Assembly (NCBI GenBank): GCA_900321605.1
Contig: ONWR01000011.1
Coordinates: 56,212 to 96,272 of the forward strand
Direction: 5' to 3'
DNA: 40,061 bases
DNA from: an uncultured Bacteroidales bacterium
GTDB taxonomy: Bacteria; Bacteroidota; Bacteroidia; Bacteroidales; Paludibacteraceae
The stretch's first letter is position 1, and each line of letters begins with the position of its first letter. Made by a program: the position numbers and the translations under genes. Below are positions 1 to 40,061 of the stretch, one piece after another. The notes beneath the pieces were generated by a model that ran no database searches, had not been told where the DNA came from, and saw only the letters and a program-made list of their open reading frames with translations.

Positions 1-127
1 TAAAATCATGGATGTAACGTCTGCCATTACGCTGGCTACTGCCAATGAGCAAAGCCAATTGCAGCCGAAGAACGTACAAAACGTCTGCAAATCCCTTGCA
101 AAACAACTTCTGGAAAAGCAACAATGA
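1..127 (+). CDS. 3' end of a CsgG/LpoB-like exported protein (partial)
   Basis: Only the last 41 codons are present. The frame is open from base 2 and ends at TGA 125-127, overlapping the next gene by ATGA, which indicates translational coupling. The residues (KIMDVTSAITLAT, then QNVCKSLAKQLLEK) resemble the end of the CsgG/LpoB-like domain in the next gene (LVDVETGRV, then KDCAEVAKSLLG): a statement about a factor written by the protein, followed by a terminal amphipathic helix. It is therefore probably a paralogue of the next gene's N-terminal half. The family is periplasmic or outer-membrane associated and binds peptidoglycan synthases or forms secretion channels; which role applies here cannot be told. 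Confidence 0.55.
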   Translation, partial: KIMDVTSAITLATANEQSQLQPKNVQNVCKSLAKQLLEKQQ

Positions 128-1404
128 AAAAACTATTAATCATTTTGCTTTCAGCTCTCTCGCTGGCGGCGGTGGCACAAGAAGAAGTAAAGCGTATTGC
201 TATTCTTGAAACGGTTGACAGGGCTGGCGATGTCAATCTTGGCGTAAAGAATCTTTTGCGCCAGAGTATTACTTTTGGTATAAACCGTGTCGCAGGTTAT
301 GAAGGTTACAATCGTGTTGATATGGCTCAAATAACCGGTGAGCATAATTTCCAGCGTACAGGATATGTGAGCGATACGGATATTAAGAAATTAGGTGCGA
401 TGACAGGCGCGCAATATGTCCTTATAGCAGAGGCTACCAACTATGACGCTACACATATATTAGTCTTCGCCAATTTGGTAGATGTGGAGACAGGCCGTGT
501 TACCAACTCTTCTATTCCCAAAGTGGCAGGTATTGATCCCGAACAAATGTATAAGGACTGCGCAGAAGTAGCCAAATCATTATTAGGAATTACAACTTCT
601 GGCTCCAATACATCGTCATACAGAGGTTCGTTTAATAATTCCACGCCATCTTATAATAGTTCCGCCAATCAAAATTTCACGGAAGATGCTTGGGGTATCA
701 ATATGAAGATGATTTGGGTAGAAGGCGGAGAGTTTATGATGGGATGCACTTCCGAGCAGAGTGATTGCAATGATAATGAGAAAAATGTGCGTCGTGTGAC
801 GGTTGACGGATTCTATATTGGTATGTTGGAAGTAACGCAGTCACAATGGGAGAAAGTCATGGGTACTTCCGTTTCTCAGCAGTGGAATAAGGCAAATAGC
901 AGTTGGTCATTGCGCGGAGTTGGACCAGATTACCCGATGTATTACGTCAGTTGGGAAGAAGCAGACGAGTTCTGCCGCCTGCTGAGCAACAAGACGGGTA
1001 GAACATATACTCTGCCTACCGAGGCACAATGGGAATATGCGGCTCGTGGAGGCAAGAAAGCAGATGGCACCAAGTACGCGGGCAGCAATATGATTGATGC
1101 AGTGGCTTGGTATTATGAAAATAGTAGCAGTAGCACACATCCTTGTGGTACGAAGCGCGCTAATGCACTTGGTATCTATGACATGAGCGGTAATGTATGG
1201 GAATGGTGCAAAGATTGGTATAGCAGCAGTTATACCAGTTACGACACGAACAATCCTACCGGTCCGTTGTCGGGTTCAAGCCGCGTGTTTCGGGGTGGTG
1301 CATGGAGCAACGTCGCCTCTTACTGCCGCGTGGCGGTTCGTAACTACTTCTCGCCCGGCAACCGAACCTGCGGCCTTGGCTTCCGCGTGGTACTCCTCCC
1401 GTGA
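124..1404 (+). CDS. Exported CsgG/LpoB-like plus FGE-sulfatase-like fusion protein, possible variable lectin-fold display protein
   Basis: This 426-aa protein has a signal peptide (MKKLLIILLSALSLAAVAQ), a CsgG/LpoB-like alpha/beta domain at about 22-155, a Ser/Asn-rich linker at about 158-185, and a formylglycine-generating-enzyme-like (FGE-sulfatase) domain at about 190-426. The FGE domain is marked by MIWVEGGEFMMG, LPTEAQWEYAARGG, MSGNVWEWCKDW, FRGGAW and the terminal GFRVVLLP. Such domains in bacterial surface proteins are usually non-enzymatic C-type lectin folds. The last 40 residues look like variable regions of diversity-generating retroelements: the proposed variable codons nearly all end in C or T, and the stretch is more GC-rich than the rest of the gene. 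It overlaps the preceding gene by 4 bp. The domain calls are firm; a binding role is inferred. Confidence 0.8.
   Translation: MKKLLIILLSALSLAAVAQEEVKRIAILETVDRAGDVNLGVKNLLRQSITFGINRVAGYEGYNRVDMAQITGEHNFQRTGYVSDTDIKKLGAMTGAQYVLIAEATNYDATHILVFANLVDVETGRVTNSSIPKVAGIDPEQMYKDCAEVAKSLLGITTSGSNTSSYRGSFNNSTPSYNSSANQNFTEDAWGINMKMIWVEGGEFMMGCTSEQSDCNDNEKNVRRVTVDGFYIGMLEVTQSQWEKVMGTSVSQQWNKANSSWSLRGVGPDYPMYYVSWEEADEFCRLLSNKTGRTYTLPTEAQWEYAARGGKKADGTKYAGSNMIDAVAWYYENSSSSTHPCGTKRANALGIYDMSGNVWEWCKDWYSSSYTSYDTNNPTGPLSGSSRVFRGGAWSNVASYCRVAVRNYFSPGNRTCGLGFRVVLLP
1282..1404 (+). other. Candidate diversity-generating-retroelement variable region
   Basis: The 3' end of the FGE-like gene encodes the FRGGAWSN to GFRVV segment. 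Codons at the sites that vary in TvpA-type variable regions read GTC, TAC, GTT, TAC, TTC, ACC, TGC and GGC. All keep C or T in the third position, as expected if a template carries AAC or AAT at each and only adenines are mutated. No template repeat or reverse transcriptase is in the window, so this is inference. Confidence 0.45.
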
Positions 1405-1481
1405 GTTTATTGCGGAGAATGATGATGATGTAAGCGGCATGACCGGTGAATAGACATTGTAAATAATAATGGGAATAAATC

Positions 1482-1808
1482 ATGAAAAAACTATTACTTA
1501 TCTTCCTCTCCGCCTTCTCGCTGACTGCTTTTGCGCAGCAGAAATCGGTGGCGGTATTGGAGCCGATATGCCGCGATAATAGCGTAGGCACTTTCTATCA
1601 TCAGATTATCCGCGGATCAATGGAGAGCGCTGTTACGGCAACGGATGAATATGTCTCCTATGACCGCACCGCTTTTGACAAAGTGCTGGAGGAGCACGGC
1701 AACTACCTGAACGGCAAGCCAGATGGCGAATGGACACGAAGAACTGTTGCCGGTAATTATCAAAAAGCGCATTTCTCCAATGGGGTCATGACCAGTAGCT
1801 ATCGTTAA
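1482..1808 (+). CDS. Short exported protein: half CsgG/LpoB-like domain joined to a MORN-like tail
   Basis: This 108-aa product begins with a signal peptide (MKKLLLIFLSAFSLTAFAQ) closely matching that of the gene at 124. Residues 20-65 (SVAVLEP, DRTAFDKVLEEH) match the first half of a CsgG/LpoB-like domain. The text then changes abruptly to NYLNGKPDGEWTRR, which resembles a MORN-type NGKxxGEW repeat. The usual second half of the domain, present in the gene at 124 as the GAMTGAQYVLIAE segment, is missing. The gene looks like a deletion or recombination product, though the reading frame is intact. It lies 77 bp after the FGE gene and 18 bp before the next, so it probably belongs to one operon. 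Function unknown. Confidence 0.6.
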   Translation: MKKLLLIFLSAFSLTAFAQQKSVAVLEPICRDNSVGTFYHQIIRGSMESAVTATDEYVSYDRTAFDKVLEEHGNYLNGKPDGEWTRRTVAGNYQKAHFSNGVMTSSYR

Positions 1809-1826
1809 TTTGAATAATCAATGCAT

Positions 1827-2897
1827 ATGAAAAAAACTATTCTTCTTTTTCTTTCCGTTCTATCTTTGAACGTGTTTGCGCAACAACCTAATTGGTACGA
1901 TGACGGCGAACGGGCAATGGAGTATCCCGCAGGCAAGTATTTCACCGGCTTTGCAGAAGGACAAAAACGGAGCAATGAGAGCCTTGAAGCAGCTATGTCG
2001 CGGATAAAGAACGCAGCACGAGTTGAGGCTGTCAGTACCATCCGCGTGCATGTGCAGAATACCACGAATATCAATGGTCTCAGCCGCACATTGGAATCCA
2101 TGGAAGGCACATTCTATCAATCAATAGAAGAGTTTTCTTCTCGGACAACCACCTCCGTGGATATGGAAATTCCTGGATTGCAGATTGATGCGTGGCGTAA
2201 CCCGCAGACGGGTGACATAGCAGCATTTGCGTATGTTAAAAAGAGCTCACTCATTCGCCAATTGGAAAAGAAAATCACGGTGTGTCTTACCAAGATTGAG
2301 ACTTCGCTTGACCAGATTGATCAATTGATTGGCAATGGCCAGAAATTGCAAGCGCGAGACTTGGCACAGAAAACATTACCACAATTTGCAGAAGTGGATG
2401 AGGCACAGAAACTTCTTGCCGCCGTGGACGAGAACGCTGATGAGGAAAGCCTGCAATTGCAGGAGACTCGCAACCTGCAACGTCGTTTAATTGATTTTGT
2501 CGCTCAATTGAAAAACGGACTGAATATCTATATCTCTTGCCATGCATATATGTTCGGACAGAATTACAATGCCTTGAATGGAGAAATCGAAGGAGCGTTA
2601 AGCCCGATGGGATGCACATTTGTTAATAGAGCAGACCAATCGGATTGGGCAATATATATTACTGCTTCTGCGCGTGAATATAATAAGATAGGTGAGGGTA
2701 ATGATGCACAATACGTTGTGTATATTGACACGAAGCTATCTATTGACAAGACAACTACAGGGCAACGTATCTATGAAGAACAACTGAAACCGGAGAAAGG
2801 AATGTGGAATTTTAGTTATGAGCAAGCCGCTCGTGCCGGCTATAAACAAATAGCTCCTAAGCTTAGTGCCATCATCAAAAAGCAAATACAGCAATAG
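1827..2897 (+). CDS. LPP20-like exported protein
   Basis: This is a 356-aa protein when started at ATG 1827 (MKKTILLFLSVLSLNVFAQ, a clean signal peptide); the ATG two codons upstream at 1821 is less likely. The mature N terminus, with PNWYDDGERAMEYPAGKYFTG and a following alanine-rich helix with a conserved AR, has the layout of LPP20 and related proteins. A helical middle (about 145-215) and a second alpha/beta part (about 225-356) follow. It lacks a lipobox cysteine. It ends the envelope gene set that begins before base 1 and is followed by a strong terminator. The family is outer-membrane associated in other bacteria; its role here is not known. Confidence 0.65.
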   Translation: MKKTILLFLSVLSLNVFAQQPNWYDDGERAMEYPAGKYFTGFAEGQKRSNESLEAAMSRIKNAARVEAVSTIRVHVQNTTNINGLSRTLESMEGTFYQSIEEFSSRTTTSVDMEIPGLQIDAWRNPQTGDIAAFAYVKKSSLIRQLEKKITVCLTKIETSLDQIDQLIGNGQKLQARDLAQKTLPQFAEVDEAQKLLAAVDENADEESLQLQETRNLQRRLIDFVAQLKNGLNIYISCHAYMFGQNYNALNGEIEGALSPMGCTFVNRADQSDWAIYITASAREYNKIGEGNDAQYVVYIDTKLSIDKTTTGQRIYEEQLKPEKGMWNFSYEQAARAGYKQIAPKLSAIIKKQIQQ

Positions 2898-2923
2898 GCA
2901 AAAAGCCCAAATAACATCCGTCA

Positions 2924-2957
2924 ATGCCAATCTCATTCGAGGTTGGCGTTTTTCTTG
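2924..2957 (+). terminator. Intrinsic terminator after the LPP20-like gene
   Basis: An 11-bp stem (2924-2934 with 2939-2949, two G-U pairs) and a 4-base loop are followed by a T-rich run. It lies 26 bp after the stop codon. Confidence 0.8.
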
Positions 2958-2991
2958 TTTTTGAAACACGTAAGAGTTTTGCCGAGAATCA

Positions 2992-3102
2992 ACGTTCGAA
3001 CGGCGATTTTTATGGTTATTTTCGATTTTCGAACGGCGAAATTAGGTAAGTTGAGACCGTTCAGCTTGGGGAAACATAATGAAAAAAGAGTTTCGAAACT
3101 CT
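2992..3102. repeat. Direct repeat TTCGAACGGCGA and palindrome in an intergenic stretch
   Basis: TTCGAACGGCGA occurs twice about 40 bp apart, near 2994 and 3033. A perfect 16-bp palindrome AGAGTTTCGAAACTCT lies at 3087-3102 between A-runs and could act as a terminator in either direction. A related A-run/AGAGTTTGTAAACT block precedes the second small unit near 4490. Confidence 0.5.
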
Positions 3103-3162
3103 AAAAAATGCGCAAAAAAACATATGTGCTTGACACAATAAGCAATTTTTTTTTCAAAAATG

Positions 3163-3194
3163 CTTGCACAATTCAGCAATTTTTTGTAATTTTG
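3163..3194 (+). promoter_or_regulatory. Bacteroidota-type promoter, upstream of small unit 1
   Basis: CTTG at 3163-3166 and TAATTTTG at 3187-3194 are separated by exactly 20 bp and followed by CAGCC. The surrounding sequence resembles the promoter at 4529-4560 (shared TTGCACA, TTCA and TTTGCAGC). Confidence 0.55.
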
Positions 3195-3232
3195 CAGCCG
3201 AATGGGTTCTTGTATTAAAGTTTGAAAATAAA

Positions 3233-3264
3233 TTTGCATATCTCCCCCAAAAGCATTACCTTTG
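3233..3264 (+). promoter_or_regulatory. Bacteroidota-type promoter, small unit 1
   Basis: TTTG at 3233-3236 and TACCTTTG at 3257-3264 have 20-bp spacing, an exact match to the consensus. Transcription should start near 3271, directly before a hairpin. Confidence 0.75.
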
Positions 3265-3328
3265 CAATTAATTACTGACGAAATTTGTATAAAAAGCAAT
3301 TTTCGTCAGTAGAAAAAAAGGTAGTACT

Positions 3329-3382
3329 ATGATAAAGAGAATCCTATCTGCCCAACTACGTTCTGCACATCTAATCATCTGA
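3329..3382 (+). CDS. 17-aa small ORF between two hairpins
   Basis: The ORF encodes MIKRILSAQLRSAHLII and ends in TGA. The ATG follows an A/G-rich stretch (AGAAAAAAAGG) after a 5' hairpin, and the stop is six bases before a long hairpin. The peptide is basic at its N terminus with a hydrophobic end; it is too short for a family call. It may instead be a chance ORF in a small RNA. Confidence 0.3.
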   Translation: MIKRILSAQLRSAHLII

Positions 3383-3388
3383 TTAGGC

Positions 3389-3430
3389 AAGCAAAAGAGC
3401 AATCACTTTGAAATGGTTGCTCTTTTGCTT
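3389..3430. terminator. Long hairpin between converging units
   Basis: A perfect 14-bp stem (AAGCAAAAGAGCAA and its complement) encloses a 14-base loop. It lies between the small + strand unit and the 3' end of the - strand gene at 3479. There is no long T-tract, so it may be a bidirectional terminator or RNA-stabilising structure. Confidence 0.6.
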
Positions 3431-3478
3431 ACTTGAATATGAAATATCCCTCATTTAATGTATTAATAGGAGTAATCT

Positions 3479-4324
3479 TTATTGGACATCTTTGACAAGT
3501 CGAACGGCTAAACCATATGTGCGAAGTATATATCCAACCTGCAAACTACTAAAATTCATATAATATGCAGCCGCTTCACCATTAATAGCACCACTTACAC
3601 TATTCGGGGTTGATGACCAATAATTACATTCATAATCACTTATTTCAGTATTATAGCGGCTGCCTGCATTAGGTAAAAAGACAGCACCCGCAATCTCCAT
3701 TTTAATCCATTGATTAATGGTATAGGTATTTTCTGATGGTTTCTTAGCATCTGCTTGAAAACTTACTCCATTGGGGAGTACGAAATTATCTGGCAAAAGA
3801 ATGTATCCATTCTTATTATTCACTTTGGCACAACCGCGTAAGTTTCTTGCATTTGTTCTATTATTAAAAAGATAATCCCATTCGTCTTTTGATAGAGTTC
3901 GCCATGTATTGGCTTTGTTACCTCCATTGCTAATGGGATTTAGACCCCAATCATTGAAATAGGAGTACTTTTTGTAATCCGTATCTGTTTTAGTGGGATT
4001 ATATCCGGTACCCCATCCAAATAAATCGATCCAATTACTGCAACTTGATGAAATATTTTTATTTGCGTCACCAATCGTATCATATTGCTGTTCTGCAAAT
4101 CGCCACGTATCTGTTTGTCATAAATATTGTAAGTTTCCTTGTGAGAATTGAACTTTTTGATTTGCACTTGTAGAGAAGGTACCTGGTAAAACTCCTCCTA
4201 CTATTTCTAATCTTTTAACTATTTCCGGTTCTTCGGAATTAGCTTTATTTGACTTTTTTTCACAACTTCCCAGAATAATGCCACTAAGGCAGAGTGTTGC
4301 CATAAATAGGTACTTTGTTTTCAT
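3479..4324 (-). pseudogene. FISUMP-type lipoprotein gene interrupted by one in-frame TGA
   Basis: From ATG 4324 the product starts with a lipoprotein signal (ATLCLSGIILGSC, lipobox Cys about residue 21) and runs to FSQGNLQYL. It then meets TGA at 4120-4118. The same frame continues without further stops through TDTWRFAEQQYD, DLFGWGTGYNP, TWRTLSKDEWDYLF, NGYILLPDNFVLP and NYWSSTPN to a natural stop at 3479. These are the landmarks of the FISUMP (Fibrobacter major paralogous) domain, and the protein is a divergent relative of the gene at 37425. A single point mutation explains the break. TGA serves as a normal stop elsewhere in the window, so recoding is unlikely. A consensus promoter precedes it, so the loss may be recent or a sequence error. 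Confidence 0.75.
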
Positions 4325-4399
4325 ATTTATAAATTTATATTTGCCTACTCTTTATCGGATTTTCGGCTTACTCCGTGTTTCTCTATATTATTTCGGTTG

Positions 4400-4431
4400 C
4401 AAAATTAATATATTTTTTTGAATTATGCAAA
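4400..4431 (-). promoter_or_regulatory. Promoter of the interrupted FISUMP lipoprotein gene
   Basis: On the minus strand, TTTG (4431-4428) and TAATTTTG (4407-4400) are 20 bp apart, about 75 bp upstream of the start codon. Confidence 0.7.
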
Positions 4432-4528
4432 TATTAAATGAAAAAATGTTAAAAAATATCCTATTAATATTTTATATATGATTGAATGGAACAAAAAAAG
4501 AGTTTGTAAACTTTTTTTATGCAAAAAA

Positions 4529-4560
4529 TTTGCACAGTTCAAAAAATTGTTGTATCTTTG
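4529..4560 (+). promoter_or_regulatory. Promoter of small unit 2 (leader of the gene at 4829)
   Basis: TTTG 4529-4532 and TATCTTTG 4553-4560 are 20 bp apart. No second promoter is seen between here and the gene at 4829. Confidence 0.75.
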
Positions 4561-4603
4561 CAGCGGATTTGAAATTTACAACATTTTTTAACAGCATATC
4601 TCT

Positions 4604-4708
4604 ATGAAACTCTCTTTGAATACTTCTTTCTGCAAACTGCAAGCTTTCGAACTTATTCGAGAAGCCGCTTTTTTGTGCGCAGAAGCAGGACGAGTAGCTC
4701 AGGAGTAG
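4604..4708 (+). CDS. 34-aa small ORF in a leader, possible leader peptide
   Basis: The ORF starts at ATG 4604, about 40 bases after the predicted transcription start, and ends at TAG 4706-4708. The peptide begins MKLSLNTSFCKLQAFEL and ends AEAGRVAQE. It has no run of a single amino acid that would reveal the regulated pathway. A strong terminator follows 28 bases after the stop. The order promoter, short ORF, terminator, long gene is the layout of an attenuator, but a stand-alone small protein or a small RNA is equally possible. Confidence 0.35.
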   Translation: MKLSLNTSFCKLQAFELIREAAFLCAEAGRVAQE

Positions 4709-4736
4709 CAGGGAATAGGTAGAGAAAACCCTTAAA

Positions 4737-4764
4737 AGGCGTCCTTCTTCGGGCGCCTTTTTTT
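4737..4764 (+). terminator. Strong intrinsic terminator ahead of the gene at 4829
   Basis: An 8-bp GC-rich stem (AGGCGTCC with GGGCGCCT, one G-T pair) and loop TTCTTC are followed by seven T. It lies 65 bp before the start codon at 4829. Confidence 0.85.
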
Positions 4765-4828
4765 GGGCGGGTATATGACCTACGTTGGAGACAGTTAACA
4801 TTCATTAATATAATAAATTCGTATCATT

Positions 4829-6145
4829 ATGAAAACGAAACAAATTTCTGATTTCCTCAACTTGGTTGGCACACATGGTTGTTTATTCTATGTAGACCAA
4901 GATCCCGAATCCGGCAGAAAAGGGGGAATCTTTCTCATTGAAAGCCTTTGCCGTATGGATGACAAACCGAGTGAATACGACACTCTCCATCGAGCCGAAT
5001 TGAATGCACTTACTAATAGCAATGCCATCATTACTGGAACCTTGGGGGAACTTTTCTACTTTTGTGCTACTTCTAAAAAATATCTATGGAACGACTGGAT
5101 TAATCGAATCTGGATCCCTAAACCCACGTCCTTAAAGACAAAACAACGATTAAATATCTTAATTGAAGAATGTCGCAATTGGCTACGAGCTGACAAACAG
5201 ATTCTGAATGCCTTTCTTGATAAAGAAGTCATGAACTATGTTGAGAGTACGTTCAATAAAGCCCTTGAAACGATTCTGAAAAGTATTATCGAAGAAACGC
5301 ATGACTTGATCTGGAGTATAGAAGCCAATTTGCCATACAATAATAAATTTGGATTCGCTTCTCGTTTCCTCAATTATATGATCATACGAAATGCTTGCGA
5401 ACATATTCTGACCAATGCGCCAAATGTCGATCTACGCGCTAAAATGGCCTTAGAATATTTTTCCGAGAAAGAGATAGAATTCCCCCTTGATCAGCTCAAT
5501 TTAAAAATCAATAAAACGGATTTTGATAATGCCTGCAAATCTTATATTGTTAGAGTGCTCAAATCAAAACAACCGGAAACAGATTTGAATATAATCGCTC
5601 GGATGGGAACTTCTTTGGATGAACATAGAAAGGATTGGAAATGGATGATTGAAAAGGAATTTGATAAATACAAGTTAGAAAAGAACAATATGGGTCTTTT
5701 AGAGAAGCATATTGCCGACTTTCTCAAGACCGCCTCATATGGACTCTTTCAATATATCCTCAGAGAATATGATCTGGAAGAGAGCGATAAAGAAACATAT
5801 CGGAAAATAATCAATGACTTGTTTCCGGATTATCAACAAAATACTAATGAGGAACTACACGATAACAAGACCGGCAATATCTTGGATCCAAATTCGCCCT
5901 TGATGACATCCAAACACACTGAGCAGGAATGTCTCAACAAAATCCGATACTCTATTATCATGTACAAAAAGAAATCTGACAAATGCAGAGCAATCAAAAA
6001 TCTGGACGGAGAATATATCAACCTTAAGGCGATGAACAACAATGATGAGAGGGCTAACTTCTTTAACCAATTTATTCCTGAAGGCCAAAAGAAGATTACC
6101 GCCTCAGACATCTCCAAAGCGTTTGCATCCATCCCAAAACACTGA
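4829..6145 (+). CDS. Orphan 438-aa soluble protein, function unknown
   Basis: The start at ATG 4829 (MKTKQISDFLNLVGTHGCLF) follows an AT-rich leader. No signal peptide, membrane helix or recognisable catalytic motif is seen. The protein is mainly helical and charged; the middle (about 95-300) has long Lys/Glu/Asp-rich helices, and the C terminus (about 370-438) contains YSIIMYKKKSDKCRA and ITASDISKAFASI. Codon use is more AT-rich than in the housekeeping genes. It stands alone between a terminator upstream and a terminator downstream. The small promoter unit at 4529 is the only visible source of transcription. It could be an accessory or defence-type protein, but nothing in the sequence proves this. 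Confidence 0.6.
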   Translation: MKTKQISDFLNLVGTHGCLFYVDQDPESGRKGGIFLIESLCRMDDKPSEYDTLHRAELNALTNSNAIITGTLGELFYFCATSKKYLWNDWINRIWIPKPTSLKTKQRLNILIEECRNWLRADKQILNAFLDKEVMNYVESTFNKALETILKSIIEETHDLIWSIEANLPYNNKFGFASRFLNYMIIRNACEHILTNAPNVDLRAKMALEYFSEKEIEFPLDQLNLKINKTDFDNACKSYIVRVLKSKQPETDLNIIARMGTSLDEHRKDWKWMIEKEFDKYKLEKNNMGLLEKHIADFLKTASYGLFQYILREYDLEESDKETYRKIINDLFPDYQQNTNEELHDNKTGNILDPNSPLMTSKHTEQECLNKIRYSIIMYKKKSDKCRAIKNLDGEYINLKAMNNNDERANFFNQFIPEGQKKITASDISKAFASIPKH

Positions 6146-6187
6146 TTTCTTCCTTTTTCTTCCTGTGTTCTTCCTATCTTTTATCCA

Positions 6188-6223
6188 TTGCGGCCTACTA
6201 TTTGTTAGACCGCAATTTTTTTT
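6188..6223 (+). terminator. Intrinsic terminator after the 438-aa gene
   Basis: The stem TTGCGG/CCGCAA (6188-6193 with 6210-6215), extended inward by CTA/TAG across a mismatch, is followed by eight T. The -33 box of the next promoter lies in its loop. Confidence 0.75.
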
Positions 6224-6232
6224 GTACCTTTG
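6201..6232 (+). promoter_or_regulatory. Promoter of the small-gene array
   Basis: TTTG 6201-6204 and TACCTTTG 6225-6232 are 20 bp apart. The start point near 6239 gives a leader of about 190 bases to the gene at 6433. Confidence 0.75.
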
Positions 6233-6247
6233 CACCGGATTTCAGAA

Positions 6248-6325
6248 ATGACCTCAGCTGCTTTTGGAACCATAATTGAAAAGCAACTCAAAATGCAAAA
6301 AGAAAAGAACCAAAAGAAAAAATAA
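6248..6325 (+). CDS. 25-aa Lys-rich small ORF in the leader of the small-gene array
   Basis: ATG 6248 lies about 9 bases after the predicted transcription start, and TAA ends the ORF at 6325. The peptide begins MTSAAFGTIIEKQLKMQ and ends in a lysine-rich tail. There is no ribosome-binding site and no known family. It may be a uORF or chance. Confidence 0.25.
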   Translation: MTSAAFGTIIEKQLKMQKEKNQKKK

Positions 6326-6432
6326 AATACTGGTGCTACATATAGGTGGTACATATAGCATACGCGTAACACCTTTTTGTAACACCCTAACAATTTAAAA
6401 TTTATCAATTTAACAATTTAACAATTATACTT

Positions 6433-6753
6433 ATGTGTACCTTTAATGACCTCTGGGCGCTGCTCCGTCAACATGGGTCCAGCCCCAAACAAGAAATCGA
6501 GTGTAACGAACTTTGGAATTCCTACAAACCGGAACTACAACAGTTTATCTTCGACACTATTCGTACTAAACTCGAGCAGAACAAATTTGTGCATTACAAT
6601 CCGATGAAAGCTATACAAGAAAACGCAAGAATACCACGCAAACAAATGCTTTCATACAAGGCCTACTATGCACGATATGGTACTACGATACCTCAAGATG
6701 GATGGAAAATGGTAAATCCGACTGGACAGAATGTATTTTATATTAAAACATAA
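6433..6753 (+). CDS. Small 106-aa protein, function unknown
   Basis: ATG 6433 follows AT-rich 8-bp repeats. The product begins MCTFNDLWALLRQHGSSPKQ and contains ELWNSYKPELQQFIFDTI, KFVHYNPMKAI and a C-terminal YYARYGTTIPQDGW with NPTGQNVFYI. It is soluble and has no signal peptide. The type is, from memory, a recurring uncharacterised Bacteroidales small protein, possibly DNA-associated given its basic helices, but no motif confirms a function. It heads the array of small genes and may be co-transcribed with the next. Confidence 0.6.
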   Translation: MCTFNDLWALLRQHGSSPKQEIECNELWNSYKPELQQFIFDTIRTKLEQNKFVHYNPMKAIQENARIPRKQMLSYKAYYARYGTTIPQDGWKMVNPTGQNVFYIKT

Positions 6754-6776
6754 ACTGCCTTTCTAATCCCATTAAC

Positions 6777-6809
6777 GAGACCACATCGCGACCACATCGC
6801 GACCACACC
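6777..6809. repeat. Three tandem 11-bp repeats, possible operator
   Basis: Units GAGACCACATC, GCGACCACATC and GCGACCACACC follow each other exactly, 41 bp before the start at 6850. The 11-bp period is close to one DNA turn, so copies face one side of the helix. Confidence 0.6.
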
Positions 6810-6849
6810 GAATAATTACAAATTTGTGCTCACATCAAATGTCATTTTT

Positions 6850-7047
6850 ATGAAAGTCATACCCATTTTACCTATCGACTCCATTTCCGGCAAATTATAC
6901 GGAAAAGATAGTTTCTACTTCCGCAAATCACGCAATGGCAAAATTTACGCATGCCGCTGTCCGGATCGATCTAAACACATCAAAACCAAAGCCGAAGCCG
7001 AAAACCAACTACGCTTCGCACAACAATACGCAAAAAAATCAATTTAA
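6850..7047 (+). CDS. Small SISGK-motif protein 1 (65 aa)
   Basis: ATG 6850 (MKVIPILPIDSISGKLYG) is preferred over a GTG 24 bases upstream, because the aligned neighbours begin shortly before the same I-DSISGK motif. The order of landmarks is I.SISGK, then YFRKSRNGK.Y, then a basic turn with Pro, then an AE...RFA helix. This is shared with the products at 7076, 7775 and 8465 and suggests one small-protein family amplified in tandem. The stop codon lies in an 8-bp repeat that bridges to the next gene. The proteins look soluble and basic; a nucleic-acid or structural role is a guess. Confidence 0.6.
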   Translation: MKVIPILPIDSISGKLYGKDSFYFRKSRNGKIYACRCPDRSKHIKTKAEAENQLRFAQQYAKKSI

Positions 7048-7075
7048 CATTTTAACAATTTAACATTTAACAACT
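7041..7075 (+). repeat. AATTTAAC-type linker repeat at a gene junction
   Basis: The units AATTTAAC, ATTTTAAC, AATTTAAC and ATTTAAC run from the stop codon of the gene at 6850 (TAA in the first unit) to the ATG at 7076. Confidence 0.7.
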
Positions 7076-7336
7076 ATGGCACGTATCATCTTAGAGTCAT
7101 TCATCAAGTCCATTTCTGGAAAAGTTGGAAACATGTATTTCAAAACATATGCCAACGGGCGTATCACTATGACGACCGCGCTACCGAGTAAACGATCCAC
7201 TCCTTGCTCCGAAGCGGAACGCAAATCAAAACAACTCTTCGCTAAAAGAGCTGCTATGGTTAGAAAACTAAAAGTACAGTTCCCCGGCAAATCCGACAAA
7301 GAACTATGGACTATTGTTAAACAACTTAACGATTAA
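7076..7336 (+). CDS. Small SISGK-motif protein 2 (86 aa)
   Basis: The product begins MARIILESFIKSISGKVGNM, followed by YFKTYANGRITM, a proline-containing basic turn, EAERKSKQLFAKRAAMVRK and a short C-terminal helix. The opening resembles small Bacteroidota proteins of the type M-A-R-I...G-x-S-G-K-V-G (DUF6266-like), a family without assigned function; the match is from memory and loose. It is spaced four bases from the next start and joined to the previous gene by a repeat linker, so the three genes are probably one operon. Confidence 0.6.
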   Translation: MARIILESFIKSISGKVGNMYFKTYANGRITMTTALPSKRSTPCSEAERKSKQLFAKRAAMVRKLKVQFPGKSDKELWTIVKQLND

Positions 7337-7340
7337 CTGC

Positions 7341-7571
7341 ATGAAACAGAAAATTTTTAAAACACAACTCGCAGAGCGTCTTGGTAAACTCATCAACGCG
7401 CCTGTCACCGTTGAGGACATCTCAACACTTATCTATGGGTGGACACGTAACGACAATGAGCTTCGAATCGCTATTAACCATCGGCAATGGCTCTTTGGTT
7501 ACGAAGTGCAAGCACTCTCTCTGTATGCTGGATATAACCTCCTAATGGACGAAAACAACGATTTTACCTGA
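7341..7571 (+). CDS. Small 76-aa protein, function unknown
   Basis: ATG 7341 (MKQKIFKTQLAERLGKLI) is four bases after the preceding stop; the frame is open further upstream, but the start would then overlap. The protein carries an amphipathic helix at 6-20, then VTVEDISTLIYGWTRNDNEL and a C-terminal helical segment ending in MDENNDF. It is not related to the SISGK proteins around it. The helix-turn-helix-like spacing is suggestive only. Confidence 0.5.
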   Translation: MKQKIFKTQLAERLGKLINAPVTVEDISTLIYGWTRNDNELRIAINHRQWLFGYEVQALSLYAGYNLLMDENNDFT

Positions 7572-7607
7572 TTTTGGAATTTCAATCCATCCTACACGCT
7601 TGATTTC

Positions 7608-7638
7608 TTGCACATGTCGGAAAAAAGCAGTACTTTTG
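7608..7638 (+). promoter_or_regulatory. Promoter for the second half of the small-gene array
   Basis: CTTG ending at 7610 and TACTTTTG 7631-7638 are 20 bp apart. The leader to the ATG at 7775 is about 130 bases and contains no further ORF of note. Confidence 0.7.
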
Positions 7639-7774
7639 CACCGTCTTTCGAAGAGATAGGATAATGAACTTTTGAAACGTCTATCGACTTATCCTCAGTT
7701 TCAATCGTTCAAAAAGGGATACTTCCTAAGACCGCGCGTAAAATGTAAAACTATTAAACTAAATCTTAACTGTT

Positions 7775-8113
7775 ATGGCACTTATTAAACCTATGGCGCT
7801 TATCGAAAGCATGAGAAAAAAAGTGTGCATGCACTCGGATGTGTATTTCCGTACGAACCGGCAAACCGGAAATACCTACACCGGTAAACTCTGCAACCCT
7901 TCCGATAAAGAAGCCTCTTCTGCGCAAATCCTTAACCGCGCACGCTTTAAGAAAGTAGCTGCCGCTATTCGTACCATCCTTGCGGATCCCACGGAGAAGA
8001 CGAAACTGACAGCCGAGTTCAAAGCACAAACCAAAATCGGATCACTCTTCGGATATGCCATGCACAAACTCAATGGCAATTACGATGAGAACGGAGATCT
8101 GATCAGTCATTAA
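7775..8113 (+). CDS. Small SISGK-like protein 3 (112 aa)
   Basis: The first two 18-base blocks (ATGGCACTTATTAAACCT and ATGGCGCTTATCGAAAGC) are near-duplicates, giving MALIKPMALIES and two possible starts. The rest follows the layout of the neighbouring family: a motif region MRKKV, VYFRTNRQTGNTYTGKL, a proline turn, then SAQILNRARFKKVAAAIRTIL, with a longer C terminus (about 70-112) ending in DENGDLISH. No signal peptide or membrane segment is present. It has its own promoter at 7608. Confidence 0.6.
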   Translation: MALIKPMALIESMRKKVCMHSDVYFRTNRQTGNTYTGKLCNPSDKEASSAQILNRARFKKVAAAIRTILADPTEKTKLTAEFKAQTKIGSLFGYAMHKLNGNYDENGDLISH

Positions 8114-8155
8114 CTCATATATCCGCCAATCTTGACGGATAATAAAATCAAAATT

Positions 8156-8326
8156 ATGAAAACTTTAATCAATGCGCTGCTCATTGCAGCACTTGTAACT
8201 CTCTCTCTCACTTCTTGCAACGTTACGCGTACCGTAACCACGCAGTCTGAGTATTGGCAGAAAGGTGACACATCGGTCATCATCCAATCTCGAACAGTCG
8301 AGAGCTACGATGGTTCTCGTAAGTGA
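8156..8326 (+). CDS. Very small lipoprotein (56 aa)
   Basis: ATG 8156 gives a lipoprotein signal, MKTLINALLIAALVTLSLTSC, with the lipobox cysteine at about residue 21. The mature part is only about 36 residues (NVTRTVTTQSEYWQKGD, then TSVIIQSRTVESYDGS). It lies 42 bp after the preceding small gene in the same orientation, so co-transcription is likely. Short lipoproteins with a VTRTVTTQ-type mature part appear, from memory, elsewhere in Bacteroidales; none is characterised. An anchor or entry-exclusion role is possible but unsupported. Confidence 0.65.
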   Translation: MKTLINALLIAALVTLSLTSCNVTRTVTTQSEYWQKGDTSVIIQSRTVESYDGSRK

Positions 8327-8411
8327 GAATGATACCTCTAAAAAACGAGATATTAATTATTAATTATCCATTATTTCTAACCCTTAACCCCTCCCTCGGC
8401 GTGGAGAAGAG

Positions 8412-8447
8412 CCTTATGTACATTGTACATTGTCCATTTGTACATTT
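8412..8447 (-). repeat. GTAC-box repeat, intergenic copy
   Basis: This copy of the 31-35 bp repeat (CCTTATGTACATTGTACATT, then GTCCATTTGTACATT) precedes the gene at 8465. It is the only copy outside a coding region. It is oriented opposite to the downstream gene, unlike the genic copies. Confidence 0.7.
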
Positions 8448-8464
8448 GGCAACGCCGAACTACT

Positions 8465-8848
8465 ATGGCAAATGTAAATTGGAGTGCCGGTATCGATAGC
8501 GTTTCCGGCGCATTATCTAAACCCGGTAAGAGCGGACAGCATTCTTGCAACAAAATGCTCCTTGGTACGCATCGCGTAGCAGCTACTACGAGCAACCATT
8601 GTAATCGAATCTACCTCCGTCGCAAGACTGAACGTTCGACCCCTGTGAGCACGCACGAAACACAAATCCGCAATCGTTTCACAGCAGTGCGTCTCGCTGT
8701 CGCAGCACGTGCGAAAGACCTCATGAAGATCTCTGCCGACCAAGCTGCTTTCGCAGCACAGAAGGATGCCTCGAACGGTAAGACCACGATGAACGCTTTC
8801 CTCTGGAAACTCTGCGGTGACGAGTACGATCAGGAACACCAAGGGTAA
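8465..8848 (+). CDS. Small SISGK-like protein 4 (127 aa)
   Basis: ATG 8465 (MANVNWSAGIDSVSGALSKP) is chosen over an upstream ATG at 8423, because the added residues would be encoded by the GTAC-box repeat. The N terminus repeats the family motif (IDSVSGA). A Cys/His-containing insert (GQHSCNKMLLGTHRV) and NRIYLRRKTERSTPVST precede the RNRFTAVRLAV helix typical of the neighbours. It is the longest of the four related proteins. A good terminator follows, so it ends the unit. Function unknown. Confidence 0.6.
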   Translation: MANVNWSAGIDSVSGALSKPGKSGQHSCNKMLLGTHRVAATTSNHCNRIYLRRKTERSTPVSTHETQIRNRFTAVRLAVAARAKDLMKISADQAAFAAQKDASNGKTTMNAFLWKLCGDEYDQEHQG

Positions 8849-8916
8849 GTTCCAAGGACAAATGTACGATGTAAGAAGGAGACCCTCCTCAATCCCAATC
8901 AAGGAGGAATGAACGG

Positions 8917-8948
8917 AAAAATCGCTCAAATCGAGCGATTTTTCTTGT
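8917..8948 (+). terminator. Intrinsic terminator closing the small-gene array
   Basis: A perfect 11-bp stem (AAAAATCGCTC with GAGCGATTTTT) has a 5-base loop and a T-rich tail. Confidence 0.85.
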
Positions 8949-8950
8949 TT

Positions 8951-8985
8951 GACCAACGACTAACGACTAACGACTAACGACAAAA
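8951..8985. repeat. Heptad array (GACTAAC units)
   Basis: Five 7-bp units (GACCAAC, GACTAAC three times, GACAAAA) lie between a terminator and the korA promoter. Confidence 0.8.
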
Positions 8986-9009
8986 AATTTTAAATTTTTA
9001 ATTTTTTTC

Positions 9010-9040
9010 TTGCATATATGCAAAAAAAGTATTACCTTTG
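9010..9040 (+). promoter_or_regulatory. korAB promoter
   Basis: TTG 9010-9012 and TACCTTTG 9033-9040 are 20 bp apart. The start point near 9047 leaves a leader of only about 20 bases before GTG 9068. Confidence 0.75.
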
Positions 9041-9067
9041 CAGCCACAAACCAATTTAATACCAGAA

Positions 9068-10957
9068 GTGAAACATATTGTAGTTCGATTTTGCGGAGAT
9101 TCGGGTGATGGCATGCAGCTGACAGGTAACATGTTTGCCCAATTGGCTGCGGAAATGGGTCATGAGATCTCCACTTTGCCGGATTTTCCGGCAGAGATTC
9201 GTGCGCCGCAAGGTACTTTAGGCGGCGTGAGTGCTTTCCAAGTAGAGCTGGGTAGTGAGGTATATACCTCGGGTGACAAAGCGGATGTGGTCGTAGCGAT
9301 GAATGCGGCGGCATTGAAAGTGTGTGCGTTAGGTTCGCATTTCAATCATCCGCAGGCGCATTTTGACGAAGCGTTCTCGTTGTTCCATCGCAACGCCATC
9401 GTGATCGTGGACACCGACTCGTTGACGGACAAAGACTTGGAGAAAGCCCTCTATCACACGGATAACCCCTTCACGGAATTGGGGCTTCCGGAGAGTGTGC
9501 AGATCGTGCCGGTGGCGCTGACGACGCTGACCAAAGAGGCACTCAAAGACAGCGGCATGGACAACAAGTCCGTGCTCAAATGCCGGAATATGTTCGCCTT
9601 GGGTCTGATCTATTGGCTGTTTGACGAACCGATGGAGAAAGCAATCCATCTCTTGGAAGAGAAATTCAAGAAGAAAACGGCTTTGATAGCTCCGAACACG
9701 AAAGTGATGGTCGATGGTTATAACTATGGTCAGAACCTTGCTCTCAATGTGCAGCAGGTGCGCTTGGACGGAGACAAATCTCAAATCTCAAATTGCAAAT
9801 GTCAAATGCCCGCAGGGCATTATACTTCGATTGCTGGTAACAAAGCGACGGCGTGGGGTTTGATTGCGGCGGCAGAGAAAGCCGGAAAGAAACTGTTCTT
9901 GGGTTCGTACCCGATCACCCCTGCGACGGATATTCTGCATGAGTTAGCAGCACGCAAAGATATGAACGTTATGACTGTGCAGGCGGAGGATGAGATTGCC
10001 GGTGTTTGTACAGCTATCGGCGCAGCTTTCGCCGGTGACCTCGCTTGTACCTCGACTTCCGGTCCGGGTCTGAGTCTCAAATCCGAAGCGATCGGTTTGG
10101 CAGTGATGGCTGAGTTGCCGTTGGTGGTGATCGATGTGCAGCGCGGCGGACCGAGTACGGGACTGCCGACCAAGACCGAGCAGACGGACTTGCTGCAAGC
10201 TCTCTATGGGCGTAACGGTGAGTGTCCGGCGGTGGTGATCGCCGCTTCGAGCAGCGCGAACTGCTTCGATTATGCGTACCAAGCATGTAAGATCGCTCTG
10301 GAGAACATGACGCCGGTTATTTTATTGACGGATACCTATTTGGCGAACGGATCAGCCTTGTGGCGGATACCGAAATTGGCGGAACTGCCGGAGATCAAGC
10401 CGCAGAGTGTGCCTGAGGAACTGAAAGGACATTATAACCCCGCGTTGCGTGACGAACGCGGTGTGCGTTATTGGGCGTACCCGGGCATGGAAGGGTACGA
10501 GCATCGTAACATCGGTCTGGAACGCGATGCTGCCAAAGGAACCATCTCCACGAACCCCGAGAACCACGAACAAATGGTTCTTGCCCGCAAGCATAAGATT
10601 GAGCAGATTGCCAATACCATTCCGGAGTTGAAAGTAATTCGGTCTAACGACCAACGACCAACGACCAACGACCTTTTATTGGTAGGCTGGGGTAGTACAG
10701 AAGGTCATCTGCACGCTGCGGCGAATGAGTTAGGCTGCGATTTGGCGCATTTCAATTATATATGCCCGCTGCCGAAGAACACGCGCGAGGTGCTCAGTCA
10801 ATACAAACGTATCATCGTTTGTGAACTGAACACAGGTCAGTTTGCAGCGTACTTGCGTGCGCAGTTCCCGGATCTGAAGATCGAGCAGTACAACGAGATT
10901 CAAGGACAGCCGTTTGCTGTTGAACGCATCGTGCGCTACGCGCAAACAGCGATTTGA
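9068..10957 (+). CDS. korA: 2-oxoacid:ferredoxin oxidoreductase, fused gamma/alpha subunit
   Basis: KorA works with KorB to convert 2-oxoglutarate (or a related 2-oxoacid) and CoA to the acyl-CoA, CO2 and reduced ferredoxin in the cytoplasm. The 629-aa product has the gamma domain first (RFCGDSGDGMQLTGNMFAQ, about 1-190) and the alpha/pyrimidine-binding domain after about 250 (KLFLGSYPITPATDILHEL, then the TSTSGPGLSLKSEAIGLA motif). GTG 9068 is preferred because a TTG ten codons upstream would lie inside the promoter. Two stretches encoded by 7-bp repeats interrupt the usual linkers at about residues 237-247 and 526-535. The stop codon lies within the first unit of the repeat that leads to korB. 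KorA and KorB lack ferredoxin domains, as is usual for the two-subunit enzyme. Confidence 0.92.
   Translation: MKHIVVRFCGDSGDGMQLTGNMFAQLAAEMGHEISTLPDFPAEIRAPQGTLGGVSAFQVELGSEVYTSGDKADVVVAMNAAALKVCALGSHFNHPQAHFDEAFSLFHRNAIVIVDTDSLTDKDLEKALYHTDNPFTELGLPESVQIVPVALTTLTKEALKDSGMDNKSVLKCRNMFALGLIYWLFDEPMEKAIHLLEEKFKKKTALIAPNTKVMVDGYNYGQNLALNVQQVRLDGDKSQISNCKCQMPAGHYTSIAGNKATAWGLIAAAEKAGKKLFLGSYPITPATDILHELAARKDMNVMTVQAEDEIAGVCTAIGAAFAGDLACTSTSGPGLSLKSEAIGLAVMAELPLVVIDVQRGGPSTGLPTKTEQTDLLQALYGRNGECPAVVIAASSSANCFDYAYQACKIALENMTPVILLTDTYLANGSALWRIPKLAELPEIKPQSVPEELKGHYNPALRDERGVRYWAYPGMEGYEHRNIGLERDAAKGTISTNPENHEQMVLARKHKIEQIANTIPELKVIRSNDQRPTTNDLLLVGWGSTEGHLHAAANELGCDLAHFNYICPLPKNTREVLSQYKRIIVCELNTGQFAAYLRAQFPDLKIEQYNEIQGQPFAVERIVRYAQTAI
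9775..9809 (+). repeat. Heptad array inside korA (CAAATCT units)
   Basis: Five exact 7-bp units (CAAATCT, CAAATCT, CAAATTG, CAAATGT, CAAATGC) encode KSQISNCKCQM between the gamma and alpha domains, where homologues have a short linker. Confidence 0.85.
10644..10673 (+). repeat. Heptad array inside korA (CCAACGA units)
   Basis: Four units (CTAACGA, then CCAACGA three times) encode SNDQRPTTND before the LLLVGWGSTEGH strand. Confidence 0.85.
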
Positions 10958-10986
10958 AATTTGACATTTGAAATTTGAAATTAACA
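10952..10986 (+). repeat. Heptad linker between korA and korB (ATTTGAA units)
   Basis: ATTTGAA, ATTTGAC, ATTTGAA, ATTTGAA and ATTAACA run from the korA stop (TGA in unit one) to the korB ATG. Confidence 0.85.
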
Positions 10987-12029
10987 TGGAAGCATCTCAA
11001 TTTAAATCTGATCAATATGTACGTTTCTGCCCGGGTTGCGGCGATCATGCTATCTGTATGGCGCTGCAGAAAGCGATGGCGCAGATAGGTGTTCCAACCC
11101 ACGAGGTGGCAGTGATCTCCGGTATCGGTTGTTCAAGCCGTATGCCGCACTATCTGAACACGTACGGTTTTAATACGATCCATGGTCGCGGTGGTGCGAT
11201 CGCAACCGGCGTCAAGACGGCGCATCCCGAACTGACCGTTTGGCAGATGAGCGGTGACGGTGACTGTCTCGCTATCGGTGGTAACCATTTCATCCATGAG
11301 ATTCGGCGAAATGTAGATCTCAACCTGTGCCTGTTCAACAACCGTATCTACGGTCTGACCAAAGGTCAGTACTCACCGACGAGTCCGAAAGGTTTTGTCA
11401 GTAAGTCTTCGCCGTTCGGCACGGTAGAGCGTCCTTTCGTTCCGGCACAACTTGTCTTAGGCGCAGGCGGTACGTTCTTTGCCCGCACGCTGGATGTCGA
11501 TATGCCGACTACGGTCGATTGTCTCGTAGCTGCGCAGCAACATAAAGGCTGCTCGGTTGTGGAGTGTCTGGTGAACTGCGTGATCTTCAATAACGGCACG
11601 CACGCATGGATAGCTGATCGTGAGCAACGCGCCGAGCATAGTATCATCTTGAAACACGGCGAGAAGATGATTTTCGGTGCTAACAAAGATAAAGGTTTGG
11701 CGGTGGAGATTGACCCGCAGACCTTTGTGCCGAAGATCATCGTGGTGCCTGCGGACGATCCGCGTGTGCTGACGCACGATGCGACACAAGCCGACCCGAC
11801 GCTGCATCGTCTCTTGGCGCTTATGGGACAAGACAGGTATCTCAATGTACAAATGGACAATGTACAATGTACAAAGGATGAGTTGCCGATTGCTTTAGGT
11901 GTGATCCGCAGCGTAGAGGCGGAGACCTATAACGAGGCGGTGAATAAGCAGATTGCTGCGGTACGCGAGAAAGCGAAAGCAAAGACTTTCGATGAGCTGA
12001 CAACTACGCTCGATACTTTCCTTCTGTAG
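10986..12029 (+). CDS. korB: 2-oxoacid:ferredoxin oxidoreductase, beta (TPP-binding) subunit
   Basis: This 347-aa subunit binds thiamine pyrophosphate and the Fe-S cluster of the KorAB enzyme. Visible landmarks are [11 protein letters not shown] near residue 17, [17 protein letters not shown], the TPP/Mg motif [16 protein letters not shown] with [13 protein letters not shown], and SPTSPKG. ATG 10986 lies at the end of a heptad linker from korA, so both are one transcript. A GTAC-box repeat inserts about ten residues ([13 protein letters not shown], about 288-297) in the C-terminal part. The 3' end overlaps the converging rsgA gene by 26 bp, an unusually tight junction. Confidence 0.93.
11845..11878 (+). 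repeat. GTAC-box repeat inside korB
   Basis: The coding strand reads GTACAAATGGACAATGTACA, then ATGTACAAAGG. It encodes [10 protein letters not shown]. Confidence 0.85.
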
Positions 12030-13035
12030 TGTCGTCGAGAATCGACAGATAGGATTCATAGCGGGAGATAGCGATGTCTCCCGTTATTATTTTTTGCTGC
12101 ACTGCGCAACCCGGTTCGTTGGTGTGCGTGCAGTTGGAGAAACGGCATTCTTGGGACGCGCGGAAAATCTCGGGGAAGAAATGACTCACCTCTTCGCGCT
12201 CAAAATCAATCGTACCGAAACCTTTGATACCCGGTGTGTCGATTATCCAACCTCGTACGTCGGCCTTTGTACATTGTACATCGTCCCTTTGTCCATCCAA
12301 CTCATACATCTCTGAGAAAGTGGTGGTGTGCATGCCTTTGTCGTGGGCATCGGAGATCTTGCCTGTACGCGTGAGTTCGCGACCGAAGAGGGCATTGAGA
12401 AGCGTACTCTTGCCGACACCCGAGTTGCCGGAGAGCAAGGTGACCTTGCCTGCAAATAAGGAGTTTATTGCACTTCGTGCGTTTGAGCCTTCGGCGTTTG
12501 AAGCTTCGCTGTTTGAGGTTGCGCTGTTGAGATCAAGGGCGGAGAGTGCGAGGGTCTCGTAGCCGATGGATTCATAAAGCGCGCGGAGGTCGGCGAGTTG
12601 TGCGAGTTCTTCGTCCGTGAGAAGGTCAATCTTATTAAATATAAGGATCGCGCGCACGCGATAAGCTTCGCAGGTAGCTAAGAAACGATCAATGAAAGTG
12701 GTGCTCGTCACCGGATGATTGACGGTAACGATGAGTGCCACTTGGTCAATGTTCGCCGCAAGAATATGACTCTCCTTACTGAGGTTTGTTGATTTGCGGA
12801 TGATATAATTCCTCCGCTCCTCCACATCGGTTATCCAATAGACGCTATTCCCGTCTTCCTTTGTACATTGTACCTTGTCCCTTTGTACATTCACATAGTC
12901 TCCGACGGCGACGGGATTAGTGGAACGGATACCACGAATGCGGAAGTTGCCTTTGATACGGCACTCCACATTCGTACCATCGTCCAAACGGACGATGTAA
13001 CTGCTACCCGTTGATTTAATGACGAGACCTCTCAA
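12004..13035 (-). CDS. rsgA: Ribosome small-subunit-dependent GTPase A
   Basis: RsgA is a circularly permuted GTPase that helps 30S subunit maturation. The 343-aa product has an N-terminal OB fold ([18 protein letters not shown]), the permuted GTPase domain with FNKIDLL (G4), the [15 protein letters not shown]-loop (G1) and DTPGI (G3), and a C-terminal zinc knuckle ([14 protein letters not shown]). The start is TTG 13035, supplied by the last unit of an upstream heptad repeat; no ATG is suitably placed. The protein is longer than the usual 300 or so residues because of three repeat-encoded insertions: [12 protein letters not shown] (about 49-59), a 5-residue repeat [15 protein letters not shown] (about 168-185) and [12 protein letters not shown] (about 246-257). 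Confidence 0.93.
12264..12297 (-). repeat. GTAC-box repeat inside rsgA, copy 2
   Basis: The plus strand reads CCTTTGTACATTGTACATCG, then TCCCTTTGTCC. The coding strand gives [11 protein letters not shown], between the switch region and G3. Confidence 0.85.
12481..12525 (-). repeat. Three 15-bp tandem repeats inside rsgA
   Basis: Units GTTTGAGCCTTCGGC, GTTTGAAGCTTCGCT and GTTTGAGGTTGCGCT encode a 5-residue repeat (SN-x-x-x) just before the P-loop domain. Confidence 0.8.
12858..12891 (-). repeat. GTAC-box repeat inside rsgA, copy 1
   Basis: The plus strand reads CCTTTGTACATTGTACCTTG, then TCCCTTTGTACATT. It encodes [12 protein letters not shown] in the OB-fold domain. Confidence 0.85.
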
Positions 13036-13174
13036 TTTACAATTTACAATTCACAATTCACAAAGGGCTTACGTAGTTTGGTACGAATTTTTAGAGTCCG
13101 TACGGACTTTTCAGTTTGTACAAAACCCTATAGGACGCTTTGTTAATTGTACATTGTGATTTGTTAATTAATCA
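13033..13174. repeat. Palindromic intergenic element, copy 1
   Basis: This element fills the frr-rsgA junction. It is bordered by heptads (ATTTACA/ATTCACA units on the left, ATTGTACATTGTG on the right) and centred on the perfect palindrome AGTCCGTACGGACT at 13095-13108, followed by TTTTCAGTTTG. Its reverse complement aligns over most of its length with the element at 23650-23785. Confidence 0.7.
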
Positions 13175-13738
13175 CTATACTGTCATGATCTCTTTTTCCT
13201 TAGCGGCGTAGAGGGCTTCGACCTTAGCCACGTATTTGTCGTGGGTCTTTTGCATATCCTCTTCGGCATCTTTCTCGATGTCTTCGCTCAGGCCGTTCTT
13301 GACGAGTTTCTTGAACTCCTCGATGGCATCGCGACGTGCGTTGCGGATAGACATCTTTGCGTTCTCAGCTTCTGCTTTACATTGCTTGCAGAGTTCGCGA
13401 CGGCGTTCCTCGGTCAGCGGCGGAAGGATCAGACGGATCGTCTCGCCGTTGTTAGACGGAGCGAGTCCGATGTTCGAGTTGATGATCGCACGCTCGATCT
13501 CACTGATGAGTTTCTTCTCCCACGGGGTGATAGCGATAGTACGTGCGTCCGGCGTAGTGATCGTAGCGCAGTTGGCTATGGGAGACATAGCTCCGTAGTA
13601 GTCAATCTTGATCGGATCGAGAATACGCGGGTTTGCTTTACCTGCACGGATGTGCTGAAGGGTGTCGTCCAAGTGAGCGACTGCGTTCTGCATTTGCTCT
13701 TCGGCTGCAGACTCAAATAATTCTAATTCGTCGTTCAT
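13175..13738 (-). CDS. frr: Ribosome recycling factor
   Basis: This 187-aa cytoplasmic protein, with EF-G, splits post-termination ribosomes. The family landmarks are present: AVAHLDDTLQHIRAGKANP near the N terminus, a central domain (PIANCATITTPDARTIAITP, then LPPLTEERRRELCKQ), and a C-terminal helix with RNARRDAIEEFKK. The length is normal (about 185). It lies downstream of pyrH in the classical pyrH-frr order and upstream of rsgA, with a 156-bp repeat-filled gap from pyrH. ATG 13738 is preceded by AT-rich sequence without a Shine-Dalgarno site. Confidence 0.96.
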   Translation of the reverse strand: MNDELELFESAAEEQMQNAVAHLDDTLQHIRAGKANPRILDPIKIDYYGAMSPIANCATITTPDARTIAITPWEKKLISEIERAIINSNIGLAPSNNGETIRLILPPLTEERRRELCKQCKAEAENAKMSIRNARRDAIEEFKKLVKNGLSEDIEKDAEEDMQKTHDKYVAKVEALYAAKEKEIMTV

Positions 13739-13823
13739 AATATTTTTGGGATTAAGGACCGCAAGCCATGCTTGCTAAAGGAATAAGGAATAAAGACTTG
13801 CATGTTTCGTATAGTCGAAGCCG

Positions 13824-13892
13824 TTTTGTCTTTACTCTTTTAGCGAGTAAAACGAAGCGGTCTTTACTCTTTATTCCATCAGCGCAGCGGTC
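13824..13892 (-). repeat. Stop-linked GCGGTC module with heptads between pyrH and frr
   Basis: On the plus strand TTTTGTC, TTTACTC and TTTTAGC lead to AACGAAGCGGTC, then TTTACTC, and then to AGCGCAGCGGTC just before the pyrH stop. The same modules recur at 14600 and 21755. Confidence 0.65.
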
Positions 13893-13894
13893 TA

Positions 13895-14599
13895 TTAGGG
13901 TTTTACTAATGTGCCTATCTTCTCGCCGTTGATGACTTTTTCGAGGTTGCCGTACTGATCCATGTTGAAGACATAGATGGGCAGTCCGTTCTCTTTCGCC
14001 ATCGCTGTAGCGGTGAGATCCATGACCTTGAGACCGCGGCTGATGACTTCGTCATAGGTGATCTCGGTGAATTTCGTGGCAGTCGGGTCTTTCTCCGGAT
14101 CGGCGGTGTAGATTCCGTCCACACGCGTACCTTTGAACATAACATCGGCTTTGATCTCCAGTGCGCGGAGTGACGAACCGGTGTCGGTTGTGAAATAAGG
14201 CGCGCCTGTACCTCCGGCGAGGATGACTACATTGCCTTTCTCAAGTAAGCGTTGTGCTTTAGCAGGGCTGTAGAAATCACCGATCGGCTCCATGCGGATA
14301 GAGGTCAGTACACGAACCGGTTGACCGATGGACTCCAATGCCGAAGCCAAAGCCAAAGCGTTGATGACGGTAGCTAACATGCCCATCTGGTCGCCTTTGA
14401 CGCGGTCAAAACCTTTCTGTGCGCCCGACAAACCGCGGAAGATATTTCCTCCGCCGATGACGATACCTATCTGCACACCTTTCTGAGCGATCTTCTGGAT
14501 CTGCTCGGCATATTGAGCCAGACGCTCGGTGTTAATACCTTGCTTGCTTTCTCCTGCAAGGCTCTCACCGGATAATTTGAGAAGAATTCGTTTAAACAT
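13895..14599 (-). CDS. pyrH: UMP kinase
   Basis: PyrH phosphorylates UMP to UDP in pyrimidine synthesis. The 234-aa product begins MFKRILLKLSGESLAGE, the nucleotide-binding opening of the family, and continues with IGIVIGGGNIFRG, DQMGMLATVINALALA, ILAGGTGAPYFTTDT (ATP site) and DGIYTADPEKDP. Length and motifs are standard. It lies between the gamma-carbonic-anhydrase-like gene and frr in one minus-strand group. Both of its junctions are made of the GCGGTC/heptad repeat modules. Confidence 0.96.
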   Translation of the reverse strand: MFKRILLKLSGESLAGESKQGINTERLAQYAEQIQKIAQKGVQIGIVIGGGNIFRGLSGAQKGFDRVKGDQMGMLATVINALALASALESIGQPVRVLTSIRMEPIGDFYSPAKAQRLLEKGNVVILAGGTGAPYFTTDTGSSLRALEIKADVMFKGTRVDGIYTADPEKDPTATKFTEITYDEVISRGLKVMDLTATAMAKENGLPIYVFNMDQYGNLEKVINGEKIGTLVKP

Positions 14600-14658
14600 T
14601 TTAGTCTTTTGTCTTTTAGCAGCTTCGCTGCGGTCTTTACTCTTTTAGCGAAGCGGTC
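14600..14658 (-). repeat. Stop-linked GCGGTC module with heptads upstream of pyrH
   Basis: On the plus strand TTTAGTC, TTTTGTC, TTTTAGC, AGCTTCGCTGCGGTC, TTTACTC, TTTTAGC and GAAGCGGTC follow without gaps. They fill the entire junction from the pyrH ATG to the stop codon of the upstream gene, which overlaps the last two bases. Confidence 0.8.
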
Positions 14659-15181
14659 AATTATACCAAGATGCATACATTGCGTAGTTGTTGGCAATCT
14701 TCTTGTTTATTTCTTCGGTTTGGGCGGGATCGGCTTTCTTGATGAACTTCGCCGGAACTCCTCCCCAAATCTCGTGCGGTCCGATCTGCGTGCCTTTGAG
14801 GACAAGCGCGTTGGCAGCTACTATCGCTCCTTCGCCCACGTGGGCGTCATCGAGTAGGGTAGCTCCCATGCCTATGAGCGCGTAGTCATCTACGTCGGCG
14901 CCGTGGATAGTGACGTTATGTCCGACGGAGACGTAATCGCCCAGTTTGATGGTCGATTTCTGATAGAGCGTGTGGAGTACTGCGCCGTCTTGGATATTAC
15001 AGTGTTTGCCGATGACGATGGTGTTGACATCGCCGCGGAGGACGGAGTTGAACCACAGACTCGATCCTTCTCCCACCGTCACATCGCCGACGACGGTGGC
15101 GTTCTCCGCCATGAACACGTCGTCCGCGATGCGCGGAGTAAGAATCTCTCCGTTTCTATTTATGGTTTTAATAAGTGCCAT
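14657..15181 (-). CDS. Gamma-carbonic-anhydrase-like left-handed beta-helix protein
   Basis: This 174-aa protein shows hexapeptide repeats (ENATVVGDVTVGEGSSLWFN, GKHCNIQDGAVLH and similar) and the zinc-ligand histidines of the gamma-class carbonic anhydrase/YrdA family (GAVLH, then VGHNVTIHG). The C terminus (GGVPAKFIKKADPAQTEEI) is the usual capping helix. It is probably a trimeric zinc enzyme or carbonic anhydrase homologue; activity cannot be judged from sequence. It lies one base after tpiA, so the two are co-transcribed, and a repeat-made linker leads on to pyrH. Confidence 0.88.
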   Translation of the reverse strand: MALIKTINRNGEILTPRIADDVFMAENATVVGDVTVGEGSSLWFNSVLRGDVNTIVIGKHCNIQDGAVLHTLYQKSTIKLGDYVSVGHNVTIHGADVDDYALIGMGATLLDDAHVGEGAIVAANALVLKGTQIGPHEIWGGVPAKFIKKADPAQTEEINKKIANNYAMYASWYN

Positions 15182-15182
15182 A

Positions 15183-15932
15183 TTAGCGAGCTGCGATAAT
15201 TGCTTCGAATTTCTCTGCTACGAGGGCAGCGCCACCGATCAGACCACCGTCGATATCCGGGCAAGCGAAGAGCTCTGCTGCGTTCTTCTCGTTGCAGCTT
15301 CCGCCGTAGAGGATTGTGGTGTCCTCTGCTGCCTCTTTGCCGTATTTCTCTGCTACGAGGGAGCGGATATAAGCGTGGATCTCCTCTGCTTGTGCAGGAG
15401 TAGCGGTCAGACCGGTACCGATAGCCCAAACAGGTTCGTAAGCGAGGGTGATGTTTTTCCACTCCTCTGCGCTCAGACCGAAGACAGATCCTTCGAGCTG
15501 TGCTTTTACTACCTCGTTCTGCTTGCCTGCCTCACGCTCCTCTTTCACCTCACCGATGCAGAAGATGACCTTCAGACCGTTAGCCAAAGCGAGGCGCACT
15601 TTCTCAGCCAACATCTCATAGCTCTCAGCGTAGTACTGACGACGCTCCGAGTGACCGAGGATGACGTACTCAGCGCCGGTGGATTTCACCATCTCAGCGG
15701 ACACCTCACCGGTGTATGCACCCTTCTCGTGATCTGCGCAGTTCTCAGCTGCTACTTTGATAGCCGAACCCTTGAGCAGCTCAGCTACGGTAGCCAAGTG
15801 GATGAACGGCGTACCGATCACAACGGCGCATTTCGGGTTCTTTACTGCTTCTTTCAACTCGGTAGCCAAAGCTACACCTTCCTGCAGGTTCTTGTTCATT
15901 TTCCAGTTACCTGCAACCATTTTTGTTCTCAT
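15183..15932 (-). CDS. tpiA: Triosephosphate isomerase
   Basis: TpiA interconverts dihydroxyacetone phosphate and glyceraldehyde 3-phosphate in glycolysis. The 249-aa TIM barrel has the catalytic Lys (VAGNWKMN), His ([10 protein letters not shown]), Glu ([12 protein letters not shown]) and the phosphate-binding end ([10 protein letters not shown] and [10 protein letters not shown]). The length is standard. A promoter at 15970-15977 and an upstream terminator separate it from the lipoprotein operon. It heads the tpiA, gamma-CA-like, pyrH, frr, rsgA series. Confidence 0.97.
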
Positions 15933-15969
15933 AATCTGTATGTGTTTTTAGTTATTACAATTTTGCGTG

Positions 15970-15977
15970 CAAAATTA
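15970..15977 (-). promoter_or_regulatory. -7 box of the tpiA promoter
   Basis: TAATTTTG on the minus strand, followed by CACGC, lies about 40 bp before the start. The -33 position (about 16000) is only a partial match (ATTG). Confidence 0.55.
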
Positions 15978-16018
15978 CTAAAAAAAAATGACATACGCAA
16001 TAGTTATCGCTATTTTCC

Positions 16019-16049
16019 TAAAAAAAACTGCACCCCCGAAGGAGTGCAG
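16019..16049 (-). terminator. Terminator of the lipoprotein operon
   Basis: Read on the minus strand, CTGCACTCC/GGGGGTGCAG forms a stem with one mismatch around a TTCG-type loop and is followed by a T-run. A second inverted repeat (AAAAAGGAGAT, 16053-16063 with 16105-16115) lies between it and the stop codon. Confidence 0.75.
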
Positions 16050-16119
16050 CGGAAAAAGGAGATTGTTTTTTTTCATGTATTGCATTCAGTAAATTTATTA
16101 CTGGTATCTCCTTTTTCAG

Positions 16120-16575
16120 TTATTTCACTATTTGACCGTCGAAGATAGCCATAGTGGCACCATTGACGTGGTAGTCAAAACTACATCCGGTTGCATCACC
16201 CCAACCATCTACATCGAACGTATCCCATTCGTCAAAGGGCTTGCCGTTGGGGAGTTGAGGCTTACCATCGAAGTGGAAATGGAAACCGGTACCGCCATCT
16301 GATTCCCATTGACCATTATACATATACAAGTTCACCGGCTCCGCATCTTTTGATGCCTTAACACCTTCCCATTTCATGGTCATGTTGCCGTTGTCCTCCA
16401 AACCAAGATAGAGATCGTGCTCGTATTCGTACTCTGCCATGGAAGAGATACCATGATAGTGATACACTGTGCCTTTCAATTCAGGCTCATCTGCTCCGTT
16501 CTTGTCTTTCTTGCAAGACGTGCATGCCAATACGCCGACTACCAGCGCAATGGCAAAAATAAGATACTTTTTCAT
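16120..16575 (-). CDS. Small lipoprotein of the SCKK-type (last gene of operon)
   Basis: ATG 16575 (MKKYLIFAIALVVGVLACTSC) gives a standard lipoprotein signal; an ATG at 16593 would add six residues. After the cysteine comes a Lys/Asp linker (KKDKNGADEPELKG). The mature domain of about 120 residues contains VYHYHGISSMAEYEYEHDLY, MYNGQWESDGGTGFHFHF and a terminal MAIFDGQIVK, rich in aromatic and beta-type sequence. No family is recognised. The signal peptide and KKDK linker match the three preceding genes, so these are likely paralogous surface or periplasmic lipoproteins. Confidence 0.75.
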   Translation of the reverse strand: MKKYLIFAIALVVGVLACTSCKKDKNGADEPELKGTVYHYHGISSMAEYEYEHDLYLGLEDNGNMTMKWEGVKASKDAEPVNLYMYNGQWESDGGTGFHFHFDGKPQLPNGKPFDEWDTFDVDGWGDATGCSFDYHVNGATMAIFDGQIVK

Positions 16576-16596
16576 AAAATTGTGTTTATTCATTTA

Positions 16597-17055
16597 TTAC
16601 TTAAGCGTAGCATTATAGACGAAGTACACTTGAGTGTCGCTCTCGCTGTCGTTGCCGAAGTGCATGTTCAGCGTCGTCAGATTAGGATCCAGGATCGCGT
16701 ATGCGTACGATTTCGGGAACGATGCATAAGACGAACCGTCCTCCAGCACCAGATTAATGTGCGTCTCTCCGGCGTTGACCTTCATATTATAGATATAAAT
16801 ATCCTTCGGACTCTCGCTCGAGGAAACGATCTGTGCCTTCACGAACTTCACATCGATGGTGTTCTTATCGGCATAATAGGTAACAACCGCCTGCTGATTC
16901 TCGTTGTACACATCGAACATCACGCCGCGCAGTTCACCGGTCGCATTGAGCACTTTGCCTTCCGGTTCCGGCTCACTTTTCTTCTTGTCTTTCTTGTCAC
17001 AAGCCACGAAAGCCAATGTCATCGCCGCAAGGGCAAACAAAAGAATCTTTTTCAT
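16597..17055 (-). CDS. Small lipoprotein of the CDKK-type
   Basis: ATG 17055 (MKKILLFALAAMTLAFVAC) starts a clean lipoprotein signal. An ATG at 17064 supplied by the upstream TTCATTG repeat would add three residues. The lipobox cysteine is followed by DKKDKKKSEPEPEGK and a beta-rich domain of about 120 residues (VLNATGELRGVMFDVYNE, NLVLEDGSSYASFP, MHFGNDSESDTQVYFV). Function is unknown. It is 21 bp before the next lipoprotein gene and 29 bp after the previous one, that gap being a heptad repeat. Confidence 0.75.
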   Translation of the reverse strand: MKKILLFALAAMTLAFVACDKKDKKKSEPEPEGKVLNATGELRGVMFDVYNENQQAVVTYYADKNTIDVKFVKAQIVSSSESPKDIYIYNMKVNAGETHINLVLEDGSSYASFPKSYAYAILDPNLTTLNMHFGNDSESDTQVYFVYNATLK

Positions 17056-17059
17056 AATA

Positions 17060-17087
17060 TTCATTGTTCATTATTCATTGTTCATTA
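17060..17087 (-). repeat. Heptad linker (TTCATTG/TTCATTA units)
   Basis: Four alternating units, TTCATTG and TTCATTA, join two lipoprotein genes. The last contains the stop codon of the upstream gene, and the first contains a possible ATG of the downstream one. Confidence 0.8.
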
Positions 17088-17861
17088 TTTCACGCGGTAG
17101 AACCACCAGTATTTGTATTCGGTCGTGCTGCTACCGGGGATGGGTTGATAGCCACGCAGAATCTGCATCCAGTTCTTGGTGAGGGGTTGTACGGTGATGC
17201 GGTCGTTCTCATCGATAAGCAGATACTCCAGCGGGTTATTCACGAAATTGAGTCCGTAGTCCCAACTCCACGTACCGGTCTTGGTCTCGCCGGAGAACCA
17301 ATCTTTGTAGATACAGGTGCCGTCCTCTTTGAATTCCCAAGTCTCCACCCAAGGATTACTGCCCTCGATGTACCATGAAGAGCCGTACATAGAATGACTA
17401 TCCATGACATAGTACGCATGTTTCCAAGTACCTACAAAATCGGAAGCTTTGATGTCCATGATCTGGTTCTCTATATCCAGTGCGGGAAGTTGGCACAGAT
17501 AGATATCCGTACCGCGAGCCTGCAGATGTGCCCAACCTTTTTTCAGTCCTGCAATCGTGAACTCCTCACCACGGAAGATGAGTTTGCCGTCCTTGAACGA
17601 GTATTCTGAGGTGTCGTTGTCGAACGTAGCCAGATTATTCTTCAATACGCGGATGAATCCGTGAGGCGGACGCTGTTTCTCACCACCGGCAAAGCAGGAG
17701 TCAATACGCCACATCGTATTGGGGTAGTCTGCCGGGTTTACATCCGTTGTGATCTCTTCCGTGTTAGTCGGTTCGTCACTCTTCTTGTCTTTCTTGTCGC
17801 AAGATACAAATGCCAATACACTGGCTACCAGCACAAAGGCGAAAAATATGAATTTTTTCAT
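17085..17861 (-). CDS. Lipoprotein of the CDKK-type (258 aa)
   Basis: The start at ATG 17861 (MKKFIFFAFVLVASVLAFVSC) is preferred over an upstream frame extension, because it gives a proper signal peptide nearly identical to that of the next gene upstream. After the cysteine and a DKKDKKSDEPTNTEE linker, the mature protein has two beta-rich parts with TMWRIDSCFAGGEK, VGTWKHAYYVMD, TWEFKEDGTCIYKD and TGTWSWDYG. The V-G-T-W...G-T motifs resemble lipocalin-like DUF domains, which bind small hydrophobic ligands, but this is only a resemblance. It is twice the length of its neighbours, possibly by domain doubling. Confidence 0.75.
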   Translation of the reverse strand: MKKFIFFAFVLVASVLAFVSCDKKDKKSDEPTNTEEITTDVNPADYPNTMWRIDSCFAGGEKQRPPHGFIRVLKNNLATFDNDTSEYSFKDGKLIFRGEEFTIAGLKKGWAHLQARGTDIYLCQLPALDIENQIMDIKASDFVGTWKHAYYVMDSHSMYGSSWYIEGSNPWVETWEFKEDGTCIYKDWFSGETKTGTWSWDYGLNFVNNPLEYLLIDENDRITVQPLTKNWMQILRGYQPIPGSSTTEYKYWWFYRVK

Positions 17862-17872
17862 AAGGGAATGAT

Positions 17873-18325
17873 TTATTGCTTGAGTAATAGTTCCGGCCAT
17901 TCTTCTTCTGTACCGGCGTTATGAATCAGCGTCAGGTAGTCGCCTTTCAGGCTGAATTTCAGTTTTTCATTCATCGGCCAGAACTCGCTGAAATCATCAC
18001 CGTCCTTACTGCCGTCCATATAGACCAAGATCGAATTGAGCGTAGCATCGATTACCTCGCCGTCAATCTTAAACGTACCGTCACCGACGATATGCTCATG
18101 AGCTACTACGTCACGACCGTTCATGTAATAATCCATGACGCGCTGGTACGTACCGTCTTTACCAAAGGTGTAGAAAAAGTCAGAATCGCCTGCGACGCGC
18201 ATCCATGTACCTACGATCGGGCTTGATACAGCCGGTTCATCTTTCTGTTTGTCTTTCTTGTCGCAAGCGACAAATGCCAGCACGCTTGCTACAAGCGCAA
18301 AGGCGAGGAATAAAGATTTTTTCAT
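17873..18325 (-). CDS. Lipocalin-like lipoprotein of the CDKK-type
   Basis: This 150-aa lipoprotein opens MKKSLFLAFALVASVLAFVAC, with the Cys followed by DKKDKQKDEP. The mature part begins SSPIVGTWMRVAGDSDFFYT, has FGKDGTYQRVMDYYMNG and a terminal KGDYLTLIHNAGTEEEWPEL, the pattern of lipocalin-like domains (VGTW near the start, G-T-Y in the second strand). It is 32 bp downstream of the repeat protein at 18358 and 11 bp upstream of the next lipoprotein start, so it is in the operon. Ligand unknown. Confidence 0.78.
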   Translation of the reverse strand: MKKSLFLAFALVASVLAFVACDKKDKQKDEPAVSSPIVGTWMRVAGDSDFFYTFGKDGTYQRVMDYYMNGRDVVAHEHIVGDGTFKIDGEVIDATLNSILVYMDGSKDGDDFSEFWPMNEKLKFSLKGDYLTLIHNAGTEEEWPELLLKQ

Positions 18326-18357
18326 AACTATTTATTTTAGTCAAAATTATCGATAAA

Positions 18358-19428
18358 TTATTTCATCTCTGCTCCGAGGGCGTTGTAGGTCTTACCATCG
18401 CGGATGATGTATACCTGACCGTTACGAATGACCTTCTGAGTCTTGATTTCTGAACTCTGAATGTTCTCAATCGCCTCGGAGCCGTCGTTATGATAGAAAT
18501 ATTGCGTGAAGTTGGATTGCATCCAATCGCTCTCACCCCAGTCATAGACTGCGTCGGTCAGGACATTGCCTTCGGCATCGTAGGTATGTTCTTCCTTTTG
18601 GCTATTGACACAGGTACCGCTTGCGCAGTTCTGTAGGATGGATTGCATGAGCAGGTGAGCGTCGTTATAGACATAATCCTTGGAGTGCTGTTGTTTCCAG
18701 TCATTATTGTACCAATAGGAATAGGAATGATGGGACATATCGCCTTTCTCATCATACTCGTATTCGTACTTATTGACGTTGACAAACATTTTTGAAGATT
18801 CATACCATGTTTGCGTCAAACGTTGTATTTGCTGACCTTTTTCATTGTAACCGTACCCTACATAAGTATTCTTAAACCATCCGTCCTCGTCGTATCCGCT
18901 TTCCACATGGTGGTATCTAAAAGTTTGCATAACGAGTACGTCGCCGGCAGCATTGTACGAGTAGAAATTACTGTCTGCCTCGAACCATTTTCCATTGACC
19001 CAATTATAATAAACGGCTGCCTTGCACTTACCGTCTTCTCTGTTCTGATAGGTATAGCGCGACGAATTCTCCCATGTGGAACCATTCCATCCTTGATAGG
19101 TATAGGATGTCTTGGCATTGTTGGCATCATAGGTGTAGAGGTAGCGATACATGTTCGCCCATACATTGTTGTCCCACATAGAATAGATGACTTCGATGGC
19201 GTTACCGTTGTCATCGAATGTGTTCTCTGTCTTGGAAAGGTTCGTCCATTGGTTAGCCGACCAAGTATAAGAGATGGTCAAGTTGTTACGTCCGTCTGCA
19301 TCGTACGAGTAAACGGCTTTGCTTTTGTCATTACGTCCTGCGGTTGTAATTACGCTGTCCAGAACAGCTGCTGAATAAGCAGATGTTGCGCCCCAAAGCA
19401 AAAGGGCAAATAATAAAATTTTTCTCAT
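18358..19428 (-). CDS. Exported YD-type repeat protein with C-terminal VYIIRDGK motif
   Basis: This 356-aa protein has a signal peptide (MRKILLFALLLWGATSAYSA) and about seven repeats of roughly 43 residues, each with a W-x-N-x-W or similar element followed by Y-x-YD-x-x-G (for example TYTYQGWNGSTWENSSRY). The pattern is close to YD/RHS-like and DUF3836-type beta repeats of Bacteroidetes. The C terminus (KVIRNGQVYIIRDGKTYNAL) matches a tail seen in many exported Bacteroidales proteins, and the gene at 37425 carries the same motif. This suggests secretion or anchoring, though it is not the classic T9SS type A domain. It leads the lipoprotein operon and has a promoter at 19466. Confidence 0.75.
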   Translation of the reverse strand: MRKILLFALLLWGATSAYSAAVLDSVITTAGRNDKSKAVYSYDADGRNNLTISYTWSANQWTNLSKTENTFDDNGNAIEVIYSMWDNNVWANMYRYLYTYDANNAKTSYTYQGWNGSTWENSSRYTYQNREDGKCKAAVYYNWVNGKWFEADSNFYSYNAAGDVLVMQTFRYHHVESGYDEDGWFKNTYVGYGYNEKGQQIQRLTQTWYESSKMFVNVNKYEYEYDEKGDMSHHSYSYWYNNDWKQQHSKDYVYNDAHLLMQSILQNCASGTCVNSQKEEHTYDAEGNVLTDAVYDWGESDWMQSNFTQYFYHNDGSEAIENIQSSEIKTQKVIRNGQVYIIRDGKTYNALGAEMK

Positions 19429-19465
19429 AATGTTTTGTGTTTGGTTAGTTTTTCAAAACTGCGTG

Positions 19466-19473
19466 CAAAAGTA
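19466..19473 (-). promoter_or_regulatory. -7 box of the lipoprotein operon promoter
   Basis: TACTTTTG on the minus strand, followed by CACGC, lies about 38 bp before the start of the gene at 18358. No good -33 TTTG is found at 20-bp spacing, which would fit an activator-dependent promoter. Confidence 0.6.
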
Positions 19474-19494
19474 CTGCTTTTTTTCCAAAAAGCA

Positions 19495-19531
19495 TTCTCA
19501 AATCGTACAATTCGATTCTCAAATCGTACAA
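19495..19531. promoter_or_regulatory. Two 16-bp direct repeats at 21-bp spacing, candidate AraC-type operator
   Basis: TTCTCAAATCGTACAA occurs exactly at 19495-19510 and again at 19516-19531. The 21-bp period is two helical turns, the usual spacing of AraC-family half-sites. The pair lies directly upstream of the -7 box of the lipoprotein operon and next to the AraC-type gene. Confidence 0.55.
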
Positions 19532-19560
19532 ATCTGCATTTTTATGGGAAAAAGGGTGGA

Positions 19561-20647
19561 TTAGAGGGCTTGCTCCGGGGCATTTTGCTTCCTATACTGG
19601 AGCGGAGTGGTGCCTGTTATCTCTTTGAAGGCACGGTAGAAAGTCTTGTCAGAGTTGAAACCGCTCAGTTCCATCGCATCCGTGATAGCCTCATGGTCAG
19701 AGCTATAGTTCTCCGACCGAAGAATAAGCTCGGCGTTCTCCACGCGGTAGCGGGTCACTAATTGTGAGAAACTAAGTCCGGTGCGGCGGTTGATACATTG
19801 GCTGACGTAAGTGCGATTGCTATGTATGGCTGTCGCCAAATCTTGGATGGTAAGTTCGGGAGAAACGAACAATTTCTGTTCGCGGAGGACGGCACCAATC
19901 TGCATCATTAGTTCATCGGTTTCTTCGGGTGTCGGTTCTTGTATCTGCGGTTCCTCGGAAGTGATGGTCTCTCTCGGGATAGTAGTATGTGCGGCTACGT
20001 AGCCCAGTCCATAAAGAAGCACCGACATGAGCACCGCGGGTATCGTGACCATCATATTGGCTGCGAAGAAATCCCGTCCCAGCAGATTGAGAAGCATGGA
20101 GATACCCGCCGTGACACCCAAGAAATGCTGAATCAGATAAAGAGGGTGCAAGAGGTAACTACGGTCGTCCGAATAGGCGTCATCCATCCGTACTCGTGCA
20201 TCTCTCAGAATCTGATAGCCGCGCCACCAGACCCAGATGACTTCAGTCGCAAAGCACACCCGTGCGAAGATTAGGAAATACCCCCCCCCAGTTGGGTATT
20301 CGGAGTATCGCTCCGAGCGGGAATAACAAAGCCACCAGCACCGCCGGAAGGAATAGAAGCGGTAGCTCTATGTTCTTCTTCGTACGCGTGATAGCGCGCA
20401 GGTACGCGTAATATAAAGGATATACGCAGAGGTTCGCTACGCTGTAACTATACTCTCCCCAGAAACTCGGAAGCCCCGAGAAATAGAGCCAATGGTCTGT
20501 GTAAAGAATGGTGGCGGCGATGTAGAAAAGCAAAATCGTTCCCTTGACATGAGGTTCATCACTTCCGCGATAGAAACGCACCAAGAAGAAAATGCTCCAG
20601 AAGAAGCATAGCATCATTGGCAGCGATATGATGAACTGAAAGAGCAT
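19561..20647 (-). pseudogene. Seven-helix membrane AraC-type regulator, frameshifted at a G9 tract
   Basis: The first frame (from ATG 20647) encodes four hydrophobic helices and reaches IPNWGG at a run of nine G (20289-20281 on the coding strand); it then ends after GVLCD. The second frame resumes exactly after the run with YFLIFARVCFATEVIWVWW. It adds three more helices and a linker, then an AraC-type HTH at about the last 100 residues (LFVSPELTIQDLATAIHSNR, TYVSQCINRRTG, then FNSDKTFYRAFKEITGTTP). With eight G the gene would be one continuous protein of about 361 residues. It may be phase-variable, broken, or a sequence error. It starts directly after the stop of the DoxX-like gene. Confidence 0.75.
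20281..20289. repeat. Homopolymer C9 (G9 on coding strand)
   Basis: Nine consecutive C on the plus strand sit at the frame break of the AraC-type regulator. This is the longest G/C homopolymer noticed in the window. Confidence 0.9.
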
Positions 20648-21754
20648 TTATTTTTGCCTCAAGTTATATTTGTCGATGATGGTTCCGTTTTGTACGACGA
20701 AGACACCCGGGTTCGCACGAACGATGGTCTTGAGTGTCACAGGATCAATCGTGCAGAAGAGTTGCTCGGTCTGCTCCTCGTCCAGACCCAATTCCTCCGC
20801 AAACGCCCAGATGTCATCTTCTCCCGAACCGGTGAGGAGATAGAGATTAGACGGGTGTTCAGCAATGAGTTGCTTGAGTTTGTCCAGCTGTTCGCGGTCG
20901 GTTTTATGGAGGTCGTACATAGCAACGAGCGTCACGGGTTCTTCGGAGTCGAGGATGTCATAGGTGATGTCGTCAAACTCCATGGTGAGGATCTCGAAGT
21001 CATGAATAGGTGCTTCGTAGCCTTTCTTGACGAGCACGGATTTCTGATCCACGAAATGCCATGTGGAGTCACCCTTGGGGTAGTTATCCAGCGTGAACTC
21101 TTGCTCTACACCGTCTTTGGAGTAGATGAGGGTCGTCTCATAGACATCGGGTTCGGCATCCTCGGGGATCTCCATCAGTTCGGGGATGTTATTTCCGATT
21201 TTATACGGACGGAAGTCCATGATGGGCAGATGGTGGTACGTATATTCCATCAATCCGAAGCCTGCGAAGAAGGTGATGAGGGCAATGCCCAGTTCGGCTT
21301 GCCAAACAAAAGTCTGCGGGATCGCTTTGCGGCAGATAAGCAGAATAATCACGAGCGTCAGCAGGACGATATTCTTCCAGAAGGTCTGCCAGTTGGTGAG
21401 AACCAGCGCGTCTCCGAAACAGCCGCAGTCCGAGACCGGATTCGTGAGGGCTATCCAGAGGGTGAGCGGGGTCATGACGAGATAGAAGAGCAGTGAGAGC
21501 CAACTCGTCCACGGGGTGCGTACGTTGAAAAGCATACATGCGCCGAGGATCAGTTCCACGGAGATGAGGATGATGGCTGCCACTTCTGCTAAAGGCAGCA
21601 GGTCGGTGAAGAACCCACCGAAAGCCTTGAGGTAATCTTCGATCTTATACACCGTGCCCAGCGGATCGACTGCTTTGACAAAGCCCGAGAAGAGAAAAGT
21701 CAGCGCCAACAGCGTTCGGGCGCAACTTCCGATAATATGTTTAGCTTTTTTCAT
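20648..21754 (-). CDS. DoxX/MauE-like BT_3928-type membrane protein
   Basis: This 368-aa protein starts MKKAKHIIGSCARTLLALTF. The N-terminal half has four to five membrane helices of the DoxX/MauE type (GFVKAVDPLGTVYKIEDYL, ELILGACMLFNV, NPVSDCGCFGDAL). The CGCFG motif is typical of quinone- or thiol-linked members. The C-terminal half (about 190-368) is a periplasmic alpha/beta domain ending in VNGTIIDKYNL-like sequence, resembling a degenerate thioredoxin fold. The architecture matches BT_3928-type proteins of Bacteroidetes. A role in redox or respiratory functions is likely but unproven. It overlaps no gene but abuts the AraC gene without spacing. Confidence 0.82.
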   Translation of the reverse strand: MKKAKHIIGSCARTLLALTFLFSGFVKAVDPLGTVYKIEDYLKAFGGFFTDLLPLAEVAAIILISVELILGACMLFNVRTPWTSWLSLLFYLVMTPLTLWIALTNPVSDCGCFGDALVLTNWQTFWKNIVLLTLVIILLICRKAIPQTFVWQAELGIALITFFAGFGLMEYTYHHLPIMDFRPYKIGNNIPELMEIPEDAEPDVYETTLIYSKDGVEQEFTLDNYPKGDSTWHFVDQKSVLVKKGYEAPIHDFEILTMEFDDITYDILDSEEPVTLVAMYDLHKTDREQLDKLKQLIAEHPSNLYLLTGSGEDDIWAFAEELGLDEEQTEQLFCTIDPVTLKTIVRANPGVFVVQNGTIIDKYNLRQK

Positions 21755-21791
21755 AATTGTCTATTGTCTGTTGTCTTTTAGCGCAGCGGTC
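21755..21791 (-). repeat. Stop-linked GCGGTC module with heptads (AATTGTC units)
   Basis: On the plus strand AATTGTC, TATTGTC, TGTTGTC, TTTTAGC and GCAGCGGTC fill the junction completely, from the ATG at 21754 to the stop codon at 21794-21792. Confidence 0.85.
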
Positions 21792-22328
21792 TCACATCTC
21801 ATAATGTATGAGGTCGAATATGGCGTAATTGATGATGTCGAAATAGTTGCCTTCGACGCCTTCGGAAGCGATGGTTTTGCCGCCGTTGGAGAGGATCGTC
21901 TTGATGCGGATGATCTTCGCAAGGATCATATCGACGATCCCTTCTTTGGACATCTCTCTCCAAGCCTCGCCGTAGTCGTGGTTCTTACGGAGCATCAGTT
22001 CCTTGGCTTCGTGGATGACCTCGTCGTATAATTTGGTGGCTTCTTCAGTGCTCATGTCGATGGCATCGGCATAGCCTTTGCGGTCTTGGATGATCGCCAT
22101 GACGCCGTAGTTAACGATGGCGCGTAAGTTACTCTCTATCTCATCGCCCACCAGACTCACACCGGTCTCCTGACGCTGACGGATGTTGCAGGCTTTGATA
22201 TAGAGTTGGTCGGTGATCCCGTGCAGACGGAAGATTCGCCAAGAGGGTCCGTAGTCGGACATCTTGTCAATGAAGATCTCGCGGCATTGAGCGTTTACTT
22301 GGTCAAACTCTTTTACAGTATCGTGCAT
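21792..22328 (-). CDS. DUF1599 (nucleotide-modification-associated) protein
   Basis: This 178-aa protein has two related halves: [11 protein letters not shown] with [13 protein letters not shown] in the first, and [20 protein letters not shown] with AKIIRIK in the second. The repeated K-x-x-DYG-x-x-W signature is that of DUF1599 (nucleotide modification associated domain 1). The family is common beside hisS or DoxX-type genes in Bacteroidetes; its biochemical role is not settled. It overlaps the end of hisS by 16 bp, so translation is likely coupled. Confidence 0.82.
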
Positions 22329-23644
22329 AATTGTTCAAGTGTTACTTGTTGTTGTTCTCCGGACGCCATATTCTTGAGCATGACGGTATTGGTGTCCATC
22401 TCGTTACTGCCGACGATGGCAACATATGGGATCTTTTTATCATCGGCGTAACTCATCTGTTTCTTCATCTTCGTCGGTTCAGGATAGACTTCCACGGCGA
22501 TGTTGTTCGCACGGAGCTCTTTAGCCCAACGGAGGGCGTAGCGCAGTTCGTCTTGTCCGAAGGTGGCGAAGAGCACTTGGGTTGTCGATTGCAGCTCTTT
22601 GGGGAACAGATCCAACTCGGTCAGCACATCGTAGATACGATCTGCGCCAAAGGAGATGCCGACACCCGAGACACCCGGCAGACCGAAGATACCCGTCAGA
22701 TTGTCATAACGACCACCACCGGTGATAGAACCGATCTGTGCGTCCAGCGCTTTGACCTCGAAGATAGCACCTGTGTAGTAGTTCAGTCCGCGGGCAAGGC
22801 AGAGATCGAGTTCTAAGTTGAAAGTTGAAAGTTGAGAGTTGAAAGAAGTTGAAAGTTGAGAGTTGACAAGATCAAATATCTCTTCCATCTCGGCGACACC
22901 CTTCAAACCGATCTCGCTGGAGGCGAGGATGGTTTTGAGGGCGGTGAGCTTGTCAGCAGTGGTTCCGCTGAGGTTGAGGATGGGTTGGAGCGAAGCAACC
23001 TGCTCATCGCTCAGACCACGTTCTTTGAGTTCGTTGTTAACGGCTTCTACACCGATCTTATCGAGTTTGTCGATTGCTACGGTGATGTCCACTATCTTAT
23101 CCGGCGCACCGATGACTTCGGCGATGCCAGCAAGGATCTTACGGTTGTTGATATGCAGGCACACACGAATGCCGAGACGGCGATAGACCTCCTCTACGAT
23201 CTGGATGAGCTCCAACTCACCGAGCAGGCTGTCCGAACCAATGACATCCACATCGCATTGATAGAACTCGCGGTACCTTCCTTTCTGCGGACGGTCGGCA
23301 CGCCAAACGGGCTGAATCTGGAAGCGCTTGAAGGGGAAAGAGAGCTCTTCGCGGTGTTGTACCACGTAACGCGCAAAAGGAACGGTCAGGTCGTAACGCA
23401 GACCTTTCTCCGGCGCAAGAGAGGCTTTCTCTCCGCTGTTCTGAATGCGGAAAAGGAGTTTGTCGCCTTCTTCTCCGTACTTACCCATCAGGGTACCGAT
23501 GTTCTCCATTGCGGGGGTCTCTATCTGTTGAAAACCATACAAGGAAAAGACACTCTTGATCGTGTCGAAGATATAATTGCGGCGTGCCATTTCGAGTTGA
23601 CCGAAGTCACGCGTGCCTTTGGGAATACTGGGTTTCTGTGCCAT
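22313..23644 (-). CDS. hisS: Histidyl-tRNA synthetase
   Basis: HisRS charges tRNA-His. The 443-aa product starts at ATG 23644 ([20 protein letters not shown]) and shows class II motif 2 ([20 protein letters not shown]), the histidine-specific [14 protein letters not shown] and motif 3 region ([12 protein letters not shown] with [13 protein letters not shown]), and the C-terminal anticodon-binding domain. Between EEIFDLV and [10 protein letters not shown] a heptad repeat adds about 17 residues rich in Asn, Ser, Gln and Thr (259-277). Homologues have a short link there. The gene follows waaA across the second palindromic element and overlaps DUF1599. Confidence 0.95.
22812..22870 (-). repeat. 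Heptad array inside hisS (TGAAAGT/TGAGAGT units)
   Basis: On the plus strand TCTAAGT, TGAAAGT, TGAAAGT, TGAGAGT, TGAAAGAAGT, TGAAAGT, TGAGAGT and TGACAAG follow each other, a minisatellite inside an essential gene without loss of frame. Confidence 0.85.
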
Positions 23645-23785
23645 AGTCAAACAATTTATAATTTATAATTCACAAATTACAAAGCGTCCTACAAAGTTCT
23701 GTACAAAGATATGAGTCCGTACGGATCTTTTCAGTTTGCACCAAATTCCGCGAGCCCTTTGTGAATTGTGAATTGTGATTTGTTA
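23645..23785. repeat. Palindromic intergenic element, copy 2
   Basis: This element lies between waaA and hisS. Heptads of ATTTATA/ATTCACA type on one side and TGTGAATTGTGAATTG on the other enclose a core with AGTCCGTACGGA at 23714-23725 and TTTTCAGTTTG. The outer part AAAGCGTCCTA matches the reverse complement of the far side of copy 1 (TAGGACGCTTT), and GAGCCCTTTGTGAATTGTGA matches that of the near side. Confidence 0.7.
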
Positions 23786-25021
23786 ATTAAATATCTCGTT
23801 ATAGATCTTCTCGGTGGCGCCGGTTTCGGCAGCGACGTAGGCTGCGGCTTTGGCACCTATCTCTTGATATTGGTCGAGGGCGGTGTCGAAAGCTTCTTCC
23901 GCCTCTTTGTAATTCTTGATACTTCGTGCAGCGCCGGAAGCAATCAGACCTTTGGCTTCGCGGAAATGCTGGTAGTTCGGTCCGAAGAGAACCGGCACAC
24001 CATAGACTGCCGCCTCGATGGTGTTATGAATACCAACTCCGAAACCGCCGCCTATATACGCCACTTGGCAGTACCGGTAGATCGATGAGAGCATGCCGAT
24101 GGTGTCGATCACCAGTACTTGCGCATTGCTCACTACTTTGCGGCACGCCTCCGCTGAGGGCAGGTTTGCCAAAGAGCTATACCGCACAAACCGACCTTTG
24201 AGCAGGTTGAAGATGAAATGCATATGCTTCTCGTGTATCTCGTGCGGCACAAGAATCAGTTTGGTATCCGGGTGCTCGTGTATGTAACGCGCCAAGAGCT
24301 GTTCATCTTTCGGCCACGTGCTACCGGCTACGATAACCCGTTCGCTACCTTCTGCAAAAGCGGCGATGGGCGCTAACTTAGCGGCACGATTCGGGTCTCC
24401 GTTTTCGAGTGCTGCCAAGATGTCGCGTACGCGGTCAAAACGTGTGTCACCTACGATGGAGCAATGCGTGATACCGTGTTTCTGCAGTAGTTGACACGAT
24501 GCCTCGTCCTGCACGTAGATATGCGTGAAGCAGCGGAGTAAGGCGAGATAGGGTTTGCCCCAAGGCAGGAAGAAGAGTTGCCTCGGACGGAAGATAGCCG
24601 AGATGCTATAGGTCGGAATAGCCCGTTTCTTGAGTTCATGCAGATAGGCAGGCCAAAACTCGTACTTGACGAAGATAGCCATCTTGGGTTGCAGTGCATC
24701 GAGGAACCGACGTGCGTTGCTACGTGTAGCGAAAGGCAGGTACAGCACGTGATCCACACGGTCGTAGTTCTTACGCAACTCATAGCCAGAAGGCGAGAAG
24801 AACGTCAGCACGATGCGGCGGTTAGGCTGCTCTTTGCGCAAACGCTCAATGAGCGGACGTGCCTGCTCGAACTCGCCCACCGACGACACATGGATCCAAA
24901 CGGCTCCTTTGCCGATATGCTTCAATGCCTCCTTGCTCTGCTTCTGACCCTCCACCATCAGACGCGCTTTGCGATGACCGAACAGAGCGGCGAGACGTAT
25001 CATTAGAAAGTAAAAAATCAT
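23783..25021 (-). CDS. waaA: 3-deoxy-D-manno-octulosonic acid (Kdo) transferase
   Basis: WaaA adds Kdo to lipid A at the inner membrane. The 412-aa GT30-type product has an N-terminal membrane anchor (MIFYFLMIRLAALFGHRKA), IWIHVSSVGEFEQARPLIE-type opening (here VWIHVSSVGEFEQARPL), ILTFFSPSGYELRKNY-like (VLTFFSPSGYELRKNY), EFWPAYLHELKKR, VAGSTWPKDEQLL, and the C-terminal donor site YIGGGFGVGIHNTIEAAVYG with PVLFGPNYQHFREA. Length is typical for Bacteroidetes. The promoter at 25053-25084 is back to back with that of tsaD. It heads waaA, hisS, DUF1599, DoxX-like and the AraC-type gene. Confidence 0.94.
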   Translation of the reverse strand: MIFYFLMIRLAALFGHRKARLMVEGQKQSKEALKHIGKGAVWIHVSSVGEFEQARPLIERLRKEQPNRRIVLTFFSPSGYELRKNYDRVDHVLYLPFATRSNARRFLDALQPKMAIFVKYEFWPAYLHELKKRAIPTYSISAIFRPRQLFFLPWGKPYLALLRCFTHIYVQDEASCQLLQKHGITHCSIVGDTRFDRVRDILAALENGDPNRAAKLAPIAAFAEGSERVIVAGSTWPKDEQLLARYIHEHPDTKLILVPHEIHEKHMHFIFNLLKGRFVRYSSLANLPSAEACRKVVSNAQVLVIDTIGMLSSIYRYCQVAYIGGGFGVGIHNTIEAAVYGVPVLFGPNYQHFREAKGLIASGAARSIKNYKEAEEAFDTALDQYQEIGAKAAAYVAAETGATEKIYNEIFN

Positions 25022-25052
25022 AATGACTCAATAAAAATTCTTAAAAAGCGTG

Positions 25053-25084
25053 CAAAGTTACAACTTTTTTTCAATATAAACAAA
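25053..25084 (-). promoter_or_regulatory. waaA promoter (divergent)
   Basis: On the minus strand, TTTG (25084-25081) and TAACTTTG (25060-25053) are 20 bp apart. The -33 box is four bases from that of the opposite promoter. Confidence 0.8.
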
Positions 25085-25088
25085 TTTA

Positions 25089-25120
25089 TTTGCATAATTG
25101 CAGAAAAATGTGTACCTTTG
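25089..25120 (+). promoter_or_regulatory. tsaD promoter (divergent)
   Basis: TTTG 25089-25092 and TACCTTTG 25113-25120 are 20 bp apart. The leader to ATG 25140 is short, about 13 bases. Confidence 0.8.
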
Positions 25121-25139
25121 CAGCCGTTTTTGTGAAATT

Positions 25140-26186
25140 ATGAAAAAATCAACCGTTATATTAGCCATCGAGAGCAGTTGTGACGATACATCGTCAGCAG
25201 TCATTGTAGATGGTATCTTGCGCAGCAATGTGATTGCGTCGCAGAAGGTACATGAGGAGTTCGGAGGCGTAGTGCCTGAGTTGGCGAGTCGTGCCCATCA
25301 GCAGAATATCCTGCCGGTAGTGGACACCGCGCTCAAGCGTGCGGGGGTGACGAAAGAGGATATCTCGGCAATCGCTTTTACCCGCGGACCGGGATTATTG
25401 GGTTCGCTTTTGGTCGGCACGTCGTTTGCCAAAGGTTTGGCGCTCTCGCTCAATGTGCCGATTATTGATGTGAACCATCTGCAGGGTCACGTGTTAGCGC
25501 ATTTCGTGGAGGACGGAACCGGTCTGCTGCATCCCTCTTTTCCGTTCTTGTGCCTCTTGGTCAGCGGTGGAAACAGCCAGATCGTGCTGGTGAAAGCGTA
25601 TAACGAAATGGAGATCATCGGTCAGACCATTGATGATGCTGCCGGTGAGGCATTCGATAAATGCGCCAAGGTGCTGGGTCTGCCTTACCCGGGAGGACCG
25701 TGGATAGACAAACTTGCCAAGCTTGGCGATGCGACCAAATATCCGTTTGCCAAACCCAATATCGCGGGCTATGACTACTCGTTCTCGGGGCTCAAGACCT
25801 CGTTCCTCTATACGCTCCGCGATTTGCTGAAGGCGCACGGTGTGGAGACGATCGATGAGTTGGCACAAAAGATACCTAATCTGCGGGAAGATATGTGCGC
25901 CAGTTTGCAGGCTACGGTAGTGGATATCTTGATGAAGAAACTCAAGAAAGCAGCGAAGGACTTAGGTATCTCGCAGGTAGCCGTTGCAGGAGGTGTGAGT
26001 GCCAATAGTGCGCTGCGGCAGGCATTCATCGACTACGGAAAGAAATACCATTGGGAGGTCTTCATTCCGCCTTTTAGTTTCACCACCGATAATGCGGCGA
26101 TGATTTGTCAGGCAGGTTATTTTAAATATTTAGGAAAAGAATTTTGTGCCATCGACGAAGTGCCGTTTGCGAAGACGCAAATATAG
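25140..26186 (+). CDS. tsaD: tRNA N6-adenosine threonylcarbamoyltransferase
   Basis: TsaD transfers threonylcarbamoyl to A37 of ANN-decoding tRNAs. ATG 25140 (MKKSTVILAIESSCDDTSSA) is chosen because an upstream in-frame ATG at 25098 lies inside the promoter. The 348-aa protein has the metal-binding HxxxH (DVNHLQGHVLAHF), the ATPase motifs of the ASKHA fold (LLVSGGNSQIVLV, DDAAGEAFDKCAKVLGLPYP) and the C-terminal VAGGVSANSALRQAF with FTTDNAAMI. All expected residues are present. A heptad linker beginning in its stop codon leads to the exosortase gene. Confidence 0.97.
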   Translation: MKKSTVILAIESSCDDTSSAVIVDGILRSNVIASQKVHEEFGGVVPELASRAHQQNILPVVDTALKRAGVTKEDISAIAFTRGPGLLGSLLVGTSFAKGLALSLNVPIIDVNHLQGHVLAHFVEDGTGLLHPSFPFLCLLVSGGNSQIVLVKAYNEMEIIGQTIDDAAGEAFDKCAKVLGLPYPGGPWIDKLAKLGDATKYPFAKPNIAGYDYSFSGLKTSFLYTLRDLLKAHGVETIDELAQKIPNLREDMCASLQATVVDILMKKLKKAAKDLGISQVAVAGGVSANSALRQAFIDYGKKYHWEVFIPPFSFTTDNAAMICQAGYFKYLGKEFCAIDEVPFAKTQI

Positions 26187-26219
26187 TTGAGAGTTGAATG
26201 TTGAAAGTTGAGAGAAGTG
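26185..26219 (+). repeat. Heptad linker between tsaD and the exosortase gene (AGTTGAG units)
   Basis: AGTTGAG, AGTTGAA, TGTTGAA, AGTTGAG and AGAAGTG start in the tsaD stop codon (TAG) and end at a possible GTG start. Confidence 0.85.
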
Positions 26220-26771
26220 GATAGTAAAAAGTCAATAGTAGTAAGTTTAGCTCCATACAAGGACGTTTTGATCTTTATGGTGACGCTGTTGGTGGCGAAC
26301 TATTTCTGGAAGTTCACCATGGTGGGCGATGAGAACGGGGATGTCGTCACGTGGTTCGGTTTGGATGTCACAGCGCCGTTTGAGTTCATGGCAGCGCATA
26401 TTGCGTCGGTGGTCTTTTGGCTCTTGGATCTCTTCCGCGATACCGCGTATATGGTGGGTGACCACACGATCCGTTTCGAGTCCGGCAGCGGTACGTCCAT
26501 CATCTGGGGCTGCTCGGGACTCAAACAGAGTTTTATTTGGATCTGTCTGATCTTAACGGTTCAAGGAGGCTGGAAACATAAGATCTGGTTTATCCCCTTC
26601 GGTTTGGTTTGTTGCTACGCGTTTAATATCCTGCGTATATTCCTTATTTCGCTATTCATAGAGTTTCATCCGAGTTGGTTTCCGGTGCTCCATGACTACA
26701 TCTTCAAATACGCTTTCTATGCCATGATGTTCGGTCTCTGGGTCTGGTTTGTAGAGAAATGGAAGAATTAA
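26217..26771 (+). CDS. Exosortase/archaeosortase-family membrane peptidase
   Basis: This is an integral membrane cysteine transpeptidase-like protein of about 184 residues. The catalytic triad candidates are Cys99 in IIWGCSGLKQSFIW, Arg140 in NILRIFLIS and His159 in VLHDYIFKYAFYA, the order found in exosortases. Five to six membrane helices are visible. The start is uncertain: GTG 26217 lies at the end of a heptad linker and a TTG lies nine bases upstream. Exosortases cleave and anchor proteins with a C-terminal tripartite signal; no such substrate was noticed in the window. Its 3' end overlaps the converging antiporter gene by four bases. Confidence 0.85.
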   Translation: MDSKKSIVVSLAPYKDVLIFMVTLLVANYFWKFTMVGDENGDVVTWFGLDVTAPFEFMAAHIASVVFWLLDLFRDTAYMVGDHTIRFESGSGTSIIWGCSGLKQSFIWICLILTVQGGWKHKIWFIPFGLVCCYAFNILRIFLISLFIEFHPSWFPVLHDYIFKYAFYAMMFGLWVWFVEKWKN

Positions 26772-28621
26772 CCTTTCTGTATTTTCTCCACGATTTTCTT
26801 TTTGATCGTACTGATGATAGACCAAGTGCGGCTTGCCTGCGTGTTGTCGCCGGTGAGGATATCCGGTATAGCGGCACCGGTCTGCTGCTCGGGGTAAACG
26901 ACCATGTAACTATGGTCGGTGAAGAACTTACCTAACACATCCGGTACTTGCTCAAAGAGCGGGTTGTAACTCGGGGTAGAAGGACGGGCATTGATAAGCA
27001 CAATCAGGTCGTCCTGCTTCATCTGTTTGGCAATCATCAGCACATCTTCCCACGCTTCCATCTCTCGATATGACGCACGGAGGAATTTTCCTTTGCGTCG
27101 GCAGAATGCCTGCAGGGCGTGCTGGGTCTCTTCGTTGGTATAGAAGATGACGCGTGCACCTATCTGGCTGCTCAGTCTTCGTACCAGACCGAAACAGGAG
27201 ATGAAATCATGCTCTTTCTCGGCATAGCGCGGCACCGCTACCAAGAGCCTGTTGATCGTGTTCAGCGGTTGAGCAGGGTGATAAATGATCGCCGCTTTGC
27301 TTTGGCTGTTGATGAGCGTGTGGGCATCGCTCCAGTCGCTCTCAGAGGATAACTCGGGTTCGTTCAGTTCGCTTAGCTCGCTTAACTCTTTGAGTTCGTA
27401 GTGCCGGTTCTCGCCCACCGTCAGCATGAGCCATTGGTTATTCGTTTTTTCTGCTTCAAGACGCGCTTCTTCCTGCAAGGCAAGCCGTTTAGCAGCATAC
27501 TCGGTGATGAACGAAGACGAGGAGCAGAGGGCAAGGATCATCACCACGGAGGCATTGAGGATCTCGGTGTTGAAGATGCCGGTCTCATAACCGATGGTGA
27601 CGATCGCCAAGGTGCCTGCTGCCGTAGCGTGAGTCAGACCGAACATGAGTTGTCGCTCTACCGGCTGCATGCCGAAGTTCTTCTGGGCAATCCATGCGGC
27701 TATCCATTTACCGATGAGTTTGGTAGCAACCATCACCACCGCGATGATAAGCGTCGTCCAGCTGTTCCAGATCAGCGAGGCATCAATCAGAAAACCTACA
27801 CCTAAGAGGAACAACGGCACGAATATATTGTTTCCCACGAAGTTGATGCGCATCATCACGGGACTGAGGTTAGGCACCAACTTGTTCATCGCTGCACCGC
27901 AGATGAAAGCACCAAGGATGCCTTCCAAACCCGACCAGTCTGCCAGCAAGGCAGAGACCACCATCACGGTCATCACCACAAGGAAACCCGTGTTCGGGTC
28001 TTGCGTATGTTTGAAGAACCGCTGTACAAGCCACGGGAAGACGATGGTGATGAGCACGACCGTAATGACCACACGGGCAATGAGGGTGCCTGTGGTCATA
28101 GCGTCGGTATAGATGAAGTTACTCTTGATGATGGCTAACACGAATAGGGCAAGGGAGATCGTGAGCATCGTACCGCCTACGGCGATGTTCACCGCGCTGT
28201 TTTTCTGCACACCATAACGGCTCACGATAGGGTACGTCATCAGCGTGTGACTGCCGTACATAGCACCCAGCAGCGTACTCGTTACCCCGTTGAAACCCAA
28301 GGCTAAACCGCTCAGTACACCTAACACGAAAGGTACGATGAACGAATAGAAACCGAAGAGAAAGGAGTAGTTACGATGTTGCCGGAAGTCATTGATATCC
28401 ACCTCAATACCCGCTTGGAGCATGATATAGAGGATACCGATCTTACCCAAAGCCTGAATCGCATCGCTGCCCTGAAACAGATGAAGACCATTGGGACCCA
28501 CGATACATCCCACAATGATAAACCCGACAATACTCGGGATGCGTATCTTGCGGCACACCATCGGCACTACCAGAACGATGGCAAGCAAAAGGGCAATGAT
28601 GATTAATGGGTTTGTGATCAT
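26768..28621 (-). CDS. CPA2-family cation:proton antiporter
   Basis: This 617-aa membrane transporter has about twelve helices in the first 390 residues (VGFIIVGCIVGPNGLHLF, YIMLQAGIEVDINDF, GAMYGSHTLMTYPIVSRYG, GAFICGAAMNKLVP, FVPLFLLGVGFLID), the Na/H exchanger (Kef-type) fold. A cytoplasmic domain of about 190 residues follows (VAVPRYAEKEHDFISCFGLV to FYTNEETQHAL), resembling universal-stress-type domains. Between them a run ELKELSELSELNEPELSSE is encoded by 9-bp repeats. The start codon overlaps the uvrA stop (ATGA), so it is translationally coupled to uvrA. It probably exchanges K+ or Na+ for protons. Confidence 0.9.
   Translation of the reverse strand: MITNPLIIIALLLAIVLVVPMVCRKIRIPSIVGFIIVGCIVGPNGLHLFQGSDAIQALGKIGILYIMLQAGIEVDINDFRQHRNYSFLFGFYSFIVPFVLGVLSGLALGFNGVTSTLLGAMYGSHTLMTYPIVSRYGVQKNSAVNIAVGGTMLTISLALFVLAIIKSNFIYTDAMTTGTLIARVVITVVLITIVFPWLVQRFFKHTQDPNTGFLVVMTVMVVSALLADWSGLEGILGAFICGAAMNKLVPNLSPVMMRINFVGNNIFVPLFLLGVGFLIDASLIWNSWTTLIIAVVMVATKLIGKWIAAWIAQKNFGMQPVERQLMFGLTHATAAGTLAIVTIGYETGIFNTEILNASVVMILALCSSSSFITEYAAKRLALQEEARLEAEKTNNQWLMLTVGENRHYELKELSELSELNEPELSSESDWSDAHTLINSQSKAAIIYHPAQPLNTINRLLVAVPRYAEKEHDFISCFGLVRRLSSQIGARVIFYTNEETQHALQAFCRRKGKFLRASYREMEAWEDVLMIAKQMKQDDLIVLINARPSTPSYNPLFEQVPDVLGKFFTDHSYMVVYPEQQTGAAIPDILTGDNTQASRTWSIISTIKKKIVEKIQKG
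27363..27398 (-). repeat. 9-bp repeats inside the antiporter gene
   Basis: TTCAGTTCG, CTTAGCTCG, CTTAACTCT and TTGAGTTCG on the plus strand encode the ELS-type repeat between the membrane and cytoplasmic domains. They are more degenerate than the 7-bp arrays. Confidence 0.55.
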
Positions 28622-31275
28622 ATGAATTTTCCGGTGATGCTTTTGGGGTTGTTGCGCAGGTCTTCGACCGTTCCTTCGGCGACCACGGTACCGCCTCCTC
28701 GTCCGCCTTCGGGACCCATGTCGATGATCCAGTTACAAGCGCGGATGACATCGGTGTTGTGCTCTATAATAAGGACGGTGTTACCTTTCTCCACTAACCG
28801 ACGCAGCACGCCTAAGAGCACGCGGATGTCCTCAAAATGCAGACCTGTCGTCGGTTCGTCTAATATATATAAGGTCTTACCCGTGGACGGACGGGAGAGC
28901 TCGGTCGCTAATTTGATACGCTGACTCTCACCGCCGCTGAGGCTTGTGGACGATTGACCAAGTTTGATGTAACCGAGTCCGACGTCTTGGATCGTTTTGA
29001 TCTTACGAAGGATCTTCGGCTGCGGCTCGAAGAACTCCACGGCTTGGTTCACCGTCATCTCCAAGATGTCAGCGATGGTCTTACCTTTCCACCGCACTTC
29101 GAGGGTCTCACGGTTGTAGCGCTGACCGCCGCACACTTCGCAGGGCACATACACATCCGGCATGAAATGCATCTGGATCGTCTTGTAGCCGTTACCCATA
29201 CACTCCTCGCATCGTCCGCCTTTGGCGTTGAACGAGAAACGACCTGCTTTCCATCCTCGTATCTTCGCTTCCGGCAGCTGGGCAAAGAGATCACGGATGT
29301 CGTTGAACACATTCGTATAAGTCGCCGGATTAGAGCGAGGCGTACGACCAATAGGCGATTGATCGACATTGATGATCTTATCGATGAACTGAACGCCCTC
29401 AATGCTCTTATAGGGCAGCGGGGCAGTCTTGGAGCGATAGAACTTCTGACTCAGAATAGGGTAGAGCGTCTGGTTGATCAAGGTGCTCTTTCCACTGCCG
29501 CTCACACCGGTCACGCAGACCATCTGACCCAACGGAATCTTCACCGTCACGTTCTTGAGGTTATTCCCCGTACATCCGCTGAGGGTGATGAATTGTCCTA
29601 CAGCGTCAGCGGTCTTACAGTGCAACGGTCCTACAGGCGAAGCCGGTCTTACAGCCTTATCTCCTCGGAGATAAGAGGCGGTCAGCGTATCTGCTTTCAG
29701 CAGATCGCTTGGCGTGCCACTAAAGAGCACATTACCGCCCAAACGACCGGCTTTCGGACCGATGTCCACGATCCAGTCTGCCTCGCGCATCATCTGCTCG
29801 TCGTGCTCCACGACGATGACGGAGTTATTCATGTCGCGCAACTCCTTGAGGCTGTCGATGAGACGTTGGTTATCGCGTTGATGCAAACCGATGGAAGGCT
29901 CGTCAAGGATGTACAGCACGTTCACCAAACGGCTACCGATCTGCGTAGCCAGACGTATTCTCTGGCTCTCACCGCCCGAGAGAGACTCGCTCGAACGGTT
30001 CAGAGAGAGATAACTCAGTCCCACCGATTGCATGAACCGAAGCCTGGTGATGATCTCTTTGAGAATAGGTTCCGCGATCGATTGCTGTTTGGAGGTAAGA
30101 CCTTCTTCGTTCTTCTCCTCTGAGGGAACTTGGAAACGTTCTAAGGTGGTGATCAACTCGTCTATATCCATCTCGGAAAGGTCAGAGATAGAGTATTTGC
30201 CAAGCCGGTAACTGAGGGACTCTTTGCTCAGACGTTTACCGTGACATTCGGGACAAACGACGTATTCCTCCTGCTCTTCCTCCTCTTCGGAGATAGTAGC
30301 TGCCGATAACTCTTGCAACTCTTCCCACCAGTTATCCTGTTGGATCGCTTCATCGAAGGTATCTGACTGCTGAAGGCTGATCTCTGAACTCTTTATTCTT
30401 CCCAGTCCTTTGCAGCACGGACACCACCCCGATGGGCTGTTGAACGAGAAAGTGTGAGGAGCAGGCTCTTGGTAGCTGAGTCCGGTCTCGGGGCACATCA
30501 GGTTACGGCTCATGAAACGGGTGTTCCCTGCTTCGTCAGCAATCATCATGATACCGTTGCCCTGCGTCATCGCACGATCCACCGACTGCCGAATACGACG
30601 TGTATCTACATCCTTTGTACATTGTACATCGTCCCTTTGTACTTTCAATCGATCCACTACCACCTCGATGCTGTGCGTCTTGTAGCGATCCAGTTTCATG
30701 CCCGCTACTATCTCTTGCACCTCGCCGTCCACACGCACATGGACGAACCCTTTCTTGCGGATCGTCTCGAAAAGCTCCTTGTAGTGTCCTTTGCGCCCAT
30801 TAACGAGAGGTGCTAACAGCAAGATCTTCTTGCCGCCGTACTCACGGATGATGAGGTTGATGATCTGCTCGTCCGTGAACTTAATCATCGGTTTGCCGGA
30901 GAGGTACGAATAGGCTTGTCCGGCGCGGGCATAGAGAAGACGCAGGAAATCATACACCTCGGTGATCGTACCTACTGTCGAACGAGGGTTCTTGGTGGTG
31001 GTCTTCTGATCAATGGAGATCACCGGACTCAGACCGGTTATCTTATCTACGTCCGGGCGTTGCATGTTTCCAATGAACCCACGGGCGTACGATGAGAAAG
31101 TCTCCATGTACCGCCTCTGACCTTCAGCGAAGATGGTGTCGAACGCCAACGAAGACTTCCCCGAACCACTGAGACCGGTGATGACCGTCAGTCGTTTGCG
31201 GGGAATAGAGACGCTGATGTTCTTGAGGTTATGCACCCTCGCGCCTATAACTTCTATGTTGCCTTCAGAAAGCAT
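28618..31275 (-). CDS. uvrA: UvrA-type excision-repair ATPase
   Basis: UvrA recognises bulky DNA lesions with UvrB. The 885-aa protein has two ABC ATPase modules: Walker A TGLSGSGKSSLAFD near residue 35 and TGVSGSGKSTLINQ in the second half, signatures LSGGESQRIRLATQIGS and LSGGESQRIKLATEL, plus the zinc modules (CPCCKGLG with CPECHGKRL; CEECMGNGY with CEVCGGQRYN). It is somewhat shorter than the usual 940 or so, and the KPMIKFTDEQ segment suggests the Bacteroidetes UvrA paralogue rather than the canonical copy. A GTAC-box repeat adds [12 protein letters not shown] at about 212-222. It lies downstream of valS, joined by a repeat-only linker. Confidence 0.92.
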   Translation of the reverse strand: MLSEGNIEVIGARVHNLKNISVSIPRKRLTVITGLSGSGKSSLAFDTIFAEGQRRYMETFSSYARGFIGNMQRPDVDKITGLSPVISIDQKTTTKNPRSTVGTITEVYDFLRLLYARAGQAYSYLSGKPMIKFTDEQIINLIIREYGGKKILLLAPLVNGRKGHYKELFETIRKKGFVHVRVDGEVQEIVAGMKLDRYKTHSIEVVVDRLKVQRDDVQCTKDVDTRRIRQSVDRAMTQGNGIMMIADEAGNTRFMSRNLMCPETGLSYQEPAPHTFSFNSPSGWCPCCKGLGRIKSSEISLQQSDTFDEAIQQDNWWEELQELSAATISEEEEEQEEYVVCPECHGKRLSKESLSYRLGKYSISDLSEMDIDELITTLERFQVPSEEKNEEGLTSKQQSIAEPILKEIITRLRFMQSVGLSYLSLNRSSESLSGGESQRIRLATQIGSRLVNVLYILDEPSIGLHQRDNQRLIDSLKELRDMNNSVIVVEHDEQMMREADWIVDIGPKAGRLGGNVLFSGTPSDLLKADTLTASYLRGDKAVRPASPVGPLHCKTADAVGQFITLSGCTGNNLKNVTVKIPLGQMVCVTGVSGSGKSTLINQTLYPILSQKFYRSKTAPLPYKSIEGVQFIDKIINVDQSPIGRTPRSNPATYTNVFNDIRDLFAQLPEAKIRGWKAGRFSFNAKGGRCEECMGNGYKTIQMHFMPDVYVPCEVCGGQRYNRETLEVRWKGKTIADILEMTVNQAVEFFEPQPKILRKIKTIQDVGLGYIKLGQSSTSLSGGESQRIKLATELSRPSTGKTLYILDEPTTGLHFEDIRVLLGVLRRLVEKGNTVLIIEHNTDVIRACNWIIDMGPEGGRGGGTVVAEGTVEDLRNNPKSITGKFI
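30612..30642 (-). repeat. GTAC-box repeat inside uvrA
   Basis: The plus strand reads CCTTTGTACATTGTACATCG, then TCCCTTTGTAC. It is identical to the rsgA copy at 12264 across the shared part and encodes [10 protein letters not shown]. Confidence 0.87.
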
Positions 31276-31281
31276 TTTTAG

Positions 31282-31356
31282 TCGTTGGTCGTTGGTCGTT
31301 GGTCGTTGGTCGTTAGTCCACTAATCCACTAATCCACTAACCCACTAATCCACTCA
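31282..31356 (-). repeat. Repeat-only linker between valS and uvrA (7-bp and 8-bp arrays)
   Basis: Five 7-bp units (TCGTTGG four times, TCGTTAG) are followed by five 8-bp units (TCCACTAA with variants). The last unit contains the valS stop codon. The junction has no other sequence except TTTTTAG next to the uvrA start. Confidence 0.9.
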
Positions 31357-33978
31357 TCCTTTCAGCGCCTTAATGGCTTCTTCGATGGAAGCAATTCTGC
31401 TCTCCGCATCGGCTTTCTTCTTGCGCTCGAGCTCAACGATCTCGGGCTTGGCGTTGGCTACGAAGCGCTCGTTGCTCAGTTTTGCCATGACGCCCTTGAG
31501 GAAACCTTGCTGGTGAGCAAGATCCGCTTCGAGTTTCTTGAGCTCTTCCTCTACGTTGATGAACGCGTCCATCGGAATAGCGAACTCGGTGGTGCCCACG
31601 ATGAACTTCGCACAGTTACCATTGGAATCGCCACTATTGGCGATTTCTACGTTGGCGAGTTTATCCACAAGCGGGTTCAGCTCAACCGGAGAGATGAGTG
31701 TCAGACGCTCTTTCTGCGGGATGTTCTTCGATGCACGCACATTACGTACGCCGGAGACAATCTCCTTCAGGGTCTCAACCTCTTTGAGAATTTCACCATT
31801 AAGCGGAGCGTCACCATTTGCATCATTGAGCGAAGCGATCATTATCGATTCACCTTCTTTACGCTCATAGAGGTTCTGCCACAGTTCCTCGGTGATGAAC
31901 GGCATGAACGGATGAAGCAGTACGAGCAAGCGGTCGAAGAAAGCGAGGGTCGCTTCGTATGTAGCGCGGTCGATCGGCTGCTGGTAAGCCGGTTTGATCA
32001 TCTCCAGATACCAGCTGCTGAACTCGTCGCAGTAGAGTTTGTAGATCTCCATGAGTGCCTCGCTCAGACGATATTTGCTGAACAGGTCGGCTATTACTTC
32101 GGAAGTCTCGCCAAGCTTGGCTTCGAACCATTCAATCGCATATTTGCTGGTCTCGGGTTGCGGGATGTCTGCTATCTCCAGACCCTTCATCATACGGAAG
32201 CAGTTCCAGATCTTATTGCAGAAGTTTCTTCCCTGCTCGCAGAGTGAATCATCATAGAGGATGTCGTTGCCTGCAGGGGCACTCAGCAGAATACCCATAC
32301 GCACACCGTCGGCACCAAAACGCTCGATCAAATCCAGCGGATCGGGACTGTTACCTAAGCTCTTGGACATCTTACGACCCAGTTTATCACGTACGATACC
32401 GGTGAAATAGACGTGCTTGAACGGCATCTTGCCGACGTACTCGTAACCCGCCATGATCATACGGGCTACCCAGAAGAAGATGATGTCCGGTCCCGTTACG
32501 AGGTCTGCGGTCGGGTAGTAATAGTTGATCTCTTTGTTGTCCGGCTTCTCGATACCGTCGAACAACGAGATCGGCCACAACCACGAGCTGAACCAAGTGT
32601 CCAATGCGCCTTCGTCTTGTACGTAGTTGCCTTCGGGTTTGGTCTCCGAAACGATGATCTTATCGTCCGGGTAGTTCTCCAAACCGGTTTCAGCGAGCAG
32701 GTCTGCGTCGTAGTATGCCGGAATGCGGTGACCCCACCAGAGTTGACGGGAGATACACCAGTCTTTGATGTTCTCAAGCCAGTTGCGGTAGGTGTTTTTG
32801 TATTTGGCGGGATAGAAAACAATCTCGTCGTTCATTACCGGCGGCAGGGCGATGTCTGCAAAGTGCTGCATCTTCACGAACCACTGAAGACTCAAACGCG
32901 GCTCGATAGGCACGTTTGTACGCTCGGAGTAACCCACTTTATTGTCGTAGTCCTCGATCTTCTCCACGAGACCCGCAGCCTGCAAATCTTCCACGATCTG
33001 CTTGCGGCAGTCGAAACGATCCATACCGTGGTACTTACGTACGTTCGGCTGCAACTCTTCCTCTACCGTGTCCATGTTCAGATGCGCATCCGGCGTGAAG
33101 ATGTCAATGGTCTTGAGGTTGTATTTCTGACCAAGAGCGTAGTCGTTCACATCGTGTGCCGGGGTCACTTTGAGGCAACCGGTACCGAAACCGATCTCTA
33201 CGTATCGGTCTTCGATGATCGGGATCACACGACCCACACCCGGCACGATCACGTGCTTGCCTTTGAGCCACTGGTTTTTCTCTTCTTTGGGGTTGATGCA
33301 GACTGCTATATCGCCGAAGATCGTCTCCGGACGCGTCGTAGCGACGATGGCGTATTTGCCCGGCTCTTCCGCTACTTCGTAACGCAGGTAGTAGAACTTA
33401 TTATGCTCATCGTGGTAGATCACCTCCTCGTCGGAGAGAGCCGTCTGACGCTCGGGATCCCAGTTGACCATTCTTAGACCGCGGTAGATAAGACCTTTCT
33501 TATAGAGGTCGCAGAAGACCTTGATGACCGCTTTCGAACGGGTCTCGTCCATGGTGAAGGACGTGCGGTCCCAGTCGCAGGAACAGCCGAGTTTACGGAG
33601 CTGCTTCAAGATGATGCCTCCGTGTTCGTCCGTCCACGCCCACGCGTGTTTGAGAAACTCCTCGCGGGTCAGGTCGGATTTATTGATACCTTGCTCCTTG
33701 AGGCGTTTGATCACTTTCGCTTCCGTTGCGATAGACGCATGGTCGGTACCCGGTACCCAGCACGCGTTCTTGCCTTCGAGACGTGCGCGACGAACGAGGA
33801 TGTCCTGAATCGTCTCGTTCAGCACGTGTCCCATGTGCAGCACACCGGTCACATTAGGTGGCGGAATAACGATAGTAAACGGATCGCGGCCGTCCGGCTC
33901 GCTATGAAAGAGTTTGTTGTCGAGCCAATACTGATACCAGCGGGCTTCGATGTCTGTCGGATTGTACTTTGCTTCCAT
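31354..33978 (-). CDS. valS: Valyl-tRNA synthetase
   Basis: ValRS charges tRNA-Val. The 874-aa class I enzyme starts at ATG 33978 ([18 protein letters not shown]); the frame is open 24 codons further but would cross the promoter. It has the HIGH-type motif ([19 protein letters not shown]), the editing domain ([14 protein letters not shown]), [11 protein letters not shown], the KMSKS loop ([16 protein letters not shown]), the anticodon-binding domain and a C-terminal coiled coil (about 800-874). All the main motifs are intact and, unlike several neighbours, no repeat insertion was seen. The promoter is at 34020-34051. Confidence 0.97.
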
Positions 33979-34019
33979 ATATTTTTTAAATTTCAGAATG
34001 CTTTTTTCAAAAACGGGTG

Positions 34020-34051
34020 CAAAGGTACGAAAAAAAAATGACATAAACAAA
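34020..34051 (-). promoter_or_regulatory. valS promoter
   Basis: On the minus strand, TTTG (34051-34048) and TACCTTTG (34027-34020) are 20 bp apart. The -33 box overlaps the terminator hairpin of the upstream gene. Confidence 0.8.
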
Positions 34052-34059
34052 TGTTTATG
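34030..34059 (-). terminator. Terminator of the vWA gene
   Basis: CATAAAC/GTTTATG (34042-34048 with 34053-34059) with an AT loop is followed on the minus strand by nine T. Confidence 0.7.
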
Positions 34060-34088
34060 CCACTTTTCTTAATCGAAGGTGCATTTTT

Positions 34089-35984
34089 TTAATGAACCAG
34101 TATTTTCTTGGTGTGCCATTGACCGTTATAGAACGCTTTGACGAAGTACACACCCGTGCTCAGCTGAGGCAGCGGTAAATGCGCTAACTGGGCGTCTCCG
34201 GCTTCCTCCAAACGACCTTCATAGACCGTGATCAACTTACCGCTGATATCCACCAGATACAAGGTGGTCGGGGAGTCTGTTACGTCGATCTCCATGAGCT
34301 CTAAATCGCTTATTTCAAATGGATTAGGCACAAACTGATCGTTCTCGTTCTCGTCCGTCTCCTCTGCCCGGTGTCCCTCGCAATTCGGCATATAGCTGAA
34401 CTCCACGATCGTCCGAACGAGCATATCGTTCAGGTGCTCCACTTTGAGGCTGTCGGTAGCGGGTTTGAGGTGCGTGTGACCGATACCCGAGTCGTCCGTG
34501 AGGAAGAACGAAGTGCCGTTGGTCGTCAGCGCGATGCTACGCATCAGATACTCGCCGCTCTTTCCCAAACCGCTGCAAACGACCGGCACGATACGTACGC
34601 CCATCGCTGCGGCGTTGAGGATCTGTTCGTGCAAGAGAGCTATCGTTGCGCTGTCTTGGTGGCAAGGCGCGTCTAAAACAAGGAACACGATGCGCGCACG
34701 TGCGTTGCTGTCAAAACCGCCGCTGTTGAGCGCCGCCATCAGCGCTTCCGGAACCGCCTCGGGGTAGTCGCCGCCTCCGTTCGCTTCCTGACGGTCAATG
34801 AACTGCTGCGTCACGCTGATGTCATCCGTCAGACGCGAGATACGCGTCAGGTATTCGTCGTAATGATGATCCCGATAGACCACCGCTCCTGTGCGGATCT
34901 CCAAACCGCCTGTCGCATCTTTCGCACGAGCGATGACATCCCGCATCTCGGCTTGCAGGTAACGCAACTCGTCACCCATCGAACCCGTGGCATCGAACAC
35001 GAACATCACATCTACCGCATCGCTCACGTCACACGGCTCGTCCAACACTACCGTCTGCCAACTCTTTGCCTCCGCCACGTAATCGCCCACACGTATCCGG
35101 AGACCTTGGACTAACGACCATCGACCAATGACCATCGACCAGAGTTCTGCCTTGCCGGTATTGTCCGTCACGGCTTGGAAGAGCGTGTTGCCGTTTCCGT
35201 CTATCAGGCTCACGTCCTGCGAAGCAATGGGATAACCGCCTTTTTGGGTAACCACCTGTACGGTGTACCGCTCACGCGGTGCTATTTTCCATTCATCGAT
35301 GAACTCACCTAATATACTATCCCGTACCATCGGCCAGAGGTTCCATTTCGCAAAGTCATTCACCTCTCCGGCAGTCAGCATGCCTGCGGAGATGTTCCTT
35401 GTGGGACCGCCCACAAAGAGCTCAGGCGTCTCTTCCAACTCGGCTTTGAAGTCCGCAAGGCTCGCTTCGGCTGCCAAATCCGTGGTCACCATCGCAGGTT
35501 CCGCCATCGGCTTCGTGTCCATCGTGCGGTAGAGTAGAGTGCCTTTCGACATCCCCTTGCCGGAACCCGGCAACCTGCCTCCGTTTCCCTCCCGCTCCGC
35601 GCCTTTCTTCGGCGTCAGACGAATGATCAGAACTCGTTCATTCGTTAACCCGTTCATTCCTTCATTCGTTAACTCGTTCACTCGTTCACTCCTTGACTCG
35701 TATCCCTCGCAGCTGACGGAAATCGTCTTGGCGTTCGCCAGACTCTCGCTTTTCACCACCGCACGACCGTCCCACGACGTGCGCAGGATACTCTTCCCGA
35801 AGCGGATCTCCGCTTCCGGCAACAAAGCCTGCGTGGTGTCCATGACCAAGATCGTCAGCTCTCCTTTAGCCTCTAACCTTTCACCTTTCACCTCTAAGCT
35901 TTTCACTTTCGCCTTGTTCAGACAAGCTTCGGCTGACCCCAAGCTCACCATCGCTGCCAATACAATAAGTACAAACTGTTTCAT
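34089..35984 (-). CDS. T9SS-exported von Willebrand factor A protein
   Basis: The 631-aa product starts at ATG 35984 (MKQFVLIVLAAMVSLGSAEA, signal peptide). Its parts are a carboxypeptidase-regulatory-like fold (TILVMDTTQALLPEAEIRFG, about 43-105), a low-complexity link, a beta region (about 230-320), a vWA domain from about 325 with the MIDAS motif VMFVFDATGSMGDELRYLQ, and a C-terminal T9SS type A sorting domain (TLYLVDISGKLITVYEG, LSTGVYFVKAFYNGQWH, about 555-631). The protein is therefore expected on or outside the outer membrane, with metal-dependent adhesion possible. Three repeat arrays lie in its coding sequence (7, 8 and 7-bp units). It stands alone, with a terminator behind it. Confidence 0.85.
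   Translation of the reverse strand: MKQFVLIVLAAMVSLGSAEACLNKAKVKSLEVKGERLEAKGELTILVMDTTQALLPEAEIRFGKSILRTSWDGRAVVKSESLANAKTISVSCEGYESRSERVNELTNEGMNGLTNERVLIIRLTPKKGAEREGNGGRLPGSGKGMSKGTLLYRTMDTKPMAEPAMVTTDLAAEASLADFKAELEETPELFVGGPTRNISAGMLTAGEVNDFAKWNLWPMVRDSILGEFIDEWKIAPRERYTVQVVTQKGGYPIASQDVSLIDGNGNTLFQAVTDNTGKAELWSMVIGRWSLVQGLRIRVGDYVAEAKSWQTVVLDEPCDVSDAVDVMFVFDATGSMGDELRYLQAEMRDVIARAKDATGGLEIRTGAVVYRDHHYDEYLTRISRLTDDISVTQQFIDRQEANGGGDYPEAVPEALMAALNSGGFDSNARARIVFLVLDAPCHQDSATIALLHEQILNAAAMGVRIVPVVCSGLGKSGEYLMRSIALTTNGTSFFLTDDSGIGHTHLKPATDSLKVEHLNDMLVRTIVEFSYMPNCEGHRAEETDENENDQFVPNPFEISDLELMEIDVTDSPTTLYLVDISGKLITVYEGRLEEAGDAQLAHLPLPQLSTGVYFVKAFYNGQWHTKKILVH
35109..35143 (-). repeat. Heptad array inside the vWA gene (GACCATC units)
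   Basis: GACTAAC, GACCATC, GACCAAT, GACCATC and GACCAGA encode WSMVIGRWSLVQG between two beta strands. Confidence 0.85.
35633..35696 (-). repeat. 8-bp array inside the vWA gene
   Basis: Eight consecutive 8-bp units (CTCGTTCA, TTCGTTAA, CCCGTTCA, TTCCTTCA, TTCGTTAA, CTCGTTCA twice, CTCCTTGA) encode VNELTNEGMNGLTNERV. Confidence 0.85.
35870..35905 (-). repeat. Heptad array near the start of the vWA gene
   Basis: CCTCTAA, CCTTTCA, CCTTTCA, CCTCTAA and GCTTTTCA encode KSLEVKGERLEAKG just after the signal peptide. Confidence 0.75.
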
Positions 35985-36000
35985 AACGTTTAATTTTTTT

Positions 36001-36050
36001 GACCGCTTCGCCGTTGGACTAACGACTAACGACCATTGACTAACGACCAA
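36001..36050 (-). repeat. Heptad array and GACCGC module upstream of the vWA gene
   Basis: GACCGCTTCG is followed by GGACTAA, CGACTAA, CGACCAT, TGACTAA and CGACCAA. Here the module is in the opposite orientation to the operon junctions. Confidence 0.75.
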
Positions 36051-36315
36051 TACCCTACAAACTTCGTGCCAAAATTCGGATAGAATACAACAAAAAGTAT
36101 ATATACTACGTATATATAGTATAAAGCATGTATTTACCAATTTTATGGTTGTATCCTTGGGGTATCCTTTGGGTATGTTTGGGGTAACATTTGGCGCGAT
36201 ATCGAGTTGGATACGTGTGTACAACGTTCCGGACTCGTTCCGGTAACGAAGCTTCTTCGTTTTTGCTCATTGAATGTGGCAAAATGCAAGTTTTTTGCAA
36301 AAAAAGAACTAAAAA

Positions 36316-36347
36316 TTTGCGTATGTGCAATTTTTGTTGTACCTTTG
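36316..36347 (+). promoter_or_regulatory. Promoter of the toxin-antitoxin pair
   Basis: TTTG 36316-36319 and TACCTTTG 36340-36347 are 20 bp apart. TTTTGGAA and TTCCAAAA (36354-36361 with 36379-36386) form an inverted repeat at the start of the leader, possibly the operator or a hairpin. Confidence 0.75.
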
Positions 36348-36441
36348 CAACGATTTTGGAATAGTGTATGATTCCGTGTTCCAAAAAGAAAGGATTGAGT
36401 ATGACCGTTATTACGAAGACAAATAAAAATAAGAGATAATT

Positions 36442-36624
36442 ATGGCAGTAATCACACTAAATTACAATCAACATGATGCGGCATCGCGTCGTTTGCTGAA
36501 TAATCTTTTAGCGACTGGTTTGTTTGTTAATCAAGAATCGCTTGATGAGCATCGTCGTATGAGAGATGCTGCTGTTTATACCTCTCAGCGTAATATGCAA
36601 TCATTCATCGCTAAATATATTTGA
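36442..36624 (+). CDS. Putative antitoxin (60 aa)
   Basis: This 60-aa protein begins MAVITLNYNQHDAASRRLLN and ends QSFIAKYI. It is short and helical, the size and position of an antitoxin preceding a PemK/MazF-type toxin. Its TGA overlaps the toxin ATG by one base. An ORF of 12 codons in the leader (36401-36439, starting MTVIT) resembles its first residues and ends two bases before its ATG. It probably binds and represses the toxin and its own promoter, as in related systems. No antitoxin family was recognised, so the call rests on context. Confidence 0.6.
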   Translation: MAVITLNYNQHDAASRRLLNNLLATGLFVNQESLDEHRRMRDAAVYTSQRNMQSFIAKYI

Positions 36625-36965
36625 TGATGGTATATACACAGCGTGACATAGTTGAGGTGAACTTTCTCTTTGCGGACGGGCAAACAAAAGTGCATCCTGC
36701 TATTATTGTGTCAAATGATACCCTTCAGGAAGATGAGGAAGGATTGATTTATATGGTATTGATTAGTTCCAAACCCGATATCAATCCTCAATATGGATAC
36801 CACTTAAAAAAGGGAATGTGTACTTGTGATTTTGGCAAACCGAGTTACGTAAAATGCCAAATTATCACCGGATATACGCAGCGTGATGTAATCCGCAAAT
36901 TCGGCGTAGTACGCCAACCTTATTTTGATGAAATAGTAGATAAGATCATTGAATCTATCTTCTAA
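36624..36965 (+). CDS. PemK/MazF-family toxin
   Basis: The 113-aa product (MMVYTQRDIVEVNF, then HPAIIVSNDTLQEDEEGLIY) fits the PemK/MazF endoribonuclease fold: an N-terminal strand with DIVEV, an R/H-P-A-(I/V)-(I/V)-(V/L)-S motif and a C-terminal segment (SYVKCQIITGYTQRDVIRKF) where the family places its conserved S/T-x-V/A-x-C-x-Q/I stretch. The family usually has RP before the AxxxS motif, but here it is HP. MazF toxins cut mRNA in a sequence-specific way. Start 36624 overlaps the antitoxin stop; a second ATG follows immediately. Confidence 0.78.
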   Translation: MMVYTQRDIVEVNFLFADGQTKVHPAIIVSNDTLQEDEEGLIYMVLISSKPDINPQYGYHLKKGMCTCDFGKPSYVKCQIITGYTQRDVIRKFGVVRQPYFDEIVDKIIESIF

Positions 36966-37049
36966 TATATTGTCCTCTCCAGAGACGTTAAATCAGGAGT
37001 GCTGGTACTGACAGCATAAAAAAGCAGTAACATAAAAAGGCGTTTATTG

Positions 37050-37276
37050 ACGTTGTTTGCGACATCTTGAAATCTTCGCAACATTTCGAACCAAGTCCAG
37101 ACAGCAACGATGAATGTCCTCGTGGATATGTATATCAAGTAGCGTAGTCCTTGCCCGTATTGTATGGGTGGGCGGGCTGTACATATCGGGCGTGGACTTC
37201 GGTTGTTTTTCTACTTGGTTCGGGGATTGCGAAGCCCTCAAGATGCGTGAAGAATGAACGAACTTCACGCTTTTTT
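37050..37276 (+). ncRNA. Candidate structured RNA or leader with alternative stems and a terminator
   Basis: The 460-bp gap between the toxin gene and the gene at 37425 holds several inverted repeats. These are TTGCGA/TCGCAA (37057-37062 with 37076-37081), CGAACCAAGT with ACTTGGTTCG (37087-37096 with 37213-37222) and AAGTCCA with TGGACTT (37093-37099 with 37193-37199). The last two share AAGT and so exclude each other in part. A terminator hairpin, GCGTGAAG/CTTCACGC with six T, ends the region at 37276. No known RNA family is recognised and no clear promoter is seen. Confidence 0.4.
37245..37276 (+). terminator. Intrinsic terminator upstream of the large FISUMP gene
   Basis: A perfect 8-bp stem (GCGTGAAG with CTTCACGC) and a 10-base loop are followed by TTTTTT. 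A second hairpin of 11 of 12 pairs (GCGTATATATGT with ACACATATACGC) follows at 37279-37306. Confidence 0.75.
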
Positions 37277-37424
37277 GTGCGTATATATGTATGCACACAT
37301 ATACGCGGGAACATCATTTATAGTGAATGTTTTTGGTTACAAATAAAATCAACAACAGGGAAACTTGAATATATGACTTTTATCCATTTAATTAACAATA
37401 TTGTTTAACTAAAAATCTAAATGT

Positions 37425-40061
37425 ATGAGAAAAAAATTATTTACATTTCTTCTCGCCCTCGTGACAAGCGTGGGGTTGATGAATGCTGCTGTGGATGGTA
37501 AACTGCCGGGTGCGTTTACTGTGGACGGAAGTGGCACTCAAGTGTATTTCTCGCAAGGAAACTTGCAATATGTAGGCGGCAATTGGCAGTTCGCAGAGAA
37601 CCAATGGGATGTGATTGGCTCTTCACAGACAAACAGCAGCCGCGACCTCTTCGGTTGGGGAACCGGTAATAATCCGAACCAAACGAGTGATGAATATGAA
37701 GACTACACTACCTTTGCCGATTGGGGATCCAACATGGGCGGTGATTGGCGAACGCTGACGAGAGATGAATGGTTGTATATTTTTAACACTCGTACTTCTG
37801 CATCAGATCTCCGTGGTTCTGCTACAGTATGTGGTGTGCATGGTTATATTATTCTGCCGGATAACTTTGTCCTTCCAGGTGGATTGAGTTGGACTCCGCG
37901 TCCCAATGATTGGACTACAAACGTGTACACTTCGCAGGAATGGAGCTCAATGGAGGAAAACGGAGCCGTCTTCTTACCGGCAGCTGGCTATCGTGCTGGT
38001 ACGACCGTTTATTATGATGGGTCTGCATGGGGCTATTATTGGTCGGCTACGGAGCATCCACAAGCCTATTATGCGTACAGTGCGTGGGTGGCAGACGAAG
38101 ATAGTTATGTGAGGGTATATCAACGTGATCGTACCTATGGTCACTCCGTTCGTCTGGTTTCGGAAACAACTCCGGGCGGCGGTTCGACTCCGAACCCCCA
38201 TGGTGAATGTGGCGCACAAGGTGACAACCTTTTGTGGGAGTTAAATACTTCTACCGGCGTGCTGACCATTACCGGTAGCGGTGCAATGTACGATTGGACT
38301 TCTGACACGGATAGACCGTGGTACTCTCTGAGAGCTCAAATTACTTCTGTTGTGCTGCCGAGTGGCATCACTTCACTTGGAAAGTATGCCTTCAGAGGTA
38401 CAGATATTGTTTCTATCAACATGACGGAAAATTATCCGGCAGGTCTCACAACTATTAACCAAGAGGCGTTCTTCTCCACTCAACTTACCTCGGTTACTAT
38501 TCCTGAGAGTGTAGTAACAATTGGTATGGATGCATTCCGTGAGAGTAAAACTATCACTGATGTATATTGCTATGCAGACCCGAACAATCTGACTTGGAAC
38601 GATTACTGGTGTGATGATTTCAAGAACGCTGACCATGCGACTGTCTGCCACGTAAAGGCTTGTGCACTTTCAACTTACGAGGCAAATTGGGGAGGTACTC
38701 CTTATAATGTATATAATAGTACAGGCGTCAATGTCACTTTCGTTGGTGACCTGCCCGGTGATTGTGGCGCTCCTACTCCGACTCCTTCGGGAGACAAACT
38801 GCCGGGTGTATTCTCGATTAGCAGCACCGAGACGGTTAACTTCTCGAAAGGTAACTTGCAATATGTAGGCGGCAATTGGCAGTTCGCAGATAACCAATGG
38901 GATGTGATTGGCGCTTCGCAGGCAGACAACAACCGCGACCTCTTCGGTTGGGGTACCGGTAATAATCCGAACCAAACGAGTATGCAATATGGAGACTACT
39001 CTACCTTTGCCGATTGGGGATCCAATATGGGCGGTGATTGGCGAACGCTGACGAGAGATGAATGGTTGTATATTTTTGACACTCGTACTTCTGCATCAGC
39101 TCTCCGTGGTTCAGCTACAGTATGTGGTGTGCATGGTTATATTATTCTGCCGGATAACTTTGTCCTTCCAGATGGATTGAGTTGGACTCCGCGTCCCGAT
39201 GATTGGACTACAAACGTGTACACTTCGCAGGAATGGAGCTCAATGGAGGAAAACGGAGCCGTCTTCTTACCGGTAACTGGCTATCGTGCTGGTACGACCG
39301 TTATTTATGATGAGTCTTCATGGGGCTATTATTGGTCGGCTACGGAGCATTCACAAGCCTATAATGCGTACAATGTGTGGGTGGCAGACGAGGATGATAA
39401 TGTGAAGGTATTTTATCGTAGTCGTACCTTTGGTCAATCCGTTCGTCTTGTCTCGGAAACAGCTCCGACTCCGACTCCGACGGATGAGCAAGTACCGACG
39501 AATGTAGACCCGGATAACTCGAGTTACCACTACTCGACCTTCTTCCACAGCTCGCAGAACTACAAGCTCTCCAACGATGGTACGCAAGCATTCATCGCTG
39601 ACCTGAGCAATAACGAACTCGTGCTGACCGAGATTGCACACGGCGAACAAGTCATTCCGGCTAACACCGCTGTCATCCTCCGTAAGACCGGTTCGGCTGA
39701 TCCTGTTGTCCTCGTCCCGACAGCAGAGAACGGCGTAAGTGTTAATCCGGACGACAACAGCCTCCGTGGTGTGGATGACGCTACGACCTTAGAGAGCCTG
39801 AGCATCAATCCGCTCCAATGCTACGTCCTGAGCGGTAAGTCACATGACGAGACGGAATCCGGCGTTGGTTTCTACCGTATCTATGGTACCACCCTCAAGG
39901 CACACAAGGCATATGTGATCTTCGCTGGTAGTTCGAACAACGCACCGAAAAAGATGCGCTTTGTCTATGGTCAGGCTACAGGCATTGAGGATGTACAAGG
40001 AAACAATGTACAAAGTACAAAGGTCATCGAGAATGGCGTTCTCTATATCATCCGTGATGGT
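37425..40061 (+). CDS. Large exported protein with two FISUMP domains and a BspA-type LRR block (3' end missing)
   Basis: The frame is open for 879 codons from ATG 37425 (MRKKLFTFLLALVTSVGLMN, signal peptide) to the window edge. FISUMP-type domain 1 spans about 25-245 (FSQGNLQYVGGNWQFAENQW, WRTLTRDEWLYIF, GYIILPDNFVLPGGLSW, GAVFLPAAGYR, YYWSATE). An LRR_5/BspA-type block follows at about 260-390 (LPSGITSLGKYAFRG, VTIPESVVTIGMDAF), then domain 2 (about 455-680), then a beta-rich part with the VIENGVLYIIRDG tail at the edge. The two FISUMP-type domains are offset by exactly 1293 bp and are almost identical over long stretches, yet differ at clustered sites near their ends. It is a surface or secreted protein. 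A GTAC-box repeat is encoded near the end (DVQGNNVQSTK). Confidence 0.85.
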   Translation, partial: MRKKLFTFLLALVTSVGLMNAAVDGKLPGAFTVDGSGTQVYFSQGNLQYVGGNWQFAENQWDVIGSSQTNSSRDLFGWGTGNNPNQTSDEYEDYTTFADWGSNMGGDWRTLTRDEWLYIFNTRTSASDLRGSATVCGVHGYIILPDNFVLPGGLSWTPRPNDWTTNVYTSQEWSSMEENGAVFLPAAGYRAGTTVYYDGSAWGYYWSATEHPQAYYAYSAWVADEDSYVRVYQRDRTYGHSVRLVSETTPGGGSTPNPHGECGAQGDNLLWELNTSTGVLTITGSGAMYDWTSDTDRPWYSLRAQITSVVLPSGITSLGKYAFRGTDIVSINMTENYPAGLTTINQEAFFSTQLTSVTIPESVVTIGMDAFRESKTITDVYCYADPNNLTWNDYWCDDFKNADHATVCHVKACALSTYEANWGGTPYNVYNSTGVNVTFVGDLPGDCGAPTPTPSGDKLPGVFSISSTETVNFSKGNLQYVGGNWQFADNQWDVIGASQADNNRDLFGWGTGNNPNQTSMQYGDYSTFADWGSNMGGDWRTLTRDEWLYIFDTRTSASALRGSATVCGVHGYIILPDNFVLPDGLSWTPRPDDWTTNVYTSQEWSSMEENGAVFLPVTGYRAGTTVIYDESSWGYYWSATEHSQAYNAYNVWVADEDDNVKVFYRSRTFGQSVRLVSETAPTPTPTDEQVPTNVDPDNSSYHYSTFFHSSQNYKLSNDGTQAFIADLSNNELVLTEIAHGEQVIPANTAVILRKTGSADPVVLVPTAENGVSVNPDDNSLRGVDDATTLESLSINPLQCYVLSGKSHDETESGVGFYRIYGTTLKAHKAYVIFAGSSNNAPKKMRFVYGQATGIEDVQGNNVQSTKVIENGVLYIIRDG
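37976..38165 (+). repeat. Hypervariable end of FISUMP domain, copy 1
   Basis: This segment differs from its duplicate at 39269-39458 in about 20 codons, nearly all with amino-acid change. The preceding 280 bp differ at only a few sites. Confidence 0.7.
39269..39458 (+). repeat. Hypervariable end of FISUMP domain, copy 2
   Basis: This is the counterpart of 37976-38165, displaced by 1293 bp. Codon pairs include TAT/AAT, AGT/AAT, AGT/GAT, TAT/ATT, CAA/TAT and GAT/AGT. Confidence 0.7.
39991..40022 (+). repeat. GTAC-box repeat in the large FISUMP gene (degenerate)
   Basis: ATGTACAAGGAAACAATGTA, then CAAAGTACAAAGG, encodes DVQGNNVQSTK just before the VIENGVLYIIRDG tail. Confidence 0.6.

Follow-up and report, generated by a model that had tools for sequence, protein, structure and literature searches.

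The window, a stretch of 40,061 nucleotides, comes from the draft genome of a bacterium related to uncultured gut Bacteroidales (64 contigs, 94.92% complete), hereafter the host genome. Between and within its genes lie short arrays and cassettes, listed below together with one note on a relative's genome, G061 (the genome of locus L030).

6388–6426, plus strand: period-8 array TAACAATT preceding a small gene (lag analysis)
7040–7073, plus strand: junction array of 8- and 7-bp units, CAATTTAA/CATTTAA; the first unit includes the upstream stop (7045–7047), and the next ATG is at 7076
8417–8446, plus strand: TTGTACA-type cassette at or just 5' of a small-gene start
8949–8987, plus strand: GACTAAC array (own detector)
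9775–9807, plus strand: CAAATCT/CAAATGT array within a 2-oxoacid:ferredoxin oxidoreductase gene (POR and POR_N domains; TRF)
10641–10676, plus strand: AACGACC array coding NDQRPTTNDL, within the same 2-oxoacid:ferredoxin oxidoreductase gene (own detector)
10951–10983, plus strand: ATTTGAA junction array that includes the upstream stop codon (10955–10957)
11843–11874, plus strand: CAATGTA cassette within a TPP-enzyme gene, coding 12 residues (TRF)
12264–12296 (ends approximate), minus strand: TTGTACA cassette within rsgA, 12 residues, an insert relative to 1u0l (TRF)
12858–12895 (ends approximate), minus strand: second rsgA TTGTACA cassette, 12 residues, an insert relative to 1u0l (TRF)
13030–13170, no strand: palindromic core GTCCGTACGGAC between inverted heptamer arrays, one long hairpin of -45.8 kcal/mol
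14600–14658, minus strand: junction cassette of the AGCGAAGCGGTC type, no tandem heptamers
17058–17089, minus strand: TTCATTG/TTCATTA junction array
21755–21791, minus strand: three ATTGTCT units plus a AGCGCAGCGGTC cassette
22808–22871, minus strand: AAGTTGA array within hisS, coding 17 residues (own detector)
23645–23790, no strand: second copy of the inverted-array palindromic element; G061 has a TGAATAA array at this site
26185–26219, plus strand: AGTTGAG junction array, from immediately 3' of the tsaD stop into the next gene's start
30608–30650, minus strand: TTGTACA cassette within uvrA, 12 residues, an insert relative to 9gxk (TRF)
31275–31359, minus strand: GTCGTTG (7-bp), then TCCACTAA (8-bp) arrays, between the valS stop and the uvrA start
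35115–35141, minus strand: CGACCAT array within a VWA-domain gene (TRF)
35632–35709, minus strand: 8-bp array ACTCGTTC within the VWA-domain gene (TRF)
36017–36047, minus strand: GACTAAC array 5' of the VWA-domain gene's predicted start, within the longest ORF (34089–36224)

A first-pass annotation had described seven junctions of this window as built from 7- or 8-bp units, and all seven do run between one gene's stop and the next gene's start. Such units occur at six of them: 10952–10986, 17060–17087 and 26185–26219 are period-7 arrays (75–86% matches at lag 7), 7041–7075 is chiefly period 8 (74% at lag 8; the array at 6388–6426 likewise, with 81%), 31282–31356 passes from a period-7 into a period-8 array, and 21755–21791 holds three heptamers followed by a different cassette, TTTTAGCGCAGCGGTC. 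The seventh, 14600–14658, consists mostly of this last cassette, in which neither TRF nor our own detector finds a tandem array and 40% of positions match at lag 7.

Inside the window's genes, a location that the first-pass annotation does not mention, our detector called the arrays at 10641 and 22808, and TRF those at 9775, 11843, 12267, 12861, 30615 and 35115. Compared with solved homologs, the inserts interrupt HisS, RsgA (twice), UvrA and EngB. In-gene arrays code hydrophilic inserts, with a mean hydropathy of -0.94 for sense open frames and +0.41 for antisense open frames. With some arrays in HisS, the native loop is replaced at equal length. The predicted HisS structure has a mean pLDDT of only 70, with values under 50 at residues 265–270, within the array-coded loop, and in several further stretches; this is weakly consistent with the loop being flexible.

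The palindromic core with inward-reading heptamer arrays on both sides is present in seven copies in the sample of the host genome, and an eighth, variant copy, with its left array seen, lies at L155:3757. Another core, CATGCAAGGGCTGTC, sits between GTCGTTA-type words at four sites, three of which are arrays by our detector. At the gathering threshold Rfam returned only a DUF805b RNA (4342–4376), so the hairpin element at 13030–13170 matches no family at that threshold.

Abundance, vocabulary and position of the arrays

We sampled 814,683 bp of the host genome in stretches picked on contigs already known rather than at random; array density was alike in the window and in both sampled batches. 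A lag-match detector requiring at least 18 of 21 matches called 145 period-7 arrays in this sample, with lag 7 dominant. Over 425,225 bp, lag 7 gave 82 arrays and lag 8 gave 17, the multiples 14 and 21 gave 45 and 18, and each remaining lag gave 0–11. One second-order Markov shuffle of the same 425,225 bp contained no array at any lag, nor did the same detector find any in 100 kb of E. coli K-12, ruling out chance or base composition as the origin. The arrays are thus of the heptanucleotide tandem type (STRR or LSSR), genome-wide and far above chance, as the first-pass annotation had anticipated. Their median length is 31 bp, and plain arrays are direct repeats, not palindromic. G061 holds 113 arrays in 766,490 bp, and loci from many differently named MAGs hold arrays as well. 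A phylum scan of 247 genomes met the ACGACY pattern in three, which shows that this word is not spread across the phylum; the reversed control turned up in seven, abundantly in some of one family.

A limited heptamer vocabulary, likewise not mentioned in the first-pass annotation, recurs at many unrelated sites. The 145 host arrays fall into 48 families (the host genome and G061 together have 66 word classes) and form 424 same-family pairs, against 10.9 expected from genome 7-mers and 19.7 from intergenic 7-mers; in G061 there are 230 pairs, against 6.1 and 12.2. Irregular sequence recurs too: irregular 18-mers at 4–13 places, and strings of about 30 bp, irregular yet alike, at 13 sites in genes. 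The peptide pattern [VG]QxxxVQxTK is coded at 13 gene sites in one frame and at 5 in a second frame. At least 21 bp of unit order is shared by 25% of 409 same-family pairs against 16% under the null, a modest excess. TAACTGA (canonical AACTGAT) is the consensus of none of 82 catalogued arrays and is absent among the 15 families listed of 48.

The position of the arrays, relative to gene starts and ends from our own simple gene finder, is far from even. They reach 1.02 per kb in co-directional gaps and 0.071 per kb in coding sequence, in line with the junction enrichment proposed earlier; 49 of the 145 lie in genes, 4 of these at the very 3' end, and two 'edge' arrays have no junction class. 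Short gaps are spanned whole, from stop to start. In gaps of at least 80 bp, host arrays adjoin the upstream stop in 21 of 42 cases and the start in 2 (5.9 expected for each); of 31 such arrays in G061, 10 adjoin the stop and 8 the start (3.6 expected for each), a less clear picture. Whichever of the three frames is read, a heptamer array spells one and the same cyclic peptide of seven codons; words that lack a stop therefore leave every frame open, and a stop within the word blocks them all. At gene ends the stop-bearing strand is the sense strand in 42 arrays and the antisense strand in 9, whereas inside genes the counts are 5 and 35. Arrays sit where the least damage is expected.

This distribution bears on the suggestion that the arrays, in a group lacking Shine-Dalgarno sites, serve translation initiation as A-rich, low-structure spacers or as binding sites. 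Junction enrichment, the filling of short gaps and the start adjacency in G061 would suit such a role, and MacGregor 2015 places TAACTGA repeats of Beggiatoaceae just 5' of starts (PMC4679880). Yet host arrays are anchored to stops and keep neither one position nor one strand with respect to the start codon, about a third lie in genes, and arrays are often swapped or missing at close orthologs. Nor are they A-rich: on the sense strand of 135 co-directional junction arrays from the two genomes, A exceeds T in 64 and T exceeds A in 61. Position, strand and turnover rule against the spacer, with the G061 start counts as contrary evidence, and we consider it very improbable.

Turnover between close relatives

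The host genome and G061 align over 218 kb at 94.0% mean identity. Both flanks were found for 41 of 145 host arrays and 38 of 113 G061 arrays, 79 rows that reduce to 50 unique sites. At most of these comparable sites the relative has changed, lost or swapped the array, within flanks that are 90–99% identical: 11 are the same, 13 have the same words but are changed, 8 have different words, and 18 have an array in one genome only. In such a comparison of two descendants, gain and replacement look alike. The 13 changed sites differ in unit or in length. Of the 50 array sites 11 retain at least 85% identity, as do 17 of the 33 array-free junctions (P 0.009); the other 16 array-free junctions fall below that value. 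Words also switch between loci of 97.1% (L053/L059) and 96.1% (L035/L048) identity.

Individual sites follow the same pattern. The valS/uvrA junction (31275–31359) has a CAATTTA array in G061; at 21755–21791, L030 alone is closely alike among 28 relatives with both flanks found; the uvrA site (30608–30650) carries the same cassette, other cassettes or none in relatives; and the hisS array site in L030 holds a different cassette in a HisS that is 94% identical. Different words at the same gene position in a close relative point, on sequence comparison, to what may be a rapid process of writing and overwriting. In-gene length differences from G061 are multiples of three in 17 of 17 cases (10 of 10 unique sites), those outside genes in 12 of 44. 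One in-gene pair, L011:2312 and L178:1903, shows a clean 21-bp gain or loss.

Origin of the arrays and known repeat systems

We think it probable that the period-7 arrays are fast-turning short-repeat cassettes, largely neutral or mildly harmful rather than regulatory, that arise by copying from a pool, slippage and selection. A copying process would draw on the resident pool of words to place or overwrite sequence, our preferred guess being ectopic template switching from one array to another as DNA is replicated or repaired. Whole-unit slippage would afterwards lengthen, shorten and homogenise the arrays, and selection would retain tolerable outcomes only. In a gene, the sense strand would have to stay open and code a hydrophilic loop, and only length shifts divisible by three would pass; an array that closes a gene may provide its stop codon. 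More tentatively, an active process that uses no transposase, reverse transcriptase or end joining of known type might copy heptamer words from a genome-wide pool and overwrite both gaps and genes with them, words switching at 97% identity and essential enzymes carrying interchangeable lineage-specific loops. Unit-order sharing and same-genome matches lend copying weak support: among the 36 rows with fewer than 14 bp shared with the ortholog (both directions, some sites twice), the array's own genome gave the better match in 19 and the other genome in 10, which is not decisive.

Alternatively, each array may grow by local slippage from a resident 7-bp seed, heptamers suiting the polymerase and the vocabulary consisting of easily slipping words. 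The first-pass annotation had deduced local expansion from units that differ between loci, a step that the recurring words speak against. Slippage was proposed for heptanucleotides as the top long-repeat class in most genomes of an earlier survey (Mrazek 2007, as cited in PMC4679880), the unit or length changes at 13 of 50 sites and the clean 21-bp change agree with it, and at G061 L177:18303 an array appears to have grown from an edge word present in both genomes. Same-family pairs, however, run at about 20–40 times expectation, irregular cassettes of about 30 bp recur at 13 gene sites, and whole words are replaced at 97% identity. A seed is also missing at orthologous sites: over 35 rows selected in the same way, the mean longest match was 5.0 at the true ortholog and 5.2 at other sites, the word of a changed site being no commoner at its ortholog than elsewhere. 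Shared vocabulary and missing seeds weaken local expansion as the sole process, and we find it unlikely. Also unlikely is an origin in MITE-like cassettes moved by a transposase, with the arrays as their terminal inverted repeats or as what is left of such elements. The seven copies and the variant of the palindromic core with inward arrays, and the four CATGCAAGGGCTGTC sites, would fit such cassettes, but most arrays have no core, and equal-length loop replacement in HisS is unlike insertion with target duplication. The transposase search, which covered Y1 only (PF01797), gave no Pfam match in the host genome, as did those for RVT_1 (PF00078) and Ku; RAYT, reverse transcriptase and Ku end joining were set aside as array writers on these searches, which at 94.92% completeness are not proof of absence. 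Misassembly of metagenome bins could be suspected, the relatives compared being draft MAGs and the host genome a draft in 64 contigs. Against this, two separate genomes agree at 85% identity or more in 11 of 50 array sites, arrays occur in many differently named MAGs and in-gene changes keep frame; we regard misassembly as extremely improbable.

If copying, slippage and selection do shape these arrays, they would steadily supply new loops and C-terminal tails to core enzymes. The genus makes the origin of heptamer arrays, which have been noted in bacteria for a long time, testable, since it offers many sites and words, differing close relatives and a built-in frame filter. It also carries a warning that much intergenic sequence in these genomes is not conserved regulation.

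Heptanucleotide tandem arrays with several words per genome are a feature of the STRR of filamentous cyanobacteria, shared by our arrays; the likeness drawn in the first-pass annotation holds. Rickettsia palindromic elements are short and lie in frame in housekeeping genes; our arrays share in-frame insertion in conserved genes (HisS, RsgA, UvrA, EngB) and differ in being direct repeats with a median of 31 bp rather than palindromes of about 100–150 bp. REP/REPIN elements with RAYT differ as well, as hairpins here occur only in separate cores and the host genome yields no Y1 match, while its lack of an RVT_1 match sets it apart from repeats written by reverse transcriptase (DGR, retron, telomerase-like).

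Heptamer arrays had been described in Bacteroidota, although the first-pass annotation knew of no such description: MacGregor 2015 reports TAACTGA arrays in Beggiatoaceae, Cyanobacteria and five Bacteroidetes including Paludibacter, and other heptamer repeats beside them in Microcystis, Gramella, Aequorivita and Elizabethkingia, in some shared spacers (PMC4679880). TAACTGA repeats resemble ours in being mostly intergenic, overlapping upstream stops, lying in some ORFs in the open orientation, carrying stops in three frames on one strand and varying in presence among relatives (PMC4679880). The main genome of that study has one dominant word with rarely repeated single-base variants and sets mostly within several nucleotides 5' of a start (PMC4679880), unlike our arrays, with 66 word classes, orthologous switching, about a third in genes (essential enzymes included) and start adjacency in 2 of 42 (host) and 8 of 31 (G061; 3.6 expected) cases. 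The GGGNATC repeats of Xanthomonas and Nostoc (Rehm 2015) are likewise heptamers, mostly intergenic, between aligned ORFs near coding-strand stops, and extensively variable in length and sequence among close relatives, but they are one G-rich, quadruplex-forming word (PMC4692102), whereas ours are many and mostly AT-rich. Archaeal Borg repeats also turn over fast, lie between and within ORFs, keep frame, create new peptide repeats and are seldom conserved at a locus in closest relatives; within ORFs their units are perfect, always of a length divisible by three, and described as having arisen independently (PMC9879509). Ours are imperfect 7-bp units, common to many loci of a bacterial chromosome, and in genes it is the overall length change, not the unit, that divides by three. 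Heptamer arrays as such (TAACTGA, STRR, GGGNATC) are known, and Bacteroidetes are among their carriers; what looks like a new variant is the set of interchangeable words that turn over in frame within essential genes.

Period-7 arrays in the genome and at its gene junctions

The 2.3-Mb draft genome that holds the window contains tandem arrays of 7-bp units far above chance. Defining an array by at least 18 of 21 matches at lag 7, we found 82 in 425,225 bp of this genome compared with none in one shuffle, and 145 in the larger sample of 814,683 bp. Their density per 10 kb was 2.0 in the window, and 1.92 and 1.62 in two batches of stretches, both drawn from contigs already known. The genome of a close relative (G061) carries 113 arrays in 766,490 bp, and a scan of 100 kb of E. 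coli K-12 returned none. Among other periods in the 814,683 bp, lags 8, 16 and 11 gave 40, 31 and 21 arrays, respectively, and each remaining lag that is not a multiple of 7 or 8 gave at most 14. Periods 8 and 11 are enriched beside 7, lags 6, 10, 12 and 13 are low (1, 6, 4 and 2 arrays), and none of the enriched periods is divisible by three.

The junctions listed in the first-pass annotation are real, but not all are plain 7-bp arrays, as some hold period 8 or another cassette.

Listed window junctions other than plain 7-bp arrays
7041-7075, period 8
14600-14658, different cassette
21755-21791, right half, different cassette
31282-31356, one half, period 8

Window positions 6850-8850 hold a row of small genes with alike starts (SISGK.., SFIKSISGK.., IESMRKK.., GIDSVSGALSKPGKSG..); these may represent copies of a single small protein that have diverged. 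The window also contains the following RNA element:
4342-4376, minus strand, DUF805b cis-regulatory RNA (RF02914), 47.6 bits

Placed by an in-house gene finder, for which gene starts are uncertain, the 145 arrays lie in co-directional junctions (78), coding sequence (49, four of them at the extreme 3' end of the gene), divergent gaps (8), convergent gaps (8) and at edges (2). Per kb, arrays are about 14 times more frequent in co-directional junctions than in coding sequence. Within gaps of at least 80 bp, 21 of 42 arrays adjoin the upstream stop codon (5.9 expected); the start codon, against which the first-pass annotation had placed the other end of most of the junction arrays it listed, is adjoined by 2 of 42, below the 5.9 expected. 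In G061, both ends of such gaps are enriched (stop side 10/31, start side 8/31, 3.6 expected each), and the start-side enrichment counts partly against our own stop-anchored reading. The stop codon lies entirely within the array in 44 of the 89 stop-adjacent arrays of both genomes.

Reading frames and arrays inside conserved enzymes

Because 7 and 3 have no common factor, a heptamer array reads as one seven-codon ring in every frame, so that a word with a stop on one strand closes that strand in all three frames, a logic already pointed out for TAACTGA by MacGregor 2015 (PMC4679880). At gene ends, only the sense strand is closed in 42 arrays and only the antisense strand in 9 (P = 3e-6). Inside genes this is reversed, with 5 and 35 arrays, respectively (P = 1e-6), and the encoded peptides are hydrophilic (mean -0.94, versus +0.41 for antisense open frames). 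Set against solved homologs, the in-gene arrays are genuine inserts.

Array inserts relative to solved homologs
HisS, one array loop
RsgA, two array loops
UvrA, one array loop
EngB, 19-residue array insert, flanked by the conserved motifs GKT and DLPGYG

Arrays are also present in NadA, type II dehydroquinase and GldD. Where an in-gene site differs in length between the two genomes, the difference is always a multiple of three (17 of 17, representing 10 unique sites by our count); outside genes this holds for 12 of 44. Across 33 relatives the HisS loop holds many differing cassettes, or none, and some HisS arrays substitute for the native loop without changing its length (LIEATGVKLNIELD versus ELSIVNCQLSIELD).

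Shared vocabulary and turnover

The 145 arrays draw on 48 canonical unit families (66 when G061 is included) out of 1172 possible classes, and 424 array pairs share a family where 11-20 are expected. A string encoding [VG]QxxxVQxTK has 38 matches overall; by our count from the 25 in-gene rows, four of them antisense, 13 gene sites read it in one frame and five more in a second.

We also observed several recurring strings. One TTGTACA-type cassette, read in one frame, gives the near-identical ten residues VQRDNVQCTK in unrelated proteins (13 sites in the own-genome sample). A second, of about 16-17 bp with a variable middle, lies in gaps and genes (uvrA in the window), at times in tandem. A third has 18 pattern matches in the sample (both strands, some places counted twice), and some relatives carry similar strings within hisS or uvrA. 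The commonest repeated 18-mer, AAAAAGCAGTACCTTTGC (20 places in the sample), is promoter-like, ending in a TACCTTTGC box; its copies are more uniform than we would expect for a plain consensus promoter.

Recurring cassettes (L numbers, loci of this genome)
VQRDNVQCTK examples, window 11868, 12264, 12858, 30612, 40007
(T)TACAGCGAAGCGGTCT, window 14647, 21780, 29636; L014, L154, L155, L158
CCTCCCCTCAAGGGAGGG, L022:5057, L024:11050, L148:3867, L152:4046, L157:869, others

Alignment between the two samples extends over 218 kb, so only 41 of our 145 arrays could be compared with G061. At 50 orthologous sites, 11 arrays were the same, 13 had the same words in altered form, 8 had different words, and 18 were present in one genome only, some of these facing an 8-bp array or other cassette in the opposite genome. 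Median identity was 0.56 at array sites and 0.93 at array-free junctions, although the latter also vary (16/33 below 85%). Word switches persist in genome pairs that are 97.1% and 96.1% identical. In the 35 changed rows, the word occurs no more often at the ortholog than at other sites. Taken together with the shared vocabulary and the turnover, this lack of excess argues that local expansion, the origin proposed in the first-pass annotation, fails for most changed sites; changes in unit number, by contrast, clearly occur.

The top tsaD relatives of the window are MAGs of uncultured Bacteroidales and Paludibacteraceae, many labelled with ruminant sources. Array density per 10 kb is 1.24 in relatives at about 89% TsaD identity or more, 1.61 at 82-89% and 0.85 in more distant ones, where 12 of 25 loci lack arrays. 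Within the genus, one word is present in 44 of 81 genomes (0-71 matches per genome); a second, most frequent in our genome, is present in 10 of 81 and, across the phylum, in 3 of 247. The reversed control of this second word, matching AATCAGC-type arrays, is common in certain genomes (G169, G188, G232, G264) belonging to a different family of Bacteroidota, a hint that other lineages have vocabularies of their own.

Candidate mechanism and known heptamer arrays

We favor ectopic template switching among resident arrays as the step that would place words, with slippage acting alongside it and selection filtering the outcomes. Pfam searches of the genome for a Y1 transposase, a reverse transcriptase and Ku gave no matches. 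Composite elements in which inverted arrays surround a palindrome leave room for the involvement of a transposase. These elements, of about 140 bp, have the core TCCGTACG flanked on both sides by inverted heptamer arrays. The copy at window 13030-13170 folds as a single long hairpin, and the element, which has no Rfam match at the gathering threshold, may be a MITE or act as a bidirectional terminator.

Copies of the palindromic element
Window 13030-13170, 23645-23790; L023:5266, L026:17004, L027:1547, L145:16589, L150:11301 (seven copies)
L155:3757, eighth, variant copy

STRR are known heptamer arrays. A search mainly of openly accessible literature turned up no description, for Bacteroidota, of heptamer words being interchangeable at orthologous sites, nor of heptamer arrays within essential enzymes. 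Heptamer arrays as such were previously known, as passages of PMC4679880 and PMC4692102 describe, the former already mentioning mixed heptamer words for some Bacteroidetes and Microcystis, and rapid in-frame tandem repeats are known in Borgs (PMC9879509).
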